From Malania oleifera (lineage: Eukaryota > Streptophyta > Magnoliopsida > Santalales > Ximeniaceae): 64,000 bases of DNA. The DNA is taken from the NCBI RefSeq assembly GCF_029873635.1, contig NC_080423.1:89511191-89575190 (forward strand), in the 5' to 3' direction. A program made the position numbers and the translations under genes. Of the stretch, positions 1-64,000 are shown one piece after another. The notes under the pieces are model-generated. The model saw only the letters and a program-made list of their open reading frames with translations. It had not been told where the DNA came from and did not search any database. The stretch's first letter is position 1; every line of letters starts with the position of its first letter.

Positions 1-552
1 CTTTTGATGTCGAATACCCTACTGTCTGCCATACTCATCAAATGGACCAGAATACTCTCCACCGTTATCAGCCTGGATGCACCTCGGTTTCTTCCCAGTC
101 TATCTCTTAACTAAGGCTTGAAATTGCTTGAACTTAGCCAACACTTGGTCTTTTGACTTCAAGGTAGATACCCACAACTTCCGTGAATGATCATCTATGA
201 AGGTCACAAAGTATCTGGAGCCACCAAGTGTTCTCGTCTTCATAGGACCACACATATTTGAATATACTAAATCTAGTATCTCTGACTTTCTCAAATAAGG
301 GGAATTCTTGAAGGAAACTCTGCTCAACTTCCCTAACAAACAATGAGTACACCTATTCAGAAGTGTACTTTTTAGTCCACATGGTAGACTTTTCTTCCCT
401 AGTAGAGCCAATCCTTTCTCACTCATGTGAGTCAGTCTCTTATGCCACAACTCTGTTGTACCATTATCCTCCATCGCATTAACTATATTGTTAGAGATCT
501 TTGCTTGGAGAACGTACAATGCCGAGTGCTTCATGCCTTGAGCCACAACCAT
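1..552 (-). pseudogene. Copia GAG-pre-integrase and integrase N-terminus
   Basis: The 150-residue open stretch at 100-552 has the integrase HHCC zinc finger: H37, H42, C68 and C71 of that stretch. It is followed by the start of the catalytic core (YSNMCGPMKTRTLGG, then FIDDHSRKLWV). The first catalytic aspartate, normally in a Y/H-S-D-V/L-C-G-P context, reads Asn (residue 100). The second (FIDD) is present. The frame breaks near position 100 and the remainder is outside the window. Confidence 0.8.
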
Positions 553-798
553 AACACCCCTGGTGAGCTTCCACTAGCCATCATTGAAAGTGCTGCAGTA
601 CCCTTCATCATCAAGTTTACTTGCAGAAATCAAATTCAAACAAATGTTAGGAATATGCTTCACATCTCTAAGAACTAAACTCGTTCCATTATTTGTCTTC
701 AGATACACATCCCCAATTCCAATGACTTTAACCAAACCATCATTTCCTATCTTTACTGTTCCAAAGTCACCAAATCTATAGGATGTAAAGAGATCCTT

Positions 799-1735
799 CT
801 AAGATGTAGCATGAATGGAGGTACCATTGTCAATCACCCAGCTGGTCTCATGGTATGCAACATTTATCATCTCATCATCATAAACAATGAGGAATTCTGT
901 AGGAGTGGTGGTAGCAACTCTATCATCACCATATTTGTCATCTCCATTCTTCGTTTCCTTCCCTTTTTCATTCTTGTTTTCTTTCTTCAATTGCCTGCAA
1001 TATTTCTTGATGTGTCCCTTTTTCTCGCAATGATGACACTCAACATTTGCAAACTTGTTGGACTTGCTTCTGTTGTTATCTCTGTTCTTTGAATCTCTGC
1101 TCTTACTTCTCGCCCTCTTTTCTATAGCCAAGATCTCTAACTGTGAATAGGATCCTTGTGTTTTTCTTCTCATCTCTTCATTTAGCAAACAACTCTTGGC
1201 CATATCCATTGAGATTACACCTTATGGAGTGGAGTTAGACAATGAAGTTATGAGCGTCTCCCATGAGTCCAGTAATGAACCAAGCAACCATAACCCTTGT
1301 ATCTCATCATGAAACTTAATACCCATTCTAGCCAACTAATTAATAATTCCTTGGAATGTATTCAGGTGATCAGATAAAGGAGTCCCGTCTTGGTACCTGA
1401 AAGCCATCATTTGTTTAATCAGAAACAACTTATTATTTCCAGTCTTTCTAGCATATAACTATTCAAGTTTACTCCATAGAGAACGTGCATTTGTCTCTCC
1501 ACTTATATGGTTCAAAACATTATCTTCTACCCATTGCTTAATATACCCACACACCTGTCGATGTAACAAAGTCCATTCCACATCAGACTTTTTTTTTTTT
1601 TTTTTTTAATAAATTTCCAGTACTAAACACCATTAGATAATAATGTTTCATATAAAGAAGATTCTCCATTTTTCCTTTCCATATGTAATAATTTGAACCA
1701 TTGAGATTAATCATTCCACTAGTATTTGATTCCAT
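799..1735 (-). pseudogene. Copia gag, zinc knuckle and protease start (broken)
   Basis: Translation from the ATG at 1735 gives a typical copia gag N-terminus (MESNTSGMINLNGSNYYIW), followed by a UBN2-type gag body to about 1210. The final open stretch (799-1209) is Lys/Arg-rich and carries a CX2CX4HX4C zinc knuckle (CHHCEKKGHIKKYC), then WVIDNGTSIHATS, the aspartic protease region. The family usually has D-S/T-G there, while this copy reads DNGT. An in-frame stop lies near 1460 and a homopolymer tract disrupts the gag near 1600. It belongs to the element whose LTR is at 1786-1949. Confidence 0.8.
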
Positions 1736-1770
1736 AACTCAAACTGCCAACTTGACAATCTATCAACCTG

Positions 1771-1782
1771 GCTCTGATATCA
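1771..1782 (-). other. Primer-binding site, initiator tRNA-Met type
   Basis: The minus strand reads TGATATCAGAGC, one base different from the TGGTATCAGAGC that pairs with the 3' end of plant initiator tRNA-Met. It sits just inside the LTR. Confidence 0.8.
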
Positions 1783-1785
1783 CTT

Positions 1786-1949
1786 TGTTGGGACCGGACG
1801 AGCCCATGGGTGGGCTGGATATACATGGATGAACACCAACTTGATCCAAAAGCTTAAAATGGGTCTTGGGCCCAACCATGCATATAAGCACCCATCATCC
1901 ACTCAATTTTTTTTAATGTGGGACAAACTCTCAAGTGGAATTCTCAACA
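1786..1949 (-). repeat. 5' LTR (164 bp) of the copia element
   Basis: On the plus strand it starts TGTTGGGACC and ends TTCTCAACA, so the terminal TGTTG/CAACA inverted repeat is visible. It stands 3 bases from the primer-binding site. It is clearly related along its whole length to the solo LTR at 56051-56217. The bases following it (1950-1954, ATTTT) would be one copy of the target duplication; the partner lies outside the window. Confidence 0.85.
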
Positions 1950-2662
1950 ATTTTCTTTTAGATATTACATTAAAATATGTATGCAATAATAGATAGGTTT
2001 AAAAGAGCTTATGGAAAAAATTAGGAAGGGATTTATTGCAAGATTGAACATAGCATAATTAAATAACACCTTGTGATTCCAAGCTAATAAAGACAATTAG
2101 AGCTCGTGGTTATCTCAAACATATATAATTTTCTTGTTAGGTTTTATGGATTATATGGCACAAAATATACAAGTATACAATAGTAAACAAAATAAATAAA
2201 TAAATAAATAAATTTGTAAGCTGTAATAAGAAAATGATAGGGAAATTGCTCTTTGTAAGCTCTCAACCAACTACGAGATGATATAAAAAGAAATGATCCC
2301 GATCGAGTATCAAGTTTATTCAAAAAATCTTTTTTATTGCTTCATTTTCATTGAGAAAATATAAGCAAAGTTTATTTACATTTTTAGAGTTTTTTATTGT
2401 AATTTTTTTTTAAAAAAAAATAGATAATCTTAAAAATAATTTTTTATTTGGATATTTATTTAAAAATACTCATTTTGAAAAAAAAAATATACCCCTTTTT
2501 TATATATATTTATCCAAGACTTTTTATAAATATTTAAAGTAAAGTTAGTAAATATACACATGCATATACTAACATATGTAGTTGTACTCACATACACAAA
2601 TATGCATACATGTCAATTGGGAGTATGGATCCAAAAACCGATTTTTAAAATTTAATGATATT
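1950..2662. other. AT-rich spacer
   Basis: Very AT-rich sequence with poly-A and poly-T runs and a short AAAT microsatellite at about 2190-2212. I see no gene, RNA or clear element boundary here. Confidence 0.5.
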
Positions 2663-3202
2663 TGTTATAAAAGATGCAGAAAATAAATAGAAAATTAAAT
2701 AAGACGAGACAGAGATTTTACATAGTTCAGATATACCTACTCTACGGGTGGATTGGATCAAAGTTTCACTATTTTGGGATGAATTACAATATGATATGGA
2801 TATGCTCTTTTATAAAATCTCTCTTTATTTCTTTTATATCTCTCATCTTTCTTTCTACTTCTATCTTTCTCTATTCTTCTTTTCCAACTCTTCCTTTTTT
2901 CTTTTTTTTTTTCCATACTCCATTGGCTATGTAGGAGGAGGTATTTATAGCCTTCATGAGTTAGCTAATGTTAACTTAATTAGTGCAAACATATGAGATA
3001 GGTTCACATGGGGATATAAATAGTGCAGACATATAGGGCAGATTCGTAGGGATATGAAGAAGTGCGGATGTATGGGGCAAGTTCATAGGGACATGAATTA
3101 GTGCAGATATATGGGGCAGGTTCATAATTGACATGGATTAGTGGAGATATATGGGGCAAGTTCATAGTTGACATGGAGGACATCTACCTATATTTCATAA
3201 CA
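2663..3202 (-). repeat. 3' LTR of the second copia element
   Basis: Plus-strand ends are TGTTAT (2663) and CATAACA (3202). On the minus strand the U3 part contains four or so imperfect repeats of about 44 bp (about 3005-3175), each with a phrase like GCAGATATATGGGGCA. These are followed by a TATA box (TATAAATA, 2942-2949) and a pyrimidine-rich stretch. The adjoining polypurine tract AAAGGGGAG fixes the inner border. Confidence 0.75.
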
Positions 3203-3239
3203 CTCCCCTTTGGATGTTACTCATATATTAACTTCTTCT

Positions 3240-5210
3240 GCTAAGATCTTTAAGATGCCTCATTCTGATAAGATGAACAAATTTCTTGAATGTTGTAGTA
3301 GGTAAAGTTTTGGCAAACAAATTTGTTAGATTATCACTTGATCAGATCTGTTGAACATCTATATCACTCATATCACTATTCATCACTATTCTTCTAGAGT
3401 TCATGTGTATAGAAGAATTTTGGAGAGATACGCTTCATATGGTCACCCTTTATGTATCCTCCTCTCAGTTGAGTTTTAAATGCAACATTGTCTTCATATA
3501 AATCTTTTGCAATATTCTTGATTGATTGAAGATCACAATTTTCTTGGATATGAAAGATCATTGATCTGAGCCACACGCATTCTCTACTAGCTTTATAGGT
3601 AGCTAGTATTTTAGAATGATTGAAGTATATTGATGTAATCGTCTGCTTTATTCTCAAATAGCATTAAATGTGTTTAATTTCATTCCAATGTCGTCAACTA
3701 GGAGCAGAGTTATATCTTGCTATTAGATTTATAGAAAATGCAATGTCAGGTCTTGTACACTTTGCTAGATACATCAAAGAGCCAACAATACTTAAATATT
3801 GTACTTTAGGATCAAGTAATTCCTCCTGTCATCTTAAGGCTTAAATATGGTACTGTAGGACCAAGTAATTCCTCCCTCTCATCATGAGGCCGAAATTGAT
3901 CTTTCTTAACATAATCACACCATCATTGGAGATCCCAAAGGATGAATTTTATCCATATAAAATTACCTCAATACCTTTTCAGTATATTTATATTGATGAA
4001 CAAAAATTCCACCATTTACATATTCAATTTGTAAGCCAAGACAATATTTTGTTTTTCCTAAATCTTTCATCTCCAATTTTGCCATTAAATAATTTGCAGC
4101 TTTAGTGAGGTCTTTTGGAGTCCCAACTAAATCCAAATCATTAACATAAACAACAATTATAGCAAATCCAAATTATGATCTTTTAATAAAAATGCATGGA
4201 CAAATCAGATCATTTATGAAACCTTCTTTCATAAGATACTTACTTAACTGATTGTACCATATGCATCCAGATCGTTTAAATCCATATAAAGAACGTTGAA
4301 ATTTAATTGAATATAAATTTCTAGGTTTTGCTTCAGGAAATTCAAATCCTTTAGGGATTTTTCATATAAATTTCACTATATGATGATCCATGTTGTTACT
4401 CATCCATATGACGCATGCTTAGTCGTTCAACGACTGCTAACCCAATTAGGAATCTAAAAGTGATTCCATCCATTATGGAAGAATATGTCTCCTCATAATC
4501 AATTCCAAGTTTCTGCAAGAAACCTTATGCCACAAGCCTTGCTTTATATCGAGTAATTTCATTATTTTCATTTCATTTGTGCACAAATACCCATTTGTAT
4601 CCAATGGGTTGGACATCTTCTGGTGTCCGGACTATAGGTCCAAAAACTTATCTTTTTGATAGAGAGTTTAATTCTAATGTGTTAACCTCTTTCCATTTTG
4701 GTCAATCACTTCTATATCGACATTCATTAATAGATTTAGGTTTAAGAACCTCATTACTTCTAGTAATGTTATTATTACTTATGGTAATGTCAGTAGATGT
4801 TGCATATGCAAATGTGTTGTTGACAACAACTTTACTTCTATTCCACATTTCTCCTGTGTAATGAATTGAGATCTCATTATTATTTCCAAGTTCCTGTCCC
4901 TTTTCAAGGGATGTCTCTTCAGGAGTTTTCTTTTAAGGAGATTCCTCTTCAAGAGGTTTCATAATAGGAATTTCATTTTCAGGAGAAACAGGTTTGTGAA
5001 TGTCGAATGGATTATCCACCTCTGTAACATCTTCTGGAGTGTTTACATATTTCAATTTTGTCTTTATGGGAGTTTTATTTTTTGCACCAAAAGACCTTCC
5101 ACGTTTAACTTGTGGCTTAGGTATAAGGGACATCAATATATGCTTCAATATTTGTAGCAGGTAGATAAGATTTTAGTATGACTTTGGTATTTGCAAAAGA
5201 ATCTGGTAAT
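3240..5210 (-). pseudogene. Copia RT/RNase H remnant (broken)
   Basis: The RNase H region (3394-3657) has the family signature SRECVWLRSMI, EDN and GGYIKGD...ISPKFFYTHEL. Downstream the end of pol reads KKFVHLIRMRHLKDL. Further upstream are RT segments, including YVND near 4140 where copia RT normally has YVDD, and KSLA/ARYN-like stretches around 3680-3790. The linker (4933-5148) is Lys/Pro/Glu-rich. Many stops and shifts are present. The fragment is a dead retrotransposon pol, not a host gene. Confidence 0.75.
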
Positions 5211-5220
5211 TGATTTGCAA

Positions 5221-5493
5221 TGTAACGCCCCGAACCTGAAAGTGGGGCCCAAGGTGTTATGAGACCGCCCATACGTCCCTGATATCACATTCATCACGCA
5301 TGCATCGAAAATAATAATAAAACCTCAATTAAAATACCAGAGTACTATATCAATACAACCAAAAAGATATATCCATTCTACCATATTACATAACCAGAAA
5401 TTTAAAACGTAAACTTAAATACTTCAATGTTCTTACAAACACTCACACTATACTAAGCTAACCAACCCTGCCCTAGAGCTCGCTAAGCTCGAT
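5221..5493 (-). repeat. Split large LTR, left piece
   Basis: Begins TGTAACGCCCCGAACC, the antisense end typical of the large LTRs in this window. It is interrupted at 5493 by the 5494-13808 element and resumes at 13814. The TCGAT target duplication on both sides proves the continuity. Confidence 0.7.
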
Positions 5494-8400
5494 TGTAACG
5501 CCCCGAACCCTTAAACCCTGTCTAGCGCGTTATACCTGATTAAATCCTGATAATCCATAATTAAATCATACATAAGCAGCGGAAAACATAACTATGATCC
5601 TCAATCATAAAAATAAATACTAGAGTTTACTAATTCTATCTGTATTCCATAATAGCCATTCATCACCTCTATTCCCATATTCCATATATCTCTAAAAATA
5701 TATAGTATTCGCAAACACCAGTATGTTCCACAACCATCCATACCTTAGAAAACCTTAAAACATAAAACATAACTTATTTACATCCCAAATATCATCAAAA
5801 AAATTTATACCCTTTTCTTTATCTAGAACCCCAAAAATGCTATCAACCTTAAGCTTCTCTAAGCTCATTTACATAGTGGTCTTGAAAAGATAAATTTATA
5901 ATCGGGTGAGACACATGTCAGTAAGGGAAAGAAACAATATATATTAAAACAGCGTGTGGTATACATGAGATTATAATCAACATTTTAATATCATTTGCAA
6001 AAACAATAACATATATTCTGAAATCATTTTCTAAACCCTATCAAACACGTACAACACATTCACCCACGAGACTACCCAAGGATAAGGGTAATTACCCGCC
6101 CATACAAGTAGCACCCCTCTGCTCTGATACAATTGGCAACCCAAAGGTCACAATTGAAACATACCAGAGCACTCACCTTACTCAGTAAGTCCTCAAGTGA
6201 TAGATTAATCTCGTACTCACATAGTTCATTCAAAGGTTTACCAGTGAAGGCCCTCGAGAATAGGGAAATCTAACCGCCCATACAAATAGTTTTCCTCTGC
6301 CCTAGTGCGTTATGCAGCCTAGTGCTACATTTGATACTACTAATGCACTCGCCTTTTTCAGCAAGCCCTCGGGCGAAGAGTTTGCCTCGCCCTAGCGTAA
6401 CATGTTCTACTAACATAAATATTTGATAATACCATAATACATTATTCTGTCTGTTGTTATTCAACTATCCATATCTATTCAAATTCATATCTTTGGCATT
6501 TCATAACATTTCACTTTACATAACCTTTCATCTTTTACATCGTTCACATTTCATATTTCATATCCATTTCATTCACATTTCATTTTCATTTCATTTTCAT
6601 TTCATCCATTCACCCTACACCTCCTTTTAGTTGTACATCAGTTAGTCCACATAGATATGCGCTAGAATTTGCTAACACAGCTCCTTTTAACTATCATCAA
6701 TTAGTCTACAGCTCCTCTTAGCTATCATTACATACATGGTTGTATTATCAAACACAAACAACACAGTCCTTATACATTTCATTATCATTACATTTCTTAC
6801 ATAGCTGGCATCTCATACATATAACATATGCTCAAACAGCATTACTATCCACTCATACCACACATTTTAGCAGTAAAATTCATTCATTGCCTGTAAAATA
6901 AGCCAACCAACATTTAATGTTTATATACTAAAAATATACCTTCATTTCTTACATAATTATCTTGAAAATATTTTCCACTTTCGTTAGTTCATTATTATTG
7001 ACCTAACTAGGCTTTTCAATCTTGTTTTGATGATAACAAAATGAAGGATGGTTTAACATGTGTTGTTAAGTGGGTTTATTTTAGGTCTAAGGACACTCAT
7101 GGTTAATCATGGAAGCAAGCTGGAGATCAATGTTGATCAAGTGAAAGCTTCTCAGTATATTGAAGCAATGAACGACAAATGAAGAGCTTAAAGGCCAAGC
7201 AGATCTTGAAGTCAAAAGTGAACCTCAAGAAGCTGCAAGACTTATTGATTAAGGAGATCATGCTTAGAAGGATATTTGTAAGTACTTCAAGTCATTGCTA
7301 TTTAGATATGTGAAGTTCCTTAAGATACAAAGACTTAGAGACTAGCACTTGAAAAACTCTTGAAAATATTTTTGAAAAGTTATAATTAAGTTTTTTAAGT
7401 AAACTAGATTTTAAAGAAATCAAAAATTAGAAAATATTTGAAAAAGATGACTGCCCAGCCGACTAACTCGTTAAACTAAAAGTACCCAGCCAACTGACAG
7501 CACCTAGCTGATTGACCATTATTGAACGTGGTTCAGTCAGCTGATTGATAGGAAACCTTCAGCAAAGTTAACTGTCTAGCCGACCGACTCAATGAACTGA
7601 AAATGTCAAGTCAACTGACAGTACCCAGCCGACTGACAATTTAGAACGTGGTTCAATCAGCCGACTGACAATTTGTCAGAATTATTTTTTGAGAGACAAA
7701 ATGGTGTCAGTCGACTTTCCAGCCGATTGACTAGTGCAAAAAATGACCTAGTCGAGTGGGTCAGTCGACTGATTTTGCGGGGAATTTTTGAATTTCAAAC
7801 TTACGAGAAGATTTTCAAAATTAATTCTATAAATTAATATCTTTTAAAAAGTTACCTAAATGCTCCATGTTAAATGAGGAAACTTTTCCTTAAATGGTCT
7901 ATAAATGCCTCTCTTGCTCAATGAAAAAATACACCGAAGCAATACACGATTTCTATGCTAAAACTCTCCTAAAGCTTATTCTTGCTCACACCTTTTTGCT
8001 GGATGAAAAACTGTACGAAATTATTAAATTAAAAATAAGGGTTTGGTTCTGAGTTGCATCAAAATCTTTAAGAAAGAACCATTGGTGACTTCTAAACCTT
8101 GATCTTCACATTTTCTATTTAGTTTTGGTTTTGAAGTACTATTTGAGATTTAACTTGTATAACTTGCTCTGTGTTTGAGAATGTTTTTGTACGCAGATAT
8201 CCATTCCTTTCTACTAAATCTTTGACGGTTCAAGGTATTGTTGAATCATTGGACCAAGCATAGGTTGTTGCTTTCTCTTCCTGAAAAAGAGGTTGATTAT
8301 TGTAAGATTTTTGTTCCACCCAGAAGGAACAAGGTAGAGTGAAATCCTTAGGTGGTTGACCTAAGGCAAGGACGTAGGCTGGGATAAGCCGAATCTCGTA

Positions 8401-9084
8401 AAAATGGCTGTGTCACTCTCTTTCCCTTACTCTCTTTAAATTCCAACAAAAATATAAACTACATGGATGTTGTAATTCTTTCAATTATAAAAACAACGCA
8501 TATTGGAAGTTAAATAAACCAAAGCCTAATTTGTTCTGAGCTTGCGGAAGCCAAAAGGGAGTACGTTAGTTAATCAATTTTTTACGGAAACCGTAAGGGA
8601 GTACGTTGATTGGTTAACAACCCAAAACCTATTAGATGAAAGTTTATTTAAATTTTGATCTTAAAAAAGTGTTTGGATGTTATTTTAATCTTCAATTCAA
8701 AAGTCAACTACATGACTTTCACATTCATATATAGGGTTGCTGAATATTGCAAAATCAAAATTGATTACTTGTGTTGTGGTTGTTTTGCTTGAACAGTTAA
8801 TTAATTTGGTTGTGTTTGTTGTGGTTTTGGATTGAATAGAAGAAGTTAGTGCTTGTGTGGATTGCCTAATTGATAAGAACAAAAGAAGTCGTTAAAGGAT
8901 TGTAAAAAGTCAAGAACTCTTAAAAAGACTAAGGATTTTTTTAATAACCCAATTCACCCCCCCCCCCCTCTTGGGACTACACTTTAGGTTTCAATTTTCA
9001 CATATACGTAGCTAAATAAGCAGCCTTAAGCTTAGAAAAACATTATTTACATGGTTGGCATTTTATACCCACATGAAAACATAT

Positions 9085-9134
<50 letters not shown>

Positions 9135-9896
9135 CATAATACATTTCCATTTAATACATGAAAACCTTATTTAATATATAAATTTCCCCCTTACTTGAAT
9201 CCTTAAACTATACCAACAAGTTTCCCAAATTGATGTCTGTGATGCTCACCCGGACCCTAGTTCAAAAATCCTAGTTTAAATAAATAAACCTCAAATAAAC
9301 TACCATTTCTACATTTTCTCAACTTAATAACCTTAAATAAACCCTTAATAAATCCAAAACTGAGAATCTTAACCCTTACCTCAACTTAGGAGAGGTTCCC
9401 AAAAAGCCTAGTTTAGAAAACTGATCCGCTAGATGTATGGAGAATCTTCCCTAGAACACTATAGTGACTACCAATCGTTGATTCGGGCTGAATCCGGGCC
9501 AGATTCTTAGAGAGAGGGGAGAAAGACGAGTTTAGAAAGAGAAAGTTGAAAGAAAATTAATTTCCTTCCCAAGAAAGAAACCTTAGATCTTTATATACTC
9601 TTCTTTACCACGTGGACTCATCGACGAACCACTAAAAAACACTCGTCTACAAGGTCATGAGCTTGTCAATGAGTTTTAGAACAACCCAAACCCTCTTAGT
9701 TAATCCTCGTCAACGAGACATGCATACTCAGCGACGAGGCTCACAAGATCTCTCATCAATGAGAAAATCCTGCTCTTCGACGAGCACCTGTTTGTACCCT
9801 TTTACAATTTATTTTTTTCTTTCTTCTATTTCCTCTTTTTCCTTTTATTATCTTTCTTATTATTTTAAATAGTTAAAAATTCTCCAAGTCGTTACA
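5494..9896 (-). repeat. 3' LTR of the large element, interrupted by an insertion
   Basis: Plus-strand ends are TGTAACG (5494) and GTTACA (9896). Without the insertion and its duplicated target it is about 2.4 kb, close to the 2.34-kb partner. It contains CATTT-rich simple sequence (about 6480-6610), a TA microsatellite (about 9098-9134), a TATA box on the minus strand (9589-9597) and a block of GTCGACGA-type phrases (about 9615-9785). Confidence 0.88.
6996..8993 (+). mobile_element. 2.0-kb solo LTR inserted in the left large LTR
   Basis: Absent from the otherwise matching right LTR, where the empty site reads TTCATTTTCGCATAT. The insert starts TATTGACC (family start TGTTGACC) and ends GGTTTCA. 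It is flanked by ATTAT (6991-6995) and ATTTT (8994-8998), a duplication with one mismatch. It carries a repeated-phrase block with GACTGAC/GTCGACTG words (about 7440-7770), a TATA box (7900-7906), a U5 motif AAGGACGTAGGCTGGGATAA near 8370, and a C-tract followed by CTCTTGGGACTACA near its end. Confidence 0.82.
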
Positions 9897-9930
9897 TTCT
9901 CCCCCCATTAAAGAAATTTTGTCCTCGAAA
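9897..9930 (-). other. Polypurine tract of the large element
   Basis: The minus strand reads a TTCGAGGACAAAATTT-type sequence, then AATGGGGGGAGAA, directly before the LTR. This is the usual end of gypsy-type internal regions. Confidence 0.8.
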
Positions 9931-10091
9931 TTTTTACCTACTAATCATCCTTTCACATCATTAAGTCATACAATTCAATATGTATCCCAAATCCCTACAT
10001 TATTTACAATTAATCACATCATCATAAACATTTAGATCATCATGTATACTACTCAATCATCCGTAACTGAATTAATTTATAATTTCCTTAT

Positions 10092-11194
10092 TCATAAACC
10101 CATACTTACTTCTCTGATGGCATCCTCCTCAGCTTGAAGTGTATACAGTCGGAGTGGAGCACCTCTTCCAAGTGGTACCTGTTGTTTTCCCCGATCCTGG
10201 TTTTGAACAGATACCATATGCAATGGTTCCCGACAATTTTTATTGATATGCCCTAGCTTAGTGCACCTAAAACAATTTGGAGGCATTCGCCCTATGCCTT
10301 TTATTACATTTCTGGCATACGGAGTCCACTATCTCTTTCCCTTTCATCCCTGATCCTTGACTGGCCTCAAACTGAAAACTAGATGGTGTAGGCCTCTTCT
10401 TCTGCTCTGAAGGCTCTGTGCTGCTCTGGATACTCTTCTCTAGCATCGAAGCCTTATTAACTAATTCTGAGAAAGTCTGAACTTGAAACCTCACCACCAG
10501 CTCGTATATTTTGCATCTCAGGACTTTTTCAAATTTCCTGGCCTTCATTGCCTCGTTTGGGATCAGAAATGGTGCGAAGCGTGATAACTCCACAAATTTC
10601 GTTGCATATTCCACAACGATCATCTCCCCCTGGGTCAGATTTGTAAATTCCTCAATCTTCTTCTCTCTGACAGATGAAGGAAAATACCTGTCAAAGAACA
10701 GTTCCTTGAATCTCTCCTAGGTAAGAGCTATCTTTTCTAGCCTCTGATCCTCTAGCAGCTTTGTAGAAAGCCACCAGCGTTTCGCCTCCCTGGTCATCTT
10801 GAAAGTGGCATAACGGACCTTCTGCTCATATGTGCAGTCGAGTACATCCATGATCTCCTCTATTTCATGTACCCAATTCTCTGCAGCCACTAGATTAGGT
10901 CCTCCTACTAATGCCAAAGAGTTCATCCTCATAAACTCTTTAATGCTGCAGCCCTAACCTGCAGGTGGACAGTTCTATTCTTTAGGTTCCTTCTTCGTCT
11001 CTGCCTTAACCTGGCAGGGCTATACCACGTAGCACCTTGGAGGTATCAATGTCCTCTTCACTGGAAGTATCTGAACCTTCCCTTCCTTTAGCCTCTATAT
11101 TCTCATCTCCAGAGTCCATCTTGAAAATAGGATAAAAAAGAGATAAGAATTCCATATCATAACTCCAATACACAATTATATAATTTAAATCCAA
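10092..11194 (-). pseudogene. Gypsy-type gag (broken)
   Basis: Adjacent open stretches on the minus strand give a gag: an acidic N-terminus (11006-11194) and a retrotransposon gag domain (10717-10932 and 10267-10623, with [20 protein letters not shown] and ERFKELFFDRYFP). A CX2CX4HX4C zinc knuckle follows (CFRCTKLGHINKNC, in 10092-10286). A stop near 10718 and a frame change near 10270-10285 break it. No pol domain follows; the polypurine tract comes about 160 bp later. Confidence 0.82.
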
Positions 11195-11456
11195 TAAAAA
11201 TCTAAAATCTCCATATAAGGACCAATCTCATGACTAAGAAACATCACCGTTGATGGATTTACTGTGGTTTTCTAAAACCGTCGATTGAATTAGAAAATCA
11301 CAGAAAGACATCTACTAAGGGATATCTGCCTTTAGGCTATAAGACAAAATCTTATACTTATCAACACCTAACCTACCCATCTCCTATTTTCATCCTAACT
11401 CAATCCTATACTCTGGTATAAATCATTTCCTAAGTTCTCAAAATCTCAAAATCATT

Positions 11457-11468
11457 GCTCTGATACCA
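11457..11468 (-). other. Primer-binding site of the large element
   Basis: The minus strand reads TGGTATCAGAGC, an exact match to the initiator tRNA-Met complement, 3 bases from the LTR. Confidence 0.9.
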
Positions 11469-11471
11469 AAT

Positions 11472-13808
11472 TGTAATGCCTAGAACCTTTAAACCCCGTT
11501 TGGTGCGTTTTACCTAATTAAATCCTAATAATCCATAATTAAATCATACATACGCAGCGAAAAACATAACTATGATCCTCAATCATAAAAATAAATACCA
11601 GAGTTTACTAATTCTATCTGTATTCCATAATAGCCATTCATCACCTCTATTCCCATATTCCATATATCTCCAAAAATATACAGTATTCGCAAACACCAGT
11701 ATGTTCCACAACCATCCATACCTCAGAAAACCTTAAAACATAAAACATAACTTATTTACATCCCAAATATCATCAAAAATATTTATACCCTTTTCTTTAT
11801 CTAGAACCCCAAAAATGCTATCAACCTTGAGCTTCTCTAAGCTCGTTTATGTGGTTGTCCTGAAAAGATAAATTTGTAATCAGGTGAGGCACATATCAGT
11901 AAGGGAAAGAAACAATATATATTAAAATAGCATGTGGTCCACATGAGATTATAATCAATATTTTAATATCATTTGCAAAACCAATAACATATATTTTGAA
12001 ATCATTTTCTGAACCCTATCAAACACATGCAAAACATTCACCCGTAAGACTACCCAAGGATAGGGGTGATTACCCGTCCATACAAGTAGCACCCCTCTGC
12101 TCTTCTACAATAGGCAATCCAAAGGTCACAACTGAAGCATACTAGAGCACTCACCTTACTCAGTAAGCTCTCAAGTGATATATTAATTGCCTATTCACAC
12201 AGTTCATTCAAATATTTACTAGCGAAGGCCCCCGAGAATAGGCAAATCTATCTGCCCATACAAATAGTTTCCCTCTGCCCTAGTGCGTTATGCAGCCTAC
12301 TACTACATCTAATACTACTAGTGCACTCACCTTTATCAACAAGCCCTTAGGCGAAGAGTTTGCTCCGCCCTAGCGTAACATGTTCTACTAACATAAATAT
12401 TTGATAATACCATAATACATTATTCTGTCTGTTGTTATTCAACCATCCATATTCGTTCATGTTCATATCTTTGGCATTCCATAACATTTCACTTTACATA
12501 ACCTTTCATATTTTACATCGATCACATTTCATATTTCATATCCATTTCATTCACATTTCCTTTTCATTTCATTCATTCGCACTACAGCTCCTTTTAGCTA
12601 TATATCAGTTAGTCCACATAGATATGAGCTAGAATCTGCTAACACACCTCATTTTAGTTGTCATCAATTAGTCTACAGCTCCTTTTAGCTATCATTGTAT
12701 GCATGGTTGTATTATCAAACACAAACAACATAGTCCTTATACATTTCATTATCATTGCATTTCTTACATAGCCCGCATCTTATACATATAACATATGTTC
12801 AAACAGCATTACTATCCACTCATGCCACACATTTTAACAGTAAAATTCATACATTGTCTGTAAAATAAGCCAACCAACATTTAATGTTTATATACTAAAA
12901 ATATACCTTCATTTCTTACATAATTATCCTGAAAATATTTTCCACTTTCCTTAGTTCATTTTCGCATATACGTAGCTAAATAAGCAGCCCTAAGCTCAGA
13001 AAAATATTATTTATATGGTTGGCATTTTATACCCATATGAAAACATATATACATATGTATAACATAATCCATGTCCATTTAATACATGAAAACCTGATTT
13101 AATATATAAATTTTCCCTTTACCTGAATCCTTGAACTACACCAATAGGTATCCCAAACTAATGCCTGTGATGCTCCCCTAGTTCAAAAACCCTAATTTAA
13201 ATAAATAAACCCCAAATTAACTACCATTTCTACATTTTCTCAACTTAATAACCGTAAATAAACCCTTCCAAAATTGAGAATCCTAACCCTTACCTCAACT
13301 TAGGAGCAGTTCCCAAAAAGCCCAGTTTAGAAAACTGATTTGCTAGATGTGTAGAGAATCTTCCATAGAACACCGTAGCGACTTTTGATCATAGATTCAG
13401 GCTGAATCTAGGCGGGATTCTTAGAGAGAAAGGAGAGAGACGAGTTTAGAGAGAGAAAGCTGAAGGAAAATTAATTTCCTTCGCTAGAAAGAAACCTTAG
13501 ATCTTTATATACTCGTCTTTACCACGTGGACTCGTCGACGAACCATTGAAGAACACTCGTCGACAAGGCCGTGAGCTCATCGACAAGATTCAAAACAGCC
13601 CAAACCCTCTCAGTTAATCCTCGCCGACGAGACATGCATACTTGGCGATGAGGCTCACAAGATCTCTCATCGATGAGAAAATCCCGCTCGTCGACGAGCA
13701 CCTATTTGTACCCTTTTACAATTTCTTTTTCCTTTCTTCTATTTCCCCTTTTCCTTTTATTATCTTTCTTATTATTTTAAATAGTTAAAAATTCTTCGAG
13801 TCATTACA
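11472..13808 (-). repeat. 5' LTR of the large element
   Basis: Plus-strand ends are TGTAATGCC (11472) and CATTACA (13808), 2337 bp. It aligns with the 5494-9896 LTR throughout. On the minus strand the U3 block of CTCGTCGACGAG-type phrases (about 13526-13700) is followed by a G-box (CCACGTGG, 13522-13529) and a TATA box (TATATAAAG, 13503-13511), then a GA/CT-rich leader. Confidence 0.88.
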
Positions 13809-13813
13809 TCGAT

Positions 13814-14255
13814 CATGAGAAGGTCCTAAAAAATTAGTCGTATATTCGGGTGAGACACTTCTCAGTAAGACGAAATAAATTATTATCAGTGTGTGGTAAC
13901 ATGAGTTTTAGTGTATACAAAAATATAAACATTTGTTAATTAATTACAATTGTAAGGACATTTATAACTATACTCACACACATTCAACATCCATCATACC
14001 ACAGAATCTGCATACACGTACTTTACGTAATACCACAACATATCCATAATCACGAAACACTCAATTCGCCTACATGTACTCACACCTATAATTGAAAATG
14101 CACATTTACTTCACTTCCCAATACTTTCTTACTTTCCGGGCATCCCTCCCCATCATCCCCACTATGTACTGAGCATCCCTCCCCATCGTTCTTATTACGT
14201 ACTTCACAACCACACTTCCACAGTTACAATACACAATAGCCTATTTGTAATCATC
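13814..14255 (-). repeat. Split large LTR, right piece
   Basis: Continuation of the LTR that starts at 5221. It carries the conserved core seen in the sister LTRs (GGTGAGACACTTCTCAGTAA, about 13849-13868) followed by the GTGTGTGGTAACATGAG block. The right border is not clear; the sequence changes to gypsy-type coding remnants at about 14255-14280, and no TGCAA duplicate (the bases before 5221) is visible there. Confidence 0.55.
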
Positions 14256-14552
14256 CGGAATTCTTTGCCTAGGATAAAGCCTTGGAGAATCTTGCATGTA
14301 CCTACCCCGAGTTGGGACAGAAGCTCCATCCTTCTCAGTGTGGTCTCGTGTTTGTATATTATTGTGAGTTGTATGTTGCATTTATTGACATACTACATCC
14401 ATGTAGGCATCCCACATACTTTACCAAGGTTCCGGAAAAGATCTAAATCATTGATGGAGAACACTGTGGTTTATCGAGAGTTCGAGCCAGCAGTTCGGCT
14501 ATATTCTGAAAGCCAGCAAAAATAGTAGAGTGATAGCCCGAGCACGGAATCT

Positions 14553-15578
14553 GTGGCAAAACTTCCAGCTAGAGTCAGCATATATACCCGATCAAACCCT
14601 CGAGACGAGATGAAAGCTATTTGGAAGGGATGGACACCTCAACGCCGCTTAAAATTCTCACAGGTATACGGGTATATCGGCTTCCTGTTGTATATATCAG
14701 TAAATATCCAGGCTATCAAAGCATTGGTTGAATTTTGGAATCCACCATACTGTTGTTTCACAATGGATGGAATTGACTTGACACCGACCATCAAGGAGTA
14801 CGCTTCCCTCTTGCATCTAGTTAAACAACAAACGTCATACAAGACTTATATGCCTGACACTAGTGCCTCCTTTGTCAAGGAACTATATGATGCCAATGGA
14901 ATTAAAATCAAGAAGATATTATCAAAATAAGGGGTGGAAACCAGAAAAATCTCCTAGAGGTAGTTAAAAGAAATAATGGCGAAAGAAGAAAAGGAGGAAG
15001 TTCAGATACGTACGATGACTATGGCTATATATGGTTTGGTCGTATTTCCAAAAGAGCTGGGCATAATCGACTAGGCTACCGTTTCATTCGTCACACAAAT
15101 ACAAAAGGGAGTCAATCCAGTGTTGGGCATCTTAGCAAAAACCTTTTGCTCCTTTAACCACTGCAAAGCAAAGAGGCAAGAGTGTCTATGATGTTGCGTG
15201 CCCTTGCTGTATGTTTGGATCGTGAGCCACCTTTCACCCAACCAAGGAAGTTTTTGTAATGTCTTCTCAGCAATCAGGATCGCTCTGGAAGAATTCGAAG
15301 AGACTCAATGGAAGGAACGGTGTAGCAAGCCAGAATGGAATGCGAAGCTACTTAATTTGGTTGACTTAGGATTGGTATGGCGGTCTCCTTGGATGGATTG
15401 TGCTAACATGGTATATCGATGTGGAAACCTCCCATGGGTCCCGTTACTCGGCCCATGGGGAGAAATCACATATGCACCTTTGATGGTTCAAAGGCAAATG
15501 GGAACTCAGTTTGTGCCTATGACCCATGGATTGGCAAACGCCGACTTCACATATGAAACAGAGAGCGCTCGAGAATAG
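14553..15578 (+). pseudogene. Plant mobile domain (DUF7745/PMD-like) remnant
   Basis: Two open stretches. The first (125 residues) has WKGWTPQRRLKF, YGYIGFLL, ALVEFWNPPYCCFT and DLTPTIKEYASLL. The second (126 residues) has PLLYVWIVSHL, WMDCANMVYRCGNLPWVPLLGPWGEITY and RQMGTQFVPMTHGL. Together they match the pattern of the aminotransferase-like plant mobile domain (as in MAIN/MAIL-type proteins and their transposon relatives). The piece between them (14930-15198) is out of frame. Its role in the element is not known. It might be a captured host domain; the following coiled coil and gag favour a transposon ORF. Confidence 0.6.
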
Positions 15579-15579
15579 A

Positions 15580-16215
15580 TCAGAAAGCTTATGGTGGCTT
15601 GGAAACATGCGCACCTTATGGACCTAGGTGACAAAGCTATTGAGATTCGAGGAAACTACGAAGTTTGGTGGGTCAGCCGGATAAATCCCCAACTTAAAAG
15701 GATTTCAGATGCCTTTGTCACCTATTTTGAATCGCCTAGATAAGACTTGCAATTCGTGTTGCGGGAGGAGCCAAATCCAACAAGTGAAGAAATCATGGAA
15801 GCTGTCATAGGTGACTCACAGAAGGAAGAAGAATCAATCGCTCTTTATCACGAAAAACTCAAGCAACAAAAAGCTTGGTGCAGGTAATCAGAAGAAGAGA
15901 TATTGTCTATGAGAAAAGAAAGGCAGACGCTTCATGCAACACTCAACCAGAAAATCCAATTGTTAAGGGAATCCAAAGTAGAAATGAAAGAGAAGTTTCA
16001 TTACATAAAGAAGCTGGAGGAGCAGTGTGATAAACAAAGGCACCACTAAAACGAGGTGTTAAAGAAGTTGGAGCCTTGTGTAATGAAGGCAAGCTACTGG
16101 GAAGCCAAGTATCAAGCTTTGCTAAGGAGTGTGGCCGGTACTATGCCTTAGCAGTTGAAGTCAGCTCAAAAAGGCACGAGCAGTTCAACTAGGGATAAGC
16201 CCGAGGTTCTGAATT
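15580..16215 (+). pseudogene. Coiled-coil tail of the mobile-domain ORF
   Basis: After the stop at about 15578 the same kind of reading continues with many Glu, Lys, Gln and Arg residues (EEILSMRKERQTLHATLNQK, MKEKFHYIKKLEEQC). This is a heptad-rich region typical of the part that follows the plant mobile domain in such ORFs. Several stops interrupt it. Confidence 0.45.
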
Positions 16216-16559
16216 CCATATCTGTCTGAGGTCACCCGATGCCTTTTTGTGTGTTTCTGAAATATTGTACAAAAGCTATTTTCAATGAAAATGATGACCA
16301 TCTTTCTCAAAAACCTTGGTTGAAGTACAATAGAATGCATACATCATTGTGTTTGTTGGTATATTGCCATGCACTAATTGCATCATTGCATGCGTCCATG
16401 CATAAGATTTCACTCCCGATGGGCCAATAATCACATGAAGACTTCTTGTAAAATCAGGCCGAGTTAAAGTCTAGAATTCCAACATTAAGCCTGCCTTTAC
16501 CCGCCTTTACAACACCAGAAGTAAAGCAAACATGGGTGAATAGCTAGGAAGTAGGGTCT

Positions 16560-17614
16560 TAAGCATAGAGCATGGGTATGAGGAATTGAATAGTAAGTTG
16601 AACAGAATATTGGAGTTGCTGCTGAACAAGGGGAAGGTTGTGCAAGTAAAGGATGACAAGGAGGATTTAGACCCTTACAATGCCAGAAGGGAAGGAGGGA
16701 TCATGTGGATTTAGTTGGAAAGCCATGTAAGGGCTCTTGAGTAAAGTCAGGAGAAGATCCATCAAGAAATTCAAAATATTAAGGATCAGATTGTCAAACT
16801 AATAGGGATAACCACCTTTTCGTGCAAAACTATACAATCTCCAAAACAAGCCATTAGTGAGCATCCTTCATTATAATTGGTGGAGTCAATGGCTGGTTTG
16901 GGCCTTAGCTTGCACACATCTGTCCTAACAACCCAGGACCCATGTTTCTAGCTAGATAAAGATGACCATGCACCACCAGTCATCAACCTCAGTGCCCAAG
17001 AAATGGAGCTGACTGAAGAAATGAATAAGGAACAAACCCCTAGCTTGGAAACGAACTATAAGAATGGAATAGGGGGAGAATAGTTCCAAGCTATAGAGGA
17101 AGCAACCCATATCGATTTAGGGGAGGCATTTAATGGCGACTTAGTGCCAAATTCTATTTTACCAGACTTTGAGAAGTTCAGTGGGTTCGAAAGCCCCTTA
17201 GCTTATCTAGGGATGTATGTTTGGAAAATGGGTGCACATGCTGACAATAATGATTTGCTCGCCTACTACTTCCAAAATAGTTTGACCAGAGAAGCTTTAA
17301 GCTGGTATAGCCGAGTAAAAATTCACACATGAGGGGATTTAGCTCATGCTTTCATTGCTCAATACCGACAGGAAGCGATTTTAATTTCAAAGAGCATGGA
17401 GGGGGAGACAAGTGAGTGCTCTCATCGAAGGAAGGAGACGACAGCACGGGGTCGCCCTTTGACTAAAAAAGGGAAGGTAGTTCATCAATGTGACAACCCT
17501 CTCGGAAATACATGTGTTGTCCATTTCCCCAGAAGTGTTCCCCAAAATGGTCTTGATTGGGCAATTGCTGAAAAGCGAATTGACGGAGCGATCAAAATCA
17601 GGAAAGCGAAGTGA
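16560..17614 (+). pseudogene. Gypsy-type gag remnant
   Basis: The clearest part (17144-17332) reads LPDFEKFSGFESPLAYLGMY, then NNDLLAYYFQNSLTREALSWY and DLAHAFIAQYR, the signature of gypsy gag core domains. The upstream part (16580-17140) is acidic and broken. A further open stretch (17396-17614) follows whose product I do not recognise. No zinc knuckle is visible. Confidence 0.6.
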
Positions 17615-17639
17615 ATGGACTCTTTTTGTGTATTTAAAA

Positions 17640-18780
17640 TTTTATCTACAAAAAAAAAAACTCTTGGCAATATTATAAGCAATTATAACAATATTGGTAA
17701 AGTAAATCAAGCACAAGACAAATATAAAAAAGTGAAGGGAGAGAAAGCTTAACATCAGAGATTTAATTTGGTTCGGCACCAAGCCTACGTCCACGCCTTA
17801 GCACCAAGCCAAGGATTCCACAATCCACTCTGAATACTCCTTCACCAGCGAACCAAGCCTTACAACTCGAGTACCCAACCCTACACTTAGGGAACAAATC
17901 CCTATCTGCTCACAAAGAGCTTTCGGTTCACCAAGAACCTTCACCAAATGGTTCACAAAGAACCTTTACAACCAAGGAGATGGATTTACATAAGAAGCTC
18001 CTCAAATGAGCTAATTGCAAATATAAATCAAACCTCACACTACTCTCTTAAGGAATGATTCAAACAAGATGAATGAGCAATAGAGATTGAGCACTTGTGA
18101 ATGAAAGACAAAGATGCAAAGTGTTAAGTGCTTAGGTTTTGGATAAAGTTATATTTTTCACCAATATGATCAACAATGCTACAAACCATCTCTAAACAAG
18201 CCTAATAGCTTGTATTTATAGCCAAATAGCCAAAGGAGTCGTTAACTAGTCGTTAGGAACAAGTCCCAAATGTTTGGCTCGAGTTCTAGCTGTTGGAGCA
18301 CTGGGCCTGAGGCCAATGGTCAACCAGAGACCTTACTGGACGACCAGTCACCTGGTCTGCGAGAAAAAAATAGCTACTGGAAAAGTTGGTCGACCATTCC
18401 CTTGTTCTAGTCAACCATTCCCCTGTTCTAGTCGACTAGAGCCCTGAATCAGAAAACATCATCAACATAAAAGTTGTGAAATTTTTTCTTAACTTTCCAT
18501 AGATACCAAGATCGTTCTTTTTGGACTCTTTTAGAAAAAGTTATGCTCAAAATACCGAAACATATTTAGGACTCAAGGCTGCACTACGTTAGTTGACAAT
18601 TGCTCTATTTTTTCTTTGAAAAAAAAAAACCTTTTAATGATTTAAAACATTCTTAGACAAAAGTATAAGAAATATATTAAGTCTAATAAAGATTAAAACT
18701 TGTCTAGAAGAGTTTCCCCACGAATATAAGATATCTTGTTAATAAAAACACATTTGAAAAACTATTTCGATATCTTATAT
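17640..18780 (-). repeat. Probable LTR, minus orientation
   Basis: The plus strand at about 17765-17795 reads TTGGTTCGGCACCAAGCCTA followed by CGTCCACG, the complement of a U5 motif found in many plant copia-type LTRs and also near 8370 in this window. On the minus strand a repeated-phrase block with GGTCGACC and GTCGACTAG words (about 18280-18440) is followed by a TATA box (TATAAATA, 18213-18220). Exact ends and target duplication are not resolved. Confidence 0.5.
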
Positions 18781-19315
18781 CACTACAAAAAAATTGGTTT
18801 TTAGTGGCGAAATTATTAGTGACGGTTTTAATTTCATCACTAAAAATAGTTTTTTAGTGACAATTTTTAAAAATCGTCGCTACTAGTGTAAGTATTAGTG
18901 ACGAAATAGTAATCGTCACTAATACGTTCATCACTAAAACCCAAATTTTCCCGCCGATCCATCACAGGAAACCATTTTTCGTGTGGAAATTAACCCAAGA
19001 AAATATTAGCGACATTTTTTGGAGTATTAGTCACAAGATTAAAGCGTCACTAAAAGTCACTTATTAGTCACGGTTAGATTGTGGAAATTAACCCAAGAAA
19101 ATATTAGTGACGTTTTTTGGAGTATTAGTCACAAGATTAAAGCATCACTAAAAGTCACTTATTAGTGACAGTTAGATAACCGTCACTATTAAGCATTATT
19201 AGTGACGGTTTATTGAAACCATCACTAGTAGTCTTTTACTAGTGGTGGTTTTTATAAACCATCACTAATAGTTTATTATTAGCGACAAACTTTTTAAACC
19301 GTCACTAATAGTCTT
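18781..19315 (+). mobile_element. Terminal fragment of a CACTA-like DNA transposon
   Basis: Starts CACTACAAAAAAATTGG, the conserved CACTA terminus. The next 530 bp are packed with subterminal repeats in both orientations of the type TTAGTGACGGTTT / AAACCGTCACTAA. There is a direct duplication of about 98 bp (18982-19079 and 19080-19177). No matching right terminus (TTTTGTAGTG) is seen. The element is cut at 19316 by what looks like an LTR end. Confidence 0.55.
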
Positions 19316-19500
19316 TGTTATTTACGGTGTAATCCCAAGAGGAGGGTGAATTGAGTATTTTAAAAGTATTTGATTTTTCTCTATCAAACAGTCCCTATAT
19401 TCAGATTGACCCAACTCTATCACAGGGACTAGGAATTAATTCAATTCAGTCATATAATATATTCAATTGTGTACAATTAATTACTAGGTACTTGTAGGGC
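19316..19500 (-). repeat. LTR end fragment, minus orientation
   Basis: The plus strand starts TGTTATTTACGGTGTAATCC, then CCAAGAGGAGGGTGAATTGA. This is the complement of the CAATTCACCC...CTCTTGGGATTACA end seen in the solo LTR at 6996-8993. How far it extends to the right is not clear. Confidence 0.45.
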
Positions 19501-19739
19501 TATTCAACATACACAGAACAAAATTTTAAAAAAATTTATGCATTACAAATTTTGAATAAAAAATAACTAATTTTATATAAAATAATAATAGTAATTAAAT
19601 TTATTAATTATTATAATTTAATTCACATATTTGCATGCATGCAAAACCAAAAAAAAAAAAATTAACACCAAATTGACTTTTGAAAAGTTGGTTCGGACAA
19701 TTTTTTTAAAAAAAATTCGGACACCTTTTTTTCCTGTGC

Positions 19740-21846
19740 CCTAAACAATTAACCCGTCCCCTCTCTCTTCCCACTGCGCTGACAGTCGTTGGGGACCGTG
19801 CCAGTCAGAGCCATCCAATTTTTTTTTTTTTTTAAGTTAAAACTGAATTTCCAAAAGTTGGTTTTTGTGTAATTTTTTCCCATTTCCTTTATTTATGTGT
19901 TTTTTATTTTTTATAATATTTTTTGTAAAAAACTCCAACTCCTGGAGTACAAAATTTAATCCTACCCAATATAAGCATTAGAGGGTAAAAGAAGCTAAGC
20001 TAAGGAAAGGGATTAGTCTTCGCCTATTTGTAGCACTGCGCCTTGTGCCCACTTTCTCATGACACATCCTTCTCTCTTCCATGGTTGCTTCCCTTGAAGA
20101 CCCTGTCCGCAGATTCTTCAGCTTTGAAAGGTCATAAGTCTACTTTATTCCCCTTCATCATATCTTATCGGAACCAATCATAGATTTTTCCTTTTTCAAA
20201 ATCCCTATAAGCCCTTGTGATGTCTTGGGGTCGGTTCATTTCAACTTTCTGCATATGACATATTTGTTTGATTTACAGGCCGTTTTGTGTGTTTTATTTT
20301 TTGATTCAGCAGCGTTTTCTTAGGCCCAGATTAGTATTTTCTTCTGGGGACGAAGATATTTCCCTCTTCGTTTTTTTCGATGTTCTGTTGGCTGCGGAGA
20401 AAGCTGAGGAAAGGGTAAAAAATTTGAGGTTCTACTTCTACATTTAATGCCGTTGGCCTTTTCCTGAGAAAATGAAAAGGTTGATTTTGGGGGCCAAGTC
20501 GTCCTGCAAAGCTTAGTTATTTTGACTTCATTTTCTTTCTGTCTAACATGAAAGCTCATAATTTTTCTTTTTCGTTTTTTTTCCTTCATCTTTCCTGGTG
20601 ATTGACAGAGCTTTGCTAATATTTTTCTTTTATGGGGTATCTCCTCTCATGTACCAAAAAGATGTTCTTTTGATCTTCTCTTTAGGCTGACAGGATTCCA
20701 CTCTTTGCCCTATGAACTAGACCTCCTGTTGGGCGCAATAATAAGTAACGATGCAACTAGATTGTTTTTTACTTAGAACATAATAGTTTAACTGTTAGCG
20801 ATTAGATTATCTTTCATTTATATTATGATTATTGCATACTAAAGAAGTACTTGAATTATTTTTTTCCGATTCCTGAGTTATTTTCTCGAGTTTTTCTGTA
20901 GGTAACAAACCCCAAATTCTGAACAAGTCACAAGTGGGTCATAAAATATATCAAACTGCGTGAAAAGTAATTAAATTAGTTTCAGGTTTGCCGATAAAGT
21001 CCCAAATATTTCTAGAAAGTCTATTATGCTGCATGTTCCAAGTCTAAATTGTTGCAATACTAAAGCCTAAATTGATCACCATCCCCTTATTAAATACTTA
21101 AGTGGGAGAAATCAATTGTAACTAAATTTTGACATTAAAATATTTTTTTTCTTGTGTTGATTACCATGGAGTACTCTGTGTAGTCATACAATGAAGCTCT
21201 CTTACTTTTTGGTGCAAAGATCGTGATGCAATAGTAGTGTTTAGTTGTTGGTTAATTTTAATATGGTTATGTTCGTAGCAGTTCTGATGCGCTTAATCTC
21301 CATGTGTTGAATTTCCCTTCCCTTTGTGCTTGCACTGAAAGTCCTTTTCTTCGCTGCACATCTTGGTTACAATTGATATAAATCAGTCTATCCTCTTCAT
21401 TCATAAGCACTGTCTTCATTTCTTTTTCAGGAGCATGTCTTATATCTGCTGGAGAATTGGACTTTAACCAATTTCACCTCTTAATCCTGCTGTTTTTCCA
21501 AAAGTTCAGCAGTTGATCTCTTTTTCAGTGCCCTGTGGTTCATCACAACAACCAGGGAATGCTGAAAGATGTACTTGGGACCCAAGAATTCTTTCTCTGA
21601 GATTAGTGAAGCTGTTGCTCCGCTTGAGCTGTCCTTATTCATCCTTTATGAGATTGGCAGTGTAATTCACTGCCCAGTCCCATTATGTGGTCATATGTAC
21701 GATGTAGATAGAGTTTCTGCAGGACAAATTGTGTTGGAACCTGACCTTTGTGAAGATGGTTGAGCTCTTACCATTGCCTGCGTCACACATGTTGCATTAG
21801 AAGGAGAAAGCAGTAGATTGTTGTGTATAAAGTTTTGTAGCTTGGA
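19740..21846 (+). promoter_or_regulatory. Upstream region and probable 5' leader of the kinase gene
   Basis: A more GC-balanced stretch with no transposon signature. A TATA-like ATATAAGC lies near 19971-19978. A strong 3' splice site (TTCTTTTTCAG, ending at 21430) with a long T-rich upstream tract suggests a 5'-leader intron; its donor is not certain (candidates are 20131 and 20902). Short upstream ORFs are present: 20081 (18 codons), 21435 (11 codons) and 21569-21763 (64 codons). The region contains no other gene that I can support. Confidence 0.45.
21569..21763 (+). other. Upstream ORF (64 codons) in the kinase leader
   Basis: An ATG-started ORF ending 83 bp before the kinase start and in a different frame. 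It lies in the stretch after the probable leader-intron acceptor, so it would be present in the mRNA. The peptide (MYLGPKNSFSEISEAVAPLE...) is not one I recognise. It could dampen translation of the kinase, or be chance. Confidence 0.35.
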
Positions 21847-23286
21847 ATGGAAAATAAAGGGAGTGTATTGATGCAGCAGTATGAATTAGGAAAATTATTA
21901 GGCCAAGGTACCTTTGCCAAGGTCCATCATGCGAGAAATCTTAAAACTGGCATGAGTGTGGCTATTAAGATCATCGATAAGGAGAAGATATTGAAAGTTG
22001 GGATGATTGATCAGATTAAACGAGAGATATCTGTAATGAGACTGGTTAGACACCCTAATGTGGTGCAGCTTTATGAGGTTATGGCTAGCAAAACCAAGAT
22101 TTACTTTGTTATGGAATATGTCAAAGGTGGTGAGCTTTTCAACAAGGTAGCCAAAGGGAAACTGAAGGAGGATGTTGCAAGGAAATACTTTCAACAGCTA
22201 ATTAGTGCCGTTGATTATTGCCACAGTAGGGGTGTTTATCACCGGGATTTAAAACCAGAAAATCTCCTGTTGGATGAGAATGGAAATCTAAAGATTTCAG
22301 ACTTTGGATTGAGCGCACTTGCTGAATCAAAGTGTCAAGATGGGCTGCTCCACACAACCTGTGGGACACCTGCCTATGTTGCTCCAGAAGTGATCAATAG
22401 AAAAGGCTATGATGGATCAAAAGCTGATATATGGTCATGTGGGGTGGTCTTATTTGTTCTCTTGGCTGGCTATCTCCCGTTCTATGATTCGAATCTGATG
22501 GAAATGTACAGGAAGATTGGTAAGGCTGATTTCAAGTTCCCAAACTGGTTTTCTCCGGAAGTACGCAGACTGTTATCAAAGATCTTGGATCCTAACCCAG
22601 AGACAAGGGTTTCGATTGACAAAATAATGGAAAAAGCTTGGTCGCGGAAGGGGCTAGTATCTGAATCCATGAATGTTGAAGTAGAAGGGAAAGAAGCTGC
22701 CACTCTTGATATTGATACAGTGCTTGGTCCTTGTGAGAGTAGCACTGCTGTGTCCGAGTTGAAGCAAGAAATGGTAAAGCCCAGTAACTTGAATGCCTTC
22801 GATATCATCTCCTTTTCAGCAGGATTTGACTTGTCTGGTTTGTTCAAGGACAATAGCCAAAAGAGAGAAGTTCGATTTACATCCAGGCAGCCTGCCTCCA
22901 CAATCATGTCCAAGCTGGAGGACGTGGCTAAATGCTTGAGGCTGAGAGTGAAGAAGAAGGATGGAGGGTTGTTAAAATTGGAAGGCTCAAAGGAAGGCAG
23001 GAAAGGTTTATTGTCTATTGATGCGGAGGTTTTTGAGGTCACTCCATCTTTTCATTTGGTAGAGATGAAAAAGCTGAGTGGGGATACACTGGAGTTTCAG
23101 AAACAAATGATGCAAGACATACGACCAGCTCTTAAAGACATTGTTTGGACTTGGCAAGGTGATCAGCCCCTTCAGCAGCATCAACAACACCAATCACAAC
23201 AGCAACAACAAGAGCAACATGAAGAGGAACTAGAACTACCATGTTCTCAGGTACTACCGCTGCAAGTTGTCTCTCTTCAGGATTAA
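21847..23286 (+). CDS. CIPK: CBL-interacting serine/threonine protein kinase (CIPK2/CIPK10-like)
   Basis: A 479-residue, intronless SnRK3 kinase. In the known pathway a calcium-loaded CBL sensor binds the NAF motif, releases autoinhibition and directs the kinase to plasma or vacuolar membrane targets such as ion channels and transporters. Visible: Gly-loop GQGTFAKV (19-26), catalytic Lys41, Glu60, HRD (132-134), DFG (152-154), activation loop to APE (179-181), NAF/FISL motif (316-333, [18 protein letters not shown]) and a PP2C-interacting segment (about 343-374). The length is a little above the usual 430-460 because of a Gln/His-rich tail (441-460) that most relatives lack. The start is supported by the canonical MENKGSVL N-terminus. 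The intronless structure and sequence fit the CIPK2/10/15/5/25 group; which orthologue it is cannot be told from one sequence. All catalytic residues are intact. Confidence 0.97.
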
Positions 23287-23460
23287 TTAGGGAAGAGTAT
23301 CTAATTGTTGTTTGCAGTAAGTTGTCAGTTGTTAAGAAATGTCCAGCGTTCAACGGTTACTGTGTATATTTGATAGCTGCTCCGTTCTTCCTTCTTTTTT
23401 TTTCCCCCTGAACTTTAAATAAATGCTGACGGGGCTTAGGCTTACCCATTAAAAAAAAAA
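23287..23460 (+). terminator. 3' untranslated region and poly(A) signal of the kinase
   Basis: A canonical AATAAA lies at 23418-23423, about 130 bp after the stop codon. A T-rich stretch stands upstream and an A-run at about 23451-23460 is a likely cleavage region. Confidence 0.6.
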
Positions 23461-24453
23461 GGATGCTTGAAGGTGTGTTGGTCGTACCTCTTCCCTGATT
23501 ATCTGTGAGGATTGTGTTCCCTAATCATCGGAATTGCCAATTCTATGTTTCATGAGTTTTCTTGTTCCTCTTTTTTTTTTTTTTAATAAATAATTTGAAG
23601 AACTGCTTTATTGTCATGACTATTGTATGGCTTTTTGAAGATAAAACTTCTTTGGTTTACAAAGGGAACGGGTTACACAATGAGAGTAACCCATTCTCAT
23701 CCATTACTTCTTCCCTCTTCTCCCAAAGTTTGAATATAAGATCTCTACTATGAACCTTCAAGTGCTAGACTTGCCTTCTAAGGTTTCAAAATTGAAAAAA
23801 TCCTAACCGATTAGACCTTGTTGATAATGCGGGTTCCTAGTACGAGAATGCTTAGGCAAATGACTTCTCTAAACTAGCAATCTCAGCGACTTCTAACCTC
23901 AACAAAATGGCGAAGGTTGAAGTTGGGGCTCCAGTGAATGCGAGCCCCTTATTTGTATTTTTAGTAGTTGAAAATTGGACAAGACATGCTGATAATTAAT
24001 GAGTGTATTAAGTGTTTTTTTTTTTTCCCAAATATTATGATATTGCCATCACATTAATTACATTTCTAAAAAATATATTTATTTTTTGGTGATTAAAAAC
24101 ATTTTCAGGCATTTTATATCTTCTCTATCAAACACTATCAACTTTTTTCTTTCTAAACAAATTTTTTTTTTTTTTTAACATAGGAATAGAAGGGAAAATA
24201 ATTTTTTATAGAAAGTTAAATTAATTTCTTTTTGTTAGTTCTTTTTAAAAAGTTATGAGGGTCAAATTATGTCGTGGCATATAGGAAAATATAAGTTGTA
24301 CAAATTGATGCGAGTTGGACTTGATGAATCCAATACTAACCAACTTGCATAATAATGTTCAATCAAATTTCACTTAATGTTCTAACATGCCAAATAATAC
24401 GGGGATCAGCTTGTTATTCTTATATTTAAACTTGTAAATGATGGAGATAAGAG
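23461..24453. other. Intergenic, no feature recognised
   Basis: AT-rich sequence with several T-runs (for example 23571-23584 and 24163-24176). The short ORFs here are not conserved-looking. I see nothing else in it. Confidence 0.4.
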
Positions 24454-24909
24454 TAGGGCTGCAAATGAAGTTGGGAAGCTTAGTTTAGTAGTAGCTTGTT
24501 CAAGATCATTGAATATATAAATAAGCTAGTGTAGTAAGGTCGAATTAAACTTAGTAGTTTAAAAGTAGTAATGTTTGTGTGTAGAATTATATAGCTCAAA
24601 TTCCATAACCTAGATTTAGGGTTGAAGTTGATGCTCAAAGCCAATAGGCTAACTTGGTGAGGTAAAAAAACTCAAGCAATATTAGTATGAGTCGCTTTTC
24701 ACCTTCTTACCTAACAAAATCAGTCGTCTCTCAAAATGAGAGGTTCCAAAGGAATCAACTGAGTGTCTTAGCATCTTAACTTAGTGGGGACTCGTGAACT
24801 CATTCATTTGCAAACAAGCTTGAGTAAAGTAATTTAAAGCTTAGCTTGAACTCAAATTCGACTTGAAATTTGACAAAAATTGATTTGACTTGACTCGTTG
24901 GTAACCCTA
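24454..24909. mobile_element. Possible hAT-like MITE
   Basis: The left end TAGGGCTGCAAATGA and the right end (complement TAGGGTTACCAACGA) form an imperfect terminal inverted repeat. They are flanked by GATAAGAG (24446-24453) and GATAGGGG (24910-24917), an 8-bp duplication with 6 matches. The 456-bp interior has no coding capacity. A similar terminus (TAGGGCTGCAAA) is common in plant non-autonomous hAT elements. It is old and the evidence is imperfect. Confidence 0.45.
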
Positions 24910-25634
24910 GATAGGGGGGGGGGGGGGGCAATTGATTGAGATAAGTATAAAGCTAATAAGCAAGGACAACCATTAGTCGTCTTTGATAAAGAACAAGTTA
25001 GTCGGCTAAGTGAGAACAATAAAGTCTATTAATGTCCAAGTCGACTAAGCTAGATGAGTGAGTACAAACTACTTTGCGAAGGGTTAAGTTTGCTAGTTTT
25101 TCTTGAATTATGTCAACCATCCGCATAAGAAAACTCTAGTTGTATGTAACCGGTATGCCTTTATAATAGGCACATTAAACACAACTATAACACCAGTCGC
25201 ATAATTGGGGACACGTTAAATGCCTATTTAGCTATACTTATGTCAGTCAAATAGCAAAATGGAGCACCAAACATGCTCCTCAATTGTTGTCTATTTCCTA
25301 AAACACTAATATCCCCATACAAGTACAAATAAGGTAATTTGTTACAAAAATTCATGCAGGTATATCAAAAGACTAATCTGATTGATACTCCTACGCCTTT
25401 CATTGAATTGAACATCGAAAGACAACATAGGAGCACTCTCCAGTTGATTTTGTCCAGAAATTTCTTATCTAGATCTCATCTTCAAGCTTGCCAATATATC
25501 CAAGCCATTAAACTAAAATTCTATGTGTGTGTGTATTTTTTTTTTTTTTAAGTTCTCTTGTGGCTTATACAAGACGTTGTCTACTCTAAATCATGGTCCT
25601 CAATTTTGTCCTTAAAAGACGTTTTTCATACACC
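24910..25634. other. Intergenic with a G-tract
   Basis: Contains a run of about 14 G at 24915-24929 and a few GTCGACTAAG-like words near 25030, which hint at more LTR debris. No gene seen. Confidence 0.35.
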
Positions 25635-25639
25635 AATAG

Positions 25640-27775
25640 TGTAGAGACCTGAAGAATTATAGTAATTAAATAATAAAAGAAATGAGAGAAAAAGGTTTTC
25701 AACAGGGTCTCGTCGACGAGTGTAGAAGTGCTCGTCGACGAACATGTTTCTTGGGATTGTCGACGGGGACATTCGTCTCGTCGACGAGAAATTACTGAGA
25801 AGACTGTTTTCAGAACCTGAAACTCGTTGACGAGGAGAAGGTGTTTGTCGACGAGCTCCCTTCGTTGACTCGTCGACAAGATGTGGCTCGTCGACGAGTC
25901 CACGTGGACCAGCATTCTATAAAAGGTCAAGAATCCATTTTTTTTCCTACGAGAAACATTCAGGAAACTTCTCTCCCTCTCTCTCTCTCTCTAACCTCGT
26001 CCTCTCCTCCTTCTCTCTAGTAATCTGGCTTCATTTCACGCCGGTTCGACGATCCGAAGTCGACACGCTACTCCTAGGAAGTTTTCATTCACATCTACAG
26101 GAGTAGATCGTTGGATAGGCCAACTTGGGAACCATCCCAAAATTTGGGTAAGTTGAATATTTTAATTTTTATTAGGTTTTTGGTGTTTCAAGACTGAGGA
26201 GAATATGTTAGGTAAGATAATACTAAAGTTTGTTGGGGAAAAATGTTAATTTCAGGGTGTTGTGCTAGGAACACTGCAGGTGTAGGATTGAGTGTTTTGT
26301 GGGCTTCTTAGTAGGCCAGGTAAGGGGATAAACTAAGTCAGAACTTTCATGAAATTATTTATTATTCTACAGCATTAAATTTAAGGAAAATATATATATT
26401 ATAGAATTATGTTTGGGAAATACTACTATGAAGAGGGATATGATTTAAACGTGTTTTATTAGAAATTATGATTTTAGAACAAATTTTACATTCAGAATGT
26501 TACCCATTTCTGTGTGGCATGAATTGAAATTTCCATGTAATTATGTATACTAGAATAATATGTTTTTCCAAATCAAGCATGATATGATAGTTTTCAGGGC
26601 AATTATAAAACAATACAGGAACCATGATTTCATGAATATAATGTTTAACAGTACAGAGAAATCATGTTCAGTATATTATATGATATGTCGGTGCAGATAT
26701 TGTGATTAAATGTTATGTTATGCTGGTGCAGATGTCGTGATTCATGTTGGCGCAGATGTCATAATCATGTATGATAAGACAGAATTCATGAAATATTATC
26801 ATGTAAGATATTATTATAAAATACGAAACAGTTATTTCAGTATATGAAACATATTATATGTTGTTAGAACCCGAATGGTATGGTTTAATTCAGTTTTCAG
26901 GAGCATGGTACCGTAGCTATATGTTCAGAACTATGATAATGCTACGACACGACCAGTAGTGTGGGAGATGGCAGTCAATGTGGCTTCAGTATAGAGTGAA
27001 GTTGTTCCCCTGACAGTCCAGGACCAGGAGGGGCAGACTCATTGTACTTATAGACTTATGTTTGATTTAGCATGGTCGGTTAACCATTGCTAGGCCCCCC
27101 CTTCGAGCTACACAACCTAATCATGTGGGGCTAAGACATGACATCAGCTAGCTATCCATCCTGGGTATTATTTCAGTATTGTACAGTTACATAAGATGAT
27201 TTTCATGTACAGAAATTTAGTATGCCTTATTATGATATGACAAATCATGTTTTACTCAGTTTTACTACGGACGGATTATACCAAATATGTTTATTATACT
27301 GTTTATATGTATAACATGAAAATACTCATGATACCACACATTGATGTTAGTTTATTTCCCTTACTGAGAGGTATCTCACCCCAACATTTCAAACATTTCA
27401 GGAACTCCAGGTAGAGGAGTAGATAGAGCTTCGTGACAGTAGAGTCCGACCGAGCTACCTTGTCAGAAGGGAAAGTTGTTGAGCTAAGGTTAGATTTATT
27501 TTTGGGAAGTGACCCTAGGTTACTTTTTGGTCTTTTGGTGGATAATTGTATATATAACAGATTTTGTAGGACTCTGGTATTGTGGTTGGTTGGTGACATG
27601 TTTGTAAATTACGTTTTCTACTACTTAGGTATCAGAGTTAAATGACAGGTTTATCCCTGGTACTCATGAGTCCAGGTTGAGCATGATTACATCAATTTAG
27701 TAGGTGTTAGAGTTACTATGAGTGTTATTATGGAAAAAAAAAAAAAAGATATGGTAAAATAGGCAGGTTGTTACA
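25640..27775 (+). mobile_element. 2.1-kb solo LTR, plus orientation
   Basis: Starts TGTAGAGACC and ends GGTTGTTACA, flanked by AATAG (25635-25639) and AGTAG (27776-27780), a duplication with one mismatch. It carries a block of CTCGTCGACGAG-type phrases (25709-25897), an extended G-box palindrome (GTCCACGTGGAC, 25898-25909), a TATA box (TATAAAA, 25918-25924), a CT-repeat leader (about 25975-25993) and the conserved core CTTACTGAGAGGTATCTCACCC (about 27360-27381). It is the same subfamily as 34642-36850, in the opposite orientation. No internal region is present. Confidence 0.82.
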
Positions 27776-27780
27776 AGTAG

Positions 27781-29380
27781 AATATTTTAGTAAATGAAAT
27801 GTTTGTGCATATGTACAATTTAATTCAAGCGCTTTATTTTGAAGATTGTGTTCCCATAACAACACTAGTCAATGCTACTAGAAGTCGGAAAATTTATAAA
27901 ATAACTCTTCTTCTCAACATTGGAATGACATGATTTAGGAAATCTTGTATGTTGCGTGCAAAATGAACTGATTGAAGATAAGTCTAGCAATGATAATTCA
28001 ATGCCTAGTACTTCGTTTAAACATTGAGAGTAAGATAGATTAATCAATTGCCTACGTATGAGGGGAAATTATATAGGGAACTATCAATAGTAATTTTTTT
28101 ACCAAACATATTGTAACCAAGTTGAGTTATTCAAAAATTGAGCTAAACTAAAGAAAGAAGAAATTTTGTACAGGGTGGTCAACTAGTCTTTTAGTGGCGA
28201 TCGACTGGTCCTTGTCCTCCCTATATTTTCATGCATGTGCAAAGAACTTTTGGCACCACCTCGATAGCAAGCAACCCAACCTATAGAGCGGTTGACTTTT
28301 TAGTTAATTTTTCAAATTTTGAATTCAAGTGATTTGAGTAACTAATGATTTTAAGGGTGTCAAGTGTCCTAATTGTTGCTACGTGGACTATGAATCAAGT
28401 TGTTGTTGGTTAGTAGTTAGTGGTTATGGTGATTGAAATTTTGAATTCAAAATTCTTAACTCTCATTTCTCTCCATATGCATGATTTATATCTAGACTAT
28501 GCATAGCCCATTTTGTGCACGTCCTACTTGGGGTAGGACAAGTTTTGAGAGAAGAAACTTGGTTTTTTGGGTGATAGGAAGTGATTTCTTATTTTGGGTC
28601 TTTGAGAGATATCATTTTCTCTAAATCATTTATTTCAATCTTTGGGTGTGTGCATTTTTGCATGCTGTTCTATTAGAAATACTAGCCCTCAAGAATTAAA
28701 GTCATTCTTATCACCCTCCTCCCTTAATTTCTATGTTTGCATTGAAATTGTGTATGCATGTGTTATGTCATTATGTTTTCCTCATGTGATATGATTTCTT
28801 CAGCTTTCTTTCACGTATTAGTGTTGTTGTAGTGCCTCTAGAATAGTCTGCATGCACATTGTTGAACCACACTTGGTTTTGACATCTTATTTTTCAAAAA
28901 ATGTATTTTTTTTCAAAAAAAATGGTTTTCAATGTCCTTTTCTTAGTTTTCTCATGTATGAAATTAGTTTATAAATTGGCATGTCATTTAGGATAGGAGT
29001 GTTGACATCAAGTTTTGAGGATTTGTTTAGGTTGTGGACATTTGATGATCATTTTGAAATACTACAAGTATAGACTACCACATCATTGGTACAACTAACT
29101 TGTTTTTTTAAAAAAAAAATTTAAAAAATGGAGTCACCATTTTATTGTATTTTTGAAAAGGAAAAATAAAATAAAGTCTTTTAAAGAGATAGGTTTGGGA
29201 GTTTACTTGTGTATAGGGAAAGTAACACTTTAAATTTCCATTCTTGAGGATTCAAAGGGTTAGCACCCTAAGACACCATTCCATTGAATGGTTGTAGTGC
29301 TTGCCTTGTGTGTGTGTGTGTGTGTGTGTGTGTACATCCCTTCAAAATGGTTCATTTTAGAATATACACGACCTTTATCC

Positions 29381-29412
<32 letters not shown>

Positions 29413-30619
29413 GGTATGTTTTGAATGTACAAATTATATTAAAAAATCCTCACCTTTGCCTTTGCTTGGACGTGACCTAAACTCTCCTTTAGAGGGTCCT
29501 TTTATAAGCCTTTTGTGAGTGAAGGGAAACCCTTTTCAAATTTGAATTTTAAAATTTAAATTCAAAAATAACTACCAATAATTACCAACCACGAACTATT
29601 ATGACTGGTAGTTGACACGTTGCATCAAAGGGGAATGTGGCATGCCCAAAACCTCTTGCCAATTTCATGAGGTCAACTCAAAAATTCAAATTTGTGGCAA
29701 ACCAGTTGACCACCTTGAGGGGTAGATCAGTCGCCTACGGGAGGGCACCCATGGCTATTTGGAGGGAAGGATGGTCGACTACCCAAAAGGGTCGATCGAT
29801 GACCTAGAATTAAGGGTTGATCGACCGTCTCTACCTTATTTTTTTCTTCTCTTTTTACTTGCTTCCACTTTCATGTACTTAAAAGGACTTTTGTTTTGGG
29901 AGGTAAAAAATGACCATCAACCACGCGTAGACAAGATCCACACAGGATTCATAAAAATTGCATGAGATTTTGAAGAAATATTAAAATATTCATGTAAATG
30001 GTCGACCAATCTCGAGGCACAATTAACCACCACTATTCTCTACAGATGACCAATTAACCTTTAGGGCACGATCAACCACCCAATTCAGAGACTATTTATT
30101 AGCCCCTTTTTTTCTAAACTTTTCTTAAATTTTGGATTCAATGATTGGTTTAAACACTTACCAAAGTGTATGGCCAAATTTAATGGTTTTCTACATAGAA
30201 AAACCAAAAATGCCCATTTTAAAGTGTTTTCAAGAAATGTAAAAATTTTGGAATGAATAATATGACTTTTGGACATTTTCTAAAAAGTTTCTAATTCAGA
30301 TTTCAATGAATTTCAAGGCAGGTTTGTGATTTTCGCACCAAAAAATTAATTTAGAAAATGTCAATTTTAAAACTAATCAATTATGAAGTGGCTTAAGCGT
30401 GAAAGTTGCTTATTTTCTAAAATTAGCAAACTTCGAGGCTGTACTTTTGTAGAGTTTTCTAAAAAATCAGTATTTTCTAATTAAAATATCTAATTTTCAC
30501 TCAAGGTTTCTATTTTCAAAATCTCTAAAATGTTTTTAATCAAAAATTGAAATTTTTTTGGGAAAATACAAGTGGCTTACTTCCATTCTATGGTATGTAG
30601 GCAATCTATTTTTCATAAT
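27781..30619. other. AT-rich repeat debris with GT microsatellites
   Basis: Contains two (GT)n tracts (29308-29333 and 29383-29411). Blocks of GGTCGAC/GATCGACC words at about 28175-28210, 29700-29835 and 30000-30085 resemble the U3 phrase blocks of LTRs elsewhere in the window. Ends of elements are not visible. Open reading frames here look random. Confidence 0.4.
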
Positions 30620-30624
30620 AGATG

Positions 30625-31191
30625 TGCTATTTGTGGCTCTTATACTTTTTTTTTTATAAGCAAAGAAGGAAGGGGGAAAAACATGAAAGGGGCAGCATAG
30701 CAGGATTCGTCGATGAGGGAACGATAGAGGTTTGTCGATGAAGGCTCTGAAGCTCGTCGACAAATAATTACCGAGAGTAGGAAATTTCAGACTTCTGGCT
30801 TCGTCATCGAGAGCCCTGTATTTGTCGACGAAGGTTCTTCTTGGTCTCGTCGACGAAGCTCCTGTGTTCGTCGACGAGGGGCGCCTGGGCTGCGGTAGTT
30901 TGTCTGAATTTTTGAATTTTGAACATTGGATGGTTGGGCAAATGAGGGGAAACCTCCGAGGAAACTCTATATATGTCATCTAGATATATTTTGAGAGTGA
31001 GAGTGATCATTATTGAAGTGTATTGTGTACATTGTGATTTCTATAGTGAAATTTGGGTGTTTTTTGCTTCCGTGGATGTAGGCTTTTTCGAACCACGTAA
31101 ATATTTGTGTTGTTATGCTTATTGGTTGTGCTATTTATTTCTTGTTGATTATTCCGATGTGCATCTTCATTATACGATCCATATCACAAAA
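30625..31191 (+). repeat. 5' LTR of the copia element
   Basis: 567 bp, beginning TGCTATTTGTGG (3' partner TGTTATTTGTGG). It contains a block of TCGTCGACGA-type phrases (about 30704-30887), a TATA box (TATATAT, 30968-30974), and ends just before the primer-binding site. Confidence 0.9.
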
Positions 31192-31195
31192 AAAT

Positions 31196-31207
31196 TGGTA
31201 TCAGAGA
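31196..31207 (+). other. Primer-binding site of the copia element
   Basis: TTGGTATCAGAG: the core TGGTATCAGAG matches the initiator tRNA-Met complement, directly after the 5' LTR. Confidence 0.85.
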
Positions 31208-31217
31208 TATTGTTGTT

Positions 31218-31990
31218 ATGGTATCGGGATCATCTTCTGCAAGATTTTATATTGTCAAATTCGATGGAACCAGAAGCTTCGGTCTATGGCAGAGAAGAGT
31301 GAAAGACATTCTAATGTAACAAGAAATGGCTAAGGCTCTGCTTGATACTCAATCGGAAGGAATGGATGAGGCAACATGGCTAGATTTGAAAGTAAAGGCA
31401 GCGTCAACAATACGCTTGTGTTTGGCCAACAAAGTTCTCTATCAGGTGATGGAGGAAGATTCTCCAGCGGCTATTTGGCAAAATTTAGAAAGTCGATACA
31501 TGTCTAAATCCCTTAATAACAAACTTTTTTCTTAAGCAGCATTTATATTGGCTTAAGATGGTAGAAGAATCTAGTCTAGATCAACACATCAATGCGTTTA
31601 ATCAAATCATAAGTGATCTTAAGAGAGTTGATGTGAAGTTTGATGAGGATGATAAGAATTTGATGCTGTTAAATTCTTTGCCCTCAACTCATACCTACGA
31701 AAATCTTGTGACCACTTTTACGTGGGGAAAAGAAACATTTGATTTGGAAGAGGTAACAAGTGCTTTGTTAAATTTTCATCAAAGGTTGAAAATATGTGAT
31801 GAAGGAGAAGGACTTGTGGTAAAGGGTTGTAATAAGCGAGGCAAAGGAAAGTTTAAAAATGGGTCTAACTAGAAATCCTGGAATCAATCCAAGAAGAAGA
31901 AGGAAATCAGGTGTTATAAATGCAGTAAAAAGGGGCATGTGAAACAGGAGTGTCCGGATTGGAAGAAGTGAAATGCTAATAAGCATGAGA
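31218..31990 (+). pseudogene. Copia gag (broken)
   Basis: Translation from the ATG at 31218 starts MVSGSSSARFYIVKFDGTRS and runs into a stop after 34 codons. The same frame then continues as a gag/UBN2 domain (31326-31872, for example NLESRYMSKSLNNKLF and MVEESSLDQHINAFNQIISD). It ends in a CX2CX4HX4C zinc knuckle (CYKCSKKGHVKQEC) at about 31918-31960. Additional stops occur near 31535, 31555 and 31870. Confidence 0.85.
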
Positions 31991-32039
31991 GGATTTCTAA
32001 ATCTGTGAATGTTTTTCAAGAAGAGGATTCAGAGGATGG

Positions 32040-33374
32040 TGATGTTCTATTAGTTTCAGTAGAGTTTGATAATCTAACAGACTCTTGGATACTTGACTTG
32101 GCATGTTCTTATCACATGACTCCAAATAAGGATTAGTTCTACACTTACAGGTTAGTAAATTCCAAATAAATTCTTATGGGTAATGATGCTTCTTGCAAGA
32201 TCGTTGGCATAGGAAATGTAAAGATAAAAATATTTGATGGTGTTGTAAGAACATTGTGTAATGTAAAACATATACCTGAGTTAAGAAAGAGTTTGATATC
32301 TCTTGCCACTTTGGATTGTAATGGCTTTAATTACAAGTCCAAAGGTGGAGTTTTGACATTATGGAAAGGTAATCTAACTATAATGAAAGGGTAGAAACTG
32401 GATGGAAATATTTACATGTTGTAGGGAACTACCGTTGTAGGTGGAGTTGCAGCCGCAGATGCTGAATTTGATGAGATTTTCTTGTGGCATATGCATCTAG
32501 GGCATATAGGAGAACATGACATGAAAGAACTACACAAGAGAAAACTATTGAAAGGTTTGAAAATGTGTCAATTGGAATTTTGTAGGTTTTTTGTTTTTAG
32601 AAAACATAATAGGGCAAAATTCAGATCAGCTACTCACAAGACGAAAGGAATTCTTGACTATGTACATTCAGATGTTTGGAGCCCAGTTAGAGTTGCATCA
32701 AAGGGTAGACATGTGTACTATGTGAGTTTCATTGATGATTACTCACGGAAGTTTTGGGTTTACTTCATGCGTCACAAATTTAATACGTTTTCCAAGTTTA
32801 AGATTTGAAAGGTTGAAGTTGAAAACCTGACAGGGAGGAGAATCAAATACTTAAGGTCAGATAATGGGACCGAGTACGCTGATTCTCAGTTTATGGAGTT
32901 TTTACGAAGTAGGGCATCAAGAGACATTTTATAGTTCGTCGGACACCTCAAAGAAATGGTGTGGCAAAACGGATGAACCAGACTCTCACTAATAGGGCTC
33001 AGTGTCTGAGATTGAATGCAGGGCTACCAAAGAACTTCTGGGCCAAGGTAGTTAGTATGACTTGTTTTTTGATTAACCGATCACTAAGGGCATCACTAGT
33101 GGGTAAAGTGGTGGAAGAGGTTTGGACAGGAAATACAGTAGAGTACTCCGAATTGAAGGTATTCGAGTGTCCAGCCTATGTCCATGTGTCTAGTGAGGAG
33201 AGGTCTAAGCTTGACCCAAAGTCTTGTCGTTGCATCTTCTTGGGATATCCAGAGGGTGTGAAAGGGTATAAGCTGTGGGACCCAGTGGCAAACAAAGTAG
33301 TGATCAGTAGAGATGTAGTCTTTGATGAGAAGGCTATGGTGAAGCGTACTCAAGAGTTTGATGAACAAAAATAG
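32040..33374 (+). pseudogene. Copia protease and integrase (broken)
   Basis: The protease region reads SWILDLACSYHMTP; the active-site D-S/T-G-like triad is altered. The GAG-pre-integrase and zinc-finger part (about 32480-32620) retains WHMHLGHI, but the second cysteine pair is poorly kept (CRFFVF). The integrase core shows HSDVWSP, FIDDYSRKFWVY and SDNGTEY, so catalytic acidic residues are still recognisable. It then changes frame near 32810 and 32960. The 32961-33374 stretch has MNQTLTNRAQCLR, WAKVVSMTCFLINRSL and the GYPEGVKGYKLWDP end of integrase. Confidence 0.85.
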
Positions 33375-33639
33375 GGGCCAGAAAGTTGGGTCAGTGATGA
33401 ACATGTTGTGCAGGTGGAGTTGGAAGCTCAAGGCAACGAAAATGATCATGGTCCTGTGGTTGCAAGGAGCTTTAGGGAAACCAGCAAGTCAACGATATTC
33501 TTATACAGAGATCAGGATGCACTATCAAGTCTCCATCAAGGTATGGTTTTGATGAGTTAGTATTTTATGTTTTCCTTATTTGTTGCAATGATCCAACTTC
33601 TTTTCAAGAGGCAGTGCACGGCTAGGAAAAAATAGGTGG

Positions 33640-34641
33640 ATGGGAGCAATGATTGAGGAAATGGAATCACTGCATAAGAACAAAACTTGGGAGTTGGTGG
33701 AGCTTCTAGATGGGAAGAGACCGATAGGTTGCAAATGGGTGTATAAGAAGAAGGAGACAATTTCAGAAAAGGAAAGAGAGAAATTCAAGGCACGGTTGGT
33801 GGCAAAAGGATACTCACAAAAGAAGGGGATAGATTATGATGAGATTTTTTCTCCGGTGGTCCGACATACTTCTATTAGAATTGTGTTGGGGTTGGTAGCT
33901 TATTACAATCTTCATTTGGAACAAATGGATGTGAAGACCGTGTTTCTTCACGGTGACTTGGAGGAACAAATCTACATAGTACAGCCGAAGGGATTCATTG
34001 AACCAGGAAAATAAAATTTTGTTTGCAGCTTGAAGAAATCTCTTTATAGGCAAAAATAATCTCCAAGGCAATGGTATAAACTGTTTGATTCGTACATGAT
34101 GAAGATTGGCTACAAATGGTGTAAGAATGATTGCTACGTTTATGTGAATAAACTTGAGGATGGTTCTCTTGTTTTTTTGTTGTTGTACGTCGATGACATG
34201 TTGATAGCTGCAAAGGATTTAACTGAGGTGAATCAGTTAAAGGACCTGTTGCATAAGAAATTTGACATGAAGGATCTGTGTTCAGCTAAGAAAATACTTG
34301 GGATGAAGATTCGCCATGACACGACTGCAGGGGGATTATGGTTATCTCAGGGTGGTTATGTTCAAAAGGTGTTGGAGAGGTTTAGCATGGCTGATGTAAG
34401 ACCAGTGTGTACACCTCTAGCAAATCATTTCAAATTGTCTACTACTAATTGCCCAAGTTCGGATGAGGAAATCTGGGACATGTCAAAGGTCCCTTATACT
34501 AGTGTTGTGGGGAGTTTAATGTATGTCATGGTATGTACGAGGTCAGATTTGGCACATGTGGTAAGCGTGGTGAGCAAATTCCTCTCTAATCTAGGAAGGC
34601 AGCATTGGGAAGCTATAAAATGGATACTCAGATACTTGTGG
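33640..34641 (+). pseudogene. Copia reverse transcriptase (broken)
   Basis: RVT_2 domain: WELVELLDGKRPIGCKWVYKKK, FKARLVAKGYSQKKGIDYDE, FSPVVRHTSIR and QMDVKTVFLHGDLEEQIYI in 33640-34014. After a stop come LYVDDMLIA (catalytic YVDD intact), KKILGMKI and SVVGSLMYVMVCTRSDLAH in 34096-34640. The frame is cut at 34641 by the solo LTR insertion, in the middle of the conserved RYL-G-T region. Confidence 0.9.
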
Positions 34642-36501
34642 TGTAACACCCTGGCCCGTTATATGGCAGCAAAGTGCTACAACACCTGTATAATATAATT
34701 GTTTCTGATAACATACATATACCACTTGCCCTTAATAGGGACATATGAGTGTTTCATATACATTTTTAAACTTAAGCATAGTGGAAAACATAAATATCCA
34801 TTTGGAAATCTAATAGACATAACCCAAAGTTTCTAATTGTATCCTCAAATACATACAATTGTACTTAAAAACATAACATGTTCTTACAATCTCTAAAAGA
34901 TATTCTGAACTAAGTTTATTACATACATAAAACACTTATGTAAGCTAAAATCAAAACGACACTCCAAGTCCCTCTAGCAACTAGGACCGACGTCCTGTAG
35001 GACCTGAAAAAAAGGTTGTATGTTGGGGTGAGACACTTCTTAGTAAGGTGGAAGATATTAGATCAGTGTGTGACCATACATATTCAAACTAGTAGAAAGT
35101 AGTTACGTATATATATAGCATATTCTCAACACTATAATATAGAAGATATATAGATATAATTCCTGTGATAGATAATTAAGCATCGTTGCAAGCGAGAGTT
35201 TCCGAGGTCAGGGTAGAGTACAAGCACATACACTGTAAGATCCCTCCACCCAGTACTCAAACCTGTGACTTTGCCAATTTTAGTTTTCAAATCATAAATA
35301 TGCATATTTAGAACACTGAACAACTTAGATACAATAATAACAAATGCCAACACTACCCCTTGGCTTCGGGTTATGCGATTTATTATAGTCCGACTGGTAC
35401 CACCTAGTCCATTAATCCACTTGTGGCCACTCCAATATCCAACCAACTATCTCAATACCTCACACTGAAAATCATATGTGTGGTTTCTCTGTATCCAATA
35501 TGAAGCAATAAAACCGCGCTCAAGCTTTTTAAGGTTTTATATAACGTTGAGTTTTTTAAGGCTCTTCTATAACGGTGAGCTTTTGAGGGCTCTCATATAA
35601 TGGTGAACATTTTAAGGCTCTGATAACGGTGAGCTTTTTAAGGCTCTGATAGTAACAAGTTGTGGTTTCAAATATCATATATACAATTTATAATAAAATG
35701 AATTAATTTGTTACAAATTTACGAATCACTTGTACAGTTCCATTATTTTCACAAACTCATTCATTCATACTGGGGTATAAACCGGCACACAAACTCTCAG
35801 TTTAACCCCTTTACGTACATAACTCGGTATATAATCGGCACCTGTTTTCCACATTTTTAGATAGCAAAAATGGAACTCCAGTTCCCATAGTTCGTATACT
35901 TATTTAAACAGGTTTGCATATTCCATTTCATATCATATGTCATACTCGTTTGTTCAAAATTCGTTATATAGCATATAACTCGATATCATTTAAATGGAAA
36001 AATAAGGGATTCAAGCATCTCCTACATTAAGATTAATATAAATAAATAAGTTTTGAAAAGTTTGGAGATCATACACCAAAACCCTCATTTTTATATAAAT
36101 CGTAAAATCATAAAACTGACCTTTTTACCTGGTGAAACTTCGCAAATAAGCAGTCATATCATACATATAAACATAAACTAACTTTTTAATGGTTTAGTTT
36201 TCTAAAAATATTGATGTAAACAAATCACCTTACCTTTTTCCAAATTTCGTAACACAAACTACCCGACTCCAAAACAACAAACTGAGTTCTCAAAACCTAA
36301 AACTCATAGAACAACACTTCAATACAATCTTATTAACTAACAATCTACCAGATCATAAACTAAATCAGACCCTTACCTTGATTTCAGGATAAAACACGGA
36401 AGTCTTCAAAATGAAGATCCGATCCGCTAAAATCATAGAGATTTCCCCCCTGTTCTGCATAGTAACGTTGGATCGTGGATTCGGGTGACGAATAGTGAAG
36501 G

Positions 36502-36586
<85 letters not shown>

Positions 36587-36850
36587 AGTTTCTTAACCAT
36601 GAAGTAATGAAAAATGATATTTATAGACCCCTTGACCCGGTCAAACTCGTCGACGAATCTTTTCCTTCATCAACGAACCCTTTGTCCGATATTTTTCCTG
36701 TCAATTGGGATCTCTTTGTCGCTGAGATTCTGAATTTCAGCGACGAACCATAGAAGGGCTTTCGTCGACGAGAAACTTGGCTTCATCGATGAAGCCTACT
36801 AAAATTACCTTTTTACCCTTTGTCTTATTTTACGAGTTTGGGTCTCTACA
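34642..36850 (-). mobile_element. 2.2-kb solo LTR inside the copia RNase H region
   Basis: Plus-strand ends are TGTAACACCC (34642) and GTCTCTACA (36850), with a perfect target duplication TGTGG (34637-34641 and 36851-36855). On the minus strand: GTCGACGA-type phrases (about 36645-36785), a TATA box (TATAAATA, 36618-36625), a long CT/GA microsatellite in the leader (about 36510-36581) and the conserved core at 35026-35048. It is the sister of the 25640-27775 LTR. Because it interrupts the copia ORF, it inserted later than the copia element. Confidence 0.92.
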
Positions 36851-37367
36851 TGTGGGGACATCGAGATATGGCATAATGTTCAGCAAGCAATACGGTTGTC
36901 CTTCAGTTATAGGGTTTGTTAATGCAAATTATACTGAAGATATGGATGACAGAAGGTCTACAACGGGATATGTGTTTACCTTTGTAGGAGGACTGGTATG
37001 TTGGAAATCCATGGTACAGTCTCTGGATGCATTGTCCATGACTGAGGCAAAATATATGGCAGTTTTCGAAACTGCAAAGGAAGTATTATGGCTTACTGGT
37101 TTAGTCGGAGAGTTAGGGTTACAACAAAATGGTGTGGTGCTGCATTGTGATAGTCAGAGTGTCATTTACTTGGCGAAAAATCAAGTATACCATGCTAGAA
37201 CCAAGCACATTGATGTGAGGTTCCACAAAGTTTGGGAATTGATTGCTTCAGATGAACTTATGTTGGAGAAAGTTCACACATCTCATAATGCAGTAGATAT
37301 TATGACCAAATCAGTTACTTCAGAGAAGTTCAAGCATTGCTTGGACCTATTCCATGTCTCCATGTGA
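36851..37367 (+). pseudogene. Copia RNase H, continuing after the solo LTR
   Basis: Reads GTSRYGIMFSKQYGCPSVIG, then DMDDRRSTTGYVFTFVGGLV, MTEAKYMAVFETAKEVLWL, HCDSQSVIYLAKN and HARTKHIDVRFH. These are the hallmarks of copia RNase H. Compared with the part before 34641 the frame is off by one base even after the duplicated target is removed, so a small deletion occurred at or near the junction. Confidence 0.9.
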
Positions 37368-37468
37368 TAAAGGGGAGACATACCCAACTAAACATTTTTA
37401 AGTTCAAAGTGAAGCAGTTCATGTTTTTGAGATTCTCCTAAGGGGCGTATAATCGCCAAGGTGGAGAT

Positions 37469-38054
37469 TGTTATTTGTGGCTCTTATACTTCTGTTTGGA
37501 TAAGCAAAGAAGGAAATAGGAAAAACATGAAGGGGCAGCACAATAGGACTCGTCGACGAAAGGCCTATGCTCGTCGACAAGGAAACAGCAGAGGTTCGTC
37601 GACGAAGGCTCTGAAGCTTGTCGACGAATAATTACCAAGAGCAGGAAATTTCAGACTTCTGCTTCGTCAACGAGAGCCCTAAATCGTCGACGAAGGTTCT
37701 TCTTGGTCTCATCGATGAAACTCCTGTGTTCGTCGATGAGGGGGCGTCTGGGCTGCAGTAGTTTGTCTAAATTTTTGAATTTTGAATGTTGGGTGGTTGG
37801 GAAAACAGGGGGAAACCTTTGAGGAAACTCTATATATGTCATCTAGGCATATTTTGAGAGTGAGAGTGATCATTATTGAAGTGTATTGTGTACATTGTGA
37901 TTTCCATAATGAAATTTTTGTACTTTTTGCTTTCGTGGATGTAGGCTTTGCCGAACCACATAAATCTTTGTGTTGTTGTGCTTATTGGTTGTGTTATTTA
38001 TTTCTTGTTGATTATTCCGCTGTGCATCTTCATTATACGATCCATATCACAACA
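37469..38054 (+). repeat. 3' LTR of the copia element
   Basis: 586 bp, starts TGTTATTTGTGG and ends ATATCACAACA. It is closely similar to the 5' LTR but has one more GTCGACGA phrase near 37550-37570. A TATA box lies at 37831-37837. Confidence 0.92.
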
Positions 38055-38059
38055 AGATG

Positions 38060-39690
38060 CAACCACATGTTTAAAAAAAGAAAAAGAAAAAGTCATTTTT
38101 TACTTTGTTTTGTATTTTTTACTTTTTATGCTTTTTGTGTGATGATTTCAAAACACACCTAGAGAAATCTCTATGGGGCGTAGATCACTGTGTAGACTCC
38201 ATGAAATCCTTTTCAAAGGGTTGGGTAACTCAGAAATTTTCTAAAATAAAAATTAAAAAGGAAGATTGTCTTCTACAAGCAGCTAACTACCTTTAGGGGA
38301 CAATTGACCGACCTTATCCGAGAGCAAGGTGGGTCGATTGGCCTCTGGAAGATGATCGACTAGTCCCTATTTGCCTCCATTTTTTTTTTAAAGTTTTAAT
38401 ACATTCAATTTCAAAAAATGGATTTTCTCAAGGGAGACACATACACACACACACACACACACACAAGGTAAGAGCAGTAATCATTCATAGCATGCGTGTT
38501 TAGAACACTAATTTATTAATTCCACTTGAAAGGAGTTAAGGGATTTCCCTCCCTATTCATAATTGTGCTCTTGAATCTACAACTCTTTGGTTTGCATTTT
38601 TAAAAACTAAAATAAAGTGTCAACTCCATTTCATAAAATAGAAGGGTCGGTTAGACAACTAATGATTTGATCATATATAACTTATTTTTTAAAATGGTCA
38701 CCAAACTAGTTGACAACAAATGGGCCACCCGAGTTCAATGTTAACAAGGACTTATTCCTCCATGTTATCCATGTGTTTTTTCTATTTTTTATTTTTTTTT
38801 TAATATGAAACATGTGAAAAATAGGTCTCACTCCTCATACATCTTATGCTAATAAATACAAAACTTACTGTCATATGTTTCACATCTAAAAGACAAGCAT
38901 GTGAACACATGGAGGGATAGGTCCTATGTAAGTTCTCTAAAATTAAATTTTAATATTTGCTTGTGTGTGTGTGATCTTTATGATCACATGTAGGTGCATT
39001 TGTGTATAAATAATTAATTAAGAATTGAGTTATATCTAAATTCATGAATAGATAATAGATACATTGAGCAAAGTCAAGTGTCATATTTGTTTTTGTGTGA
39101 AGGAGAATCATTATTGATGTATAAGATACAATGACCAAAGTCATATACCCTTAATGATTAATGAATAGTCTCCAACATTCATTGGAATAATAGAGATATA
39201 TTCATCGAAGTTATGAATCTCCTTAATCAATGTATCATTAAGAAATATATCACATTAAATTAAAGAAATTAAAAGTGCATTCACCATAGAAGAATCAAAA
39301 GGCAATGCATACATTTATTACTCTTTGATGGATTTAGTCACTATTGCAATTATAAAGGTTTTTAGTCCTTTTCACCACTCGACAAAATTTGAGAAAATTT
39401 TCATCAACAAACCAACATAAGAATGAGTAGGGAGGGAGAGAAGATCAATTAGTTTTTGCACAATTGGGGCTTGATAAAAAGAATATAGAAGAAAAGAGTA
39501 CTAAATGTACACATTGCCTTTAATGCATATTTTTGCCATAGGAAATGACATGTCATTATCTAACACAAAGAAAGAGATATGGTGTTGCATTAGATTGCTT
39601 AATATAATTGTAATTAAATGTTGCATTAAGTTTTATTAGTGACTTTTGACATGTTTTCCAACTATTACTTTAGCTTCACTTTCAAGTAAT
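38060..39690. other. AT-rich debris after the copia element
   Basis: Contains GTCGATTGG/GATCGACTAG words (about 38280-38370) and an AC microsatellite (38443-38464). They mirror features left of the copia element and suggest that it landed in an older LTR-like repeat. No gene seen. Confidence 0.4.
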
Positions 39691-40135
39691 ATGTCTAATA
39701 TTCCAAAGTTGAAGGGTTATAATTTTCCTAAAAGGAAGGACAAATACTCATCATGTTAGGATATTTAGACTTAAATTTATGTCTCCATGTTGATGAACCT
39801 CAATAAATCAATTAACACAAGTTTAACTAAAGAGATAGGCCTAATGAAAGTTGAGAAGGTTCTAACATATTAACATTTTTGGTAATTAGAAGCAAAATAA
39901 TCGAGAATATTTGCAAGAAATCAAGTTCAACATCATGAATACTTGGCATATGTTGAAAAACAATTCAAAATTCTAATAAGCCATTAGCAGGTGCACTAAT
40001 GGTAACTTTGAGTATTAAGAAATATGATGGGATTGGTGATATTTGAGAGCATATAATAGCAATTAGTGTGTAAATTAAACAAATCCATATATAGACTTAA
40101 ACAAGCTTCATGTCGATGGTATCTTGAGTTTTGTA
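39691..40135 (+). pseudogene. Copia scrap joining gag to RT
   Basis: From the ATG at 39691 the reading MSNIPKLKGYNFPKRKDKY matches the start of a copia gag. It is followed by gag-like pieces (VEKQFKIL near 39950). At 40066-40135 the reading becomes VCKLNKSIYRLKQASCRWYL, which is from the reverse transcriptase, not gag. About 3 kb of element must be missing between. Faint further matches may extend to about 40290. Confidence 0.6.
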
Positions 40136-41183
40136 TACCTTACTTTCTTAGACTTCAAAGTAAATTATGTTAATTAATGTATATAATTAAAGATCCTTCT
40201 TATTAAAATTTTCTAACAAAAGTCTTGTATTTGGCTGATATACACAAGAAGAAAATAATCAAACAAAATGAACAGACCTTGAAAGAGATTCATCACTTCC
40301 TCCAAAACCATTTTTTTTTTTTTTTTTAACTTTTCAAATGTCAATGAGGACCATGCGTAGATTATATTTATTTGTTCTTACAAAGGCATTTGTGTAGACT
40401 CTGCTTCAAATATTAGATGGACATACTTATCCAATATTTCAACAAGGAGAACATATAGTGAGAGTGACACAAGCATGCACAAGAAAACCATAATGGCTTC
40501 TTTTGGGTATGTTTAATGTGATAATTTGAGATGGTAAAACCTCGCTCGAGTCTATTTCTCATTAAATTGTGTACAAATTTGATAGATAGACAACAATGAT
40601 AGACATGATGTATAAGAGGTCAACTTTATATCCAACAATATAGAACAATGTAGAAGCCTTTAATGTGATCGTAGAGAACTTTTTGAATTAGCTCAATTTG
40701 ATAACACAAGTTGGTGCCCTTTAACTAAGCCTTATTTGTAAAGGGTTACGGAGTAAGAAATAAGAAATGGACTGCATCTCATTGTGTAGAGCAAATCTAA
40801 GCGTTGAACTTCCAATCACCCTAAAAAACAAAAAAAAAAAAAGCATTTTAAACTCTTTCTTAGCGCCATTATTAAAAGAACCATGCTGCTAATGGCCCAT
40901 GCAAGTAGCATTTTTTGTATTTCACTGTCAAACTCATAAGATAAGCACATGTATATGAGTGTTATATGAAAATGCTTAAGAAGTTGTTTTACCGATTATC
41001 TTTTATAGCATTAAAGTGTCAAGGAAGTTGAATATGTAGCAATACATAAACACTTGCACTCTTCATTCTTTCAAGAGTATCAATGTATCAATAATTCTAA
41101 GAAGTATTTTGATTTTAATGTCAAGTACTCCTCAAGACACTACTGTTGTACTTTTTAGCATGTTTAACATTTGAGCACACACC

Positions 41184-41238
<55 letters not shown>

Positions 41239-41540
41239 CCTTAAGGTTAGGCGTGTGAAATAGTTATTCCAATATAAATAAAATGAGAAATTTAAGATAT
41301 TTCTTATTATGTATTCATAAAAAAATTTAAATAATTATTTCTTATTATATATTCTCAAAAAATTTTAAATTCTCATTTGCTTTAGAACAATAACATATTT
41401 TTCCTTTTTTTTTTTTTTTTACGAACTATCAAATTATTCTATCATAACTATATTATTCCTAATACTGCAAACCAAATGTAATCTAAAATATGATGCTATT
41501 AAATTGGGATAAAGTAAGCTCCAAAGGTGTCTCTTTTGTC
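40136..41540. other. AT-rich intergenic with a TA microsatellite
   Basis: A (TA)n tract of about 48 bp lies at 41187-41234. No gene or clear element otherwise. Confidence 0.4.
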
Positions 41541-42310
41541 ACCAACAACAACAATCAAACAGTAAGTCTTAAATCTCACTCGGTGAAGTCTACGAGTCAT
41601 TTTTGTTAATTACATGATCAAGGAAATTTTCCACTATTAACTCAAGAATTATTAAATCTTTTCTCACTATTTTATTTCAAATTATTTTAGGTCTACCTTT
41701 ACTTCTTCACTTCTAGTTACAATAATAAACTTACTCACCTTCTCATTGGTGCACTACTTGTCCTATATTTCAAATGCCTAAACCATCTAATTTGTCCTTC
41801 TCTTATCTTTTCTTCTAGTGTTATTATGCCATGATTTGTTCCTTAATTTATCCTTAAATTTTACACCATTCTTCCACCTTAACATTCGCATTCAAACAAA
41901 TTTTACTTTTTAAATATATTATTTGTTAATTATCCAACATTCTGATCTCTGATCCATACAGCATAACTGATCGTATAGTCATTCTATATACACATCACGC
42001 CTAAAACACTCCTCCATTTAACCCGACTTGCTTTAACTTTTTGCATTACACGCTATTCAATCTCTCTTATAGATCTAAGGTACCAAAATTTATTTGTGTT
42101 ATTGATTTCTTAATTATCAAGCTTCGTCTTCATATGTTTTATCTTATTTCTACTTACCGAAGTCTCTAGACTCTGAAGTTGTTCTCATACATTTTAACTT
42201 GTATTATACTTCACTACAATCTTCATCAATAAAACAATATTATCTACAAGTAACATACAACACAATCTCATTTTAGATATTTCTAACTGATTTCATCCCT
42301 CACTAAAATG
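41541..42310 (-). mobile_element. 3' end of an RTE-type LINE
   Basis: The plus strand opens with ACCAACAACAACAATCAAA, the complement of the TTG-rich tail of plant RTE elements. It is followed by a decayed AGTCTTAAATCTCACTCGGT block that matches the common 'CCTTATCCCACTAAGTGGGG' type 3' end. Further right, complements of the RT C-terminal region are recognisable (TTAGGTCTACCTTTACTTCT, CATTCTTCCACCTTAACATT, CCATACAGCATAACTGATCG). Strongly degenerate; no usable ORF. Confidence 0.65.
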
Positions 42311-43263
42311 AAAAGATAATGAATCAAACTGTGATTTGCATACAAAAAATAAGAATCATCTGTTTTTAATTGCACTAGCACAAAAACCATCATTGAAGAA
42401 GCGACTCAAGGGCTCAAGGTTCATTTTTCTGATTAGGAGGAGATCATTCATGCGATTTCTCGTTTGAAGAATAGTAAGACTGATGGTTATAACAAAGATA
42501 TTTGGGACGCTGCAATTTATCATGGCTAATAAGAATTCAGTTGTTTTTTATCCTGAATATGTGAGGCATTGCGTTCTTCATGTAATAAGAGTACTACATC
42601 TCCAGCATGAGGAGACTGGCTTCTAAGGCTGGGTTCTATTCTGATTGAACTACATTTTTGCCTCACTCAAACTAACGTCTCATTAAATTCTAGAAGAAAA
42701 ACTATCATTCGAAAATATTAACGACGACTCTCGTTGTCCCATATTTTAAAGATTTGCTACTTGCTGTCATAACCTTATTCCATGCCCTCCTGCACTTTCA
42801 AAAACTGAAGAGACTTCTTCCATACCCAACTTTTACTCTTCTAAGAGTAAGTTCCGCTCCCCCCAAGAGGATTCCCAATGATCCAATTTTCCTCAAAAGG
42901 ATACATTCCTCCTCCCAGCCGAAAGGCTTAAATAAAAGCAAAAAATAAATTAAAAATATATATTAGATACATATATAAATAGAGAGGGAAATATATAACT
43001 CGCGAAACCTAGCCATTTACCTTATGCAGTAGGTGCATTGCATGCCACTGGTGTACTTTCTATCCATGCAACCAAACATCAATCTCCCTTCAAAGAAGAA
43101 GAGAAGGAAGATACAATGCATTCAATATTTTTCTAACGGCTCCTCTGCGCGGTGGGGATGGTGGTGGATTTTTTTTTTTTTTTTTTTTTTCTGCCTCTTT
43201 TTGAGAACAAGTGTAATTTTAAGTCCCTCATAAGTCTCTCTTGCCACTTTGTAACTCTTTTTT
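42311..43263. other. Intergenic, 3' of the NST1-like gene
   Basis: A faint LINE-like reading (EEIIHAISRLKNSKTDGYNK) occurs near 42437-42500, too short to call. The part nearest 43263 is the 3' untranslated region of the minus-strand gene; a T-run on the plus strand at 43169-43190 may mark its end. Confidence 0.35.
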
Positions 43264-43384
43264 TCAATCATATGACCAAAGTGACTGTACATCTGGGGTG
43301 GAATATAAGCCACCAATATGGGGCCTTGTAACAGATGAGTTCCCAACTGCTCCTTCCCCTGAACCTTGCACTGCCCACTCCTTT
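43264..43384 (-). other. Terminal coding exon of the NST1-like gene
   Basis: Encodes KEWAVQGSGEGAVGNSSVTR, then PHIGGLYSTPDVQSLWSYD and stop. It joins in frame to the preceding exon (CWS plus AA, completed to Lys). The acceptor is a tandem GGCAGCAG, so both 43384 and 43387 are possible first bases, and both keep the frame. The Gly/Ser-rich end looks like conserved protein rather than chance, and nothing nearby could supply another start. Confidence 0.8.
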
Positions 43385-46300
43385 CTGCTGCCAAAACATA
43401 AAATAAGATAACCATCAGTGAAATGATCGTCACAACTTAAGCAGTGTAAAACTCCAAACAATAAAACAGTGCCCACTTGACCGAAACAGAGAAATGATCG
43501 AAGTGAAGCAAAGCATGGAGGAAGACACAATATTCTGGTGCCAATTTGGCAAACTATAGTTCAACACAAGCCACAGAATTCAACAATATTTTGGACATTA
43601 AAAATAGCATCCAGCTCCAAAGCAATGGAACAAGCTCAAGATTTAGGAATCAAGCAAATGTTGGTTCCTTTTATGGCTGTCTTATTGATTATGTTACCTT
43701 TATAAGACAGCAACAGGATCGCTGTGTTAGAAGGATCAAAATGTTGGGTGCTAAGCAGCAAGAAACAACACATTCCAGGCTGTCTTTATAGAAGGCAGCT
43801 TTCGTGGTGCCTGTGTCATTTTTCATAGTTGAAGTGTGTAATAGGAATAAGAATGTTAAGATGAATGGCTGGCACAACTATTTCACTGAAAATTTTGGGA
43901 TATTACCCTATTATTTGTCAGGAATCAAACATGCTGAGTCACACAATTGACCGGTTTGTTTTGACTGCAAAAAGAAATAGGTGGGGGAGGGGGAGCAACC
44001 TCAGGTCTTTAAACAGCAGGAAAATTTAAAAAATAAAGGCAGGGGCAATATTTAGGAGGTCAAACCCAAAAACCATCAAATATGAGGGTAACTTTGATTT
44101 TTTAGTGTTTTATACTATTTGGTTTAACCCAAAAAGGAAAGAAAGAAAGAAAGAAAAGACGGCGATGGGAATTTCAGTTGCAACATAAAAATTCCCCTCT
44201 CATCCATCAGCGCCAAAAAGCATGCAAGTTCATTAATACAAACAAAACTTATGTAAAAGTGTAATGTTTAAGGCATTAAATTTCCAAAAATTAAGAATTC
44301 TAGCAAGTACCAAACAATCAGAGTCAATAATATCACAAGATTCTATAACCCATAAAGGAGATAGAAAGTGAAGCTCACATTCCTAATATAGAGAACAAGA
44401 ACTCATATGGCCCTGACAACAGCAACAATATCTAACAGTTCCCTATTCTAGTGCTGTAAACCATCCATATTTGTGATTGTAAATCATGAACTTATAACAT
44501 CATTTAGTCTGGCATTGTTATGAAGGGTAATGCAAACAATGATAAAATGTGGTTTTTATGTTGAGAGGCAAACAACACTTCCAGCCGCCATACAGCACAC
44601 AGTAACATCGGACATATCAGAACTGAATAAGCAATTAACAGTAGAGCTCATAGAAATTTCTTTTTTTTAACACAAAATAGACCTTTAAGGTCAGCAAGGT
44701 CAGCAAGTACTTCAAAAAAGGAATCTAGAAGTAATCTTGAAAATAGGTAAAGGTAAGATTGCTGTGTGTGTGTGTGTGTGTGTGTGTGTTGTGTGTGTTT
44801 CTTTTTTCTTTTCTTTCTTCTTTTTCATTTTTGAGAAGGGACACGGGGAGGGGAGGGGGAGGGGGAGGGGGAAATATACACATGGAGCATTTTAAGGAAA
44901 CCTAGGAGTGAACTTGAAAATGGAAGACAGGCAGGGGGAGCATAAAATCATATAAGGAGTCTCTGCAAATATAACCATTAAAAAATAAAATTAATTGATT
45001 AATTTATTTATTTTAAAAAAAAAAGGAAGGACCAAGTGCGCCAGTGCGGAGTCCCAACAATATGGTGTGGATGATAATGACAAGAGAGGCAATATTTGAG
45101 GAATTGTGAGGGGAAATTTCCCCAGGGATGTGAAAATATGGCGGGACAAGGATTTTTTCCCCACGTCTGGAGAATTCCCAGTGTTTTCCCCTGAATTGTA
45201 CCAACAAAAGTTTCCAGTAAATTGATTCTGGACTTTTAGGGGAAAGATGGTAGTTGTCATTTGATTGAACAAATTCTTCAAGATAAAGCAATTGATTTTT
45301 TAATAAGTGAAGTTTTTTATAGCAAAAGGAGTTCAATGAGGGCTCACCCAAATACATCAGAAACAAAGGGGGCAATTTTTTAAATAATTTTTTAGTTTTG
45401 CTAAGAAAATGGATTTTCAGAGATGAGTTTGAACCGGTTTACAGCCTCAGTGGATGGATGACAAGGAGAGCCTATTAGACTAATAACTTCCACGGTACAC
45501 CAACAATTTTTTTTAACCCCTCTTCAACCTTTCCACAAAACAAGTGAAAAAAAAAAAAAAAAAAACACATTAGACTAAACTTACTCTTCTGCATCTGTAT
45601 TCAACAATTAATTTAGTTCATTTGCTACTATATAGCGTATCTTCAACAAACACGCTTACAACTATTAATTATTCATATTTATGTATTTTCCATTTTACTC
45701 CTTGATCATTAACTTTAGTTCCATTTAACCTCAAAACTGCAATAAACTATTTAAATTTTATACATTCCTTCTACTCCAAACCCCGTGATTGAGTTAAATT
45801 GCCCTAAGAACTAATTATTATATAGAAAATGATCTTATCTATTAGTATGGTAAGTTATAATTCCCATCTAATGGTTAATCATGTATTAATTTAATTCGAG
45901 ACGTGAAAACAGCCTCTTACAAAAATATAAGGTAAGACTGCGTACTATAGACCCATTGTGGTCCGCCCCTTCACCAGACCCCACATACGTGGGAGCTTTG
46001 TGCACTGAGCTGCCTTTTTTTCTTTTTTCTTTTTTTTCTTTTTTTTACCTTTATCTCAAGAGAACATCTCATCTTCCTAAAATACCCTCATAATTCTTTA
46101 TTAATTCGAAACATATTCTTTATAAATGTAAGGCGTATCCTCCCAATAAGATGCATACACAAACGCACCTGCATATTGTGGTGCTATGGGCCACAACGTC
46201 CCATTGAATTAGCCATCTACTACGACTTCTTACACAATATAGCTTACATGTTTCGCCCTTGTCCCCTATTTGAGATTTTGAGTTTTCCTATTTGCCAGTT

Positions 46301-49300
46301 TTACTAATTTCTAATTTCATTTCTGATTTCCATTTAATCATCTTATGCCTATTCAAAAATTGGATTTAAATACACCATTTTATTTCCAAAGTGTATATCA
46401 TTTTTTACCAAAGAAGTTAAAATCAAGATTTTATATGGGATTGCTGGAAGTATTGGTAGGATCAGATAGTAGGAATGGATTGAGGGCTCTAAGACTCCAC
46501 TAATTATATAAAATAAATATTTAAAAATACATTTATATCCTATTTTCATAAATTTGAATATTCTAAACCTGAAAAATCGGCTAGTATGTGCTCAAGACTA
46601 AGAAAACAACAAGTAGCTTATATGGTATAGCCTTCCTGTAACAAAGGGATCAAATGTTCAAATTGTCACATTTCTAACTCAAAACAAACTAGCTTATAAT
46701 GAAAAAGGGTCAATATTTATAAAATAAAAATAAAAATAAAAATAAATACAAATTATTCAACAAGCAACTATACAACATGGACATCTAATAAAAAAAAATA
46801 GCAAATAAATAACAAAACCCAAACTGTCAAGCTAGCTCATTAACATTAGTGTCGACCTTCAGGACATTTAGTTCATCAATATCACCCAGATTAGGGATGA
46901 CTTCGTCAAGCCCGTCACCAAAATAATCGTTACCATCATCATATCATCAAATGCATGTGTATTAAATATCTGATTATATCCTCAACCTAAGTATTGATGT
47001 TTGAAGTTTGAACCACTTAATAATCTTTATTAATCTAAGAAAATAAATTTGAGTCAATTTTGTTATTAACATTAGATGAAGTACCAAATCACTGCCTAAA
47101 TTGTCCAGTCCTTGTACAAATTATACAGGACAAACACCAAGAATACGAGTAACTACTAAAAATTTAAAAATATAATTTTTTTGTAAGATCTTATGATCAT
47201 ACTGGTCCCACTGATCCAACTACGATCCTACTTTGGCCCTGAAAAATTTCCATTCTATATTGTATTAGGATTGTATTGGTAAAGTAGAATCTAGGGACTG
47301 TAAGATCCTACAATCACATTCATGATTTTTACAAACATGAATTTTATTAAAATGGGTTTAAACTAGTTACTATTTATGAAACTCTCGTAAAGTTTTTGCA
47401 CAATGTCCTCACATGCACATGTGTGCACGTACGCATGTCCCATTAGATTGGCTAGATTAATTTTAATAAGTTCATTTTGCGACTATTCATATCTTATTGC
47501 ATCATCCTAGGCGAGAAGTAGTCGTCTCACTTGAGGGCAAGAATTCTACTAATATGAGACAACAAAAAACACATGGAAACCACTAGAAATACATCAAACA
47601 TCTCAAAAAATTACTTCATGCATGTGAGGACCACAAGGCAGTATATGCTCTATTAAATTAACTCCCATATAGAAAGCTTGCTTCAACAAACATTCCACCT
47701 AATCTCACATAAGGCCCCATAGAAAGACAACTGTAATTAAATTATGCCAACATTAAAGTCATGCTCCAACAGTTTCACCATAAAATAAACAATATACATG
47801 TGAAATAGCTCCATGTGTTCCACAATGTCTTAAAATGTCATTTGGTATTTCATTTTATATCAAATACGATTAACTCAGAAATATTAAAAAAAAAATCCAT
47901 AAGTTAATTTTTGTACCATGTAGACTGGTCAACCTGTCTCTAAATTCCTATTTCTTCAAAGGGATCAAACCCCTTTCATACCTAATCTTTTTTGATTTCT
48001 AAAGTGGGGCTTTCCATTTTCAGCTATTCTCTGCTAAATGCCCCCATTGCCCCACCCCAAAACACCAAAAATAATTAGAGAGAGAGAGAAGGGATGCATG
48101 AGTGCACACAATTTCAAAATCATGCAATTGGGTCAATTCACTAGCCTACAAATTTGATTTGGAAGGCAAATCGAAGCAAGCATGAGTTAATCATAAATTA
48201 TACGATTCTCAATTTGAATATTCTAATTCATGTATTAAATCTATGTAGGCCGATTACACGTTCAATCAGTTTCCAAACATAACTATCTAAAAACTCAAAA
48301 AGGCAGTCATTTTTATAAGGCTTTAAAAATCTTCCCCAATGGCCTCTAGAATTAAAATAAACAAAATCCACCAATATGTACCCTTCATTTGAATCATTTA
48401 GTTTTTAAAATTTAGGCTTCCCAAACTTGTTCTAAAGAGTTTGAAAATACCATCAGGTATTCATTTGTTTGTTTCTCCTCTAATTGGAAGCTGGAGGTAT
48501 TTGGATACGAAGGTTTTCTATATTTCAAAGGCAAGTTATTTAACATTTTAATTTTCTATTAAGTAACATAATTTTCATGTATACATAGATTGGCATGGAT
48601 TTATATCAAGGCATGATCATTTATCATTATTATATATATTTTTTGCCATTTCTTTAATGCATTTTGCTTGTTTTACATATATACATGTAACTTACAACTA
48701 ATCTTTAGCATTTAGAGAATTTGTGTGCTGAACCTTAGGATTCGAGTTAGTACTTAAATCCACAGTTAGGATTTCATTTGACAATTCAAACAAATCTTGA
48801 CTTAACAACTAGACATGCATGTGTGCATGCACTCACATATGACACACAAATATATAGGGAACAGGCATGACACAACATGAACAAGGGAACGCAACAAATC
48901 CTTAAAATTCGGACAAAACATAGCAAGTCATGGCAAGAAGTGTGTTCACACGTACACACACATTAAAATATTGAATATAAACATTCTATGTATGGTAATA
49001 TTAAGTTTTTGACAATTACATAGAACTATATATCGGCAAAAAAAACCCAACACAACTGCATTCAATTCTTCCTCTCCCTTCTTCTCATAGAAATTCCCAA
49101 TATGTCACATCTTCGGTGGTAAATGCAGCAAGTCTTATTATAAGTTTAAATAAAATAATAACGGTGTTCCTTTTCAAAAATATTGTTGCCATAGGTTATT
49201 ACAGGTGTCTAGAGCGCATTAAGGAAGCTTTAGAGAAGCAGTTGAGTGCCAAAAAGTGTTGGACATTAAAAATATATTTTAAAATTACAGACAAGTATAC

Positions 49301-52300
49301 ATTGTATTTGATAGATATACAGTGTCTCGAAGGAGTACCATACATGGCGCCCATAAACATGAGTATGTGCAGCATAACAATAGCAACAACAACCAAGCCT
49401 TAAGTTCCACTAGTTGGGGTCGACTACATGAATCCTCTTTTGCCATTCCGCAGAATCTAGGACAGGATACTTGTTCATTTGCACAATACCTCACCGACCA
49501 TAATTATTGAAGACAGACTCTCACATGTCTATTTTTGGAGTAGTTTCCCTTTAATTTACATTGTGGGTTTCACAGGGACTAGGTAGAAGAAGTGGAGATA
49601 TTGTGGCAATGCCTTGAAGGCAAATGTGATGCTGTGGTGTCACGCATTGGTGGTGATAGGTCTCAGGACAGAAAGTGGTAGATTTAACATACTCTGGAAC
49701 AGTGTTCCTGTACAGTGGAAGCCCCTTTCATTGGTGCATGTATGTGCCACTGTATCCAACAGAGGCATGTAACAACAGCTGCTAGACGGTGGTTTTAGAT
49801 TTGGGTGGCAATTTGTTGGTTCAAATCTAACTATAGTCCACTGGACTGAGCTAGCACAAGGGCCAATTTGTTCAGCCGAAAATTCAGTGCTGATCTTTTT
49901 ATGAGTTTGTGAGAGCTTGGTCATAACTTTTTTTTTTTTTTTTAAGGCTTGAATTAGAGTGTAAAAAAATTATCTTGAAGGACCTGAACAACATTACTAT
50001 TTTTTAATGCACACTATGTATTTACTGAAAAAAATTGTCCTGTTGAGGGAAAAAAAAAAAAAAGGAATAATCTTCTGTAAACTCTACACTTCCAATAAAA
50101 AAAAATGAAAGTTTTGTGCTTAGAATCACGCCTGTGAGCATTTTCTGCAGCTTCCTAGTCAGAATTTCTATAAATGAGTTGGTCCAAGTTCAGCCTGAAG
50201 CACACTACAAGCTTTGGGCTGAGCTTGGGCAGTGTGCAGTCCCAGAACAACCAGACCAAGTTTGGTCTTTTTTCTTTAGGCTGAGATTGGGCTTGCTTTT
50301 AGGCAGCCTCAGCCCACCCCATTAACAATCCTAGGTCCAACACATTTCATTGTTATTGTGCGTCCAGGATCATCTGAAACCTGTTTTGGTTAATTTTGGC
50401 TGCTAAGATAACATGCTGGATTTAAAATGAAATAAAATGTTGCATAAATGGATATAAAAAGAAATTACACAATTATAAGACCGATTATACACAATTTAAC
50501 AAAGAAACTGAAAATTCAAATGCACTTCAAGTTTTACAATTCAAAACCCAGATGATTCCAGCAGGACAAGTTTTTCTTGAATCTGGGGTCAGCTTGGTTG
50601 AGCCAACGATCACATGCAACCCAAGAGCCATCCAACCAAGGACCCCACTGAAAACTAATTTTCTGCCACTCCTAATGCTAGAAAAAGTAGCATAAATGAC
50701 TGACTGCTTTATTTATTATTTATTTATTGATCTACTTATTTGTTATTTTGGTTAGAGGTGGAGGGGTGAATGCATGCACCCTCATGCAAGAAAGAAGTTG
50801 GCAAACCAATTGAGGAAGAGAAGGCAGGTTAGCAGTCAACAGATGTCAACATAAATTAAAATATGGGAAGGAGGTCAAATTATATCTTCTTAATTCTATT
50901 TAACATAATTTGAGAATAGGAAGTTTCCCAGGAAAAAAAATATTAATTTGCTAAAACAAGCAGGTCACTATTAATGAGCCAAAAAAAAAAAGTAGAAAAT
51001 ACATGTTAAAACAAATCTAGTATCTTTACAGCTCATTAAAAAAAGGTTAATATAAATCCATATATATTATTTTTATCAATCTCTTAAATGTTCCAAGGAT
51101 GACGCAAGCCACATCTAAGAGCACATGAGTCACATGACATGCCTCATACGCACAAACAATATTGTGAATATATCAATTTGAAACATAGAAAATTTCAGTT
51201 TGTATTGCACTCACTTGGACCAACAATTGCCTGGAGAAAGGTCAAAAGGATGGCTTGCCACTGATCCACTCGGACTCCCATAAACCACTTCATTCTGAGC
51301 AGTTTCCTCCTGAGGATTGAGAGAGAAAGGGTTTTCACCACCTGACAGAGGCTGAAAGAAAGTATTCTGCAACCATGGATCATGATCACTTGAACCAGTA
51401 ACAGGACTAAACATCCCATTGTTTTGGCCATTGCTAAGAAAAATATTCTGAGGAGAATGTGAGCCAGGAAGGACTTGGTCCTCCTTTGCAAACAGTGATG
51501 CCATGGTTTTATGAGATTGAGAATGCACAATATCTTCCTTGTTTGATCTGTTCGATTCTGGGGGAGGGGATAAAAGCCAGCTGGCTGTTCCACTAACCAA
51601 ACCAAGACCATCCTGACCAAGAGGAGAGGTATTCCACATCTGCCACGTTCCCTTGTCATTTCCATTGCATGAATCATCCATAGAGAAAGGGTGCACATGC
51701 TGGGACTTTGGGGTATTTTGGAACCGATTAGAATGAGCTTGCCTTTCATCAGAAGCTCGCAATCGTGATATTGGCGACTCAATTGGCGAAGGCCTGTTCG
51801 CTTCAGAAGAAGCAGCTATATTCTTTAGAGCATGAGGCCTTTCAAATCCAATGTCTCTTACAAAACCAGCTCCCAAGTCCAACTGAAAATTATCTAGTGA
51901 CTCTGAAACAGGCCCAAGCAATGACACAGGATCTGGATCATAACATGGGTCTTCAAAAATGTCTGGGTCTTCTGGTAAAAAATTGCAAGGTGCTTCTCCA
52001 ACACGAGGAAAGATGGAGTCAGCTGCAGAAGGAAACCCTGCAGTACTACTAGATGACCCACTTGGAAAGGTTGGAAGAGTAAATGGTGACGGCAACCCAA
52101 AATTGATAGGATTATCATATGATTGTGTTAATGATGGTTGGCCCCCTAACTGTGGGCTTTGAACTTCTGCTTGGAACTTAACATTTGGTCTGCTTATGAC
52201 ATTCACGTTAGAGGATGGGGCAACAGCTGATGACCGAAATAATTGCTGCCATGACTTTCTAGGTGCCGTTATTGGCTGTGGTTCTGACAGCACCTGCCAT

Positions 52301-54321
52301 ACACAATCAACTTTGTTAAACTAAAATAAATATATCAGACAACTTTCTCAATGACAATGATATCATGAAATGTGTCCCACTGAACAAAAATTCTGCCAAC
52401 TGAGATGCAAATGCTTACCTCGCCCTCCTTCTCAAACTGTCTAAAAAAAAAAAATGAAGCAGTAAAGGAGAGAAATATACTTTCCAATATGCATGAAAGC
52501 AAAGGATCAAAAAAAGGAATCAAAGTCATCAGATTAAAGCTTGTATTTGCTAAATCAAAATTACACCACCCACTAATTCAGCATCATATAATTGGACACT
52601 AAGATATTCAGAATTCGTTTAGATGATCTAAGGGCCTCAGGGGATATGCACTGCATGAGGAACATGTTCAAAACGGGAATATGGCATCATCTCCGTCATC
52701 TATTCTACAGCATAAGACTAAATATACTAATCTTTTCCATGCCTTATTTAAGTATATACATAAACAATGATAAGCCAAGGTACATCAAAATTAAACAATT
52801 AGAAAAATAACTTACAGGACGAGGGATATTTTTATCATCTCCATTCATATTTAATTTCCCAGCTACACGGTCGGGTGGACACAAATCTCTCCTATTGGCA
52901 GAAGCTTGGACATGATCTATAAAACCATTAGCCTTGCTTTCTTTCAAAACAGTAGCAGCAGTACTAGCACCCTTTCCAAAGAAACTCCCTCCACTAAATG
53001 CTTTAGAAGGAGATAAAAAAGTACCCCTCATACGATCTAGATACCTAGTTCCAGCATTTCCCCTGTTATAACTGTTTGTAGTGATACTCTTTGACCCATG
53101 CCCCGTTTCGGTGCCATGGCCCTTGACATTTTCTGTCCCAATTCTCTGATTTTCTTGTCGATCAATCTCACTCTTTCTTTCAAACTCGCGTTTCTTCTCA
53201 CTTTCCTTACATGCTTTTTTTTCAAGTTCTTCTGCATCAGAGTTGCTCTTACTAGACCCCTTGTCCTTTTCCTTCTTTCTTTCCTGGCGCTTCTTCTCTG
53301 CTTCCTTCCTATTATCTTTCTCCTTGGCATGAGCAGATCCTTTACTACGATCTTTTTCAGCCTCCAACTTTGCATCTCTGAGTCTCCGGCGTTCTTCCAC
53401 CAACCTTGCAACCTCCTCCCTCTGTTTTCTCTCTTCCTCCTCCAAAAGCTCCTTCTCTATCCTAGCCTGTCTCTTCTCCTCAGCTTTTCGGCGAGCCTTC
53501 TCCCCTCTACTCTCGTGAAAATTTACACCATTCTCAGGTCTCTTAGCTAACATCCCCCTGCGTTCAGCATCAGATGAAGCATCATCCCTAGATGTGCTAA
53601 CTCTAAATATCTTTCTCCAAAGCCACCTGATGCTCAAGAAAAATGAAGTTAACAGCTTGCAGGCAGAAAAAACAACACCTGAATAGGATTTCTCAGCCAA
53701 ACACTGGTTATTGCCAACAAAAAATCCACCTGCATTCTTCCGCCAGGAAGAAGATTTACCCACAAAAGAGCCACCAACCCAATTCCCATTCTCCAGCCAA
53801 TCTTGCCCACATATCCAACCATTATCAGACCACATCTTCCCACCTGGTATTTTACCACCCTTGCCCACCAAATCCTTGATAATCCCAGCATTAGTAATTC
53901 GCATTCCTGGCGGAACAGGCAAGTCCAAAACTGGCCTCTTTGAAATATGCCCACAATATGAACACATAAACCGACCTCCACCTGGGTTTTGATCCCTGTA
54001 AGGAGTCAAACAGTTGCGGCAGCGGCGCGTGGCTGTCTTCCGAAGTTTATCAAATTCAATAGCCTCAAGCCTCTCCCTCTCCCTAAGCCGTGCATTTCTA
54101 CGCACCCGCCAAGCTGACAGCTGGGGCATCAAAATCTCATACCAGAAAAGGGTCACCAAGAGCACAAAGACACAAGCCAGCCTGGGCGATGTAATCTCGA
54201 ACCTGAAAGCCGGTGGCAACAGCTGAGACAAAGCCCACAGCCCTATGAGTGGAATCACTAACCATGGAAGCATGGTAGCAACCCGACGAGACCACTTCTG
54301 AATCACGCACAATATACACAT
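43264..54321 (-). CDS. NST1-like membrane-associated, Lys/Glu-rich protein (spliced)
   Basis: Three coding exons on the minus strand: 52816-54321 (502 codons, start MCILCVIQKWSRR), 51215-52293 and 43264-43384, giving about 901 residues. Splice sites are GTAAG (from 52815), AG before 52293, GTGAGT (from 51214) and CAG before 43384. Visible: two hydrophobic segments (about 17-37 and 47-65), a four-cysteine ribbon (C101, C104, C120, C123; CRNC...CSYC), an Asn/Gly/Trp-rich stretch (about 150-195), a possible third hydrophobic stretch (about 215-235), a long charged coiled coil (about 265-390) and a Ser/Pro-rich disordered C-terminal half. The sequence resembles the plant family annotated 'stress response protein NST1-like'; its function is not established. 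Without the last exon an in-frame TGA (51211) would end the protein two residues after CWS. Confidence 0.88.
45897..46047 (+). mobile_element. Au-type SINE, 5'-truncated
   Basis: The stretch AAACAGCCTCTTAC, GGTAAGACTGCGTACTATAG, GGTCCGCCCCTTCACCAGAC and GGGAGCTTTGTGCACTGAGC, followed by a T-rich tail, matches the conserved 3' part of the plant Au SINE family. The tRNA-related 5' part is not recognisable. Confidence 0.72.
49376..49510 (-). mobile_element. RTE LINE 3'-end fragment
   Basis: The plus strand reads AACAATAGCAACAACAACCA, AGCCTTAAGTTCCACTAGTT, GGGGTCGACTACATGAATCC, the complement of the widespread RTE 3' end with its TTG-type tail. It is a short piece, with no coding sequence. Confidence 0.6.
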
Positions 54322-54333
54322 TATCCTTTAACC

Positions 54334-54650
54334 CACGCCAACCTCCCCCGTATGAACCAATTCCCCAAAAAACAAACCAAGACTAGAACCACGAACACGC
54401 ACAGAGCTCAGCAAATCAAACTCCCAACCGAAAACCCTAACCCTAGCCGGATCAAACGATTAATAGAATCCTCCAGACCTAATAATCAATCCAAGAACAG
54501 AAAATCAATCAACTAATCAAGGCACAATACACAAAACAACGGAGAAACATATCAAGATTCCTGAAAAAGCGTTTCTTGCAGCTCCGTTCACGAGGAAACA
54601 TCGAAACGAAGCAATCAATCAGTCGAATGCATGAGGGGTTTGGGGACTTA
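54334..54650 (-). other. Probable 5'-leader intron of the NST1-like gene
   Basis: A strong donor (CC|GTAAGTCC, intron from 54650) lies upstream of the start codon. The acceptor is probably an AAAG|GATA just before the ATG at 54321, which is less certain. The intron carries a telo-box-like AAACCCTAA (54432-54440). Confidence 0.5.
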
Positions 54651-54860
54651 CGGATTTGGAGGCCATGGAGACCGAAATATCGTCCAGATTCGTGCCGGCG
54701 CCGAGACGGAGATGGAGAAAGAGATGTGTCGGCTATAGGTTCGAGCCGAAGCAGTCGTCGCTGTTTCGTTCGTTTCGTTCGTTCGTTCGTTGGTTATTAC
54801 CAGAGAAGAAACAGTGGGAGAGAGAACGAATAAAGAGATAAGAGAGACGGAGAAAGAAAA
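54651..54860 (-). other. Probable 5' non-coding exon of the NST1-like gene
   Basis: A GC-richer stretch between the donor at 54650 and a TATA box at 54883-54892. It holds a short upstream ATG (54666) that is not in frame with the main start if the proposed acceptor is right. GAAC repeats (about 54766-54795 on the plus strand as TTCGTTCGTTCG) lie in it. Confidence 0.5.
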
Positions 54861-54882
54861 TGTTAAAACGATAAGAACGCGA

Positions 54883-54892
54883 CATATATAAG
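54883..54892 (-). promoter_or_regulatory. TATA box of the NST1-like gene
   Basis: The minus strand reads CTTATATATG, about 30 bp before the inferred start of the first exon. Four AACCGG/ACCGGG-type words follow upstream at 54902-54949. Confidence 0.55.
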
Positions 54893-54959
54893 CAACCCCT
54901 GAACCGGATTCCAGACCGGGTCTGTACCGGTTTTGTAATCGAACCGGGTTTCACGCCGT

Positions 54960-56045
54960 GGGCTAGAGCCGCTAGACCCTAGCTGTTGGCGGTTGGGTTT
55001 CAGCTCACGTTGAATGATACCATCCCATGTTTAGAAATGGTCCACATCATGCTTACATGTGATAAGGGTTCAAGAATTTGATTTTGGACAAATTACAAGT
55101 TCTTTCATAGAAAAATTTATTTAAATTTAATTAAATTAAAATTCATGGTTTTAAATTTTTGTTTCCAATATTGTACCAAAATTTTAAAAATAAATTTATA
55201 ACATACACATAAATATAACCATAGTTCGATCTTAATGTTGAAATATTAATTTGATAGGTTATAAAGGAGATAATGTTTATAGTTAGGTTATATTAAGTAA
55301 GATATTGTTGAAAAAATCATTAAGCATGTTGTAATAGAAAATAAATGATTTATACCATCAAAAATAACATTTGAAATATGATTGGTCTAAGAGCATAGAT
55401 TTCAAAAGTATGGGATTTAAAATACATTATTAATAGTGTTGCCATGTGATAAATATCTATATATTCAATTGATGTTACATATATGATGGAAATTTTACTT
55501 GTCAAATGAACATTACCTTGTAAATGGTTCGCTCGAACACATATTATATGGTATAATTTCATAACCTCATATAATTACTTTTGCAAGCGTGCTTGCATAT
55601 GAATCGCATATATTTAAGGTATTGGATAGAATAAAACTTTAATTATAGTGTAAGCAATAGCATGTCAAGAAAAAAAAAAACTTTTGCTCTTTTGTTATTT
55701 ACTAAAAAACATAGTGTAGTGCACAATAAATATAAATCTCTTTTATGTCAAATACAGAGAATATAAATTTCTAGCATGATTTTATCATTTGAAAATTCTA
55801 TTGACTAATTTTCAAATGTTGACACATGAATTTTGTGTATAAATTACTTGTGGTTCTTATAAACATATATAGTAAAAAGATTAAACTAGACCATAGCTAT
55901 GTTTTAAATTTTTTATCATTCAATTCCTTTCCTAGCGGACCATATATATATATATAAAAGCTATGCCGGTTTTTCTATATATGAAAGTCCTAAAATATTT
56001 TTATTATATCATGTGTATATTGCATGTAAAATTTTTAACGTCCAT
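54960..56045. other. AT-rich intergenic
   Basis: No gene or repeat boundary seen. Confidence 0.4.
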
Positions 56046-56050
56046 CATTT

Positions 56051-56217
56051 TGATAGTACCGGAGGAGTCAATTGATAGGCTTGATACACATGAGTGAGCA
56101 CTAACTTGATTCAAAAATTAAAATTTATTGGTTGTTAGACTCAACCACGTATATAAGCACTTATAATCCATTCAATTTTTTCAATATGAGACAAACTCAC
56201 AAGTAGAATTCTCAACA
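56051..56217 (-). mobile_element. 167-bp solo LTR (copia)
   Basis: Starts TGATAGTACCGG and ends TTCTCAACA on the plus strand. The perfect target duplication is CATTT (56046-56050 and 56218-56222). It aligns over its full length with the LTR at 1786-1949, so both come from one copia family. No internal region adjoins it. Confidence 0.85.
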
Positions 56218-56222
56218 CATTT

Positions 56223-58298
56223 CTCACATTACAGCACAAATAATAATCTAACACCCAAATTGTAAAAATTAATTAGAAGTTTGGATTTTTGTTATAATTA
56301 AAAAGTACTTGATGATACCTAATTTATTTTATAATAGGGTCTCAGTAAAATGGCATGACTTTGATGGGCTTGCTGCAAAAGTACATAATTTTGAATAAAA
56401 ACTACACAAAAAAAAAAAAAAAGAAAGGTGATTTTGAATAGTCAACTTGCATTATCGAGTATGAATTTTCTTATTGACAAAAAAATAATCAGTAGAAATT
56501 TTTTTATGAGTAATGTGTTATTTTCTTAAAATTTTCTTTTCGCATTCAATCAACAAATTATAAAAATCTCACCTCACTTGTGAGGAAATGTTGTAATAAT
56601 TTTCTTATATTGAAAAGAGTTTTTCAATAAATATATACCCAAAAAAATTACAAGATTAATTATAGCCAACTCCTTGAAAATATATGCTTTGGTTGACAAT
56701 GAAATGTCAAAATTTTCACAAGCATAGGATAAATACAAATTTTTGAATAAAAAAAAATATTGAGAAGCACAAATGTCAAATTACTGCAATATTTAAAAAG
56801 AAAAATTATCCCACATCGATGAAATCAACATTTTGGATTTTATTTCTTGATGGAAGTTTCTAATAGATATGAGCGTAGGCTAGGCGAGCTGCCTAGGCTG
56901 ACTGTGGTGGGTAAAAGGCATGTGAGCACAAACCTCTATCCTGCCAAGCTAAGCAAAATAATGTAATGTAATTATAATTGTTCTGAATATGCTTCTATTA
57001 ATAATTCTTAATTTTTCCTCTTCGAGTCGAAGTTTCCTTATATAGGCAAGCAATTGCGAAAGGATAAACACAACTTACTTTCTCTAAACCAATGTTCATC
57101 AAACAAGACATAAAATAAAAACATAAAGTAAAAGCTATTAAAGAATTCACTCTCAAAATAAATAAATAAAAATTAAATTTTGAGAAAATAAATTATAAAT
57201 GAGAAAATTGATTCTTAAAAATTTCAAAGTTAAAAAATGAAAAGTTGAAATATGAGTTTTTAAAAATGAAAATGCAGTTTTGAAAATGAACAAAAGAATG
57301 AAGTTTGAAAATTTAAAATGGGAAAGCTGAATTGTGAAAATTTAGAAAGCGAAAAAAAAAAAAAATTTTGAAAATTTTAAAGGAAAAAAGAAATTTTGAA
57401 AGGAAAAATGAAAAAGATGAACTTTGAGTTTAAAATGGAAAAAAAAAATTTTTTTAAAAATAAAATAAAAACAATTTCAAAAGGAAAAAAAAAAGAAAAA
57501 GAAAAAAAAAATTATATTTGTATTTATAAATATTTATTATAATTGTTTATATTTATCCTGCCTAGCTAAGCAGAATAATAATATATTATAATTATTTAAA
57601 TTCAATCCATGTGCATATAATTATTTGTACGTATATATGTACCAATATTTAATTAACTGCAAAATAATTAATTTAATATTTTTGTAATTAGACATGAGGT
57701 TTAAGTATTGGAAATTACTTTTTAATTGAGAGTAACATTTAAGTGGATAGAGGTTTTTTGACATTATTAGATAAAAAGTTTATATTTATTTACAAATATA
57801 TGAATTTAATAGTTTATACATTAAAAAATATAAATGGAATTGAGGATATAACAAATCGTGACATATAAAGGGTGCACAAAGCTCTTATGTATGCGGGGGA
57901 TCCGCATATGTGTCTATGTGTATATGTATATGATGACTGGCTGTAACTTTTTTTAATAAATTTTGTGACTGGTTTATGATATTTTCAAGTGCACTTCTTT
58001 TATTATGTCAAATAATGTCCGATATCTATCCAAAATCCAATAAAAGATATCGAAAGCTCCGAAAGAACATATCTTATTGAAGTACACTTTCTATAATTAA
58101 ATTGCAACAATTGCAAATAAAATCCAATAGTAATTAAGAGTAACAATTGAAGCCTCATGGAGAGATTTATATTTTGTTCGATGTATTGGAGGCTTCGGAT
58201 CTTTCTCTCCATGGAGTGTAGAAGATACCTCCCTATGTATTTCTTAATGATAGTGACCTCCCAATTAATAATTTGAATTTAATCACATTTATAAGGAG

Positions 58299-58303
<5 letters not shown>
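56223..58303. other. AT-rich intergenic with A-rich simple sequence
   Basis: The part at 57150-57500 is dominated by GAAAA/TGAAAA words (microsatellite-like). No gene seen. Confidence 0.4.
57868..57905 (-). mobile_element. Small Au-SINE scrap
   Basis: The plus strand reads GGGTGCACAAAGCTCTTATG, then TATGCGGGGGATCC, the complement of the Au SINE 3' region. It is short and decayed. Confidence 0.4.
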
Positions 58304-58347
<44 letters not shown>

Positions 58348-58349
<2 letters not shown>

Positions 58350-58387
58350 TTTAGTTATTGTTTGGTGACATTTTGTCATTTTAAACC

Positions 58388-58435
<48 letters not shown>

Positions 58436-58475
58436 GGTTTAAAATGACAAAATGTCACCAAACAATAACTAAACC
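58348..58475. repeat. Perfect palindrome with 45-bp arms around a TA repeat
   Basis: The arms (58348-58392 and 58431-58475) are exact reverse complements (GGTTTAGTTATTG ... AACCGTTTA). They are separated by about 38 bp of TA repeat. A second TA tract (about 58304-58347) flanks the left arm. No coding sequence. It may be a foldback element or a recent inverted duplication. Confidence 0.85.
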
Positions 58476-59368
58476 TTGAATTGGAAAGGCAACTTAAACA
58501 CTTACATATATAGTTTAGGCAATACAAGTATTTTAAAAATTCCAAGATTACATAAAATAACAACTTTATCAATGCAACACAAATAATACCTAAGGCCTGT
58601 CAATAAAATTAAATCATAAAAGGTAAACAAGATATAAAATGTAATCGAGACAAATTGTTGGTGTTAAGAAAAATCACAAAAAAAACTAGAAAAGTTTAGT
58701 TGTGTAGCGAAGAAGCAAGTATTAGGGGAAACTAATTTTTGTATATATTTGTTTGATGTCATTTATAAATTTTAGACTTTTTATAGATGCATTTGAATAC
58801 ACTACTAGCACACGACTATCATCTAGATATATATAGGACATGTCCTCTTCATTCCATGAAAATGAGAGGACTCGGAGCCCATTTTGGAGTTTCAATGGGG
58901 CAAGTACCTGCCCAAAAAAAAAATGTCTTGTATCAATTATCTTTATAGTAATAAATATAGTAAAAATGAATATGAACAAGCATAGATGTATGAAACCTTA
59001 GATGGGTAGATCTTACTATGATCTTACAATGTGAATCAACTACAAGAATGGGGAGAATGACTAAAGGAATTGACATATGTGGCACATGGTCATATTGATT
59101 GATGAAATTAGACATCTTATGTAGAGACGAATCAATGACAAATTGATGCTCATAAGTTGAGTTGGGATGAGTGTATGGGACACCATACCTTGATGAGTTG
59201 AAACTCCTTAGTTAGTTGAGTGTGGAGACATAAGTGATGGCACATGCTTACAAATTGAGTATAAACTAAGGGATGATTTTGGGTTGATTTAGAGGAATAC
59301 GTGAAGACATATGCTCTTGATAGAGCATAGAAGGATGAATGGATGAGTTGATACTCACACGTTGATCA
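58476..59368. other. AT-rich intergenic
   Basis: No gene or clear element seen. The short minus-strand ORFs here look random. Confidence 0.4.
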
Positions 59369-59373
59369 CTTAT

Positions 59374-61973
59374 TGTCACGCCCCAATTTTTCATACCATT
59401 TTTTCCATATAATTAATACGAACACCACATATCGGCCACGTCAACCACTGATACCATAGTACATAACCTGACCCGAAAGTGGGTATCGGGTATAGAATCA
59501 TGCTCATACACAACCCTAACAGCAGAAGTCATTTCAAATATATATACATACATACCACAGTGAATACACATATCAAAGTACTATACCATCCATATATACA
59601 AGTCTAATACATAAACCTCTAAGGGAATCAAACCTCCTTAACTCAAAATACTCACCCTGACTACACAGGGTATCTGCCCCCCTCTATCTTAGAACTCTAT
59701 CACCGGGTCTATTTCGGTTTCCTGAAATATTTAAATGATTAGGAGAGACACATCTCAGTAAGACGGAATAAATTATCTATAGTGTGTGGTAATATGAGAT
59801 TCATTATATAATAACACATATTTGTTTCAATAATAATATCTTCTAAGAAAATATATATCATTTCCACAATCGTAATCATATAGGTATAAAACACAAACTT
59901 CCATAAGCTTTTACTTCCAATTCCAAAATCATTCATTTGTAATCCAGATTTACTGGCAAAGTTCCTAAGAATAGGGAAGCTTACCTTCCTATACAAGTAG
60001 TTTCCCTCTACCCTAATATTGTTTGCTGCCTAACCCGATTAACTCAAGTTCAGTTACAACTAATACTTATCAGAGTACTCACCTTACTCAGTAAGCCCTC
60101 GGGTGGTATGTTTTACTTCGCTTTAATTATTTATTAACTCATGCTATTTCATTTCTCATTTTCTTTCTTGTTTCTATTCTCATTTCATTTTCATTTTCAT
60201 TTTCATTTCATTTCCATTATCATTTCCTTTTCATTTCCATTTCCATATCAAGCTCGTGAATGTCACCATAACCGATACATCCATGTTTGTACTCAAGGTT
60301 GTCCTAAGGATATTGCTTCACATCATGCTTCCCCTCATGAATAGGGTTGTGCAGCCCGAAGGCTGGACCTAACCGCGGTTGGCCGACTCAGTTAGGTCAA
60401 ATATCATCACATATCTCATATCTACAATACGACTAACTAACCAATAGCCCTGATCCAGACTCAGGGGGCACAACAAATCTACTATACAGCTCAGTCGACT
60501 ATCACGCCACATGCTCCACGAGTTTGTGTGATTGCACTAACACCACTAGCAACAGTATCGTGCTCTCAATATCACAATCTATCTTTAGGGTTTCCATATC
60601 CATCCATCAGGGTTATCACTACCACATACCAACAATCATTATGTGGTATTGACATTTCATCAATCACATGTCTGTATTCCCCTTTCAGAATTTCACATTT
60701 CATTTCTCACAATTTAATACTCATATTGCAGAATTAACGGTGCAATATTCACATTTCACATATTCACATTTCCCATTATCATATTTCTCAAATTTACATT
60801 TCTCATTTTCATATTACAGAATTATCATTGTAATATCTTCATTTCACATATTCACATTTCCATGATCATATTTCTCATATTCACATTTCAAATCTCATTG
60901 CAGTATTAACATTGCAATGTTCACATTTTCAGTATTCACAACTCATTTCATCTTATGAATACATATACATATTTCATTTCATGAAATTCACATTTCTCAA
61001 TAAAACCTTTCTATATCACATATTCATCATTTTTTAGAAGATGTTCATTTTCCAGTACATTTCACTTTCAACATTTTCCCCCATTTCAAATCTCATATCT
61101 CAATTCATATTTTCAATAATCTCATTTCAACTTTCACAATTCATTTCATCAATTTAGTAAGCACATTTCCATGTACACATTTCAATATAAATCATATGTC
61201 ACACAAGTTTTCATCTAATATTTATGTCATAATAAATTTCAAGTAAAATAACATAATTCCATTTTCACATAATAACTCATCCAGTATTTCTCAAATCAAC
61301 TATAATAATTTATTTCCCTTACCTGACTTTTTGAGATTCCACTAAACACCCAATTTTCTGTGCCCTTCGATGTTCGCAACCCAAAAACCTACAATTTGCA
61401 TTTTCCCCAAATTATTCAACACAACTCTTAGAACAACTTCCATATAACACTTCCTACATTTCATATACCCCAAATTAACTTAGGAACCCTAAAATACACC
61501 ACTTACCCTGGTTTTGGGATGGTGCCCCGAAACCCCAACTTGAAAATCTGCTCCACAAACGTTGCAGAGAATCTTCCTAGGAACCCTGTGGTGGTTCCTG
61601 ATCGTCAATCAGGGCTTTAACGGAGCTGGAATCAAAGGAAGAAAGGAAGAGAGTTCATGGGTTGCATGAGAGAGAGAGAGAGAGAGAGAGGAGATTTTGA
61701 TTTCATAAAAGTAAAATGGCTCTCAATTTCCCCTTATATGCCCACTGCAGAGAAAATCGTCGCTGGTTTTCTCCAGCGCTCAGAAAACTATCATTGATTT
61801 TCCATTTAACCAGTTTGGTTTTAATCGTTTACTTGTTACCACTCCGCGGTAAATACCAAAACCGTCGCTAGTTTTCTGGCTCCTCCAAAAAACCATCGCC
61901 GGTTTTCTCCTTCCCTGACTAAAAATCACTTTCTCCTTTTTCTTTTATTATTTTATTTTCCCGGGTCTCTACT
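59374..61973 (-). mobile_element. 2.6-kb solo LTR, minus orientation
   Basis: Plus-strand ends are TGTCACGCCCC (59374) and GGGTCTCTACT (61973), flanked by a perfect CTTAT duplication (59369-59373 and 61974-61978). It is related to the other large LTRs: conserved core at about 59743-59763, CTCACCTTACTCAGTAAGCC near 60079, a CATTT-rich domain (about 60140-61160) and a GA-repeat leader (61670-61690). On the minus strand a TATA box (61733-61739) follows a block of repeated AAACCAGCGACGATTTTC-type phrases (about 61750-61910). No internal region. Confidence 0.88.
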
Positions 61974-61978
61974 CTTAT

Positions 61979-62546
61979 GGGTGTGTGTGCACATACTCAT
62001 CCGTTGAACATGGTTAATAATGGTATTTAGTAGTTGAGCTCTAAGAGGTAAATGAAGAGGTATGCTTATAAGTTGAGCACACAGGGATGAATTAATGAAT
62101 AGAAGAACTGATGTCCCCAAGTGGAACACATATGATTAAGCAAGGAATGGGTGCTTATAAAGGGAACTCATATACAATTGAAGCATGGATGGATAGAGTT
62201 CCATATATGCTTTGATAAGCTCATGAGAGATACTTCAAATTGAGCAGTTAGGAGTAAATGAGAGCATATAGAAATAGAAGGGAATTTGCCTCTTGAAGGT
62301 TTACCATTGATTGGTGAATGCTTGTAGATTAACCACATTGCATGGATATATAGATGCTTGTTTTTAAGTATGGATGGATAGGTTCTTAAAACAAGTATGG
62401 ATGGTCGAATGCTCACAAATTGAATGAGGTGTGATGTTCCTAAATAGAGCACAAATAGATGCTACCTAAATTGAGCATGATTTGGTGACAAAGGAAGGGG
62501 ATGCTCTCAAATTGAGCATGCTTGAGGATGGATGCTTGAGAGAGCT
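61979..62546. other. Intergenic
   Basis: Enriched in loosely repeated GATGGATG/AAATTGAGCA words (about 62040-62530). They also occur at 59100-59350 on the other side of the solo LTR, so the LTR landed in a diffuse low-complexity repeat. Confidence 0.45.
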
Positions 62547-64000
62547 TGTTGACTCTATGAGTCTGATCCCGTTTTGATGATGACAAAACCAATGTTTCTG
62601 TTGACCTTATTGATCACGCTCAGTTTTGATTATGACAAATACTCATTGTATCTAATGAGTGTTTGAGGTTTTGTGCAGGAACTAAGAATGATAAGATCAA
62701 GATGTACACAAAGCAAGAAAAGCTTGAAGACCAATTTATAATTCAGCATTGTAATATATTTATATTGGTCTGTAATAGTAAGTAGGTATTTGGTTTGTAA
62801 TAAACTCACACACATCACATGTATGATTTACTTTGTAAGCTCAAACAAACCATGAATGAGAAAATGACCATAGAAAGACCTTAGGGTTTTCGACCGACAC
62901 CGGACTTTTTCGGTGTCTTCAAATTGGACCCCAAGTGCCCATAGGACACACACATTTACACATATGTTTGTTAGGCACTTGAATAGAACTTGTTTGCTTC
63001 AATACGGGACCAAAATGCACACTTGGTGCACTTTTGGTTGATTGGCCAACACAGTTCACTTTGGCCTGATCGACCGAATCGGCCCTGGGTCAACATTTTG
63101 ACCAAGGCCCGGTCAACCGAACTTCACAGTTCATTTCTTTCCGGTTGACCGAATCCTGACAGGGTCAATATTTTGACCATGACCTGGTCGACCGAACCAA
63201 GTAGTTTAAAAGGCCCTAGTCAACCGAAACCCCTTGGGGTCAAAACTTTGACCATCTAGTCGACCGACCCTTTTTGTACTCCAACTACCTGGTTGACCAA
63301 AGGGTCCTCGAGAGAATTCCCAGCGGTCTGGTTGACCGAACCAAGCAGTTCAAAATGCCCTGATCGATCGAAACTCAAAAAATTGAGGAATCGCCCTCTC
63401 CTGGTCGACCGAGCCTTCAGTTCAAAAGTCCCCTAGTCGATCGAACCATTTGAGACTTGGTCGACAGAACCTATTCTGGTCGATCGGACCTCTCGGGTTG
63501 CCCTGATTTTTTTACCGCAGTTAATATTTTTAAACAGGGTTAAAATACTCTAAACTTCATTAAACTTTCCTAATAATACCCAATAAGTCCCCAACGGTCA
63601 TATTTTCTCCCATGTCTATATATATGAATTCATTTGAGAAAATTAAGAGTGATTAGCCACCTTGATTAGGGAAGAATTCTCTGAAAAATAAAAACCCTAT
63701 ACTACTCATTTTTGTTACTCAAATCACTCATACTTGCCTTCTATCATTGCCTGCATCATTTGTAAGTGAATTGAGTGTGTTTGAATAGGTTTGCTCTCCT
63801 TGTTCTATTTGCTTGGCACGATTTTATTAGAGAGCAAAACCTAAGGATTCTTAGGGGACTTTGTTGATAAGTCTATCCTAAGAAGACCTTATTAGATCTT
63901 CTAAGCTTACACCTTCATTGGAATATCCTGAGAAGATCGTATAGTATCTTGTTTGCAAAAACTTTTCAAAATCATCTTCAAATATTTAGTGTGCTTTATA
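62547..64000 (+). repeat. LTR, plus orientation, running off the window
   Basis: Starts TGTTGACTCTATGAG, followed by a second start-like copy TGTTGACCTTATTG at 62599. Both lead into a TTTTGAT.ATGACAAA word that is also present near the start of the 6996-8993 LTR. A long block of GGTCGACCGA-type phrases (about 62885-63490) is followed by a TATA box (TATATATA, 63617-63624). The end of the LTR is not in the window. Confidence 0.6.

Follow-up and report, generated by a model that had tools for sequence, protein, structure and literature searches.

This 64,000-nucleotide stretch of Malania oleifera DNA (the window), within which all array comparisons were made, raised the question of whether unrelated LTR retrotransposons can share one promoter design. 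A preliminary description had listed eleven LTRs with a block of short repeats directly upstream of a TATA box. All 11 TATA boxes were located where it had placed them, downstream of the block in the orientation of the LTR, and the gaps of 10-130 bp bore out its estimate of about 10-140 bp. The blocks were real, but pairing of the LTRs reduced them to nine elements; those at 9615 and 13526 belong to the two LTRs of one gypsy-type element, G1 (duplication TCGAT), and those at 30704 and 37551 to the two LTRs of one copia element, K1 (duplication AGATG). Their short-repeat character stood in 9/11 blocks, where the best repeated 9-mer was above all dinucleotide shuffles (0/100, or 0/40 for S1 and S3), and was marginal in S2 (18280) and G3 (36645), where 7/100 dinucleotide shuffles matched it. 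Counts of 3-4 for the 9-mer, as in G1a, S2, and G3, were frequent in background windows, 48/327 of which had at least 4. By position in the window, the features are:

3005-3175, minus strand: K2 block in a copia LTR, made up of direct tandem repeats of 39 bp; TATA 2942-2949.
7440-7770, plus strand: S1, CAGYCGACTG-like sites arrayed within a nested LTR at ~6994-8993 (approximate ends); TATA 7900.
9615-9785, minus strand: G1a array in the interrupted 3' LTR of G1 (~5494-9896); TATA 9589-9597.
10270-10716, minus strand: G1 gag fragment, PF03732 (Retrotrans_gag) 6e-08, over cutoff.
13526-13700, minus strand: G1b array in the 5' LTR of G1 (~11472-13808); TATA 13503-13511.
18280-18440, minus strand: S2, a short array of TGGTCGACCA-like sites in a copia-like LTR, marginal against shuffles; TATA 18213.
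25640-27775, plus strand: G2, an apparent solo LTR with flanks AATAG/AGTAG; array 25709-25897; TATA ~25918.
29600-30070, minus strand: S4, decayed GTCGAC-type sites recognized by eye and absent from the earlier list; TATA-like box downstream at ~29500.
30625-31191, plus strand: K1a, 5' LTR of K1; array 30704-30887; TATA 30968.
31489-37364, plus strand: coding remains of K1, interrupted by G3.
34642-36850, minus strand: G3, a solo LTR nested in K1 (duplication TGTGG); array 36645-36792; TATA 36618-36625.
37469-38054, plus strand: K1b, 3' LTR of K1; array 37550-37741; TATA 37831.
59374-61973, minus strand: G4, an apparent solo LTR (probable duplication CTTAT); array 61750-61910.
62885-63490, plus strand: S3, a Sirevirus-type array of GGTCGACCGA-like sites; TATA 63617.

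The single design that had been claimed for all of these blocks was not found; they differed in design, and most were arrays of CpG-rich palindromes. Intact GTCGAC was present in 8/11 blocks, RYCGAC occurred 1-9 times per block in 9/11, and CpG observed/expected was 0.49-1.81 in 10/11, versus 0.44 outside the blocks, which make up 3.9% of the window and hold 29 of its 36 GTCGAC hexamers. Exact palindromes of at least 8 bp exceeded shuffles at 5% in 6/11 blocks (S1, G1b, S2, G2, K1b, and S3) and were absent from K2, G1a, and G4; in K1a and G3 an excess appeared only at 10 bp or longer (0.023 and 0.02, versus 0.067 and 0.11 at 8 bp or longer). The CpG-poor K2 (0.37) was an ordinary tandem repeat, lacking both GTCGAC and palindromes of at least 8 bp. 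G4 carried a different, longer imperfect dyad, with four AGAAAACCAGCGACGGTTTTCT-like copies (1, 3, 3, and 6 mismatches) spaced 31-74-31 and a TATAA 34 bp after the start of the last site. Further families had this GTCGAC core with different flanking letters; spacings were 21-21-34-16-20-26 in S2, and S3 had 14 sites at up to 3 mismatches, whose spacing mostly alternated between ~32 and 39-43 bp. The LTRs contained repeats outside the blocks as well (6502-6605, 12504-12575, 35523-35656, 60147-60246, and 60720-60940), where GTCGAC was absent, and no block was seen by eye in two related short LTR-like stretches (~1786-1960 and ~56044-56224).

Four families nevertheless had a word in common, the 10-bp palindrome TCGTCGACGA, shared by the gypsy-type G1, G2, and G3 and the Ty1/copia element K1. 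Allowing 1 mismatch, 28 sites were found in the window, against a mean of 0.3 and a largest count of 1 in 30 whole-window shuffles, and 28/28 lay inside six TATA-proximal blocks of these families, so that this word was not equally frequent elsewhere in the LTRs. Each of the six arrays held 5-8 sites at up to 2 mismatches, a number reached by 0/500 shuffles. CpG transitions accounted for 40/49 departures from the word. Between families, sites were 77-86% identical, a figure inflated by the picking of sites for likeness to TCGTCGACGA, and spacers 29-44%; between the two LTRs of K1 the values were 84% and 79%. Matches at up to 4 mismatches were frequent in shuffles, and 4/43 kept sites had 3 mismatches; registers were set on 43/49 site matches, leaving out two in G2, one in G1b, and three in K1. 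Such arrays could be functionless products of replication slippage, alike by chance or shared base composition, as the plain tandem repeat of K2 and the repeats elsewhere in the same LTRs would suggest. We consider this very unlikely for the shared word, as its sites all fell in position and were alike while their spacers were unlike, which simple slippage would not yield.

The four families did not represent one recently diverged family. Outside the arrays, no similarity of K1 to the G LTRs was detected at E 0.01, even though G1-G4 appeared distantly related to each other: with arrays masked, 5/6 pairs of G LTRs matched (best 1.8e-9, weakest 0.006), G1-G2 alone only weakly (0.002) and G1-G3 not at all, and the S1 LTR matched none of them. 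G1 carries a Ty3/gypsy gag, the Retrotrans_gag match being over cutoff and Ty3_capsid (1.6e-05) below its own; the gypsy-type label of G2-G4 derives only from the similarity of their LTRs to G1 and to each other (E 1.8e-9 to 0.006). K1 has a copia-type gag, integrase parts, and an RVT_2 reverse transcriptase, as expected of Ty1/copia; Retrotran_gag_2 (PF14223, 1.2e-16), gag_pre-integrs (PF13976, 2.4e-10), SH3_retrovirus (PF25597, 1.1e-31), and RVT_2 (PF07727, 4e-36) were over cutoff, rve and rve_3 below, and the ORF at 36726-37364 had no Pfam match.

Within Ty1/copia, K1 is best read as a classic-type element. Its last ORF ends 105 bp from the 3' LTR, its LTRs measure 567 and 586 bp, and its length without G3 is 5216 bp; the excerpts of PMC2829016 give averages of 0.078 kb (linker), 0.56 kb (LTR), and 5.60 kb (element) for classic elements and 1.5, 1.28, and 10.55 kb for Sireviruses, two of which have LTRs of only 0.54-0.56 kb. 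No AGGGGGAG polypurine octamer, several of which lie close to the 3' LTR in Sireviruses, was found on the plus strand within K1 (30625-38054), where the tract AAGGTGGAG stands ahead of the 3' LTR. Neither K1 LTR had a C run of at least 6; 17 Sireviruses were found to have a polyC-rich integrase signal close to the 3' end of the LTR (PMC2829016, in part), and S1 carried this signal, with twelve C at 8957-8968 near its approximate LTR 3' end. At the 5' junction of K1, ATTGGTATCAGAGA was present with an extra A before it, the Sirevirus pattern being CA/ATTGG/TATCAGAGC, and the 3' side reads GAG-AT-TG, as in Sireviruses (attachment AT/TG).

The arrays of G1, G2, G3, and K1 also had a spacing in common, of about 21-25-21-46-20-25 bp. 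The individual spacings were 21-25-22-46-20-25-21 in K1b (8 sites), 25-22-47-21-25-21 in K1a (7 sites), 22-25-21-46-21-25-18 in G2 (8 sites), 21-25-21-49-20 in G3 (6 sites, one with 3 mismatches), and 21-25-21-44-20-25 in G1a, whose 7 decayed sites (5 within 2 mismatches) make it a decayed copy of G1b, which retained 7 sites, one with 3 mismatches. Most steps were equal within 0-1 bp among K1b, G2, G1b, and G3, and in K1b and G2 a run of seven consecutive spacings agreed, six to within 1 bp, and the long gap fell at the corresponding step. Random draws gave a match this close in 0/1,000,000 cases when the spacings were uniform over 18-50 bp or taken from the S arrays, and in 4419/1,000,000 when they were K1's own; the order in K1b was matched as closely by 48/5040 permutations of the spacings for G2, 4/720 for G1b, and 2/120 for G3. 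The last site started 30-31 bp before TATA in G1 (30 bp in G1b), G2, and G3, though they have 7, 8, and 6 sites; in K1 the gap to TATA was longer, at 100-101 bp. Site pairs ~21 bp apart correspond to two helical turns, while the 25- and 46-bp steps are off helical phase, and the K1/G phasing resultant was only 0.31; the phased fractions in the other arrays (10/13 in S3, 6/13 in S1, 2/6 in S2, and 3/4 in G4) refer to spacings selected beforehand and are descriptive. The earlier suggestion of a common enhancer-like layout in unrelated LTRs, whether convergent or exchanged, was supported in that copia and three gypsy-type families share word and spacing, the enhancer role being putative.

The arrays may have converged, with the same or related host factors imposing word and spacing on copia and gypsy-type LTRs that each duplicated a chance site locally. 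The conservation of sites and spacing between near-random spacers would fit this, as would the varied flanks that further families have around the GTCGAC core and the different dyad of G4 within the G lineage, which shows that arrays turn over. In-register spacer similarity between K1 and the G arrays was weak (six scores reached by 31, 58, 206, 214, 239, and 522 of 5000 shuffles) and nil between G2 and G3 (3311/5000), and as it would be the best sign of common descent, its weakness counts against that. Out-of-register permutations never reached the observed scores, a result we discounted because of unequal spacer lengths. Convergence is harder to reconcile with the run of agreeing spacings and coincident long gap in K1b and G2, and with the central spacer of K1a and G2, in which 11/14 bases were alike (19/5000 shuffles), a stretch chosen after viewing the alignment and whose likeness is missing in G3. 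We judge convergence unlikely, though it deserves serious consideration. A recent exchange between K1 and G LTRs was rejected, as their spacers were 35-42% identical. W-boxes were likewise dismissed as the common word, since the TTGAC variants in S3 and S2 resembled the CpG-decayed palindrome by eye.

VANDAL transposons encode VANC proteins, a model for anti-silencing binding, and the arrays could similarly bind a protein encoded by the element, or else a methylation reader, and act as an anti-silencing site or a platform for methylation. The CpG density of the blocks and the prevalence of CpG transitions among site changes would agree with this; such decay, however, fits post-insertion methylation as in any silenced element, and protection of CpG was not clear, as block CpG columns had diverged by 0.24-0.25 versus 0.21-0.50 elsewhere in the LTRs. 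This was the least probable explanation considered.

The folded arrays could also serve as a source of small RNA for host silencing or as retrotransposon RNA structure, an idea of Bousios (2016) for maize Sireviruses, in which small RNAs are drawn to the structured palindromic parts of the LTR according to the excerpted text (PMC10760457). The mirror-like spacing of K1b would allow pairing across the middle, and sense-strand folding gave z of -2.5 to -7.1 against 60 shuffles in 9/11 blocks (S3 cut to 350 bases), K2 (-0.96) and S2 (-1.68) being unexceptional. Palindrome arrays fold by construction, however, and the non-palindromic K2 reached z -3.3 on its other strand, so the fold scores are no evidence of function. 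A silencing target would also leave the constant TATA distance in G1-G3 unexplained, and maize Ty3 elements generally have no LTR peak of such structure (PMC10760457, in part). We regard this role as improbable.

The nearest known system is the repeated motif (RM) of Sireviruses, which Bousios et al. (2010), in the portions of PMC2829016 drawn on here, describe as Sirevirus-specific and absent from classic retrotransposons. It too is a CpG-rich palindrome in high copy number, and its copies cluster in the upper part of the LTR, a short way ahead of a conserved TATA. Arrays of the S3 kind have already been described for Sireviruses. Like an RM, S3 has at least 8 copies of a palindromic motif ahead of its TATA (127 bp past the block), and its sites share 9/10 letters with the published Vitis RM, CGGTCGACCG, of which no exact copy was found in S3. 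Both halves of the CGG-CCG signature (CGGT..ACCG, core allowing CpG decay) were present in 2 copies and the right half in 7; as the element extends beyond the window, the Sirevirus likeness is that of the array alone, not of genus. The arrays of K1 and G1-G3 resemble RMs in place, symmetry, and CpG density, and differ in that TCGTCGACGA has no CGG-CCG signature, lies in a classic-type copia element and gypsy-type LTRs, and follows a common spacing. The maize Sirevirus palindromes also form an LTR cluster with strong predicted structure, built on a different word, CACCGGACNNNGTCCGGTG, and their presence in Helitrons as well is a precedent for two element classes (PMC10760457, in part).

Further parallels come from other LTR promoters. 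The U3 of tobacco Tnt1 has BII boxes. Tnt1 tandem repeats are mentioned in the excerpts of PMC3601003, and the likeness by description is that a classic Ty1/copia element has repeats in its U3. The heat-responsive element of ONSEN and the W-boxes of EVADE show that host stress factors likewise use short LTR sites; there the factors are named, and the available text mentions no cross-superfamily spaced palindrome array (PMC12786077). The excerpts of PMC4379980 and PMC3601003 held nothing on palindrome arrays, and no publication on TCGTCGACGA arrays in LTRs appeared, by title or abstract start, among the matches listed. The spacing pattern had no match in viral contigs, though it is insensitive and in the window matches only the two K1 LTRs; no relative was confirmed for K1 integrase or G1 gag in viral contigs or for K1 reverse transcriptase in prokaryote contigs, and in viral and prokaryote collections such an absence carries little weight.

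We therefore favor, at a probability of about one half, the reading that most of the blocks act as U3 enhancers recognized by a host DNA-binding protein and that one cassette is shared across superfamilies. Several copies of a short CpG-rich palindrome would be bound by a dimeric host protein, and an array just upstream of the LTR TATA would drive transcription of the element. With TCGTCGACGA at corresponding positions and spacer letters nearly free, G1, G2, G3, and K1 would carry one cassette, laid out as pairs ~21 bp apart separated by 25 and ~46 bp. It probably crossed between the superfamilies in some ancestral host, through recombination or template switching, and selection on sites and spacing may then have kept it while the elements were active. 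PLACE lists GTCGAC as CRTDREHVCBF2 and RYCGAC as CBFHV, both CRT/DRE sites of CBF/DREB factors (PMC9138379, in part), and as GTCGAC is the CRT/DRE core for HvCBF2, a CBF/DREB-type AP2/ERF factor is a candidate binder, and no more; the shared hexamer is a short consensus match, and RYCGAC requires no dyad. The fullest version, to which we give somewhat less than an even chance, is that a U3 cassette of up to 8 palindromic sites with a fixed spacing code was exchanged between Ty1/copia and Ty3/gypsy in the lineage of this plant and maintained through selection on its sites and their spacing, placing unrelated elements under one host protein, with arrays swapped independently of the LTR backbone (G4 has another dyad in a related LTR).

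Earlier work had presented CpG-rich palindrome arrays upstream of TATA as characteristic of a single copia genus. The occurrence of one word in unrelated LTRs, in four families at nearly identical spacing, is suggestive of a regulatory switch that either moved from one unrelated element to another or arose repeatedly. If true, a common word and spacing in classic-type copia and gypsy-type LTRs would mean that modular promoter control is shared across superfamilies of plant retrotransposons, and one host factor would govern several families, predicting their joint activation.

All eleven short-repeat blocks and their TATA boxes were found in the order given by the preliminary description, and its observation of repeats directly upstream of LTR TATA boxes held in a corrected form, the eleven examples representing nine elements. 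Two LTR pairs, G1 and K1, were identified by window self-comparison.

Elements and blocks
3005-3175: block of K2, a copia LTR
5494-9896 and 11472-13808 (approximate), minus strand: LTRs of G1, gypsy-type (G1a, 3' LTR; G1b, 5' LTR), duplication TCGAT; first LTR interrupted by another LTR at ca. 6994-8993
7440-7770, 18280-18440 and 62885-63490: blocks S1, S2 and S3, the last a Sirevirus-type array
25640-27775: G2, gypsy-type by LTR similarity, solo LTR by appearance
30625-31191 and 37469-38054, plus strand: LTRs of K1, copia (K1a, 5' LTR; K1b, 3' LTR), perfect 5-bp duplication AGATG
34642-36850: G3, gypsy-type by LTR similarity, solo LTR by appearance, inside K1, duplication TGTGG
59374-61973: G4, gypsy-type by LTR similarity, solo LTR by appearance

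By eye, G1 was apparently inserted in the start of another gypsy-type LTR (TGTAACGCCCCGAACC; 5219-5492 and 13814 onward), itself within K2 copia coding remains, giving four nesting levels with S1 inside G1. Decayed GTCGAC-type sites were seen by eye on both sides of K1 in its host sequence (29100-30613, 38060-38400), as was a minus-strand TATA-like box near 29500; another Sirevirus-like LTR is possible there. Two related short copia-like LTR stretches (1786-1960 and 56044-56224; 77% identity over 169 columns) showed no repeat block by eye. A GGTGAGACACTTCTCAGTAAG-like stretch recurred in gypsy-type LTRs far from TATA (13850-13890, 35015-35060, 59740-59785, 5900-5930 and 27350-27385; partly self-comparison, partly by eye), and self-comparison also revealed a perfectly self-complementary, AT-rich stretch of 128 bp at 58348-58475. 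Two ORF pieces within the nested repeat region (14529-15575) matched PF24924 (DUF7745), and 18781-19330 held the start of a CACTA-like element (CACTACAAAAAAA), with dense TTAGTGACGGTTT-type repeats. A Pfam search of window ORFs placed protein kinase and NAF domains in one ORF (21841-23283), the domain set of plant CIPK kinases; with this ORF among nested LTR retrotransposons, the window is plant-like.

With both strands counted and one mismatch allowed, the most repeated 9-mer outnumbered that of every shuffle in nine of the eleven blocks; in S2 and in G3, its count was reached by 7 of 100 shuffles. The counts in G1a (4), S2 (3) and G3 (3) were not unusual by count alone, as 48 of 327 background 180-bp windows reached at least 4; 20 reached at least 5, mostly AT or TTTCA repeats and repeats near 19000. 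Exact palindromes of at least 8 bp exceeded shuffles at 5% in six of the eleven blocks, and none was found in those of K2, G1a and G4. These counts, set against shuffles and background, therefore indicated that repetitiveness by itself is not U3-specific; the kind of word is.

The window held 36 copies of GTCGAC, 29 of them within blocks (2481 of 64000 bases), compared with a mean of 3.0 and a maximum of 6 in 30 shuffles of the window. All 28 copies of the 10-bp palindrome TCGTCGACGA with at most one mismatch (0.3 in shuffles) fell in G1a, G1b, G2, K1a, K1b and G3, as did 42 of 46 when two mismatches were allowed. Each of these six arrays held 5-8 sites with at most two mismatches, a number that was never reached when the stretch was shuffled 500 times. 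GTCGAC-type cores with other flanks were found in S3 (GGTCGACCGA), S1 (CAGYCGACTG) and S2 (TGGTCGACCA), the flanks being symmetric in S1 and S2; G4 carried longer imperfect dyads different from TCGTCGACGA, and the K2 block had neither core word nor dyads. CpG o/e was 0.37 in K2, 0.49-1.81 in the other ten blocks and 0.44 outside blocks. Nine of 17 CpG-dense islands overlapped blocks (G1a, G1b, G2, K1a, G3, K1b, G4 and two in S3); of the eight outside, one lay in the CACTA-like element (o/e 2.2) and three near 53961-55050, next to a long ORF on the minus strand that had no match in Pfam.

The arrays sharing TCGTCGACGA belonged to different superfamilies. K1 was classified as Ty1/copia by its gag, pre-integrase, SH3 and reverse transcriptase domains, and lacked three of the four Sirevirus marks tested, the junction mark being mixed; the G1 gag was gypsy-type. 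Outside the arrays, five of six LTR pairs among G1-G4 matched, and none of these LTRs matched K1 or S1 at E 0.01. G4 was related to G2 on either side of the array yet carried another dyad, and therefore arrays turn over apart from the LTR backbone. S1 had a polyC tract resembling the Sirevirus signal, and the S3 word closely resembled the one published for Vitis Sireviruses, an exact copy of which was absent from S3.

Site calling at up to four mismatches gave 49 hits, of which 43 were kept and six dropped (G2 two, G1b one, K1 three); such hits were common in shuffles, and 39 of the 43 had at most two mismatches.

Start-to-start spacing of kept sites (bp)
K1b: 21-25-22-46-20-25-21
K1a: 25-22-47-21-25-21 (first site lost)
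G2: 22-25-21-46-21-25-18
G1b and G1a: 21-25-21-44-20-25
G3: 21-25-21-49-20

Permuted spacings were as close to K1b in 48 of 5040 cases for G2, 4 of 720 for G1b and 2 of 120 for G3. The K1b-G2 closeness was matched in 0 of 1,000,000 draws from a uniform range, 0 of 1,000,000 from the spacings of the S arrays and 4419 of 1,000,000 from K1's own spacings. The last kept site started 30-31 bp from TATA in G1, G2 and G3 (7, 8 and 6 sites), unlike K1 (100-101 bp).

Thirteen of the 43 sites were perfect (six LTRs, four families), and 40 of 49 site changes were transitions at CpG (C-to-T or G-to-A). Comparisons of different families gave identities of 77-86% for sites and 29-44% for spacers, site identity being biased upward as sites were picked by likeness to the word; within LTR pairs, sites and spacers were 84% and 79% identical in K1 and 80% and 89% in G1. 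LTR-to-LTR divergence was 0.21-0.50 at CpG columns versus 0.07-0.11 at others. Sites of different families were probably near-identical at insertion and later decayed as methylated CpG, the spacers having diverged earlier. In-register spacer similarity was weak between K1 and the G arrays (equalled or exceeded in 31, 58, 206, 214, 239 and 522 out of 5000 shuffles); among G arrays, the corresponding numbers were 65 (G2-G1b), 491 (G1b-G3) and 3311 (G2-G3). The clearest hint came from the central spacer, a comparison chosen after the alignment had been seen: K1a-G2 agreed at 11 of 14 bases (19 of 5000 shuffles), G2-G1b at 10 (64) and K1a-G1b at 9 (307), and G3 gave no such hint. One U3 cassette may have been exchanged between Ty1/copia and Ty3/gypsy and kept by selection on sites and spacing, a reading we hold tentatively, at somewhat less than even odds. 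That copia and gypsy-type LTRs reached word and spacing independently by convergence is rather unlikely; the frequency of weak-site hits in shuffles raised its odds and slightly lowered those of exchange and of the enhancer-cassette explanation as a whole.

Each palindrome could be a site for a dimeric host factor, and the array in U3 would then work as an enhancer for the TATA box. Steps close to two helical turns (20-22 bp) recurred in K1 and G1-G3 and made up the first two of S2; steps close to three turns (29-33 bp) were present in S1, S3 and G4. Those of 25 and 46 bp, like several of S1 and S2, did not fit whole helical turns, so that phasing would hold for pairs at most. A table in PMC9138379 gives, from PLACE, GTCGAC as a CRT/DRE core and CGACG as a coupling element of the G-box, and CACGTG lay just past the last site in G1 and G2; these matches are candidate leads on the factor. 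Folding of the palindrome arrays may itself matter; most blocks were predicted to fold stably, as is expected of palindromes.

Sirevirus-type arrays are already known; PMC2829016 describes such repeated motifs as Sirevirus-specific and absent from classic retrotransposons. According to PMC10760457, maize Ty3 elements generally have no LTR structure peak, and a copia palindrome is also present in Helitrons. Among the literature matches listed, most subscription papers being outside their scope, nothing on TCGTCGACGA in LTRs and no array common to copia and gypsy LTRs was evident. What appeared in none of the papers found is that one copia and three gypsy-type families have a word and its spacing in common, a result drawn from a single window and four families, with sites called by the analyst. 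Enhancer-like palindrome arrays in U3, forming one cassette shared across superfamilies, would be the best explanation, with a probability of about 50%.
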